34,310 bases of DNA from Candidatus Paraburkholderia calva. GTDB lineage: Bacteria; Pseudomonadota; Gammaproteobacteria; Burkholderiales; Burkholderiaceae. This document shows, piece after piece, positions 1 to 34,310 of the stretch. The notes beneath the pieces are model-generated. The model saw nothing but the letters and a program-made list of their open reading frames with translations, was not told the origin of the DNA and searched no databases. The position numbers and the translations under genes are program-made. Positions within the stretch are counted from its first letter, which is position 1. The number at the start of each line of letters is the position of its first letter. The stretch spans positions 1 through 34,310 of the forward strand of contig LFLF01000029.1 of NCBI GenBank assembly GCA_001184395.1, in the 5' to 3' direction.

Positions 1-134
1 ATTACCGCACACAGTTCGGTCCACGGAACGATCGTGTTCATCGTGTCAAGCAACTCGTCGCGTCGCGTGCGCTTGCGGCAAGTCTCAAACCCCGCACCTT
101 GATCCGCGGCCATCGCCAGCGTCTGCTGCTTCAT
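1..134 (-). CDS. IS5-family transposase, N-terminal 44 residues (partial)
   Basis: The reading frame starts with ATG at 134 and runs off the left edge after 44 residues without a stop. It begins MKQQTLAMAADQGAGFE and continues with TRRDELLDTMNTIVPW, the characteristic start of IS5-family DDE transposases (DUF772 N-terminal region before the catalytic domain). The catalytic residues lie outside the window, so activity cannot be judged. A purine-rich stretch (AAGGAGAAAGG on the minus strand) lies just upstream and can serve as ribosome binding site. The visible part carries no frameshift, so this element may be recent compared with the decayed genes around it. Confidence 0.75.
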   Translation of the reverse strand, partial: MKQQTLAMAADQGAGFETCRKRTRRDELLDTMNTIVPWTELCAV

Positions 135-210
135 CGTCGTTTGCCTTTCTCCTTGCACGTGCGCTCTATAACACCTGACAAGCACTAATGGTGGACTTAA
201 TCAGCGTTGC
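1..210 (-). mobile_element. IS5-family insertion sequence, 5' end (cut by window edge)
   Basis: The left edge of the window lies inside an insertion sequence whose transposase runs leftwards out of the window. The presumed element end is near 201-210; read inward on the minus strand it contains GCAACGCTGATTAAG. The same ten-base core GCAACGCTGA starts another candidate element at the right edge (about 34137), in the opposite orientation. The element sits inside an asparaginase-like gene, whose start survives at 211-342. The family is assigned from the transposase N-terminus. The exact end and the target duplication (perhaps TTA/TAA) cannot be fixed with only one end visible. Confidence 0.6.
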
Positions 211-342
211 ACTAAGATGCCCGCCGTGTAACCCGTCGTGTTCGATGTAACCCGTCGTGTTCGATGCATCGCCCGACTGACCAGCGATGGTGCCGCCCGT
301 TGCCAGCACCGCGATGCGAGGGAGAGAGGTAGGTGTGTTCAT
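211..342 (-). pseudogene. type II L-asparaginase, N-terminal remnant
   Basis: From ATG at 342 the minus strand reads MNTPTSLPRIAVLATGGTIA, then GQSGDASNTTGY. The LATGGTIAG stretch is the catalytic-threonine motif at the start of bacterial asparaginases (substrate asparagine, products aspartate and ammonia). A perfect 19-bp tandem duplication (227-264) then shifts the frame. Without it the sequence would continue NTTGYTAGIL as in the family. The gene stops at about 211, where the IS5-like element begins. Only about 40 of some 330 codons remain, so it is dead. It lies directly downstream of cysB on the same strand. The family call rests on the short N-terminal motif. Confidence 0.6.
227..264. 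repeat. 19-bp perfect tandem duplication in asparaginase remnant
   Basis: Two head-to-tail copies of TGTAACCCGTCGTGTTCGA (227-245 and 246-264). The length is not a multiple of three, so the duplication breaks the asparaginase frame. It is one of a series of similar duplications in this window. Confidence 0.95.
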
Positions 343-372
343 GCCGGCGATTGTAAATCAGCCGGCATGCTT

Positions 373-1299
373 TCAAGCGGCTTCGCGCAGGTGCGAGGCG
401 ATCTGCGCTTCGCTCAGTTGCGGCGCGAACATCTCGATCATGCGATACGCGTACGCGCGCAGAATCGCGCCCTTGCGCAGGCCGACGCGTGTCGTGCTTG
501 CTTCGAACAGATGCTGCGTGTCGAGCGCGACGAGTTCGGTATCGCGCTTGGCGTCGTACGCCATCGCCGCGACGATGCCGATGCCCATGCCGAGTTCCAC
601 GTAAGTCTTGATCACGTCGGCATCGATCGCGGTCAGCACGATATCGGGCATGGCGCCCGCGCTCGCGAAGGCCTGATCGACGTGCGAGCGGCCGGTGAAA
701 TCGTTCTCGTACGTGACGATCGGATATTCGGCGATCTGCTCGAGCGTGATGTTCTCGCGCCCGACGAGCGGATGATCCTTCGGCACCACCACCGTGTGAT
801 GCCACGAATAGCACGGGAAAGTGACGATGTCCGGATAGCGGTCGAGCGCTTCGGTCGAGATGCCGATATCAGCCTCGCCGTTGACGATCATCTGTGCGAT
901 CTGCTGCGGACTGCCCTGACGCAGCGCGAGATGCACCTTAGGGAAGACTTCGATGAACTGGCGAATCACCTTGGGCAGCGCATAACGCGCCTGCGTGTGC
1001 GTGGTCGCCACAACCAGATGGCCGTTGTCCTGATCCGCGAACTGGCGCGCGACGCGCCGCAGATTCTCGGCGTCGAGCAACATGCGCTCGATCAGCTGAT
1101 GCACTTCCTTGCCCGGCTCGGTGAAACCCATGAGACGCTTGCCACGCCGGATGAAGATATCGACGCCGAGTTCGTCCTCGAGATCCTTGATCTGCTTCGA
1201 CACGCCCGATTGCGACGTGTAAAGCACGTTGGCGACCTCGGTCAGGTTCATGTTCTGACGCACCGCCTCGCGCACGAAGCGCAATTGCTGGAAGTTCAT
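373..1299 (-). CDS. cysB: LysR-type transcriptional regulator CysB
   Basis: A 308-residue LysR-family protein. Residues 1-60 form the winged helix-turn-helix, with the recognition segment TSQSGVSKQIKDLEDELG. The rest is the periplasmic-binding-like effector domain typical of CysB/Cbl (HTQARYALPKVIRQF, ADIGISTEAL, TAIDADVIKTYVELG). CysB activates sulfate-uptake and cysteine genes and responds to O-acetylserine or N-acetylserine. It is the last gene of the sbp-cysT-cysW-cysA-cysB block, 38 bp after cysA, which is the usual place of cysB/ssuR-type regulators in Burkholderia. Length and frame are normal. CysB and a sulfonate paralogue (SsuR) cannot be separated with certainty by eye, but the context favours CysB. 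Confidence 0.92.
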   Translation of the reverse strand: MNFQQLRFVREAVRQNMNLTEVANVLYTSQSGVSKQIKDLEDELGVDIFIRRGKRLMGFTEPGKEVHQLIERMLLDAENLRRVARQFADQDNGHLVVATTHTQARYALPKVIRQFIEVFPKVHLALRQGSPQQIAQMIVNGEADIGISTEALDRYPDIVTFPCYSWHHTVVVPKDHPLVGRENITLEQIAEYPIVTYENDFTGRSHVDQAFASAGAMPDIVLTAIDADVIKTYVELGMGIGIVAAMAYDAKRDTELVALDTQHLFEASTTRVGLRKGAILRAYAYRMIEMFAPQLSEAQIASHLREAA

Positions 1300-1337
1300 G
1301 TTTGCCTCTCTCTTGATGCTCTTTTTCTAGTTCAAAC

Positions 1338-2396
1338 TCATTGCGCCGGGAAGACACGCAGCACGCGCGGCACGGCGGTCACGCCATCGCCGATGTCGAG
1401 CTTCAGCGCGCGCCATGCGTCCTGGTCCAGTTCCGCTTCGAGCACGCCGCCCGCGCTGCCCGCGAGTTCGACCCGCACCGAGCCGCCCAGCGTCACCACG
1501 CGCCGCACATCCACGACGATGCCGTCGCGATGCGCGCCGTCCGCCGGATACAGCGCGAGATCGTGCGGACGCACATAAGCCAGCGCCTGGCCCGCGAATG
1601 TTGCGGGCGCGGCGATCGCGCGCGTCGCGCCGTCGGCGACGAAGCCGTTGGCATCGACCTGCCCTTGCAGGCGGTTCACTGCGCCGAGGAACTCGTAGAC
1701 GAAAGACGTCTGCGGATGATCGTACACGTCTTGCGGGCTGCCGACCTGCTCCACATGCCCGCGATTCATCACGACGATGCGATCCGCCACTTCCAGCGCT
1801 TCTTCCTGGTCGTGCGTGACGAACAGCGTCGAGATATGCAGATCGTCGTGCAGGCGGCGCAGCCAGCTACGCAACTCCTTGCGCACCTTCGCGTCGAGCG
1901 CGCCGAAGGGCTCGTCGAGCAGCAGCACTTTCGGTTCGACCGCAAGCGCGCGCGCAAGCGCGATGCGCTGGCGCTGCCCGCCGGACAGTTCCGACGGAAA
2001 GCGCTGCGCGAGCCAGTCCAATTGCACGAGCTTCAGCAGTTCATGCACTTTCTCGCGAATCTTCGCCTCTGACGGACGCTCGCGGCGCGGCTTCACGCGT
2101 AGGCCGAACGCGACGTTTTCGAACACCGTCATGTGCCGGAACAATGCGTAATGCTGGAACACGAAGCCTACCTGCCGCTTGCGCGCGTCGACTTGTACGA
2201 CGTCTTCGCCGTGCAACACGACCTGGCCCGCATCGGCAAATTCGAGGCCCGCGATCACGCGCAACAAGGTGGTCTTGCTGCAGCCCGACGGCCCCAGCAG
2301 CGCAACCAGTTCACCCGCCGGAAAGTCGAGCGTGACGTTGTCGAGCGCGGTAAAGTCGCCAAAGCGCTTGTGCAGATTGCGTACGTTGATGCTCAT
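1338..2396 (-). CDS. cysA: sulfate/thiosulfate ABC transporter ATP-binding protein CysA
   Basis: A 352-residue ATPase that powers sulfate and thiosulfate import through CysT/CysW at the inner membrane. Seen in order: Walker A at residues 35-43 (GPSGCSKTT), Q-loop ([10 protein letters not shown]), signature [15 protein letters not shown], Walker [14 protein letters not shown]-loop [12 protein letters not shown], and a C-terminal TOBE-like regulatory domain. Odd point: the usual Walker A is GPSGCGKTT. Here Gly40, next to the catalytic Lys41, is Ser, explained by one GGC to AGC transition. Everything else looks intact and the length is normal. It starts 16 bases after the cysW stop and is followed by cysB. 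Whether it still hydrolyses ATP efficiently is doubtful. Confidence 0.93.
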
Positions 2397-2412
2397 GATG
2401 TGCGTACCTCAC

Positions 2413-3309
2413 TCAGTTATGTGCGATGGCGTTCGTTTCGCGGGCGGCCTGCGACATGCGCCGCTCCGCGATCAGCTTGAGCCCAAGCGTGACAAGCGCG
2501 AGCAACGCGAGCAGCGATGCCACGGCGAACGCCGCCGAGAAGTTGTATTCGTTGTAGAGAATTTCGACGTGCAGCGACATGGTGTCGGTCTGCCCGCGAA
2601 TATGGCCCGACACCACCGATACCGCGCCGAACTCGCCCATCGCGCGCGCGTTGCAGAGAATCACGCCGTACAGCAGGCTCCAGCGCACGTTGGGCAAGGT
2701 CACGCGGCGGAAGATCTGCCATCCCGATGCGCCGAGCACATGCGCCGCCTCTTCCTCTTCGTTGCCCTGCGCTTGCATCAGCGGAATCAGTTCGCGCGCG
2801 ACGAACGGGAACGTGACGAAGATCGTCGCCAGCACGATGCCCGGCACCGCGAAAATGATCTGCATGTCGTGCGCGGCGAGCCAGGGGCCGAACCAGCCCT
2901 GAGCGCCGAACATGAGCACGTAGACGAGGCCGGAGATAACCGGCGACACGGAGAACGGCAGATCGATCAGCGTGGTCAGCAGCGCCTTGCCGCAAAACTC
3001 GAACTTGGCAATCGCCCATGACGCCGCCAGTCCGAACGCGACGTTCAGCGGCACGGCGATCGCGGCCGTGATCAGCGTGAGCTTGATGGCGGACCAGGCG
3101 TCCGGGTCCTTCAGCGACTCGAAGTAATAATCGATGCCCTTCGCGAACGCCTGCACGAACACCGCGACCAGCGGCACCACGAGAAACAGCGCGAGGAACG
3201 CGAGCGCGACGCCGGTCAGCAGCCAGCGCACCAGACGTGGCTCGGTGACGGAATTGAGCGTGTTGGCATCGCGACGCGCGGGCGGGTTCAATGGCAGCAC
3301 CTTGCTCAT
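2413..3309 (-). CDS. cysW: sulfate ABC transporter permease CysW
   Basis: A 298-residue inner-membrane permease that forms the sulfate channel with CysT. It starts [14 protein letters not shown] at 3309. This ATG overlaps the TGA stop of cysT (ATGA, four bases), the normal translational coupling of this pair, and decides the start although the frame stays open far upstream. The hydrophobic segments include [21 protein letters not shown] near the N-terminus. The cytoplasmic EAA-type loop, which docks on CysA, reads [38 protein letters not shown] is typical of CysW. No frame damage is visible. Confidence 0.93.
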
Positions 3310-4184
3310 GCGAGTTCTCCTCCGATGTGCACCGCGGGCGCGGCGCCGGTCTTGCTGGTGCGGCGTTGCAGGAACCACTGCAGCGTATTGATGAGCAGCA
3401 GCATCAGGAGCGACACGCACAGCATCACGACCGCCAGCGCCGTCGCGCCTGCGTAGTCGTACTGTTCGAGCTTGGTGATGGTCAGGAGCGAGGTGATCTC
3501 CGACTTCATCGGCACATTGCCCGCGATGAAAATGACCGAGCCGTATTCGCCGAGCGCGCGCGCGAACGCGAGCGCAAAGCCTGTCAGCAGCGCCGGAAGC
3601 AAGGACGGCAGCACGACACGCCGGAACGTCAGCCACCGCGACGCGCCGAGACACGCCGCCGCCTCCTCCTGCTCGCGTTCGAAGTTCTCGAGCACCGGCT
3701 GCACGGTGCGCACGACGAAGGGCAAGCCGATGAAGGTCAGCGCAACCAGCACGCCCAGCGGCGTGAACGCAACTTTGAGCCCCAACGGTTCCAGATACTG
3801 TCCGATCCAGCCGTTGCTCGCATAAACCGCCGCGAGCGAAATGCCGGCGACCGAAGTGGGCAGCGCAAACGGCAGATCGACGATGGCATCGACCACGCGC
3901 TTGAACGGAAACGTGTAGCCCACCAGCATCCACGCCACCAGAAAGCCGAACACCGCGTTGATGCACGCGCCGCCGAGTGCCGCGCCGAATGTCAGCCGGT
4001 ACGAGGCCAGCACGCGCGATGAGGTCACCGCGCGCACGAACTCGGGCCAATGCAGCGTCGCCGTCTTGGCGAAGGTCGCGGCCAGCGGAATTAGCACCAC
4101 GAGGCTCAGATAAGCCAGCGTGATGCCGAGCGTCAGACCGAAGCCGGGTAACGCGCTCGGCTTCCTGAAGGTGAAGGTCGTCAT
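3306..4184 (-). CDS. cysT: sulfate ABC transporter permease CysT (CysU)
   Basis: A 292-residue inner-membrane permease, partner of CysW. Features seen: an N-terminal membrane segment ([19 protein letters not shown]), [15 protein letters not shown], the EAA loop [20 protein letters not shown] that contacts CysA, and [16 protein letters not shown], diagnostic for CysT. The end overlaps the start of cysW by four bases. It begins 87 bp after the sbp stop, so sbp, cysT and cysW are probably co-transcribed. Length and motifs are normal. Confidence 0.93.
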
Positions 4185-4271
4185 CCTTGAATCATCCTTT
4201 GCGCCGGGGCAGCGCTTACGACATGAGCGACGCGCGGCATCATCGATGCGCCGCGTCGTCGTGAACTGTCT

Positions 4272-5291
4272 TTATTGCGGCTGATAGATCGAATCGAACA
4301 CGCCGCCGTCCGCGAAGTGCGTCTTCTGCGCCTTCGTCCAGCCGCCGAAGGTGTCGTCGACGGTATAGAGCTTGAGCTTCGGGAACTGCTTCGTGAGCGA
4401 CGCGAGCACCTTGTCCGAGCGCGGGCGATAGAAGTTGCGCGCCGCGATCTCCTGACCTTCCTCGCTATACAGGTATTTGAGATATGCCTCGGCCAGCTTG
4501 CGCGTGCCGTGCTTGTCGACGACCTTGTCCACCACCGCGACCGGCTGCTCCGCCAGAATGCTCACCGACGGCACGACGATCTCGAATTTCTCCGGGCCGA
4601 ACTCCTTGAGCGACAGGAAAGCCTCGTTTTCCCATGCGATCAGCACGTCGCCCTGGCCGCGCTGCACGAAGCTGATCGTCGCACCGCGCGCGCCGGAGTC
4701 GAGTACGTCGGCGTTCTTGTAGACCTTGGTGACGAAGTCCTTCGCGGTCTGCTCGTTGCCGCCCGGCTGATGCAGCGCATAGGCCCATGCCGCCAGATAG
4801 TTCCAGCGCGCACCGCCCGAAGTCTTCGGATTCGGCGTGACGATCGACACACCCGGTTTGGTCAGGTCGTTCCACTCCTTGATGTGCTTCGGATTGCCCT
4901 TGCGCACGAGAAACACGATGATGGACGTGTAAGGCGACGCGTTGTCCGGCAGACGCTTTTGCCAGTCCGCACCGACGATGCCCTTCGCCGCGAGGGCGTC
5001 GATGTCATAGGCCAGCGCTAGCGTCACGACGTCGGCCTGCAGGCCGTCGAGCACCGCCCGCGCCTGCCCGCCTGAGCCGCCGTGCGACTGCTTGAACGTG
5101 ACGGTCTCGCCCGTCTCCACCTTCCATTTCTTCGCGAACGCCTGATTGAAATCCTGATACAGCTCGCGCGTCGGGTCATAGGACACGTTCAGAAACGATG
5201 TGTCCGCGTGCGCCGGTGCGATCGCGCCGAAACTCGCCGCCGTCAGCGCCGCCGCGAACGCTCGTCGCAATCCACTCTTGATGCTTTGCAT
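4272..5291 (-). CDS. sbp: periplasmic sulfate-binding protein
   Basis: A 339-residue solute-binding protein that captures sulfate in the periplasm and passes it to CysT/CysW. The N-terminus has basic residues (KSGLRR), a hydrophobic stretch and a likely signal-peptidase site after AHA (about residue 29). The mature part begins [20 protein letters not shown], typical of Sbp/Cys[20 protein letters not shown] and GARGATISF are ligand-binding-loop motifs of the family. It is first in the operon. The AT-rich 200 bp upstream separates it from divergent lexA and should hold its CysB-dependent promoter. Sbp and the thiosulfate-preferring CysP are hard to tell apart by eye. Confidence 0.92.
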
Positions 5292-5491
5292 TCCCCGTTC
5301 TCCGTCTTATCGAATTGACGGAATCAGTCTATCGAACGCCCTATATTATTAGAAATAATCGTTTCTCACTTTTTATACGAAAATATGCTAAGAAGCTTAT
5401 TCCGCGCAGGAAGAACGGGATTTGGCCGGCAACGCTCCACCGGGACACCTCCCGTCCCGAACTTAAAGTAAAGCTTGAAAAGCGGCCGATA
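5292..5491 (-). promoter_or_regulatory. AT-rich divergent intergenic region, probable sbp operon promoter
   Basis: The DNA between sbp and the LexA boxes is much more AT-rich than its surroundings. On the minus strand a -10-like TAATATA lies near 5342-5348, and an upstream TTTCGTATAAAAAG near 5376-5390. The -35 is poor, as expected for a promoter needing an activator such as CysB. No CysB site can be fixed by eye. Sequence position and composition support this; the rest is inference. Confidence 0.4.
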
Positions 5492-5507
5492 CTGTATAAA
5501 AATACAG
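5492..5507 (+). promoter_or_regulatory. LexA (SOS) box 1
   Basis: CTGTATAAAAATACAG matches the CTGT-N8-ACAG operator exactly with an AT-only spacer. It lies 54 bp before the lexA GTG. Confidence 0.9.
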
Positions 5508-5511
5508 TAAA

Positions 5512-5527
5512 CTGTCCATCCATACAG
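5512..5527 (+). promoter_or_regulatory. LexA (SOS) box 2
   Basis: CTGTCCATCCATACAG also matches CTGT-N8-ACAG exactly. Its centre is 20 bp from box 1, about two helical turns. This is the double-operator arrangement of autoregulated lexA genes. The spacer is less AT-rich, so it may be the weaker site. Confidence 0.85.
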
Positions 5528-5561
5528 TGCATCTCTCCATGAGAAGCAGAGGCCCGAGCCA

Positions 5562-6239
5562 GTGACTACCAAGAACACCAAACTCACCGCGCGGCAACAG
5601 CAGGTGTTTGAACTCATCCAGCGCGCCATCGACCGCACCGGGTTTCCGCCCACGCGTGCGGAGATCGCCACCGAACTCGGCTTCAGTTCCGCGAACTCCG
5701 CCGAGGAACACCTGCGGGCGCTGGCACGCAAGGGCGTAATCGAACTCGCGGCGGGTTCGTCGCGCGGAATCCGGCTGTTGAACCCACAGGCGGACGACTC
5801 GCTGCGTGACGAGCCGCATCAGTTCACGCTGCCACATCCGAGCATCATGGAGTTGTCGCTGCCGCTCGTCGGGGGCGTCGCGGCAGGCAGCCCGATCCTC
5901 GCGCAGGAGCACATCTCGCAGCATTACGCGTGCGACCCGGCGCTTTTCTCCAGCAGGCCGGACTATCTGCTGAAGGTGCGCGGCCTGTCCATGCGCGACG
6001 CCGGCATTCTCGACGGCGACCTGCTCGCGGTGCAGAAACGCAACGAGGTCAAGGACAGGCAAATCGTCATTGCGCGTCTCGGCGACGACGTCACAGTAAA
6101 GCGCTGGAAGCGTCATCGCGACGGAGTCGAACTGATCGCCGAGAACCAGGATTATGAGAACATTTTCGTGCGCTCCGGCAGCAGGGACTTCGCGCTGGAA
6201 GGCATTGCGGTGGGACTCATTCGCTCAGGCGAATTCTGA
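5562..6239 (+). CDS. lexA: LexA repressor (SOS regulator)
   Basis: A 225-residue repressor of the SOS regulon that cleaves itself when RecA is activated by DNA damage. Residues 1-70 form the winged helix-turn-helix ([32 protein letters not shown]). A linker is followed by the S24 peptidase domain. The Ala108-Gly109 cleavage bond sits in [11 protein letters not shown]. The catalytic serine is Ser143 ([10 protein letters not shown]) and the lysine Lys180 (DDVTVKR). The start is GTG at 5562. An alternative would be a few codons later, since most relatives begin close to KLTARQQQ. Two SOS boxes just upstream indicate autorepression. It appears complete, so the damage response was kept while neighbours decayed. 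Confidence 0.96.
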
Positions 6240-6521
6240 CGTCGCGGGCAGTTGCGGATCGCGGCCAGCGCCGGCGAGGGAGTTGAAAAACGCCGCAACC
6301 GTGAGACATGAAGTATCCCGGTCGCCACGCACTATAAGACTCAGCAACATCGCTTCGGCAACTGCTTCGAAGTTCAACATATAACGAGCACGACGGCTGC
6401 CTTGCGCAGCGAGCCGCGGTGCGTCCTATCGCCTGGAGAGCCATCATGGAACGTTTCGCCCGCCTGCTGCCCTTTCGTCAATTCGCCCGCCTGCGCCATC
6501 TGCGCGCTGATCGCCTGTGGC

Positions 6522-6770
6522 GTGGCACGTAGTGAAGCCACGCCCGATCTCTTCGACGACATGCCCCCGCTGCCGTCGCGCCAGCCGGCTTTCGCGCGCG
6601 TTTCGCTCAATAGCGGCATGCATGCGGAACCGGAGGGGCGAGCGCCGGTGCGGGTTTATCGGGGCAAATCATGCGTCATTCTGGTCGGCAAGATCGATGA
6701 AGTGTCGCGCATGATCGACCGTTGCCTCGATGAGGAACGGGCCGGCATTAGCGGCAGAATTCTTGCCTGA
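6522..6770 (+). CDS. small hypothetical protein downstream of lexA
   Basis: A possible 82-residue product from a GTG at 6522. It includes DLFDDMPPLPSRQPAFARV and ends with a compact fold-like segment (VRVYRGKSCVILVGKIDEV, SRMIDRCLDEERAG). I do not recognise a family. A second start, ATG at 6446 (MERFARLLPFRQF), opens another frame that stops at 6530. The pair may therefore be one gene broken by a frameshift near 6450-6520. Its place just after lexA suggests an SOS-linked gene, but no LexA box is seen directly before it. Function unknown. Confidence 0.35.
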   Translation: MARSEATPDLFDDMPPLPSRQPAFARVSLNSGMHAEPEGRAPVRVYRGKSCVILVGKIDEVSRMIDRCLDEERAGISGRILA

Positions 6771-6925
6771 ATGCCGCGGTAACCAGGTTGCCGACGGCTC
6801 AACGGCGCCACCCGAATGTGCGATTCAGCACGGATGGCTTGGGAAGCGGAAGCGATTTCGGGATATAAACGGCACGCGGACGGTCAATTTGTGACTGTCG
6901 CTATGCCAAGAGGTATCGCTTTCGC

Positions 6926-7548
6926 ATGTCCCGCACTACCCGATCCGTCGTCATCACGCTCGTCGTCGTTCTCGTCGTCGCGGCGCTCGGTTTCGTCTAC
7001 ACGTCGCCTTATATCGTGCTCGATCGCGTAAAACGCGCTGCCGACGCGCGCGATGCACAGACCGTCAACCAGTACGTCGATTTTCCCGCGTTACGCACGA
7101 GCCTCAAGAAACAGGTGGCCGCGTTGCTGACGCGGCGCGTCGATTATCCAGAAGACCGGCAATCCGCTCGCCATCATCGGTGCGATGATCGGCGCGGCAG
7201 TCGTGGGTCCGCTGGTGGATTCGTATGCGACACCGGAAGGCGTCGCGGTGATTTTGAACGGCATTCCGCCGCGTGGCACGCCCGGCGAGCGTCCGCCGCA
7301 GTCGCAAGCCAGCGCGGGCAATGCGGCTCCGCTGCACCCGCACCGCCGGTATTGCCGCCCGTTTCGGATGTCACGGCGCAACAGGCGCCGCCGAAACAGC
7401 CGCCGCACACCACCACGCGCTATTGCAACGTCAACACCTCCTTCGTCGTCACGTATCAGCACGGCACGGGGATGCACGATACTCGGCAACCTTCCGTCGC
7501 AGCGGCCTGATCGGCTGGAAACTGGTCGACGTAGATCTGAACGGCTGA
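6926..7548 (+). pseudogene. DUF2939-type membrane-anchored protein, frameshifted
   Basis: From ATG 6926 the frame reads a signal-anchor (SVVITLVVVLVVAALGFVYT), then SPYIVLDRVKRAADARDA and VNQYVDFPALRTSLKKQ. This matches the DUF2939 pattern of an N-terminal membrane segment plus a domain that begins by counting residues away from a 'YVDFPALR' motif. Near 7145 the frame moves, continuing PLAIIGAMIGAAVVGPLVDS. It moves again near 7345 and ends RRSGLIGWKLVDVDLNG at 7548. At least two or three indels break it. The family function is unknown. It lies next to broken uspA. Confidence 0.65.
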
Positions 7549-7571
7549 GCGCATGTGTAATCGAGTGCTTG

Positions 7572-8077
7572 TCAGGCGCTGGCTTCGGCCTTGACCGGCT
7601 TGGCAGCATAAGCGGCTTCATCTTCCGCGTCGGCCGACTTGCCTGCCTGACATACCGCAACCAGAATGCTGATTTGACGCGATCCAGCAGCGGTGTATTG
7701 CCTGCGCCCATCCACCAGCGCGAGAGGCCGCTGCGGCATCGATGCCCAACGACAACGAGATCCACCTGCAGGCTCTCCGCCAGATTGACGATCTCGTCGG
7801 TCGAATGCCCGAGCGCGAAATGCCCCTTCGCGTACAGGCCGCGCTCGGTCAGCCAGTCGACACCTTCCTGAAGGATGTCGCGCGCGGCGTCTTCGAAACA
7901 GCCGCACGCCATATCGGTTAGCAGCCCGGCGATCTGCGCGATGCTCGAGCGCATGTCGACGACCGCGAGCACGCGTTTCCGCGTTCAGGTCCAACGCTAG
8001 TTGGCTCCCTGACGCAGCGCCTTGCGGCCTTCCCGTGAGCCGTCGTAGCACAGCAGAATCTTTCTATAGCTTGTCAT
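7572..8077 (-). pseudogene. universal stress protein UspA family, frameshifted
   Basis: Read from ATG 8077 on the minus strand: MTSYRKILLCYDGSREGRKA, then a frame change after RQGA (near 8000) to QLALDLNAET. A further change leads to VLAVVDMRSSIAQ, with DILQEGVDWLTERG and VDLVVVGHRCRSGLSRWWMG, and a last change leads to ILVAVCQAGKS and the stop at 7572. These are the start, middle and end of a UspA-type nucleotide-binding protein of about 155-165 residues. VGHRCRSGLSRW corresponds to the G-x2-G-type nucleotide-binding loop. At least three indels separate the parts, so it is not functional. Confidence 0.85.
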
Positions 8078-8424
8078 CTCGACCTCCGTGCCGCCTGGTC
8101 CTCGCGGCTAAACATGCGCTTACGTCGTTCGAACGATTACGACGTCACTTCATCATCCTGTGTCGTTTGGTGCGTGGCAACGATGGAAAACGCTAACTAA
8201 AGTTGACAACGCAACACAATTCCGCAATTTTAAAGCACGAACCGTGCCATATCGCCAAAACCCTTGCGGCATAAGGCTTGCCATTTCCGGCTTGCCACTT
8301 CCGCGCCGAAATTCGTGCCTTCTCCCGCACAGCTTTGACACCACCGCGCCCGGTTGCACGCAAGCGCCGGCTTGGTGCATTGGATTACACTAGTCCGCTG
8401 GATTTCCCGACGCGGAACGAATGC
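8078..8424. other. intergenic region, no gene recognised
   Basis: About 350 bp between the uspA remnant and the ABC ATPase remnant, read away from both. It holds a moderately AT-rich stretch around 8190-8240 that could contain promoters. I see no coding signal, repeat or RNA gene in it. Confidence 0.5.
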
Positions 8425-9388
8425 ATGACTGATCAAACATTGCCGACGCAAACGCCGGCGCCCCACGAGGCAAGCGTCGCGCCCGCCATCGAATTCAGCG
8501 AAGTAAGGAAGCACTACGGAGACAGACGCGTCGGCGGCAGCCTCTCGTTCGACGTGCGGCAGGGCGAATGCTTCGGCCTGCTCGGACCGAATGGCGCGGG
8601 CAAGACCACGACGCTCAAGATACTGCTGGCCGCTCAAGATACTGCTGGCATCACCTCGCCCGATAGCGGCGTGATCAGCCTCGTCGGCGAGCCGGTGCCG
8701 GCGCGCACCCGTTTCGCGCGATAGCGCGTGGGCATCGTGCCGCAGTTCGACAATCTTGATCTCGACTTCACGGTGCGGGAAAACCTGCTCGTGTTCGGCC
8801 GTTACTTCGGGCTGGCCGGTGCGCGCATGGATGCGATGGTGCCTTCGCTGCTCGAATTCGCGTGACTGGAAAGCAAGGCCGATGCACGCGTCGGCGAGTT
8901 GTCGGACGGCATGAAGCGGCGACTCACGCTGGCGCGCGCTCGTCAACGACCCTGATGTGCTCGTGATGGACGAGCCGACCACCGTCTCGATCCGCAGGCG
9001 CGCCACCTGATCTGGGAGCTGCTACGTTCGCTGCTCGAGCGCGGCAAGACCATTCTGCTGACGACGCATTTCATGGAAGAAACCGAGCGCCTGTGCAACC
9101 GTCTGTGCGTGATCGAGAAAGGTCGCAAGGTTGCCGAGGGACGTCCGCGCGAGTTGATCGAATCGGTAATTGGCTCGGATGTGATCGAAATTTTCGGACC
9201 CGATCCGCAGGCGCTCGCCGCCGAACTTGAGCCGTTCGCGCAGCGCATCGAAATCAGCGGCCAGACGCTGTTCTGCTATGTCGACGATCCGCAGCCGGTG
9301 CACGCGCGCGTGAAAGGCCGCGCGGACGTGCACTATCTGCATCGTCCGGCGAGTTCCTGCGTCTCACGGGCGTGAGATGGTGGACTGA
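8425..9388 (+). pseudogene. ABC transporter ATP-binding protein (NodI/DrrA-like), multiply broken
   Basis: It starts [17 protein letters not shown] at 8425. Walker [11 protein letters not shown] is intact. After it comes a 19-bp tandem duplication (8612-8649) that adds six residues. In-frame stops follow at 8722 (TAG, expected Gln) and 8862 (TGA, expected Arg). Small deletions occur near 8940 (before [15 protein letters not shown]) and near 8983 (a lost G after DEPTT). The frame then continues [20 protein letters not shown] to about 9350, and the tail reads LRLTG...EMVD in a shifted frame. NodI-type ATPases pair with a NodJ-type permease, here the next gene, to export lipids, saccharides or drugs. 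The substrate of this copy is unknown. It is clearly inactive. Confidence 0.85.
8612..8649. repeat. 19-bp perfect tandem duplication in ABC ATPase remnant
   Basis: Two adjacent copies of CGCTCAAGATACTGCTGGC (8612-8630, 8631-8649), directly after the Walker A codons. Against the expected [13 protein letters not shown] the insertion is in effect 18 bases. One G of the expected GGGC was probably also lost, so the frame is kept here. Confidence 0.95.
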
Positions 9389-9400
9389 ACCCGAGATACG

Positions 9401-10244
9401 ATGAATACCTTCGATCAATCCCACGTCGATGCCAAACGCGCGCGCAAACCGGCGACGGACGCGCCGAGCCTCACGCCGCTGTCCAACGCGCTGCCCGCTA
9501 ACGCGACGCACTGGATGTCCGTCTGGCGGCGCAACTATCTCGTGTGGAAGAAGCTCGCCATCGCGTCGATGATCGACAATCTCGCCGATCCAATGATCTA
9601 TCTCTTCGGGCTCGGCTTGGGCCTCGGTCTGATGGTCGGGCACGTGGAAGGCGTGTCGTATATCGCTTTCCTCGCGGCGGGCACGACGGCGTCGAGCGTG
9701 ATGATGTCGTCGTCCTTCGAAGCGGATGTATTCCGGCTTCTCGCGCATGCACGTGCAGCGCACGTGGGAGGCGATCATGCATACGCCGCTCACTCTGGGC
9801 GATATCGTGCTCGGCGAGATCGTGTGGGCGGCGAGCAAGTCGGTATTGTCGGGCGTGGCGATCATGATCGTCGCGGGCGTGCTCGGCTATGCGAGTTTTC
9901 CGTCAATGCTGATCGCGCTGCCGGTCACCGGGCTCGCGTTCGCCAGCACGGCAATGGTCATCACCGCGCTCGCACCGAGCTACGATTTCTTCATGTTCTA
10001 TCAGACGCTCGCGCTCACGCCGATGCTGCTGTCCGGCGTGTTCTTTCCGGTGACGCAACTGCCCGAGATCGCGCGGCACGTGACGCAGACACTCCCGCTC
10101 TATCACGCGGTGGAGTTGATTCGCCCCGCGATGCTCGCCCGTCCGCTCGATGCACCCGCGCTGCATGTCGGCGTGCTGATCGCGTATTCGGTGGTGCCGT
10201 TTCTGCTGTGCGCGTGGCTGTTTCGCCGCCGCATGATGAAATGA
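9401..10244 (+). pseudogene. ABC transporter permease (NodJ/ABC-2 type), single frameshift
   Basis: It begins [18 protein letters not shown] at 9401, 12 bp after the ATPase remnant. The first part ([34 protein letters not shown]) and the second ([20 protein letters not shown], through several membrane segments to LFRRRMMK at 10244) belong to one ABC-2 membrane protein of about 280 residues. They lie in different frames because of one extra G near 9726-9729 (GCGGATG where GCGATG is expected). A product could restart at the internal ATG but would lack the first membrane span. With its ATPase partner dead, the exporter is lost. This is one of the mildest lesions in the window. Confidence 0.85.
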
Positions 10245-10268
10245 CGGCTCGCGGCATCAGCCGTATTA

Positions 10269-10861
10269 TCATCTGTATTGTTTCATGGCGAGCCAGAAGC
10301 GCGACCACGGCTCACGCGGGCCGTCGCACAAATAGAGCGATTTGGCGCCGACCAAACCATTGCCGACACCCACGCGTCCCGCCGCCCGGCACGCGACGAA
10401 CAGGCGCTGCACGGGCTCGTCACGCATGCCCACGACGATCAGCGGCTTCGGCAGCGGGTCGCTGTAACCGCGATATCAGTTCGTGTTCATTGGACAACGC
10501 GCGCGGCAAACCGTACTGCGCGCCTTAGAGATCGATCGCTTCGGCCTGCGCCGAATCGGCAGCGAGTATGCCTATGCCGCTGCGTTGGCCGGGCGCAAGC
10601 GTGTCGCGCAACGCAGCCACCGAGCGGGCGAGTTCGGGCCAGCCGAGTTCTTCGTTGAAGTTGCCGCCGTTGTGCTGGTCGGCCCAGCGCCACCACGACG
10701 AATACGGCGGCGCAACCGGCAACACTACCGCCGCGCCGAACACGAAACCGATCGCCAGCAACGCGACGACGGCAATGCGAACGATGCGCCACTGCGCCCA
10801 AGCACGCTCGCTCCACACCGCGCCCGACGCCAGCAACATCGGATAAGGTAGTAATCGCGCC
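10269..10861 (-). pseudogene. GT39-type membrane glycosyltransferase, C-terminal part (other half at 29611-30504)
   Basis: On the minus strand from 10861: GRDYYL, a small deletion, then YPMLLASGAVWSERAW, the membrane segment VVALLAIGFVFGAAVVLP, SSWWRWADQHNGGNFNEELG, and ILAADSAQAEAIDL. A TAG follows, and after more frame changes [20 protein letters not shown] with the stop at 10269. This is the C-terminal half of an integral-membrane dolichyl-phosphate-mannose/ArnT-like glycosyltransferase (GT39 superfamily, PF13231-type). These enzymes use polyprenyl-linked sugars at the inner membrane; the substrate here is unknown. Its start lies almost 20 kb away, facing the other way, separated by the inversion. 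The two halves join at KGR/DYYL. Confidence 0.8.
10856..10861. other. inversion breakpoint, left
   Basis: CGCGCC here joins the glycosyltransferase 3' part (to the left, minus strand) to the PBP1A 3' part (to the right, plus strand). The partner breakpoint is at 30501-30504. See findings. Confidence 0.85.
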
Positions 10862-11328
10862 GTATTTGCCGCTCGCGCGCGGCGCGGGGCTCGTCACGCC
10901 GTTGCAACTGAGCGGCGCGTATTCGGTGTTCGCGAACGACGCGTATCGCATCAATCCGTACCTGATCGCCGAAGTGGACGACGCGCGCGGCGCCGTGATC
11001 TCACGCGCCGATCCGCTCACCGCCGCCAAGAATGTGCCGCAGACGCTGGAATCGCGCAACGCGTACATCATCAACAGCCTGCTGCACACGGTCGCGACGC
11101 AAGGCACCGGTTCCGGCACCAACGCGCTCAAGCGCAACGACCTGCAAGGCAAGACGGGTATGACCAACGACGTGAAGGCCAGCTGGTTCGCTGGCTATCA
11201 GAAGCAGCTCGTCGCGGTCGCGTGGATGGGCTACGACCAGCCGAAGACGCTCGGCAGCCGCGAGTTCGACGCCCAGCTCGCATTGCCGATCTGGGTGCAG
11301 TACATGACTCAGGCGTTGCGCGGCATTC

Positions 11329-11348
11329 CGCAGCAGGACGCAGCAGGA
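11329..11348. repeat. 10-bp tandem duplication in mrcA 3' part
   Basis: CGCAGCAGGA occurs twice head to tail, between GIPQQ and EMDKPDGITTVD of the expected protein. It adds ten bases. A nearby one-base loss brings the frame back for a stretch. Confidence 0.85.
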
Positions 11349-11599
11349 GATGGACAAGCCCGACGGCATAACGACCGTCGACGCGAGATGTTCTATGCGG
11401 ATCGCACGCCGGGCACGGGCTTCGTCGCGAGTATCGGGCTGGACAACAAGAATCCGATGGCGGGCGATGCCACCATGATGGGCGGCGGCGAGCATGGCGG
11501 TGTCTGCGCCGCCGCCACAAGTCACCACGACGAGCGCCGGCAGGCCGGCAGATCTTGAACCTGTTCAATAAGCCCTGATCGCTTCAGGGCCTCGAATGC

Positions 11600-11629
11600 A
11601 AAAAAGCGCGCTTTCGGGCGCGCTTTTTT
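11600..11629. terminator. bidirectional rho-independent terminator
   Basis: A perfect 12-bp stem (AAAAAAGCGCGC / GCGCGCTTTTTT) with a six-base loop TTTCGG. It has T-runs on both strands and lies between the convergent ends of the mrcA 3' part and pcuC. Confidence 0.95.
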
Positions 11630-11657
11630 GTCGATCGCGAAAAGTCCGATGGTTCGC

Positions 11658-12098
11658 TTAATTGCCGACCGTCGCCGCAGATTTCACCGCGCACTGCACA
11701 TCGACCGTGGACTTGTCGCTGAACGTGAGTTGCAGCGGAATCGTCGAACCCACCTGCAGCGGCTTCGGCGGCTGTTCCATCATCAGGTGGTAGCTCTTGG
11801 GCTTGAATTCGAGCGTGCCGTGCGCGGGCACGTTGATCGACGACACCATTTCCATCGTCGCGGTGCTGCCCTTGTTCTCGGACTTGTGCATCATCGTCAT
11901 GCCGAACGCGGGCGAGCGAGCAGCGGTGAGCGTCACGGGCTGCGGGCCGTTGTTCGACAGCGTGAAGTAGCCGGACGACGGCAGTCTCGGTGGCATTGCG
12001 CGGACCCAGCAATCGTGCACTTCCAGGGTCACCGCATGCGAAACAGCCGGGAGCAGGGCGTCGGTCACGACGCCCAGAATGACTGCGGTTTTTTTCAT
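11658..12098 (-). CDS. periplasmic copper chaperone PCu(A)C
   Basis: A 146-residue secreted protein, started at ATG 12098 because a signal peptide follows directly ([11 protein letters not shown]...SHA, mature start near residue 24). It carries the PCu(A)C/DUF461 pattern: MTMMHKSE with a Met-rich copper site, then [15 protein letters not shown], the His and Met ligands of the H(M)X10MX21HXM class. Such proteins carry Cu(I) in the periplasm, for example to the CuA centre of cytochrome oxidase. The gene starts eight bases after the stop of the broken copC on the same strand, so the two once formed a small copper operon. It looks complete. Confidence 0.85.
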
Positions 12099-12105
12099 TG
12101 CGGCC

Positions 12106-12446
12106 TCACTTGACCGTGAAGTTGTAGTGACCTTGCGTGCGATGCCCGTCGGCGGCGAACACCTTCCTTCCATTATCGGGTAATGATGCGCGCATCATGT
12201 TCTTGTCGTCGAGATCGATGGTGGATTTGTTAGTCGTGACCTGCCGCTTTCGGTCGTGACGTACATCGCGCTGAAGGTTGGCTCCAGCGCTTCAGCGAAT
12301 TCGATGGTGACTTCGTGCGGCGCGCTGACCTTCGCGCCCGGGCCGGGTTGTTGCACCTTGGGATAGGCGTGCACGAACGCGAGCGGCGCGGCCGCCATGA
12401 GCGCAGCGGCAATCAGGCCGCGCCGTGCGAAAGAGGATGTCTTCAT
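12106..12446 (-). pseudogene. CopC/YobA-type copper resistance protein, broken
   Basis: From ATG 12446: MKTSSFARRGLIAAALMAAA (signal peptide), then HAYPKVQQPGPGAKVSAP and HEVTIEFAEALEPTFSAMYV, the start of the CopC beta-barrel with its His-first mature N-terminus. Near 12240 the frame changes (TIDLDDKNM continues in another frame). Sequence is missing around 12170, where VYTVRW is expected. The end is [18 protein letters not shown] at 12106. CopC binds copper in the periplasm. The indels and the internal loss make it a pseudogene, while its downstream neighbour PCu(A)C is intact. Confidence 0.8.
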
Positions 12447-12543
12447 GTCGTGTGTGGATTCGCTCGCGCGAAGTCGCGTCGAGCGCAGGGGTGCGGAATC
12501 GCGCGTCAAAGAAACTCTTCATGCGCGAAGCGGGCTTGCCGGA

Positions 12544-12944
12544 TCAGGCCGAGGTCGGCGGCACACGCGAGCGTGTGTGCGTGCGAGACGTGGCGCGCGG
12601 TGACGCTATGCGGGCGATGTCGATGAACGCATCGCACAATGGCATTGCGTGAGATGCGTCTTGCGCGACGAAGGGCAAGGCCGGTGTGTGCGCGGCGAGG
12701 TTGCAGTAGCCGCAGGCGTTCAGTTGCGCGATGGCGCCGTGCGATGCGTGCTCTTTATCTGCATGAAACGCCGCATCGTTCCGCACTGAACCGGATGCAC
12801 AAAGCGATGCGAACAGGCTCGTATCCGCGCGCGCATGAACGAGCCATTTGCCGAGGCAAGCGGCACGAACGAAAGCAGCAGGATCGCGCATAGTGCCGCG
12901 AACCCGCCGACTCTTCCAACGATGCCTCGACGCAAAGAATGCAT
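12544..12944 (-). pseudogene. DUF2946-type protein, frameshifted
   Basis: It starts at ATG 12944 with a signal or membrane segment (MHSLRRGIVGRVGG, AALCAILLLSFVPLASA). Near 12845 the frame changes to SLFASLCASGSVRNDAAFHA. HGAIAQLNACGYCNLAAHTP follows, the CxYC core of DUF2946, then VPPTSA and the stop at 12544. The DUF2946 family is uncharacterised and often lies next to copper genes such as copC, as here. One frameshift separates the export signal from the conserved core. Confidence 0.7.
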
Positions 12945-13072
12945 GCCGCGTTCGTTAAGGCGGCCGATTATGCCATGTAGCGATGCGTGTTCTGCTCGAT
13001 ACGACCTGCTATGGAGAGACCATACGACGCAGCACGAATCATGCGTTCGCATAGAAGAAATTGGACGAAGCA

Positions 13073-13101
13073 TTGCGCACGATTGAGCGATGACATATAA
13101 T
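13073..13101 (+). promoter_or_regulatory. sigma-70-type promoter upstream of tRNA pseudogene
   Basis: TTGCGC (13073-13078), a 17-bp spacer and a perfect TATAAT (13096-13101), about 34 bp before the decayed tRNA. The spacing and the exact -10 suggest that this is the original tRNA promoter. Confidence 0.65.
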
Positions 13102-13134
13102 AGGTTTTTTATTTTTTCTTCTTAAATGGGTGGA

Positions 13135-13209
13135 CGCTGGGCGGAGCAGTCTGGCAGCTCGTAGCCTCATAACCCGAAGATCGTAGGTTCAAATCCTACC
13201 CCGCAACCA
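13135..13209 (+). pseudogene. initiator tRNA-fMet (CAU), decayed
   Basis: The sequence still holds AGCAGTCTGGCAGCTCG (D arm), a CTCATAA anticodon loop, the T arm GTAGGTTCAAATCCTAC and an encoded ACCA end, all as in bacterial tRNA-fMet. Three regions are damaged. The acceptor stem 5' strand is CGCTGGG (CGCGGGG expected), and its 3' side has lost one C. Base 8 is C instead of the near-invariant U. The 5' strand of the anticodon stem is TAGC instead of TCGGG, which removes the three G:C pairs that mark initiator tRNAs. It is 75 instead of 77 bases. It should not fold or function; the cell must have another copy. Confidence 0.8.
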
Positions 13210-13463
13210 TTAAGCGCTTTTTAGCCTCCGTCACGCATACATCGAAGAGGCCCAGCACGCATTGAAGCGAGCCGGGTTTTTTCCTTTCTGCCACTGCTTT
13301 TCGAGTAGTCAACTCGCGCGCCAGAACGCGCAGCAGAGGCACTTCACGACGTCGCTTTTATCCGATTCATGACCGCGCAAGGCATTCCTCTTTCACATGC
13401 GCATGTCAGAATCGGTGAGCGATGACGCATCATGCATCGAGTCATTCAAGGAGGCACGCGCTC

Positions 13464-13689
13464 ATGGACATCGCTCACGATCTGCAAACTATCGCACATA
13501 AATACGGTCTCGACGCGACGCACTATGCCTCGAATGGCGGATCGTTTCCGTTGCGCGTCGCGTGCGGGTGTGATCGGCGCGGTGACCGTGTCGGGTCTGC
13601 GCCAGCGCGATGATCATCAGTTCGTCGTGGAAACGCTGTGCGCCGTGCTCGGCGCCGACTTCAGCGCGCTTACGCTGGGGCACGCCTGA
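13464..13689 (+). pseudogene. UPF0303 family (heme-degrading-domain-like) protein, internal deletion
   Basis: The start [11 protein letters not shown] (ATG 13464, with an AAGGAGG-like site upstream) is followed at once by [21 protein letters not shown] frame change then leads to [20 protein letters not shown] and [13 protein letters not shown]. In UPF0303 proteins of about 165 residues, the first and second blocks are separated by roughly 80-90 residues that are absent here. The gene therefore has a large in-gene deletion plus a frameshift near 13560. It is not functional. Confidence 0.75.
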
Positions 13690-13728
13690 GTCCAATCGAT
13701 AGGCCAAACAGGAAAGGGTTCAACGCTA

Positions 13729-14052
13729 ATGCGCTCTTCAGCTTATGTGCTTCTCGCCATCGCGATCGTCGCGGAAGTCATCGCGACCTCCGCATTGCGC
13801 GCCTCCGACGGCTTCCCGCGGCCATCGTCGTCGCGGGTTATGGGCTGTCGTTTTGTCTGCTGTCGTTGACGTTGTGCACCCTGCCGTGGGCATCGTGTAT
13901 GCGGTGTGGTCGGGCGCGGGCATCGTACTGATCACACTCGTCGCAACGCTGCTCTTCAAGCAGACGCCCGATCTCGCGGCGGTGATCGGCATGGGATTGA
14001 TCGTATCGGGGTCGTCGTGCTCAACGCGTTCTCGAAAATAAGCGCGCATTGA
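13729..14052 (+). pseudogene. small multidrug resistance (EmrE/QacE-type) transporter, frameshifted
   Basis: It begins MRSSAYVLLAIAIVAEVIAT at 13729, which includes the essential membrane glutamate (VAEVIATS) of SMR proteins. The frame changes near 13818 to RLPAAIVVAGYGLSF, again to VGIVYAVWSGAGIVL and TLLFKQTPDLAAVIGMGL, and lastly near 14010 to VVLNAFSKISAH with the stop at 14052. SMR proteins are four-helix, proton-driven exporters of cationic drugs in the inner membrane. All four helices are still recognisable, but at least three indels break the frame. Confidence 0.85.
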
Positions 14053-14072
14053 CGCGAGTCCGGGTCGAACGC

Positions 14073-14465
14073 TTATTTGCAGCGCACGATCATCGAGCGG
14101 TTCTTGACGTTGGCCGAGACCACGTTCGTAATGCCGCCACCGGTCGGCCCGCCTTCTTCGTTGTCTTTGGACACGATGTCGTAACCCGTCGCGCCGCATT
14201 TCTTGCCCGCGAGCACGTAGCAACTCGCCCAACTGGTGCGGGCATCGGCGCCGCTGCAATTGACCGCGTAACCGGTCTGGCCGTCTGGCAGGTTGATTAG
14301 CGATGCATCGTTCGACGACGCGCACGCGCCGAGACTCGCGATCGCCAGTGCGGCCGCGCCGTATCCAATGCCGCGCAGCCATGCGGCAGGGCGAGTCAGG
14401 GAAAAAGCGCGCGAGTGCTCGGCGCGCGCAGGAAACCGGCGCATGCGCTGAACGTCTTGCTTCAT
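14073..14465 (-). CDS. conserved hypothetical lipoprotein
   Basis: A 130-residue protein from ATG 14465. A long N-terminus precedes a hydrophobic stretch (GAAALAIASLGAC) with a lipobox, LGAC, near residue 48, so it is probably a lipoprotein. The mature part has four more cysteines (NCSGAD, ASCYVLAGKKCGATGYD, VRCK), suggesting disulfides in the periplasm. YDIVSKDNEEGG and SANVKNRSMIVRC are reminiscent of small Burkholderia lipoproteins of unknown function. The start may be further inside, because lipoprotein signals are usually shorter. The frame is intact among pseudogenes, so it may be under selection. Confidence 0.6.
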   Translation of the reverse strand: MKQDVQRMRRFPARAEHSRAFSLTRPAAWLRGIGYGAAALAIASLGACASSNDASLINLPDGQTGYAVNCSGADARTSWASCYVLAGKKCGATGYDIVSKDNEEGGPTGGGITNVVSANVKNRSMIVRCK

Positions 14466-14738
14466 CGTCAAATCGACCTCTGGAACGGATTACGTGCCGT
14501 GACGCCAACTGAAAGGACACCGCGACTTTTTAGAGATGGGCATTGTCCCACAGCCTGCTTACCGTGCCGCGTAGGCATTCGTGACAGCTGCTGCGCAGGC
14601 GCGCGCCTTGCGAACAGGAGCGTGAATCAGCGGACCATGAACGGGACGGCGCGCCCATTGAACTAATTTCCGGATGGCGCGCCTCATGGGTAGGGTACGA
14701 TGAAATACGAGCGACCGTTAGCAAAACAGCGCGCACAA

Positions 14739-14780
14739 GATACGGAGGTACACAAAATGGATACGGAGGTACACAAAATG
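14739..14780. repeat. 21-bp perfect tandem duplication of a ribosome binding site and start codon
   Basis: Copies at 14739-14759 and 14760-14780 are identical. Each contains ACGGAGGTACACAAAATG, that is a GGAGG Shine-Dalgarno, a 7-base spacer and an ATG. The two ATGs (14757 and 14778) are in the same frame. Confidence 0.95.
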
Positions 14781-15055
14781 GCGGAAAGAGTGTCGGGGCT
14801 GTCAGTGTCGGGGCTGTAACGCGGTTACTACATCAGCGCGTCGGCACGGCTCGTGCAATCGCAGAAGGGCACCGCCGAACCGATTTACGTCGGCTCGGTC
14901 AGTCTCGCGCCGGGCGGTCCGGACAATGTGCATCGCCTCGAAGCGTTTGTCAATCTGGGCCCGGACAGTGCTTCCGCACTGAGCGCGAAGCGCTTGGCTA
15001 CGTGGAGGAATCCGCACGCGAATATATCGACCGCTTGCTGCGGATCGCGGGCTGA
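14757..15055 (+). pseudogene. small conserved hypothetical protein, broken
   Basis: The likely original start is MAERVSGL (ATG 14778), with an added upstream start from the 21-bp duplication. A second, 15-bp duplication (14790-14819) repeats VSGL and is followed by a TAA at 14817. After it the same frame goes on RGYYISASARLVQSQKGTAE, YVGSVSLAPGGPDNVHRLEA. Near 14975 the frame changes to EALGYVEESAREYIDRLLRI and a stop at 15055. The protein of about 90 residues resembles small Burkholderia proteins of unknown function; I cannot name the family. Two duplications, a stop and an indel break it. Confidence 0.55.
14790..14819. repeat. 15-bp imperfect tandem duplication
   Basis: GTGTCGGGGCTGTCA is followed directly by GTGTCGGGGCTGTAA (14 of 15 identical). 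It lies only ten bases after the 21-bp duplication, within the first codons of the same small gene. Confidence 0.85.
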
Positions 15056-15580
15056 AGGCGATGCGTCCTCACCTTCGTTACGCGATGCTATAAGACGTCG
15101 CGCATTGTCTGGATCGACCTGTTTCCGAGCGGCGCGGACGTCGCGGAAATCGGGCTCGATGCAACGCCCGCGCTGTTCGTCAGCTAGCGAACGGGCGGGG
15201 TGGGGAATCATCCCGGCAATATTGCGTGAGGCGTGCATTACCGCTTCGACACGCAAGTGTTGCACGCTTATCCCGATATGGCGAAAGCGGCACACGAACG
15301 GGTGTGCGAACGCGTGCGCGAGACGAGCCGGCATCTGGATTTCAATTACGCTGTCCGCTCGCGAGTTTGCTGCTGACGATGGATGTCACCGAAGACGTCC
15401 TGGCCGCATAGCGCTTGGACGAGCGCATCGTTTGCGCACGCGCTGGACCGGAAGCGCGTGGCACGAGTACCATAAATCCCTCATCGAATCGTGTAAACAC
15501 GCCCGAATGGTTTTGTGCCGCGCCGCATCGAATCGAATTTGGTTCGGGAAAAGACTCCGCGCCCGTGCAAGGAGGTCATC
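15056..15580. other. decayed coding sequence, not identified
   Basis: This stretch has Burkholderia-like codon texture but no open frame of normal length. Short protein-like pieces on the plus strand, in changing frames, include TSRIVWIDLFPSGADVAEIG (near 15095), DTQVLHAYPDMAKAAHERV (near 15248) and SLLLTMDVTEDVLAA (near 15365). They could be one or two small genes broken by several indels and stops. I do not recognise a family. Confidence 0.4.
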
Positions 15581-15862
15581 ATGAACATCGACTTTCTTCC
15601 GGACGTGCCCGCGTATCGCGACGCCAATCTCACCGTGAATTTCCCGTGCTCGTCGATGGTCGGCGCGTGCCGTGCGCAATTTCGGTTGAAGCACTGGAGG
15701 ATCACTTCGGCGTCGAGACATACACCGCACGGGCTGGATCAGCGCATTCGACGCGGGCGTCCGCGTATCGAGGCCGTGGCGCGCGAACATCTGCGTGTGA
15801 CCAATGGCATGCCGGTGCTGCTCAAGAGCGGACATTTTCCGCCGGGCCGGGTGCTCGCTTGA
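15581..15862 (+). pseudogene. DUF1488 family protein, frameshifted
   Basis: ATG 15581 follows an AAGGAGG ribosome binding site. It reads MNIDFLPDVPAYRDANLTVN, then in another frame VLVDGRRVPCAISVEALEDH and FGVETYTA. A last change leads to RIEAVAREHLRVTNGMPVLL with KSGHFPPGRVLA and the stop at 15862. This is the layout of DUF1488, a small family of about 85-95 residues of unknown function. A lost base after LTVNFP (near 15645) and an indel near 15732 break it. Confidence 0.7.
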
Positions 15863-16027
15863 GCATGCGTTGCGGCATCACATGCCGCGTCTTACCCGCT
15901 TCGATGTAAGACCTTCCTCGCCACCAACGCGCGCTTGACGCGTTGCGCCATGCGACAGCCATTATTTTTTCCTTGCGCGTTAACATCCTTACGCATCCGG
16001 GCGACTCGGAGTACCATCGACTTACTC

Positions 16028-16057
16028 GGCCGATTGGGATGTGGCCGGTTGGGATGT
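16028..16057. repeat. 15-bp imperfect tandem duplication
   Basis: GGCCGATTGGGATGT followed by GGCCGGTTGGGATGT (14 of 15 identical), outside any recognisable gene. Confidence 0.9.
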
Positions 16058-16067
16058 GATTCGCACA

Positions 16068-16095
16068 GCGCGGTACTTGCTGCGCGGTACTTGCT
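16068..16095. repeat. 14-bp perfect tandem duplication
   Basis: GCGCGGTACTTGCT occurs twice head to tail, ten bases after the 15-bp duplication at 16028-16057. Confidence 0.9.
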
Positions 16096-16166
16096 CGAAG
16101 GCTTTCAGGCTTCCGCTCTATCGAGCATCCTAATATATAAAATATAAAAAATCGTGCGGGGTCGCC

Positions 16167-16358
16167 ATGTTTCATTCCTTTCTGCATTCACTCGTCGAGT
16201 CCAATGCGTTATGACTCATCTGGGCCGCGCTGGGCGTGCTTGTGCTTGCGTTGTGCGTCGTGTTTGCGTCGGTCGTGTATCGGAGTCGGACGACGCGCTC
16301 GCGCTCTATAGCGCGACGCGTCAACCGGATGACGACAGACAGCAAGTTGATCGTGTAA
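16167..16358 (+). pseudogene. small single-span membrane protein with in-frame stop
   Basis: ATG 16167 opens MFHSFLHSLVESNAL, then a TGA at 16209. The same frame continues LIWAALGVLVLALCVVFASV, a clear membrane span, then a basic tail (YRSRTTRSRSIARRVNR) and TAA at 16356. Without the TGA it would be a 63-residue membrane protein. I do not recognise the family. It may never have been a gene, but the well-placed hydrophobic segment followed by a positive tail argues that it was. Confidence 0.35.
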
Positions 16359-16596
16359 GTTCGGGGTCTTCGCGCGCCTGAAAACGCGCAAACGAATTCG
16401 CGTTTGACTTCAAATTCGTCGATGCCGACAATGCCTTGCAGGGTTTCACAATGGCGCGCGCAGGTGGGCCGGGGGGGTGCGAAAGGGAAGCAGAATAGGA
16501 CACACGCAAGCATCCGGCCGCCTGATTCGGCGAGTCGCAGGACGAGCATTCAAACAGACACGGGCGAAACCGCGAACTGACCCTCAACCAGACACG

Positions 16597-17688
16597 ATGA
16601 CCACCGAAGACATTCGTATCGACACCGCCAACGGCATCGGCTTCATTGCTTTCGACCGACCGAAGGCGCTCAATGAATTGACCCCAACGGGGCTACGTTC
16701 AATCAGCGAAGCGCTCCGCGCATGGTGGCACGATCAGGCGATCCGCGCCGTCATCGTGTACAGCCCGCATCTGCGCGCGTTCTGCGTGGGCGGCGATATC
16801 CGCTTTCTGTACAACTCGGCGAAAGCCGGCGACCGCAATGCGATCGACGCGTTCTTCACGGACGAGTACAAGCTCAACCACACCATTTTCACGTTCCCGA
16901 AGCCGTATATCGCGATGATGAACGGCGTGACCCATGGGCAGCGGCATGGGCATCTCGCAGGGCGCGCATCACACGGACGGCCTGCGGCTCGACACGCAAG
17001 TCAAACAAGATGGCGATGCCCGAGACGCGCATCGGCCTGTTTCCGGACATCGGCGTGAGCTGGTTCCTTGGCGCGCACGCCGGGAACGATGGCCGCGACC
17101 GGCGCGAGCATAAGCGCCGCCGACGCGCTCTACGCGCGCATGGCCGACGCGTATCTCGAGGACGGTGCGCTGCCGGGCCTGATCGAAGATTTGCGGCATC
17201 AGCGGTTTATGGACGGCGTGGACATCGTGCGCTTCATCGAGCGCGAGACGAAGAAGTTCAAGGTGTCGCCGACGCTCGATCGCTGCGAATTCGCGTTGGC
17301 GCGCACGCTCATCGACAAGCATTTCGCCATGGGCAACGGCGCGGCGATCCTGGTTTCGCTCGAGCGTGACACCAGCGAGTGGGCCGAGCGCACGGCGCGC
17401 GAACTGCGCGAGCGTTCGCCGCTCTCGTTCGATGTGTCACTCCAGCTCGTGGATCGCACGAAGTTCTCGACAATGGCCGAAACGCTACGGCGCGATCTCG
17501 ATCTCACGCGCACGACCTTCGGGCGTGGCGACGTGGTGAAGGGCATCCGCGCGCGCATCGTCGATAAAGACAATCAGCCGGCATGGAAGATCGCACGCTC
17601 GGAAGACGTCAGCGCGGCCGATGTCGAGCGTATGTTCGAAAGTGCGTGGACACCGGCTTCGCACCCGTTGCGGCTGCTGAAGGACTAA
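16597..17688 (+). pseudogene. 3-hydroxyisobutyryl-CoA hydrolase (enoyl-CoA hydratase/isomerase family), broken
   Basis: It starts MTTEDIRIDTANGIGFIAFD at 16597. FDRPKALNEL and AFCVGGDIRFLYN are typical of HIBCH, which hydrolyses 3-hydroxyisobutyryl-CoA in valine breakdown. An extra C near 16932 breaks the frame just before the oxyanion-hole motif. That motif now reads MGSGMGISQG (MGGGMG expected). Further changes occur near 16995 (to KMAMPETRIGLFPD) and near 17080, where about seven residues are missing before MAATGASISAADALYA. From there to 17688 the frame is open (HQRFMDGVDIVRFIERET, SFDVSLQLVDRTK). At least three indels make it non-functional. Confidence 0.85.
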
Positions 17689-17724
17689 GGAAGCAGGAAC
17701 GGAGCGCGCTGCGCTCCGTCGTCG

Positions 17725-17960
17725 TCATTCCGCGTCGCTGCCCGCCATGAAGGCGCGCATGAAAACGAGCGCGCCCCAGCCCTAGATAGCGTTGGCAATG
17801 AACTCCGGAACGCCCAGCGGAAGAAACGGGATGGTGGAGAAGCCTGCCGGATCGATGACGCCCGCCGCATGGAGTAGCGCGAGAGCGGATTCACGGAAGA
17901 ACAGTGCAGCGAAAAAACCAGATACGAACGGCAGAATGACTTTTGCATTGGCTGAACCGC
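17725..17960 (-). pseudogene. small membrane protein with in-frame TAG
   Basis: The minus strand reads AKVILPFVSGFFAALFFRES, then ALALLHAAGVIDPAGFSTIP and LPLGVPEFIANAI. A TAG follows, then GWGALVFMRAFMAGSDAE and TGA at 17725. The two hydrophobic segments and the small size fit a conserved inner-membrane protein of unknown function. The TAG probably replaces TGG (Trp), a G-to-A change. No clear start codon is left upstream in this frame, and the C-terminal part looks shortened. I cannot name the family. Confidence 0.5.
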
Positions 17961-18073
17961 TTGGTGTCGAGCGCGGTTTTCTCCGATGATCGAAACGAGC
18001 GCCATTATAGTGGCCGCGGCCGGGATGTCGGGCGGGATTTGGACGGTTTCGGATCGGCTCCGCGCCGATCGCG

Positions 18074-18313
18074 CTACTTCGCGATCGCGTCGCTCGCCGG
18101 GTTGTTGTGCAGCATGCGGTCGCTGCCGGGCGGCGCGGTGGGGCGCTTCACGGGCATGTTGTCGGGATTGCCGAGGCTTGGCGCGTCCGCGGACGGCGCA
18201 CCGGTCGTCGGCGGCCTAACCATGGAGGCGCCATCGTCAGGCTTGCCGATTTGCGCATGCGCGGCGAAGGCTACGCAGACGAGTGCGCATGCCGCGAGGA
18301 GTCTTTGGGTCAT
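18074..18313 (-). CDS. small secreted hypothetical protein
   Basis: A 79-residue product from ATG 18313. A signal peptide (MTQRLLAACALVCVAFAAHA, cleavage before QIGKP) precedes a mature chain of about 59 residues rich in Pro, Ala, Ser and Asp (SMVRPPTTGAPSADAPSLGN, ending NPASDAIAK), without cysteines or a recognisable fold. Such short, disordered, periplasmic proteins are common in Burkholderia and have no known function. The region upstream of its start is the piece joined to the MFS gene at 18406, so its promoter region is shortened to about 95 bp before foreign sequence begins. Confidence 0.6.
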   Translation of the reverse strand: MTQRLLAACALVCVAFAAHAQIGKPDDGASMVRPPTTGAPSADAPSLGNPDNMPVKRPTAPPGSDRMLHNNPASDAIAK

Positions 18314-18405
18314 GATGTGTCTCCGTGTCTCGTGGAGCAAACTAGGGTGACCATGAGGCGGCAGCAAGATACGTGAATGCTACGGGAAACCCACGCGGCA
18401 AAAAG

Positions 18406-18408
18406 GAC
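18406..18408. other. rearrangement breakpoint 1 (MFS N-part / upstream of small secreted protein)
   Basis: GAC (GTC on the minus strand) joins the MFS N-terminal part to DNA upstream of the small secreted-protein gene. GTC is also present at the two matching breakpoints (19572-19574 and 25274-25276). Confidence 0.75.
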
Positions 18409-19305
18409 CTGGACATCAGCGGCAGGAGAAACGGCGCGGCGCTGATCGAGATCCGAAACAGCGAGCCGTCGCCCATCGTCACGGCGAAAGTCTTCACCGT
18501 CAGCGCCGACAGATCGACCACCGGTTGCGACGTGCGCCGCAGATGCCGGTACGACGCGACGCCCACCACCAACCCGACGGCCACCAGCACGCCGACGAGC
18601 GTCCAATCGGTGTCGGTGCGGCCGATCAGTTCCATCGCATAGAGTAGTGTCGTGCAGGCCACGCCGCAGAGCGCGAAGACCGGCAGGTCGAAGCGGCGCT
18701 TCGCGTCCTCGCGCACGTTGTCGATGAAACGCAGCGTCAGCAGCAGTCCGACGATGCCGAGCGGCGCGTTGAGATAGAAAATCCAGCGCCACGATGAATA
18801 GGTTGTGATGAACCCGCTGAGCGGCGGCCCGATCACCGGCGCGACGAGCCCCGGCCACGTGATGATGGCGATTGCGCGCATCAGGTCGTCTTTCGGTGTC
18901 GCGCGCAAGACGGCGAGACGTCCGACCGGCACCATCATCGCGACGCCGATGCCTTGCAAAACAAAACGCGCGCGGCGGCGAATACGTGCAGGGTGGTGGT
19001 CGCGCACAGCACGGACGGGCGGTGAATACGGCGATCGCGCTGCCGAACACGGTGTGCAAGCCGAAACGGTCGGCAGCCCAGCCGGAGATGGGAATGAACA
19101 CCACGAGCGTCAGCAGATAGGCCGTAATGCCGAGACTCATGTCGGCGGGATGCACGCCGAACGAATGCGCCATTTGCGGTAGCGCGGTCGCGATGATGGT
19201 GCCGTCGAGGTTCTCCATGAAGAACGTCGTCGCGACCAGCGTGATGATGAGCGATGCGCCTTTTTGCGCGCGAGGCGTGTCGTTGGAATCGGCGGCGGAC
19301 GACAT
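18406..19305 (-). pseudogene. MFS drug exporter (DHA2/EmrB-like), N-terminal part (other part at 19575-20114)
   Basis: From ATG 19305 the minus strand reads MSSAADSNDTPRAQKGASL, then the first helices (IITLVATTFFMENLDGTIIA, the family's D-G-T motif) and GITAYLLTLVVFIPISGWAA with DRFG, the loop 2-3 motif of MFS proteins. Small indels near 18960-19050 break the frame. It resumes LQGIGVAMMVPVGRLAVLRA and runs to APFLLPLM at 18420. At 18406 the MFS sequence stops at QV and is joined to unrelated DNA. The C-terminal helices, beginning GFGMNAFESGLL, lie at 19575 on the other strand. Proton-driven exporter; substrate unknown; inactive. Confidence 0.85.
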
Positions 19306-19442
19306 CGACCGAAACTCTTGAGCGCGCGTGGGCAAGGCTTCTCATTCTAACCGTGAGAGCAGATCGCGCGCGCCTAGGTAGTTTTGGGGCTGCCGAAGCG
19401 CACACGACCCGTACACACAACGCCAACAAGAGGAAACCTACG

Positions 19443-19574
19443 ATGAAGTTTCGCAAACTCGGAGATTCAGGTGTCGATGTCAGCTTGATCTGGCTTGGCA
19501 CTATGACCTGGGGCGAGCAGAACACGGAAACCGAAGCGCACGAGCAGATCGCATATGCGCTGGCGCAAGGCGTC
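19443..19574 (+). pseudogene. aldo/keto reductase, first 44 codons (other part at 25274-26196)
   Basis: ATG 19443 follows AAGAGGAAACC and reads MKFRKLGDSGVDVSLIWLG, then TMTWGEQNTETEAHEQIAYA and LAQGV. This is the N-terminal strand and helix of the Tas-like aldo/keto reductases (NADPH-dependent). The family next has NFIDAAEMYPVP with the catalytic Asp and Tyr. That segment starts at 25277 instead. Here the frame runs on without a break into MFS helices, giving a chimeric open frame to 20114. The start region and ribosome binding site are intact, so transcription and translation are possible. Confidence 0.85.
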
Positions 19575-20114
19575 GGCTTCGGCATGAACGCGTTCGAATC
19601 CGGGCTGCTGACGCCCGCGGTCTTCGCTGGCAATCTGTCGATGAAACTGATCACGACGCAAGTGATGCGGTGCTTCGGCTTTCGTCCGGTGCTGATCGTC
19701 AACGGTGTGCTGGCAGCGCTGTCGCTCGCCGCGATGAGCCTGCTCACGCCGACGCCGCCCAAGTTCGCGATCGCCGCCGTGCTGTTCGCGAGCGGCCTGT
19801 CGCGCTCGCTGCAGTTCACCGCGCTCAACACTCTCAGCTTCGCCGATGTGCCCAAAGCGCAAATGAGCGGCGCATCGGCGCTGTCAAGCACGCTGTTCCA
19901 GATGACGATGGGCGTGGGCGTCGCGGTCGGCGCGATCGCGCTCAGGATCGGCGAATGGATGCATGGGCACGATGCGCATTCCATTGGCCCGGAGGATTTC
20001 AGCGTCGCGTTTCTGATCGTCGGGCTGGTGGGCCTGTTAGGCATAGCCAATCTGTTCGGCCTGTCGCGCGATGCCGGGGCGCTGGTGTCGGGGCATGGGA
20101 AGGGAAAGGTTTAG
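19575..20114 (+). pseudogene. MFS drug exporter, C-terminal part fused in frame to aldo/keto reductase start
   Basis: It reads GFGMNAFESGLLTPAVFAGN, then FGFRPVLIVNGVLAALSLAA, ALNTLSFADVPKAQMSGASA and LIVGLVGLLGIANLFGLSRD, ending at 20114. These are the last helices of a DHA2-type MFS exporter. They complete the N-terminal part at 18406-19305, joining at PLM..QV/GFGM. The piece itself has no frameshift and is in frame with the aldo/keto reductase start upstream, so a 223-residue membrane chimera is encoded between 19443 and 20114. As an exporter it is dead. Confidence 0.85.
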
Positions 20115-20218
20115 CGCGGCGGCGGTGCTCGCGAGCGTCGTCAAGATCAGACGGCGGTCAGCGGCGAAATTTCGCTCGCCAGCCTAAAGTTTTGCCGTGT
20201 GCGGCCGTCAACCCGGTC

Positions 20219-20434
20219 ATGAACACGAACAGTCTCGATTCGATCGCCGCCTTGAGCGAAGCGATCGCCGCCATCCGCCATGCGTGCGGCCTGAATAACC
20301 CGGACGATCTGCCGCAAGGCACGCCCGAGTGGGAGGCCGCTAGCGACGCCTTCGCTGAAGACTTCCCGCGGTCTGGACGGCGAACCGTCCGTGCGCGCGT
20401 AGTGGGCGCTCTGATTCGTCGCCACAAAATATAG
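20219..20434 (+). CDS. small hypothetical protein
   Basis: A 71-residue frame from ATG 20219: MNTNSLDSIAALSEAIAAIR, then HACGLNNPDDLPQGTPEWEA and ASDAFAEDF. It becomes arginine-rich at the end (RRTVRARVVGALIRRHKI). The first 50 residues look like a real, soluble, helical protein. The basic tail may be the result of a frameshift near 20365. It is followed by a strong hairpin at 20444. No family recognised. Confidence 0.45.
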   Translation: MNTNSLDSIAALSEAIAAIRHACGLNNPDDLPQGTPEWEAASDAFAEDFPRSGRRTVRARVVGALIRRHKI

Positions 20435-20443
20435 CTTCACACG

Positions 20444-20471
20444 CGAAGGGCGCACCGAGGTGCGCCCTTCG
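20444..20471. terminator. hairpin, probable terminator
   Basis: A perfect 12-bp stem CGAAGGGCGCAC / GTGCGCCCTTCG with loop CGAG lies ten bases after the stop at 20434. A T-run is weak or absent, so termination strength is uncertain. Confidence 0.65.
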
Positions 20472-20689
20472 TCCATCTTCGGCCCGCCCATGTCCGGCTG
20501 ATCGAAAGCCGTCCGTCACCTGACCGACACATCTATAAATTAGGGACAGACTCTGCACGCTCCTTCCCCCAAACCCTGTTGCCGCGAATCAACTTTTGCT
20601 TTTTCTGCGAACGTTTGCGCGCGTCTATCAAGTCACCCGCCATAGCGCCGAAAACTGACATATCGCCAAAATCAAACCGGGAGTTGCCA

Positions 20690-20953
20690 GTGAAGTGGGC
20701 AATGTCTTTTTTCGTGTCCATCGCGGTGATCGCCGTGACGAGCTGCGCGCAGATGCCTGCGCAAAACGCCGCCGCGCAGAAACAGCCGACCACGATTCTT
20801 GTCACGGCCCTCGCGCAAGACCTGCCTTACATCAATCAGGCGATCTGGAAAGGCGTGCCCACGCGTCACGCGGTGCGGCTCAATCTGGAAAACCTGACCG
20901 CCGGCGCGCTGCAGCCGTATAGCGTGTCGATCAAGCCGACGCAGGGAGGCTAA
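20690..20953 (+). CDS. small putative lipoprotein, first of a three-gene envelope cluster
   Basis: An 87-residue frame from GTG 20690, chosen because GGGAG lies at the right distance and a hydrophobic signal follows at once (KWAMSFFVSIAVIAVTSCAQ). VTSC is an acceptable lipobox. The mature part (TTILVTALAQDLPYINQAIW, RHAVRLNLENLTAGALQPYS) is short and complete. The stop is followed after four bases by the next gene, whose ribosome binding site overlaps this end. The neighbours are a secreted protein and a lytic transglycosylase, so a role in an envelope-spanning machine (pilus or secretion) is conceivable but not shown. Function unknown. Confidence 0.5.
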   Translation: MKWAMSFFVSIAVIAVTSCAQMPAQNAAAQKQPTTILVTALAQDLPYINQAIWKGVPTRHAVRLNLENLTAGALQPYSVSIKPTQGG

Positions 20954-20957
20954 GCAC

Positions 20958-21305
20958 ATGTGCAACCGATCCCTCCTCGCTATGGCCGCAGCGTCAACGG
21001 CCCTGCTGCTCTCCAATCATGCCCATGCCGGCGCGCTCGACGTGACCGCGCCCGCCACGATGCAGGTGTTCGCCGCGGCCATGCCGGCGTCGGCGAAAGT
21101 CTATCCGCCGCTGCCGACGCTCGCGATACTGCCGCCCACAGTCGGCGGCGACGAAGCGCCGGTCGGCAAGTCGTCGTCGAAGAAGGCGCGCTGCATCGTC
21201 GATTGCCGATGCAGCGCGCCGGAACCGCGTCTCGTCGTATCGGACGAGTCGCGTGCCTATCTGAAAGATGTCGAGTCCCGCCTCGCCGCCGCGCTCGCAC
21301 GCTGA
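20958..21305 (+). CDS. secreted hypothetical protein
   Basis: A 115-residue protein from ATG 20958 with GGGAGG upstream. A signal peptide (MCNRSLLAMAAASTALLLSN, cleavage near AHAG) precedes a Pro/Ala-rich stretch. A short cysteine group follows (KKARCIVDCRCSAPEPRLVV), then a helical C-terminus (LKDVESRLAAALAR). The frame is complete. It lies between the small lipoprotein and the transglycosylase with gaps of 4 and about 20 bp, so the three form an operon. No family recognised. Confidence 0.55.
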   Translation: MCNRSLLAMAAASTALLLSNHAHAGALDVTAPATMQVFAAAMPASAKVYPPLPTLAILPPTVGGDEAPVGKSSSKKARCIVDCRCSAPEPRLVVSDESRAYLKDVESRLAAALAR

Positions 21306-21325
21306 ACAAGACAAGGAGCCTGCAC

Positions 21326-21806
21326 ATGTTCGACACGCGCTGATGCACCGCGCCGCGCGCGCCGTATCCATCCTTGTGCCGGCGCGATGCTGGCGCTCTC
21401 GCTGGCGTCTGGGGCGCACGCCGCCGACGATTGCTACGAGCAGGCCGGCAGCTATCAGGGCGTCAATCCGCTGGTGCTGCGTGCGGTCGCGTGGCACGAA
21501 TCGAAAGGCGATACCGCCGCGATCAATCACAACGCCAATGGGTCGATCGACGTCGGCCAGTTGCAGATCAATTCCATCCACTTTTCCGACCTCGCGCGCC
21601 AGGGCATTCTGCATTGCGCGCTGATGGACCCGTGCATCAACGTGTTCGTCGCCGCGTGGCTCCTGAAGCAGAAGATGGTGAAGTACGGCAATACGTGGCA
21701 CGCGATCGGCGCGTACCACTCGGAATCGCCGAAGCAGCGCGATGCCTACACGCGCAGCATTCAGCAGATTCTGGTCAGCTGGGGCGAACTGCGTCCCACG
21801 ATGTGA
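21326..21806 (+). pseudogene. lytic transglycosylase (SLT type) with broken signal peptide
   Basis: AAGGAG precedes ATG 21326, but that frame stops after MFDTR. ATG 21343 gives MHRAARAVSIL and then leaves the frame. One missing T near 21376 (CTTGTGCC for CTTTGTGCC) would restore CAGAMLALSLASGAHAAD, a normal signal peptide. From 21387 the enzyme is open to 21806: YQGVNPLVLRAVAWHESKGD with the catalytic Glu38, GSIDVGQLQINSIHF, and NTWHAIGAYHSESPKQRDAY. Such enzymes cut peptidoglycan, often for pili or secretion systems. Translation from ATG 21387 would give a complete domain with a very short leader, so partial function cannot be excluded. Confidence 0.7.
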
Positions 21807-21825
21807 TCGCGGGACGCCGCGTGCA

Positions 21826-22586
21826 TCAGAGCTGACTCATTCCGCCATCGATCACGATTTCCGTGCCGACGATGAATCCCGATTCCGGCGACGCCAGATG
21901 CAACACCGTCGCCGCCACTTCGCTCGACTTGCCGAAGCGGCCGAGCGGAATCTGCACGAGCATCTGGGCGGTGGTGTCATCGTCGAGGCCGAGCTTTTCG
22001 TGCAGCGGCGTGGTGACCGAGCCGGGACTGACCACGTTCACGCGGACGCCGCACGGCAGTAACTCTGCCGACAGCGTCTTGGCAAACGAGACGAAAGCCG
22101 CCTTGCTCGCCGCGTAGAGGGACGACATGGGCATGCCGATGTGGGCGTTGATCGATCCGTTCAGCACGATCGACGCGCCCGCGTTCAACAGCGGCAGCAG
22201 CGCCTGAATCTGGAAATACGGCCCCTTTAAAATAAAATACGGCCCCTTTACATTGATTGCGAAGGTTTCGTCCCATGCGTTCTCGGTGATATCCGCAAAC
22301 GGCCCGAACGTTGCGATGCCCGCATTGACGAACACGCCGTCGAGGGTGATATGTTCGTCCGCCAGACGTTGCGCGAGTTCGCGCGCCGCTGTGACCGTGC
22401 CCACCACATTGCGGATTGCAATGGCGTCCTTGCCGAGCGTTTCTTTCGCTGCGGCCAGCGATGTTTCGTCGCGGCCCGTGATGACGACGCGCGTGCCTTC
22501 GTTCGCAAATGCCCTGCACGGTTGCGAAACCGATTCCGCTGGTTGCTGCCGGTGACCAGAACGGTCTTGCCTTCGAAACGATTCAT
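21826..22586 (-). pseudogene. short-chain dehydrogenase/reductase (SDR), N-terminus broken
   Basis: It starts MNRFEGKTVLVTGSNQ at 22586. The dinucleotide-binding TGxxxGIG motif is destroyed by a frameshift near 22530. The proper frame resumes with RAFANEGTRVVITGRDETSL and has FVNAGIATFGPFAD (the NAG motif) and SLYAASKAAFVSFAKTLSAE (catalytic Tyr-x3-Lys: YAASK). It ends VGTEIVIDGGMSQL at 21826. A 21-bp insertion (22214-22250) duplicates GPYF as KGPYFILKGPYFQIQ and keeps the frame. NAD(P)H-dependent oxidoreductase of unknown substrate. Loss of the coenzyme motif makes it inactive. Confidence 0.85.
22214..22250. repeat. 16-bp direct repeat, period 21, in SDR remnant
   Basis: AAATACGGCCCCTTTA at 22214-22229 and again at 22235-22250, with five bases between. 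It adds exactly seven codons to the SDR. Confidence 0.95.
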
Positions 22587-22738
22587 GAAGTTCTCCTTGT
22601 GAAGGTTGATCAGTGTGAAGGCATTTTGGGCAGGCTTTCGGGCGTTGCCGTGCGAAGTTTTCGACGCACTCGTTCGACGGGTTCGAACGAGTTCCGGAAA
22701 AGCAGCACGTTTTCAGCCTGTGCCACTGGAGCCTGGCG

Positions 22739-22937
22739 TCAGCGATCGTTGGCCATCGCCGCGAGCCTGCCGTTGCCTGCATCGCGGGCCGCAGCCGCCG
22801 TGGCGAAGTTTTCCTCCGAGACCATTGCGCGTCTCGCGCGCTTCGAAATCGACCAACGCCATCACCCAGACGAAACCGCCCGCCTGTTCCGTGGTCGTGA
22901 CGAATGCCTTCAGCTTGCCCTCATTCGACGATGTCAT
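22739..22937 (-). pseudogene. small conserved hypothetical, probable frameshift
   Basis: A strong AAGGAGG precedes ATG 22937. The frame reads MTSSNEGKLKAFVTTTEQAG, then GFVWVMALVDFEARETRNG. Near 22820 it should move to SEENFATAAAARDAGNGRLA and AMANDR with the stop at 22739. The current frame instead continues into low-complexity Gly/Arg codons. The helical Ala-rich end fits better with the start than the present continuation does, so I read one small indel. About 65 residues; no function known. Confidence 0.5.
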
Positions 22938-23031
22938 CTTGACCTCCTTGCTCGTGGATACGCACCGCCATCGGCGCAAAATAATCCGGTTGAGGAACAG
23001 GCGCGGCGCGCAGGGTCCGTAGCGTCGGAAA

Positions 23032-23418
23032 TCACGATTCGAAATCTAGCCCGACGACGAGTACGGTCGGCTCGCCTTGCAAACGCGTTTTCAGATCGAT
23101 GTCGCGCACGCCTTCCCAGGCCGTGAGGTTGGCGCCTATCGAATCGAGGTATCGCAGGAGACGCGCCTCCCCGCCGGGACGCAGCAAGCGTCCTATCTCG
23201 TCGTCCCAGGTGAGAAATACATTCAGGTCGTACGGATAGCGGCTGGCGCGCTCGGCCATACGCTGACGTTCGGCGCTAGCATGCAGACACGTTGGCAAAA
23301 GCAGATTTTCATAGGGCACGATTTCGACGCGCACGCCACGATCCAGCAGGCGCGCGACCTGTTCGACGATCGGCAGCATGAACTCCGCCTCGAAGCGGGC
23401 CGCCGTTTCGCGATTCAC
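23032..23418 (-). CDS. conserved hypothetical protein (possibly DUF5594)
   Basis: A frame of 128 residues from GTG 23418: NRETAARFEAEFMLPIVEQV, then ARLLDRGVRVEIVPYENLLL, YPYDLNVFLTWDDEIGRLLR, PGGEARLLRYLDSIGANLTA and GEPTVLVVGLDFES at the end. It looks like a folded soluble alpha/beta protein. It recalls a Burkholderia-specific family I associate with DUF5594, but I am not certain. In-frame sequence AYALIPDKTAV continues upstream to about 23449. The true start may have been there, at a codon now damaged (CTGTGACGCGCG). It overlaps or abuts the next remnant on the same strand. Confidence 0.5.
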   Translation of the reverse strand: MNRETAARFEAEFMLPIVEQVARLLDRGVRVEIVPYENLLLPTCLHASAERQRMAERASRYPYDLNVFLTWDDEIGRLLRPGGEARLLRYLDSIGANLTAWEGVRDIDLKTRLQGEPTVLVVGLDFES

Positions 23419-23457
23419 GGCAGTCTTATCCGGAATGAGCGCATACGCGCGTCACAG

Positions 23458-23762
23458 TCAGATGGCCGGCAGATCTTCCAGCGACTTCTCGATCTGCCCG
23501 TCCCGCGCGCGCCTCGATGCCGACGTGCCCGTTCGCATAAGGCAGCGCGCTGACCTTCGGCCCGAGAAAGGTTCGGCCGCCCAGCGTGAACAGCGTATGC
23601 ACCTCTTCGCCACGCTTGATGGCGTCCACGACTTGATGCACGTCCACGATGCTTGCTCGTGGGCGCGGTCTAGCCGTTGGTGGATTGATCGAAGCTGCCC
23701 CAGCGCACGCTAGTCACATGTTCGTTAACCCAGCGCACACCGTCGATCGCCAAAGTAGCCAT
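23458..23762 (-). pseudogene. small conserved hypothetical (DUF3892-like), in-frame TAG and frameshift
   Basis: From ATG 23762: MATLAIDGVRWVNEHVTSVR, then WGSFDQSTNG and a TAG at 23682 where Trp is likely. After a frame change near 23650 the sequence goes on VDVHQVVDAIKRGEEVHTLF, TLGGRTFLGPKVSALPYANG and HVGIEAR. A second shift near 23500 leads to DGQIEKSLEDLPAI and the stop at 23458. The order of elements recalls DUF3892-type proteins. Function unknown. It is divergent from dusA across about 210 bp. Confidence 0.55.
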
Positions 23763-23971
23763 GACTGCCTCCGTTGTCGTCGTACGGGGTGAGGAATCAA
23801 TGCTAGCACGCAGACGATGCGGTAACGCGGGCCACATCGCAACGTCATTTCGGCGCGAACGTAGCGGGCCGCCGCCTTTGTCACGCGAGGATGCGATTCG
23901 TGTCCCTACGGTAAAATTCCGGATTCGCCGCCGTTCGATGCGGCTTGCTTCTTATTCGACGCCGTTCGCCT

Positions 23972-24997
23972 ATGTCAGCCGTATCTTCATCCGATTCGCA
24001 AGTCTCGCAACTCTGCGCGCGCCGCGTGTCCGTCGCGCCGATGGTGGATTGGACCGATCGCCATTGCCGTTCGCTGCATCGGCTGGTATCGCGTCATACG
24101 TGGCTATACACGGAGATGGTGACGACCGGCGCGCTACTCTACGGCGATGTCGCGCGGCATCTGGCGTTCACGCCCGCCGAAGCGCCCGTAGCACTGCAAC
24201 TCGGCGGCAGCGAGCCCGCCGATCTCGCGAAAAGCGCGAAGCTAGGCGAGCAATGGGGCTACGACGAAATCAACCTGAACTGCGGTTGCCCGTCCAAGCG
24301 CGTGCAGCGGGGCGCGTTCGGCGCATGCCTGATGAAAGAGCCGACGCTCGTCGCCGACTGCGTGAAGGCGATACGCGACGCCGTGTCAGTTCCGGTGACG
24401 GTGAAACATCGCATCGGCGTGGATGCGATCGAGGAATATGAGTTCGTGCGCGATTTCGTCGGCACGGTCGCGGATGCCGGTTGCGAAATGTTCATCGTGC
24501 ACGCGCGCAATGCGATTCTGAAAGGCCTGAGCCCGAAAGAGAACCGCGAAATTCCGCCGCTCAAGTACTACTACGCGTATCGGTTGAAGCGCGACTTTCC
24601 GCATCTCGAGATTTCGATCAACGGCGGTATCAAGACGCTGGACGAAGTGGAAGAGCACCTGAAACATGTCGACGGCGTAATGCTCGGGCGCGAGGCGTAT
24701 CACAACCCCTTTGTGCTGGCCGATGTCGATGCGCGCTTCTACGGCACGGCGACGATTGCACCGATGCGCGAGGAAATCGAGGCGGGGCTGATCGAATACG
24801 CGCGCGCGGAACTGGCGCGCAGTACGTATCTCGGTGCCGTCACGCGTCATGCGCTCGGGTTGTATCGCGGTGTCGCGGGCGCGCGCGGCTGGCGGCGCGT
24901 GTTGTCGGACAGTCGCCGGCTGGCGACGGGCGATCTGTCGGTGTTCGATGAGGCGCGGAGCCATCTGCGCGACGCGCTCGAAGCCATCGAGTCGTGA
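23972..24997 (+). CDS. dusA: tRNA-dihydrouridine synthase DusA
   Basis: An FMN enzyme that reduces uridine to dihydrouridine in the D-loop of tRNAs (U20/U20a), using NADPH in the cytoplasm. Length is 341 residues from ATG 23972. I chose this start over one nine codons upstream because relatives begin close to the SVAPMVDWTDRHCR strand. Family motifs: VAPMVDWTD (FMN site), NLNCGCPSKRV with the catalytic Cys106, VTVKHRIGVD, FIVHARNAILKGLSPKENRE and ISINGGIKTLDEVEEHL (phosphate site), then the C-terminal helical RNA-binding domain. The long Cys-Gly-Cys loop and NAILKGLSPKENR point to DusA rather than DusB or DusC. No damage is visible; it is one of the well-kept genes here. Confidence 0.95.
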   Translation: MSAVSSSDSQVSQLCARRVSVAPMVDWTDRHCRSLHRLVSRHTWLYTEMVTTGALLYGDVARHLAFTPAEAPVALQLGGSEPADLAKSAKLGEQWGYDEINLNCGCPSKRVQRGAFGACLMKEPTLVADCVKAIRDAVSVPVTVKHRIGVDAIEEYEFVRDFVGTVADAGCEMFIVHARNAILKGLSPKENREIPPLKYYYAYRLKRDFPHLEISINGGIKTLDEVEEHLKHVDGVMLGREAYHNPFVLADVDARFYGTATIAPMREEIEAGLIEYARAELARSTYLGAVTRHALGLYRGVAGARGWRRVLSDSRRLATGDLSVFDEARSHLRDALEAIES

Positions 24998-25079
24998 CAC
25001 GGACGCACAGCCACGCCGTCACATGCCATCCGGCGAAAAACAATGCTCGAAAAGACTAGGCAAGCGCAATTCTAGTTCG

Positions 25080-25085
25080 TATAAT
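25080..25085 (+). promoter_or_regulatory. -10 element of tRNA-His promoter
   Basis: A perfect TATAAT about 60 bp before the tRNA. The expected -35 region (around 25057-25062) shows only a weak match. Confidence 0.5.
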
Positions 25086-25146
25086 TTGTGGTTTAGTCGG
25101 ACGAGCTTCTCGAAGCGAGTTTAAGCGGAAGCAAGTTGTTCCAGTG

Positions 25147-25222
25147 GTGGCTGTAGCTCAGTTGGTAGAGTCCAGGATTGTGATTCCTGTCGTCGTGGGT
25201 TCGAGTCCCATCAGCCACCCCA
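25147..25222 (+). tRNA. tRNA-His (GUG)
   Basis: A complete cloverleaf: acceptor stem GTGGCTG / CAGCCAC, D arm GCTCAGTTGGTAGAG, anticodon stem CAGGA / TCCTG with loop TTGTGAT (anticodon GTG), T arm GTGGGTTCGAGTCCCAT, discriminator C and encoded CCA. All stems pair. It is followed by a strong terminator. Unlike the initiator tRNA at 13135 it is intact, as expected for a gene usually present once. Confidence 0.97.
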
Positions 25223-25232
25223 GCAGAATTCG

Positions 25233-25264
25233 AACGGCACTGTGCAAAACACAGTGCCGTTTTT
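25233..25264 (+). terminator. rho-independent terminator of tRNA-His
   Basis: A 12-bp stem AACGGCACTGTG / CACAGTGCCGTT with loop CAAAA, followed by a T-run. About ten bases after it, the aldo/keto reductase 3' part begins at the breakpoint. Confidence 0.92.
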
Positions 25265-25273
25265 GCTTTTTTC

Positions 25274-26196
25274 GTCAATTTCATCGATGCCGCCGAGATG
25301 TATCCGGTGCCGCCGCGCCCGGAAACGCGAGACCGCACCGAGCAGTACATCGGCACCTGGCTCGCGAAGAATCCGGGCAAGCGCGCCGGGATCGTGCTCG
25401 CGACCAAGATCGCCGGTCCCGCGCGTCAGCCGCACAATCCGCGGCATATCCGCGGCGCGGAAAACCAGTTCGACCGCAAAAACATCTTCTCGGCGATCGA
25501 CACGAGCCTTCAGGCCTGCAATCCGATTACGTGGACTTGTACCAGCTGCACTGGCCCGACCGCAGCACGATGACCTTCGGCCGCGCGGCGTATCCGTATC
25601 TCGACGACGAATACACGGTGCTCATCGAAGAGACGCTGGCCACGCTCGGCGAACTCGTGAAGGCGGGCAAGATCCGTCATATCGGCGTGTCGAACGAAAC
25701 GCCGTGGGGCGTCGCGCAATTCCTGCGGGCGGCGGGAAAGGCCGGGCTGCCGAAGATCGTCAGCATTCAGAATCCGTACAGCCTCGTGAACCGCACCTTC
25801 GAAACGGGCATCTCCGAGTTCACGCACAAGGAAGGCGTCGGCCTGCTCTCGTATTTGCCGCTGGCGTTCGGCTGGCTCTCCGGCAAATACGAAGGCGGCG
25901 CGCGGCCCGTCGGCGCGCGCATCACCCTGTTCGAGCGGCTCGCGCGCTACAGCAAGCCGCAGTCGGTCGCCGCGATCACGCGCTATGTCGAACTCGCGAA
26001 GCGTCATGGCCTGAGTCCGGCGCAATTCGCGCTCGCGTTCGTCAACAGCCGGCCGTTTACCACCAACAACCTGATCGGCGCCACGTCGATGGCACAACTG
26101 AAGGAAAACATCGATAGCGTGAACATCGATCTGTCCAAGGAAATGCTCGCGGAAATCGACGCGCTGCACGAGCTTCAGCCGAATCCGGAGCCGTAA
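25274..26196 (+). pseudogene. aldo/keto reductase, C-terminal part (start at 19443-19574)
   Basis: From the breakpoint: VNFIDAAEMYPVPPRPETRD with the catalytic Asp and Tyr, GIVLATKIAGPARQP with the Lys, then a small indel near 25515. LYQLHWPDRSTMTFG follows with the His of the tetrad, then KAGKIRHIGVSNETPWGVAQ, FGWLSGKYEGGARPVG, and the end at 26196. It completes the 44-codon start at 19443, joining at LAQGV/NFIDAAEMY. It is a Tas-like NADPH-dependent reductase. The gene is doubly dead: cut by the rearrangement and frameshifted. Here it follows the tRNA-His terminator, so it has no promoter. Confidence 0.88.
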
Positions 26197-26576
26197 GCTC
26201 GCCGAAGGATTCGCCGCACGTCGACAGAAAATCTCTGCTTTGACAGGGGCTTGCTGCGCGCGGCGCGCATTCGCCGCGTTTGTGTCAGCATGGATGGTCG
26301 CGTTGACGGCGGCGCTCGAACGTCTGAATGAGCGTTTGAACTATCCGGGCACAGTCGTGCCCAAGTGAAGCATCCGGGCGGCACGTGCCCGCATCTCGCC
26401 GTCACGCCGTCGTGGTTCTCGTTCTGGAAGTAGACGCGCACATCGTCTCTGCATCACCCGCAATGTCAGCGCCGAACGCCGAGCCGGCACGAGGCACTGC
26501 ATTTGCTTGATAGTCCTGGTTGCCCGCTGCGGCGCCTTTCGTGCCCAGCGCGCTTTTCGCAAAGGAGTCGTCGCTC
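26197..26576. other. region without a recognisable gene
   Basis: About 380 bp between the aldo/keto reductase remnant and transketolase. One plus-strand stretch (VALTAALERLNERLNYPGT near 26300, then HPGGTCPHLAVTPSWFSF in another frame) looks like the remains of a small coding sequence. I cannot identify it. The promoter of the transketolase gene should lie near the right end. Confidence 0.4.
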
Positions 26577-28546
26577 ATGTCTGAAGCAACACAAGCAAAA
26601 GACTTCGATCGCCTGACGATCGACACCATCCACACGCTCTCGATGGATGCCGTGCAGAAAGCCAACTCCGGCCACTCCGGGACACCGATGGCGCTCGCGT
26701 CGGTCGCGTTCCATCTGTTCCAGAACCATCTCCGCTACGATCCCGACGCGCCGCTCTGGCCGAACCGCGACCGTTTCGTGCTCTCCCGGGTATGCGTCGA
26801 TGCTGCTGTATTCGACGCTGTTCCTGACTGGCGTGAAGGAAGTGGACACGCACGGCAAGCCCGCCGTCTCGCTCGACGACGTCAAGAGCTTCCGCCAGCT
26901 CGACAGCAAGACGCCGGGCCATCCCGAATACCCGCCGGGCCATCCCGAATACTGCATGACGACCGGTGTCGAAACGACGACCGGACTGCTCGGGCAAGGC
27001 CTCAGCAACAGCGTCGGCATGGCGATGGCCGCGCGCTGGAAGGAAGCGCATTTCAACAAGGGCGGCGACACGATCTTCGATTACCGTGTCTACGCGCTGT
27101 GCGGCGATGGCTGCATGATGGAAGGGGTGTCGCACGAAGCTGCTTCGCTGGCGGGACATCTGAAGCTGTCGAATCTCATCTGGATCTACGACAGCAACCG
27201 CGTGACCATCGACGGCCATACGGCGACAAACCGACCTTGATCGTGGTGAAGAGTATCATCGGCTGGGGCGCGCCGAACAAACAGGACACGGCTAGCGCGC
27301 ATGGCGAAGCGCTCGGCGAAGACGAAGTGAAGGCCGCGAAGAAGTTCTACGGCTGGCTCTACGGCTGGCCGGAAGACAAGCAGTTCTACGTGCCCGATGG
27401 CGTAATGCAGCACTTCGCCGACGGCTTCGGCGCGTGCGGCAAGAAGCTGTACGCGGGATGGGTCGAGCGCTTCAAGGCGTACGAAAAATCGAATCCAGCG
27501 CGCGCGAAAGAAGCGTGGGAAATGCTCGAAACGAAGCTTCCCGACGGTTGGGAAAGTGCGATCCCGACTTTCGAGGCAGACGAGAAGGGCCTCGCCACGC
27601 GCGATTCGTCGAGCAAGGTGGTCAATGCGCTCGCGCACCGCATTCCCTGGCTGATCGGCGGCGCGGCGGATTTGTCGCCGTCCACGAAGACGAACCTCAA
27701 GTTCGACGGCGCGGGCAGCTTCGGAGCCGACGACTACGCGGGACGCAATCTGCACTTCGGCATTCGCGAGCACGGCATGGGCTCGGTGGCGAACGGTCTC
27801 GCGCTGTCGGACATGATGTGCGCGTATGCCTCGACATTACTGATTTTCAGCGACTACATGAAGCCGCCGATCCGTCTATCGGCGATTATGGAAGTGCCGG
27901 TCATCTACGTGTTCACGCACGACTCGATCGGCGTGGGCGAGGATGGGCCGACGCACCAGCCGATCGAACAGCTCGCCGCGTTGCGCGCGGTGTCAGGCCT
28001 TATGCTGCTGCGTTCCGCCGACGCCAACGAAGTCGGCGAAGCGTGTCGCGTCGCGCTGTCGCACAACAAGGAGCCGTCGTGCATCGTGCTGACATGTCAG
28101 CCGCTGCCGACCTTCGATCGCAAGAAGTATGCGTCGGCAGAAGGCACGCGGCGCGTACGTGCTCGCCGATGCCGACGACGGCAAGAAACCCGAAGTCATC
28201 CTGATGGCGACCGGCAGCGAAGTGCCGCTGTGCATCGAGGTCTACGAAAAGCTCAAGAGCGAAGGCATCGCGGCGCGTGTGGTGTCGATGCCGTCCTGGG
28301 ATATCTTCGAAAAGCAGGACGACACGTACAAGGAATCCGTGCTGCCCGGCGACGTGCATGCGCGCGTTTCCGTCGAGCAGGCCGCGACGCTCGGCTGGGA
28401 CCGTTACACGGGTCGCCTGGGTTCGCAGATCGTCATGCATACGTTCGGCGCGTCCGCGCCGCTCAAGGCGCTCAAAACCAAGTTCGGCTTCACGCCGGAA
28501 AAGGTCTATGAGGCCGCGAAGAAACAGATCGAACGCGTGAAAAACA
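26577..28546 (+). pseudogene. tkt: transketolase, multiply broken
   Basis: It starts [20 protein letters not shown] at 26577 and has [19 protein letters not shown]. The frame breaks near 26788 (expected LSNGHASML). It resumes [20 protein letters not shown], with a 21-bp in-frame duplication ([12 protein letters not shown], 26914-26952) and [20 protein letters not shown] (thiamine-diphosphate motif). At 27225 roughly 130 bases are missing between TIDGHT and [15 protein letters not shown]. Another frame change lies near 28150 (AYVLADADDGKKPEV). The stop codon near 28546 is lost, and the frame reads on into gnd. Transketolase links the pentose-phosphate pathway and glycolysis. Unless a second copy exists this is a serious loss. 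Confidence 0.92.
26914..26952. repeat. 18-bp direct repeat, period 21, in transketolase remnant
   Basis: CCGGGCCATCCCGAATAC at 26914-26931 and 26935-26952, separated by three bases. It adds seven codons and keeps the frame. Confidence 0.95.
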
Positions 28547-28567
28547 ATGGCAAGGAGTGGTTCCATC

Positions 28568-29548
28568 ATGCAGATCGGCATCGTAGGACTGGGGCGCATG
28601 GGCGGCAATATTGGACGCCGTCTCATGCGGGGCGGATACCAATGCGTGGTCTACGACCATTCGCCGGACGCGACGGATGCGCTCGTCAAGGAAGGCGCGA
28701 ACGGCGCGAAGGACTTGGGCGAACTGGTCGCGCAACTACAGGCGCCGCGCGTCGTGTGGCTCATGCTGCCGGCGGGCAAGATCACCGAGGACACGCTCGG
28801 CGACCTGAGCAAGCTACTGGGCCGCGACGACGTCGTGATCGACGGCGGCAACAGTTTCTACAAGGACGATATCCGCCGCGCCACGCAATTCCGCGAGCAG
28901 GGCATTCATTACGTCGATGTCGGCACCTCGGGTGGCGTGTGGGGCCTGACGCACGGCTACTGCATGATGATCGGCGGCGAAGAAGACGTGGTGCGCCGCA
29001 TCGATCCGATCCTCGCGACGCTCGCGCCGGGACGCGGCGACATTCCCGAAACGCCGGGGCGCGAAGGGCGCGATGCGCGCGTCGAGAACGGCTATATGCA
29101 CTGCGGACCGGTCGGCTCGGGGCACTTCGTCAAGATGGTCCATAACGGTATCGAGTACGGGCTGATGCAGGCGTATGCGGAAGGCTTCCACATTCTCAAG
29201 CACAAGGACTCGAAGGACCTCGCGGAGAACGAGCGTTACGATCTCGATCTCGCCGATATCGCCGAAGTATGGCGGCGCGGCAGCGTGGTGTCGTCGTGGC
29301 TGCTGGATCTGACGGCGGGCGCGCTCGCGGGCGATGGCGCGCTTGACAAGTACTCGGCCGAAGTCGCTGATAGCGGCGAAGGACGCTGGACCATCGAGGC
29401 GGCCATCGAGGAAGCGGTGCCCGCGCAGGTGTTGTCGGCGGCGCTCTACACGCGGTTCCGCTCGCGCGATGCCGAGTCGTTCCCCGAGCGCATGCTGTCG
29501 GCGATGCGCTTCGGCTTCGGCGGTCACAAGGAGTATCCGGTGAAGTAA
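28568..29548 (+). CDS. gnd: 6-phosphogluconate dehydrogenase, decarboxylating (short GndA/YqeC-type)
   Basis: A 326-residue enzyme that oxidises 6-phosphogluconate to ribulose 5-phosphate with release of CO2. It starts at ATG 28568, after AAGGAG at about 28551, at the point where the coenzyme-binding fold begins ([20 protein letters not shown], GxGxxG). Further motifs: [48 protein letters not shown] and [20 protein letters not shown], which holds the catalytic Lys and Asn. The short length places it in the roughly 300-330-residue class, often NAD-preferring. No damage is seen. The broken transketolase just upstream reads into it, and a terminator follows. Confidence 0.95.
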
Positions 29549-29574
29549 GACAGTGCGTGGTATGCGTTGGAGAT

Positions 29575-29604
29575 CGGCGATGGTGCTCGGACCATCGCCG
29601 TTTT
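29575..29604 (+). terminator. rho-independent terminator after gnd
   Basis: A 10-bp stem CGGCGATGGT / ACCATCGCCG with loop GCTCGG, followed by TTTT. It lies 27 bp after the gnd stop. Confidence 0.85.
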
Positions 29605-29610
29605 CGTTTG

Positions 29611-30504
29611 ATGGAGGCACACGTGCGAGAGACGACGCATGAACGCACGCGGGATCTGATCACGCTGATCGCGTGGGCCGTTGCGCTCGTGCTGCTGCAC
29701 ATGCTGACCAACGGTCGCTACGGTTTTCATCGCGATGAGCTTTCGTCGCTCGCCGATGGATGTTCGCTCGCGTGGGGTTACGTCGGCGGGCCGCCGCTCA
29801 CGCCGTTTCTCGCGCGTGCGGCTTTCACGCTGTTCGGGCCGTCGCCTGTCGGCTTGCGCGCGTTCGGCGCGCTCGCCATGGGCATCGCGCTCGTGCTGAC
29901 CGGTCTGATGGCACGCGAAATGGGCGGCTCGCGCCACGTGCAAGTGGTGGCGGCGCTGTGCGCTGCGATCGGCGGCGTGGCGTTGAGCGCCGGCACGATG
30001 CTCGAGTACGTCAGCCTCGATTACCTGTGGTGGGTGACGGCCGCGTATTGCGTCGTGCGCGTGCTCGCATCCGGTGATGCGCGTTGGTGTCTCGGCATCG
30101 GCGCCGCGCTTGGCATCGGCACGATGACCAAGTATGACATTGCGTTTTTTGCGGCGGGCATCGGCGCGGGTTTCGTGTTCACGCCGGCGCGGCGGCATAT
30201 GCGCAGTCCGTGGTCGTGGGCTGGCGTGGCACTGGCGCTCGCCATCTTTCTGCCGAATCTCATCTGGCTGTTCCTGCACGGCTTCGTCACGCTCGCTGGA
30301 GACCATCCACGCGCGCGACGGCGCCATCGGCCGCACTGAAGGTTTCGTGAGCGGCCAGTTCTGGATCGCCACGAGTCCGTTCACGGTGCCGGTGTGGATC
30401 GGTGGCTTGTGGTTTCTGTTCGGCACCAGCGCGAGCAAGCGTTTTCGCGCGCTCGGCTGGATGTAAGGTGTGCCGCTCGTATCGTTCGTCATCGCGAAAG
30501 GGCG
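29611..30504 (+). pseudogene. GT39-type membrane glycosyltransferase, N-terminal part (other half at 10269-10861)
   Basis: From ATG 29611: MEAHVRETTHERTRDLITLI, then several membrane helices (AWAVALVLLHMLTNGRYGFH, ALAMGIALVLTGLMAREMGG). GFHRDELSSLADG holds the Asp-Glu pair typical of this superfamily's first periplasmic loop. YVSLDYLWWVTAAYCVVRVL and GIGTMTKYDIAFFAAG follow. A small deletion near 30293 shifts the frame (ETIHARDGAIGRTEGFVSGQ continues). TAA at 30464 replaces an expected Tyr after ALGWM. The same frame then gives VPLVSFVIAKGR up to 30504, where it joins reversed mrcA sequence. Joined with the minus-strand piece at 10861 it reads KGR/DYYL. Polyprenyl-sugar transferase; substrate unknown; dead. 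Confidence 0.83.
30501..30504. other. inversion breakpoint, right
   Basis: GGCG here joins the glycosyltransferase 5' part (left, plus strand) to the PBP1A 5' part (right, minus strand). The partner is 10856-10861. Confidence 0.85.
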
Positions 30505-32316
30505 GGTCTTGTCCTTGTCGAAGCCGAAGTTCTTCGTGACGAAATCCTGCGCGTACTGCGTGCCGATGTACGACAGAATGCGGATCGACACGAGGTTCTT
30601 CGACTTCTGCAGGCCGACGCGCATGGATATCGGGCCGTCGGGCTGATCGTCGTCCTTCGGCTCCCATGCATCCCCGCCGGGCGTCGTCGGCGGGAAATAC
30701 AACGGCGCATCGTTGATGATGGTCGCCGGCCCAGGCCCTTGTCGAGCGCGGCCGAATAGATGAACGGCTTGAAGCTGGAGCCCGGCTGACGCAAAGCCTG
30801 CGTGATGTGGTTGAACTTAAACTTATTCTTGTTGAAGTCGAAGCCGCCGACCAGCGAGCGGATCGCGCCGGCCTGCGGCACCATCGACACGAGCGCGCCT
30901 TCCACCTGCGGCAACTGTGCGATTTGCCAGTTGTCCTTGGCGTCCTTCGACACGCGGATGATAGAGCCCGGCTTGATCGCGAGCGCCTTCGACGCGTTGC
31001 TACGCAGCGCCGCCGCGACGAAGCGCAGGCCTTCGCCCGACATCGTGACTGTATCGCCGCCGACGAATTGCGCGACGACCTGCTTCGGACTCGCGGACGG
31101 GACGACTGCCAACGCGAGTTCGCCGTTGTCGGGGTGATCGACAAGCGCGTCCTCAATGGCTTCCGCGCGATCGTCTGCGTTCGCCGGCAGGTTGATGTTG
31201 CCTTCCGGCCCGCGATAGCCGTGCCGGCGCTCGTAGTCCATCACGCCCTTACGCACGGCCTGGTAGGCGGCGTTCTGATCGGCGGAATCGATGGTCGTGG
31301 TGACGGTCAGGCCGCACGTATAGGTCTCGTCCTTGTACTACGCGTACATCATCTGCCGCACCATTTCCGCGACGTATTCGGCATGCACGCTGTACTCGGT
31401 GCCCGAGGACTTGGTGTGGATCGGCTCGGCGATCGCCTGCGTGTATTGATCGCGCGAGATGTAGTTGAGATCCATCATGCGCTTGAGGATGTACTCCTCC
31501 GCACCTTCGCGCGCTTCGAATTGACCACGGGGTTATACGCCGACGGCGCCTTCGGCAAGCTGGCGAGCATCGCGGCTTCGGCCAGCGTGACGTCCTTCAG
31601 GTCCTTGCCGGAACACACGCACGCCGCCGCGGAAAAGTCGTAGGCACGCTCGACGCTCGCCGAGATAGATCTGATTCATGTACAGCTCGAGAATCTGATC
31701 CTTGGTCAGCGCGCGCTCGATCTTGTAGGGGAGCAGCATTTCGTAGACCTTGCGCGTGTAGGTCTTTTCGCTCGACAGGAAAAAGTTGCGCGCCACCTGC
31801 ATGGTGATCGTGCTCTCGCCCTGCGACACGCCGCTGTGCATCAGATCGGCCACGCCCGCGTGCAGGATGCCGACGAAGTCCACGCCGCCGTGGTCGTAGA
31901 AGTGGTAGTCCTCGATGGAGAGCACCGCTTTCTTCATCTGATCGTGAATGTCCTGAAGAGGCTGCGGCGCTCTTCGCCGAACTCGCCGATCAGCACATGA
32001 TCGGCCATATAGACGCACAGCGGCACTTTCGGACGATAGTCGATCAGCGCGTTGAGCGACGGCAGGTCCGGTTCCATGACCACCAGCGCATAACCGACGA
32101 TTAGCGCGACCACCACTACGCCCGCGCCAACGAGGCCCATGAACCAGAGCGCGAGGCGCGCGCCGAGCGAACGCTTGCGAGGATTGCGGTCGTTCGGCCA
32201 TTGCCGCCGTCGCGGTCGCCGGAGGCGTGGCGTGATTCGTTGCGAGAGTCGTTCCAGCGGGGTTCGTGATCGTGTCGCGTGGAATGTGTTGAGTCGGGTC
32301 GTTTGATGATAGGCAT
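30501..32316 (-). pseudogene. mrcA: penicillin-binding protein 1A, N-terminal part (other half at 10856-11578)
   Basis: From ATG 32316: MPIIKRPDSTHSTRHDHEPR, a frameshift near 32195, then the membrane anchor LWFMGLVGAGVVVVALIVGY. Glycosyltransferase motifs follow in shifting frames: VLSIEDYHFYDHGGVDFVGI (catalytic Glu of the EDxxFxxHxG motif), GESTITMQVARNFFLS and LELYMNQIYLGERRA. After frame changes near 31660, 31520 and a TAG at 31337 (Gln expected), the transpeptidase start appears: QPGSSFKPFIYSAALDKGLG with the SxxK serine. A final frameshift near 30735 leads to SKNLVSIRILSYIGTQYAQD and FGFDKDKT at the breakpoint. Class A PBP, cell-wall polymerase and cross-linker; multiply inactivated. 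Confidence 0.92.
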
Positions 32317-32875
32317 GATTTGGATCGTACGGCGCGCGTGCGGCGCACACTCTTGCCGCGCTTGACGCTAGCGGCGCGCAAACGCCGCTAGCAAAGACGG
32401 GACGAGCGATGAGCGGACCGGCTTCGACCGAGGGTAACTGCGCATTTTAAAGAATTCGAGCGCGCGACTACGAAACGGGCGTGGTTTTTTTCTAAGCGAA
32501 TGAAGCGCAAGCCTTTCAGGCCATGTGCAGCACCGCGCGCCGGCGCTGTGTGTTACCCACAAAAAGGGTTGAGAGCCCTGTGGACAACCCTATGAGAAAA
32601 TACCCAAACCGTTGATTGTGCGCTTTTTTCGAACGCGCTTACGCAATGACATGCAGTCTTGCTCACGCATGCCACGCCGAAAACGATATGATGGATACAT
32701 CGATTGCAGGTTCTCATTCATTTGCGGAGCACGCGCGTCACCAGTGAGCGCAGTGAGCGAGGCCTCGGCGAACCCTGTGGTAACGACTGTCGCGCCGTTT
32801 CACGAATCCGTATTGCCCTTGCAGCATCCCGGTCTCGGCGATATTTTCAATAGCCTTACTGTTTGCGAGCCGCTC
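32317..32875. other. long intergenic region, no gene recognised
   Basis: About 560 bp between the divergent mrcA start and the ribbon-helix-helix-like gene. It has AT-richer stretches near 32440-32490 and 32590-32640 that could hold promoters for both sides. Near 32560-32590 there is GGGTTGAGAGCCCTGTGG, with a weak DnaA-box-like TGTGGACAA. No coding signal, RNA gene or clear repeat is visible apart from a 9-bp near-duplication at 32742-32759. Confidence 0.5.
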
Positions 32876-33313
32876 ATGACGACCAAATCCAGCGAACGCA
32901 TCGTAGTTTTCGTGACCCCTGCGCAGAAGCTCGCCATCAGCAAGACGGCGGACAATCTCGGCATCAGCGTGAGCGAGCTGGTGCGGCGCGCGGTGCTCAA
33001 CTTCAACGCGACGAGCGAGCAGATCAAGGTCGCGGGCATCGTCGACCGTCTGCCCGCACCGAAAGCGCCCGACCCGCTCGATGTCGCGCTCAAGAGCGTC
33101 GCCCCCGCAGCTAAAGCGCCGGATACGACAGATCAAAGCGATCACGACGACAATGCCGCCGACTCCGGCGAAGACGCGTGGCTCCTCACGGGCAGTGGCC
33201 GCTCCCTGAAGTCGTCTCGTCCGTCACGGATGCTTCGCGCGCCCCTCCTTCCGGCGCATGCCGCACCTTTACACTCCTTAACCTTCGTCAAGCGTTCGTT
33301 AAGCCCTGGGTAA
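32876..33313 (+). CDS. ribbon-helix-helix-like hypothetical protein, C-terminus possibly altered
   Basis: From ATG 32876: MTTKSSERIVVFVTPAQKLA, then ISKTADNLGISVSELVRRAV and LNFNATSEQIKVAGIVDRL. The beta strand followed by two helices with the NLGISVSELVRRA turn fits a ribbon-helix-helix DNA-binding fold, as in small transcription or plasmid-copy regulators. After residue 65 it is Pro/Ala- and Asp-rich (DPLDVALKSVAPAAKAPD, DHDDNAADSGEDAW). The last 45 residues (LKSSRPSRMLRAPLLP and on) look out of frame, so a late frameshift is possible. The start was chosen for the conserved first strand; the frame is open further upstream without similarity. Confidence 0.55.
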   Translation: MTTKSSERIVVFVTPAQKLAISKTADNLGISVSELVRRAVLNFNATSEQIKVAGIVDRLPAPKAPDPLDVALKSVAPAAKAPDTTDQSDHDDNAADSGEDAWLLTGSGRSLKSSRPSRMLRAPLLPAHAAPLHSLTFVKRSLSPG

Positions 33314-33446
33314 ATCGCGGCATGCTCTAATACACGGGGTATACCCGGCGTCGCTCGTATGTCATCTCATGCTTGCAATCTAGCGTCCGGGCCTCACATT
33401 CATCGTGCACGGACGCTTGCCGCGATTCGTCACCAAAGAGAAATGC

Positions 33447-34119
33447 ATGTCGCTTTTCGATTCCATCTCGCGTACGGTCAAGGGCCTGCTGACGCAGCCT
33501 ACACCATGCAGGACCCCTCGTGCGACGCGCGTCAGATCGTGCGCGAGCTCGACGACAGCATCGCGAAAGCGGAGAACTCACTGATCGAAATCGAGGTTCA
33601 GGTCGCCACCCAGCAAAGCAAGCGCGACGCCGCCGACAAGGCGAAAAAGTACGAAGGCGGCACCAAGTGCGCGCTCACGGCCAGCGAGGAAAGCCTCGCG
33701 CGCGAAGCACTCGCGGCGCAGGCAAATGCGGAAACCGAGCGCGACGCGCTGGGCGCCGAACTCACCACGCTGGAGCCGTCGGTAGAACATCTGAAGACGC
33801 AGATTAACGACATGCGTCAGTGCCGCAACGACCTGAACGCGCGCTCGAACATCCTTCAGGCGAAGCAACAGATCACGCAGGCCAAGGACACGACGGCGAC
33901 GGCGCACGGCGGCATCGGCGAAAAAATCTGTCGGAAGACTTTCAGAAGCTCGAAGACAAGATTCAGCTCGCGAATGCACGTTCCGACGCGCGTCTGAATT
34001 CCGCCGATCAAAAGTCGGGCAAGGCGCTCGACAATAAGCTGGCCACGCTCAATCGCGGGCCGTCGGTGGACGACCGTCTCGAAGCGCTGAAGAAGCAATT
34101 GAATACGCCGGCGCAGTAA
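33447..34119 (+). pseudogene. pspA: PspA/IM30 family protein, two frameshifts
   Basis: ATG 33447 opens MSLFDSISRTVKGLL. A small loss near 33495 shifts the frame (expected LLNDAADTMQDPS). It resumes TMQDPSCDARQIVRELDDSI, then AKAENSLIEIEVQVATQQSK, ALAAQANAETERDALGAELT and ARSNILQAKQQITQAKDTTA. These are the long coiled coils of PspA, which coats the inner membrane under stress and conserves proton-motive force. Near 33930 a run of six A, where seven are expected, shifts it again to NLSEDFQKLEDKIQLANARS and the end RLEALKKQLNTPAQ at 34119. Both lesions are small, but the N-terminal amphipathic helix is cut from the coiled coil. Confidence 0.88.
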
Positions 34120-34135
34120 GCGGTTCGCACTAAGG

Positions 34136-34310
34136 CAACGCTGAAGCAGCCGGTTGTATTCATCGATTCAGGCGCAAATAGCAGCAGATTCATCGTGAGT
34201 GAGGCTTTGCGCCTGGATTTCCGGTCCACCAGGGTGTTGCGCCTGGGCCTGCGGCCCGCTTCCCCCCCATTACGGGCGAACCTGTGCCATCAATCGCTTG
34301 CGCGAAAGAT
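34136..34310. mobile_element. probable insertion-sequence end at right edge (partial)
   Basis: Seventeen bases after pspA the sequence GGCAACGCTGAAGCAGCC begins. Its core GCAACGCTGA equals the inward-reading end of the IS5-family element at the left edge, and a TAA precedes it. The remaining 170 bases run to the window edge without a long coding frame on either strand and have a style unlike the flanking genes. I take it as the left end of another, related IS. The family is uncertain because no transposase is visible. Confidence 0.4.

Follow-up and report, generated by a model that had tools for sequence, protein, structure and literature searches.

In human genomes, chromoplexy denotes closed chains of balanced breaks. 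A rearrangement in the chromosome of Candidatus Paraburkholderia calva resembles it in that three sites are rejoined cyclically and almost losslessly; it differs in being bacterial and kilobase-scale, with breaks that may have been simultaneous. The P. calva chromosome is that of a shrinking genome, kin of plant leaf-nodule symbionts. A literature search, with most subscription journals outside its coverage, found no paper on point for leaf-nodule genome rearrangement or for chromothripsis or chromoplexy in bacteria.

The closest bacterial systems share some of these properties. In the accessible part of the Salmonella LT2 study, confirmed spontaneous inversions have at least 12 bases of homology (PMC3411829). 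As there, the P. calva inversion is joined at short inverted homology and an IS is not required, but its joins involve 3-4 bases, are fixed in the lineage and are nested. The inverted-repeat inversions and inverted transpositions of E. coli and P. aeruginosa comprise, in the portion of the report available, the same block operations, breakpoint re-use included (PMC5372343); repeats flank those rearrangements, whereas none were seen in the P. calva window. Rearrangements by transposable elements across 121 species, as far as the available text describes them, likewise include inversions in transposase-rich genomes (PMC12863080), whereas no element was found at the P. calva junctions.

A derived inversion splits two genes

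We compared the window (the whole 34,310-nt stretch of DNA analysed, contig LFLF01000029.1) with related genomes by blastn-type block comparison. The window order a b c d e f corresponds to a, -e, -c, d, -b, f in the relatives, and window positions 10858-30501 are reversed in order and orientation against G014, G015, G001 and others, which shows directly the reversed synteny between 10.86 and 30.50 kb expected from the preliminary description. Block a is collinear with the relatives up to ~10244 (Table 1). We regard the inversion as genuine, as a derived state of this lineage and as balanced: both junctions are present and reciprocal, and gene content is not lost.

Table 1. Coordinates of blocks, junctions, genes and other features in the window
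Feature	Position	Strand	Remarks
IS5-family element piece, left contig end	1-222		also near the ends of 8 contigs out of 26 others sampled from this genome
Block a, outside left	246-10857		ABC/NodIJ-like genes, then glycosyltransferase 3' part
Glycosyltransferase (PMT_2-type) 3' part	10275-10861	-	further frame change and stops
Junction 1 (a-b)	10858-10861		CGCC/GGCG common to glycosyltransferase and PBP1A gene
PBP1A-type gene (mrcA) 3' part	10858-11558	+	residues ~685-910 of relatives' protein
Inverted segment, blocks b c d e	10862-30500		~19.64 kb; from block comparison with relatives
Inner junction b-c	18406-18408		GAC/GTC
MFS transporter 5' part	18409-19320	-	relatives' residues 10-304, one frame change
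Aldo/keto reductase 5' part	19443-19574	+	first 43-44 residues
Inner junction c-d	19572-19574		GTC
MFS transporter 3' part	19572-20114	+	
dus-type tRNA-dihydrouridine synthase gene	24011-24997	+	open
tRNA-His (GTG)	25147-25222	+	
Hairpin, terminator-like	25233-25261		12-bp stem then T-run, just before inner junction d-e
Inner junction d-e	25274-25276		GTC
Aldo/keto reductase remainder	25274-26196	+	residues 44-350, one frame change
Transketolase-like and gnd-type genes	26503-29548	+	transketolase-like: frame changes, one stop; gnd-type: open; collinear with relatives
Glycosyltransferase 5' part	29665-30505	+	further frame change and one stop
PBP1A-type gene (mrcA) 5' part	30496-32514	-	further frame changes and stops
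Junction 2 (e-f)	30501-30504		GGCG; the relatives predict one base more
IS5-family element's other end, right contig end	34130-34310		repeated near ends of 8 of 26 other sampled contigs

At junction 1 two 3' parts meet, that of the glycosyltransferase gene on the minus strand and that of a class A PBP gene on the plus strand; at junction 2 the corresponding 5' parts meet, on the plus and minus strand, respectively. Both genes are uncut in relatives, in agreement with the initial proposal that an inversion of ~19.6 kb had cut them reciprocally. Window positions 30501 and 10858 adjoin with a 4-base overlap in G014, G015, G001 and G034 (blastn against the window), and the PBP1A protein runs across the cut as a single alignment in 51 of the 57 other genomes and as collinear pieces in 2, with 4 not assessable. 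The further lesions reported earlier in both genes are present as frame changes and stops in the glycosyltransferase and PBP1A parts; each of the four genes cut in the window (two by the inner junctions described below) has at least one additional frame change. A second PBP1A-type gene, a paralog of 808 aa, is open.

In G001, ~22 kb of contig C1 (3.0 Mb) separates the PBP1A gene from the gnd/NodJ boundary, which places both ancestral sites on one replicon. In G001 the glycosyltransferase gene is absent from that boundary and lies on contig C2, which had given rise to the idea that the two loci belong to different replicons. This was rejected: in G014 the uncut glycosyltransferase gene lies at the boundary, between the NodJ-like gene and gnd, and in the sister genome G061 its start adjoins gnd. 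The G061 contigs stop inside the PBP1A gene and shortly past the glycosyltransferase start, so the state of the outer inversion is unreadable there.

When the relatives' PBP site replaces the junction itself as the reference, the homology at the outer cut is GGCG; for the glycosyltransferase site this sequence is taken from the flanks present in the window, because G014 and G001 differ there. The two bases thought lost at junction 2 reduce to one. Among randomly drawn pairs of window sites, 2.4-2.5% have 4 or more bases in common and 0.28% have 6 or more, so that the six bases (GGCGCG) given previously overstate the homology. The short-homology mechanism first suggested is plausible, but taken alone the 4-base outer homology is weak. 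Elsewhere in the genus, matches in 57 genomes cross junction 1 by at most ~7 bases, none spanning it, and matches in 60 other genomes cross junction 2 by at most ~5 bases. An exact 28-mer of junction 1 had 0 matches in the genome contigs, a set from which the window's own genome was possibly excluded.

A nested three-site rearrangement

The segment had been taken for a simple flip, but it also holds three further junctions (b-c, c-d and d-e), which cut an MFS transporter gene and an aldo/keto reductase gene. The sister genome G061 retains the old c/d, c/e and d/b adjacencies, with GTC at all three ancestral sites, and the inner junctions of the window are cyclic recombinants of these sites with almost no loss. 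All joins are at GTC: the left side of the MFS gene continues into the right side of the intergenic site, intergenic left into reductase right, and reductase left into MFS right. The three breaks are rejoined cyclically, as a closed chain. The exchange may be read either as one three-break event or as two inversions re-using one breakpoint.

The third ancestral site is intergenic and follows the tRNA-His hairpin; its GTC is present in G061 and nearby in G001, and absent from G005, G014, G015 and G023. Three shared bases are individually weak evidence at each inner site: random pairs of sites share at least 3 bases in 6.9% of draws, and random triplets in 0.23%. Matches spanning d-e were not found in 57 other genomes and, among the matches listed, those at b-c and c-d never cross by more than a few bases. 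Junctions e-f and d-e are imperfect at the base level against the relatives. Compared with shuffled sequences, folding is stronger at the site after tRNA-His (z -4.7 over 56 bases and -3.0 over 101 bases), and windows at the other four junctions fold no better than shuffles (z 1.6, -0.6, -0.0 and -0.4).

No IS was found at the five junctions by block comparison, in line with what had been noted for the outer two. Blocks covering 248-34121 match the relatives throughout save for short gaps and leave no room for an IS; IS5-family sequence was seen at the contig ends only. In this comparison, neither an IS nor a long inverted repeat was seen at both ends of the inversion.

Proposed end joining and the number of events

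We consider it probable that the locus arose in a gene-losing chromosome by a balanced rearrangement, its ends being joined where very few bases are shared. Double-strand breaks would have been joined without a long template, by a Ku/LigD-type or alternative end-joining pathway. The outer inversion has GGCG at both ends and splits the glycosyltransferase gene and one of two PBP1A-type genes; the inner exchange would have taken place as one event with three breaks, not as a pair of inversions sharing a breakpoint. The tRNA-His hairpin may have helped to bring about one break. Presumably the cell could dispense with the cut genes, and loss of the PBP1A gene may have been tolerated because the second PBP1A-type gene is open. 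The Ku gene, matched in 55 of 58 genomes, is broken in the P. calva genome (G000) today; RecA is open.

We suggest, tentatively, a concerted closed-chain event, in which three simultaneous breaks were rejoined cyclically at the same three bases, nearly losslessly and without a mobile element. The outer two breaks possibly belong to the same episode, and the product became fixed in a lineage that is restricted to its host and in which Ku is now broken. The number of events is judged from one genome.

Three successive ordinary inversions (~1.2 kb, 6.9 kb and 19.6 kb), one re-using another's breakpoint to the base, are conceivable, if somewhat doubtful. Such a history has the same end-joining chemistry as our main explanation and departs from it in how many events took place, and confidence in the two is not exclusive. 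Solved by hand, the block permutation amounts to three inversions with one re-used breakpoint, and for inversions flanked by inverted repeats such re-use has been described in E. coli and P. aeruginosa, according to the available part of that report (PMC5372343). However, no repeat of more than a few bases, such as might direct exact re-use, was seen in the window, and a 3-base match recurs everywhere.

It is unlikely that a single shattering with five breaks produced all five junctions at once, again by the same chemistry with another event count. The five junctions fall within 20 kb, versus no flip against G001 in ~154 kb of collinear sequence on 9 of 26 sampled contigs, but this clustering is biased, as the window was picked for showing rearrangement; the other 17 contigs are uninformative. 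The presence of GGCG at the outer sites and GTC at the inner ones suggests two events.

An IS-mediated inversion with later loss of the IS copies is very improbable. Many contig ends of the draft carry IS5-family repeats, and transposable elements are described, in the accessible part of the 121-species study, as the chief cause of translocations and inversions in bacteria, with later element loss discussed (PMC12863080). None of the five junctions, however, shows a remnant or target duplication, and ancestral sequence flanks each of them left and right, up to a few bases from the join. The two contig-end IS5 copies point in the same direction and are therefore unable to flip the DNA between them.

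Misassembly or an amplification chimera is just as improbable. The assembly is a draft of 301 contigs, and amplification chimeras likewise use short homology. Yet the reciprocal partner of every junction lies within the same contig, independent chimeras would not be mutually reciprocal, and the nine other sampled contigs are collinear where informative; we know of no assembler errors that join at 3-4 bases. Reciprocity at 3-4 bases speaks strongly against misassembly. A site-specific invertase, which would fit reciprocal and nearly lossless joins, is the least credible, as no shared site longer than 3-5 bases is visible by eye and there are two different cores; invertase and IS excision were both rejected, with no visible sites or remnants.

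IS elements, small indels and deletions are the usual explanation for gene loss in young symbionts that are restricted to a host. Here, four genes are cut by IS-free balanced joins at base resolution, with the ancestral sites preserved in relatives. Because the junctions are reciprocal, the hypothesis can be tested with strains or long reads. The locus is a clear-cut example in which to examine whether genomes of this kind are reshaped by error-prone end joining instead of IS recombination, and whether balanced events with several breaks occur in bacteria.

Outer inversion and the old gene order

The window is the entire contig C202 (34,310 bases) of draft G000 (4.2 Mb, 301 contigs, 99% complete, 0.05% contaminated). 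At junction 1 two 3' parts adjoin, one of a glycosyltransferase gene (minus strand) and one of a PBP1A-type gene (plus strand); at junction 2 the 5' parts of the two genes are joined in the opposite sense. This is the reciprocal anatomy given in the preliminary description. The uncut orthologs in the compared genome G014 match Pfam PMT_2 (glycosyltransferase) and Transgly, PCB_OB and Transpeptidase (PBP).

Blocks and features of the window (block limits defined by blastn of relatives against the window)
Feature	Position	Strand or content
Block a	1-10857	
Block b	10858-18405	
Block c	18406-19574	
Block d	19572-25276	
Block e	25273-30504	
Block f	30501-34121	
Junction 1 (a/b)	10858-10861	
Junction 2 (e/f)	30501-30504	
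MFS gene, 5' part	18409-19320	minus
MFS gene, 3' part	from 19572	plus
Aldo/keto reductase gene, start	19443-19574	
Aldo/keto reductase gene, remainder	from 25274	
NodI-like and NodJ-like genes	9000-10259	ABC transporter
dus gene, tRNA-His, small neighbouring gene	18069-18328 with 24011-25270	
IS5-family element, parts	1-222, 34130-34310	

In the window the block order is a b c d e f. In the compared genomes G014 and G015 it is a, -e, -c, d, -b, f; both have a second contig that carries the start of b and the whole of f. G001 has the same order as these two on a single 3.0-Mb contig, except for a flip at the d/b boundary; there, ~22 kb separate the PBP gene from the gnd/NodJ boundary. The outer inversion is therefore real, with b c d e reversed as a unit. 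The reversed synteny proposed earlier as a check was thus found with all three genomes, and the main claim of an inversion stands; the microhomology is smaller than had been stated, and the rearrangement is larger, with a nested part that had gone unseen.

G015 was the most similar to the window among four genomes compared by blastn (G014, G015, G001 and G034). The sister genome G061 (3.5 Mb) is closer yet fragmented, with 85-94% identity in its main pieces over the locus; the remaining near relatives in the named collection are chiefly Caballeronia. Candidatus Burkholderia verschuerenii UZHbot4 is a leaf-nodule symbiont of Psychotria.

No match extends more than 7 bases across junction 1 in 57 other genomes (58 of the genus searched) or more than ~5 bases across junction 2 in 60 other genomes (61 searched), and none crosses the d/e junction (25274) in 57 other genomes; among the matches listed, none crosses b/c (18406) or c/d (19572) by more than a few bases. 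PBP protein alignments are unbroken over the window's cut residue in 51 of the 57 other genomes, collinear pieces cover it in two more (G074, G075), and four (G003, G035, G061, G065) are not assessable.

We surveyed 80 gnd-centred loci from the named collection (10 kb flank; gene presence judged by match threshold). NodJ exceeded threshold in 37, always convergent and just past gnd, and the MFS and aldo/keto reductase genes form a divergent pair in 34 of these 37. The glycosyltransferase exceeded threshold at none of the 80 loci. The gene is rare at this site, being complete in G014 and present as its start only, beside gnd, in G061; G001 carries it, and G072 its 3' part, on other contigs. The PBP gene was likewise found at none of the 80, a weak negative because the old order puts it beyond the 10 kb flank.

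A nested exchange of blocks c and d

The segment had been described as a simple flip. Inside it, compared with relatives, c and d are swapped and d is inverted, an exchange that cuts the MFS and aldo/keto reductase genes; its third site is intergenic, directly after a hairpin 3' of tRNA-His. All three old adjacencies persist in G061, which has GTC at each site. At the window's three inner junctions, each left side is joined to another's right side, cyclically and always at GTC. At the intergenic site GTC is absent in G005, G014, G015 and G023, and CGTC lies nearby in G001; the GTC claim rests on G061 because it is the closest relative.

G061 has a separate flip of its own further along block d, and in G011 ~51 kb separate block b from the tRNA side. 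The dus gene occurs in both orientations among relatives, together with tRNA-His and a small neighbouring gene in those aligned by blastn; of 15 named loci with dus within reach, 8 have it on plus and 7 on minus. This would be a recurrent small inversion, to which the flip at the d/b boundary in G001 belongs.

Precision and mechanism of the joins

The outer sites have GGCG in common, taking relatives' PBP sites as the ancestor and inferring the glycosyltransferase's GGCG from the window's own flanks; the GGCGCG reported earlier had been read off the junction. Random site pairs in the window share at least four bases in 2.4-2.5% of draws and at least three in 6.9-7.0%, and random triplets share at least three in 0.23%; such figures are rates expected by chance and prove nothing by themselves. 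Junction 2 lacks one base that relatives predict (two had been claimed), and d/e differs slightly from G061; no gain or loss of bases relative to relatives was seen at junction 1, b/c or c/d. The joins are thus balanced and nearly lossless, at 3-4 bases, and no repeat was seen at them.

A derivation by hand gives two routes to the block order: three inversions, one breakpoint being re-used exactly, or a two-break outer inversion plus a three-break inner exchange. We give the latter, which would have swapped c and d, slightly better than even probability, because no repeat was seen that could guide exact re-use. Assembly error is unlikely to have made the junctions, since they pair reciprocally with one another at 3-4 bases.

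Neither homologous recombination at repeats nor transposition fits the joins. No IS was found at any junction, as had been noted before for the outer two; one relative or another matches 248-34121 save for short gaps, leaving no room for one. The IS5-family parts at the window's ends match an element of Paraburkholderia sp. FT54, and each end recurs close to the ends of 8 of the 26 other contigs sampled, so that the draft's assembly breaks follow this IS; the two copies, from their coordinates, point in the same direction and therefore could not flip the interval between them. One Salmonella study gives at least 12 bases for confirmed spontaneous inversions (PMC3411829), as against 3-4 bases here. 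A study of E. coli and P. aeruginosa describes inverted repeats that flank long inversions and also explain breakpoint re-use there (PMC5372343); none was seen at the window joins. That leaves end joining as the natural reading.

Genomic setting, gene decay and Ku

We compared 26 other G000 contigs (637 kb, several in part) with 1.6 Mb of contig C1 of G001. Nine (C1 and C90, both in part, C2, C3, C6, C11, C16, C46 and C112) have a synteny block in the part compared, ~154 kb in total, within which there are no flips; four isolated matches on C1 (69-76% identity) were taken as paralogs and dropped, and the remaining 17, with coverage below 15%, were left out of the count. The window therefore looks unusual in G000, although its rearrangement was the reason for choosing it and IS-borne rearrangements would sit at contig ends.

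All four cut genes carry one or more additional frame changes, and stops also occur in both parts of the glycosyltransferase and in the PBP 5' part, so the further lesions previously noted in both outer genes are present. The transketolase-like neighbour and NodJ (near 9720) also carry frame changes. The NodI/NodJ-like region has 67.7% DNA identity to nodI and the neighbouring permease on Rhizobium symbiotic plasmids. In G061 (C667:8700-10122) part of the transketolase/gnd stretch is missing and the glycosyltransferase stops soon after its start, near the contig end; the same gene is thus being lost by another route.

The genus has two PBP1A-type genes: of 58 genomes searched, 56 give at least two matches to the protein. 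In G000 the window copy is broken and the second gene (C123:27835-30183, 808 aa) is open, which probably allowed the cut to be tolerated. Small genomes have eroded one or other of the two: in G015 and G018 the window-type copy is open and the other is split in two, and the reverse holds in G066 and G075 (over two contigs in G075). Both have long open frames in G034 and G076; none was found in G035 at E<=1e-60.

RecA is open in G000. Of 58 genomes of the genus, 55 give a match to Ku (PF02735); the gene is fragmented or partial in G034, G074 and G075, and was not found among these 58 in G003 (60% complete), G018 and G035. Because a frame change and stops break Ku in G000 (C278:6137-6710), either it would have acted before its decay or another pathway would have made the joins. 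End joining may have been lost repeatedly in small genomes.
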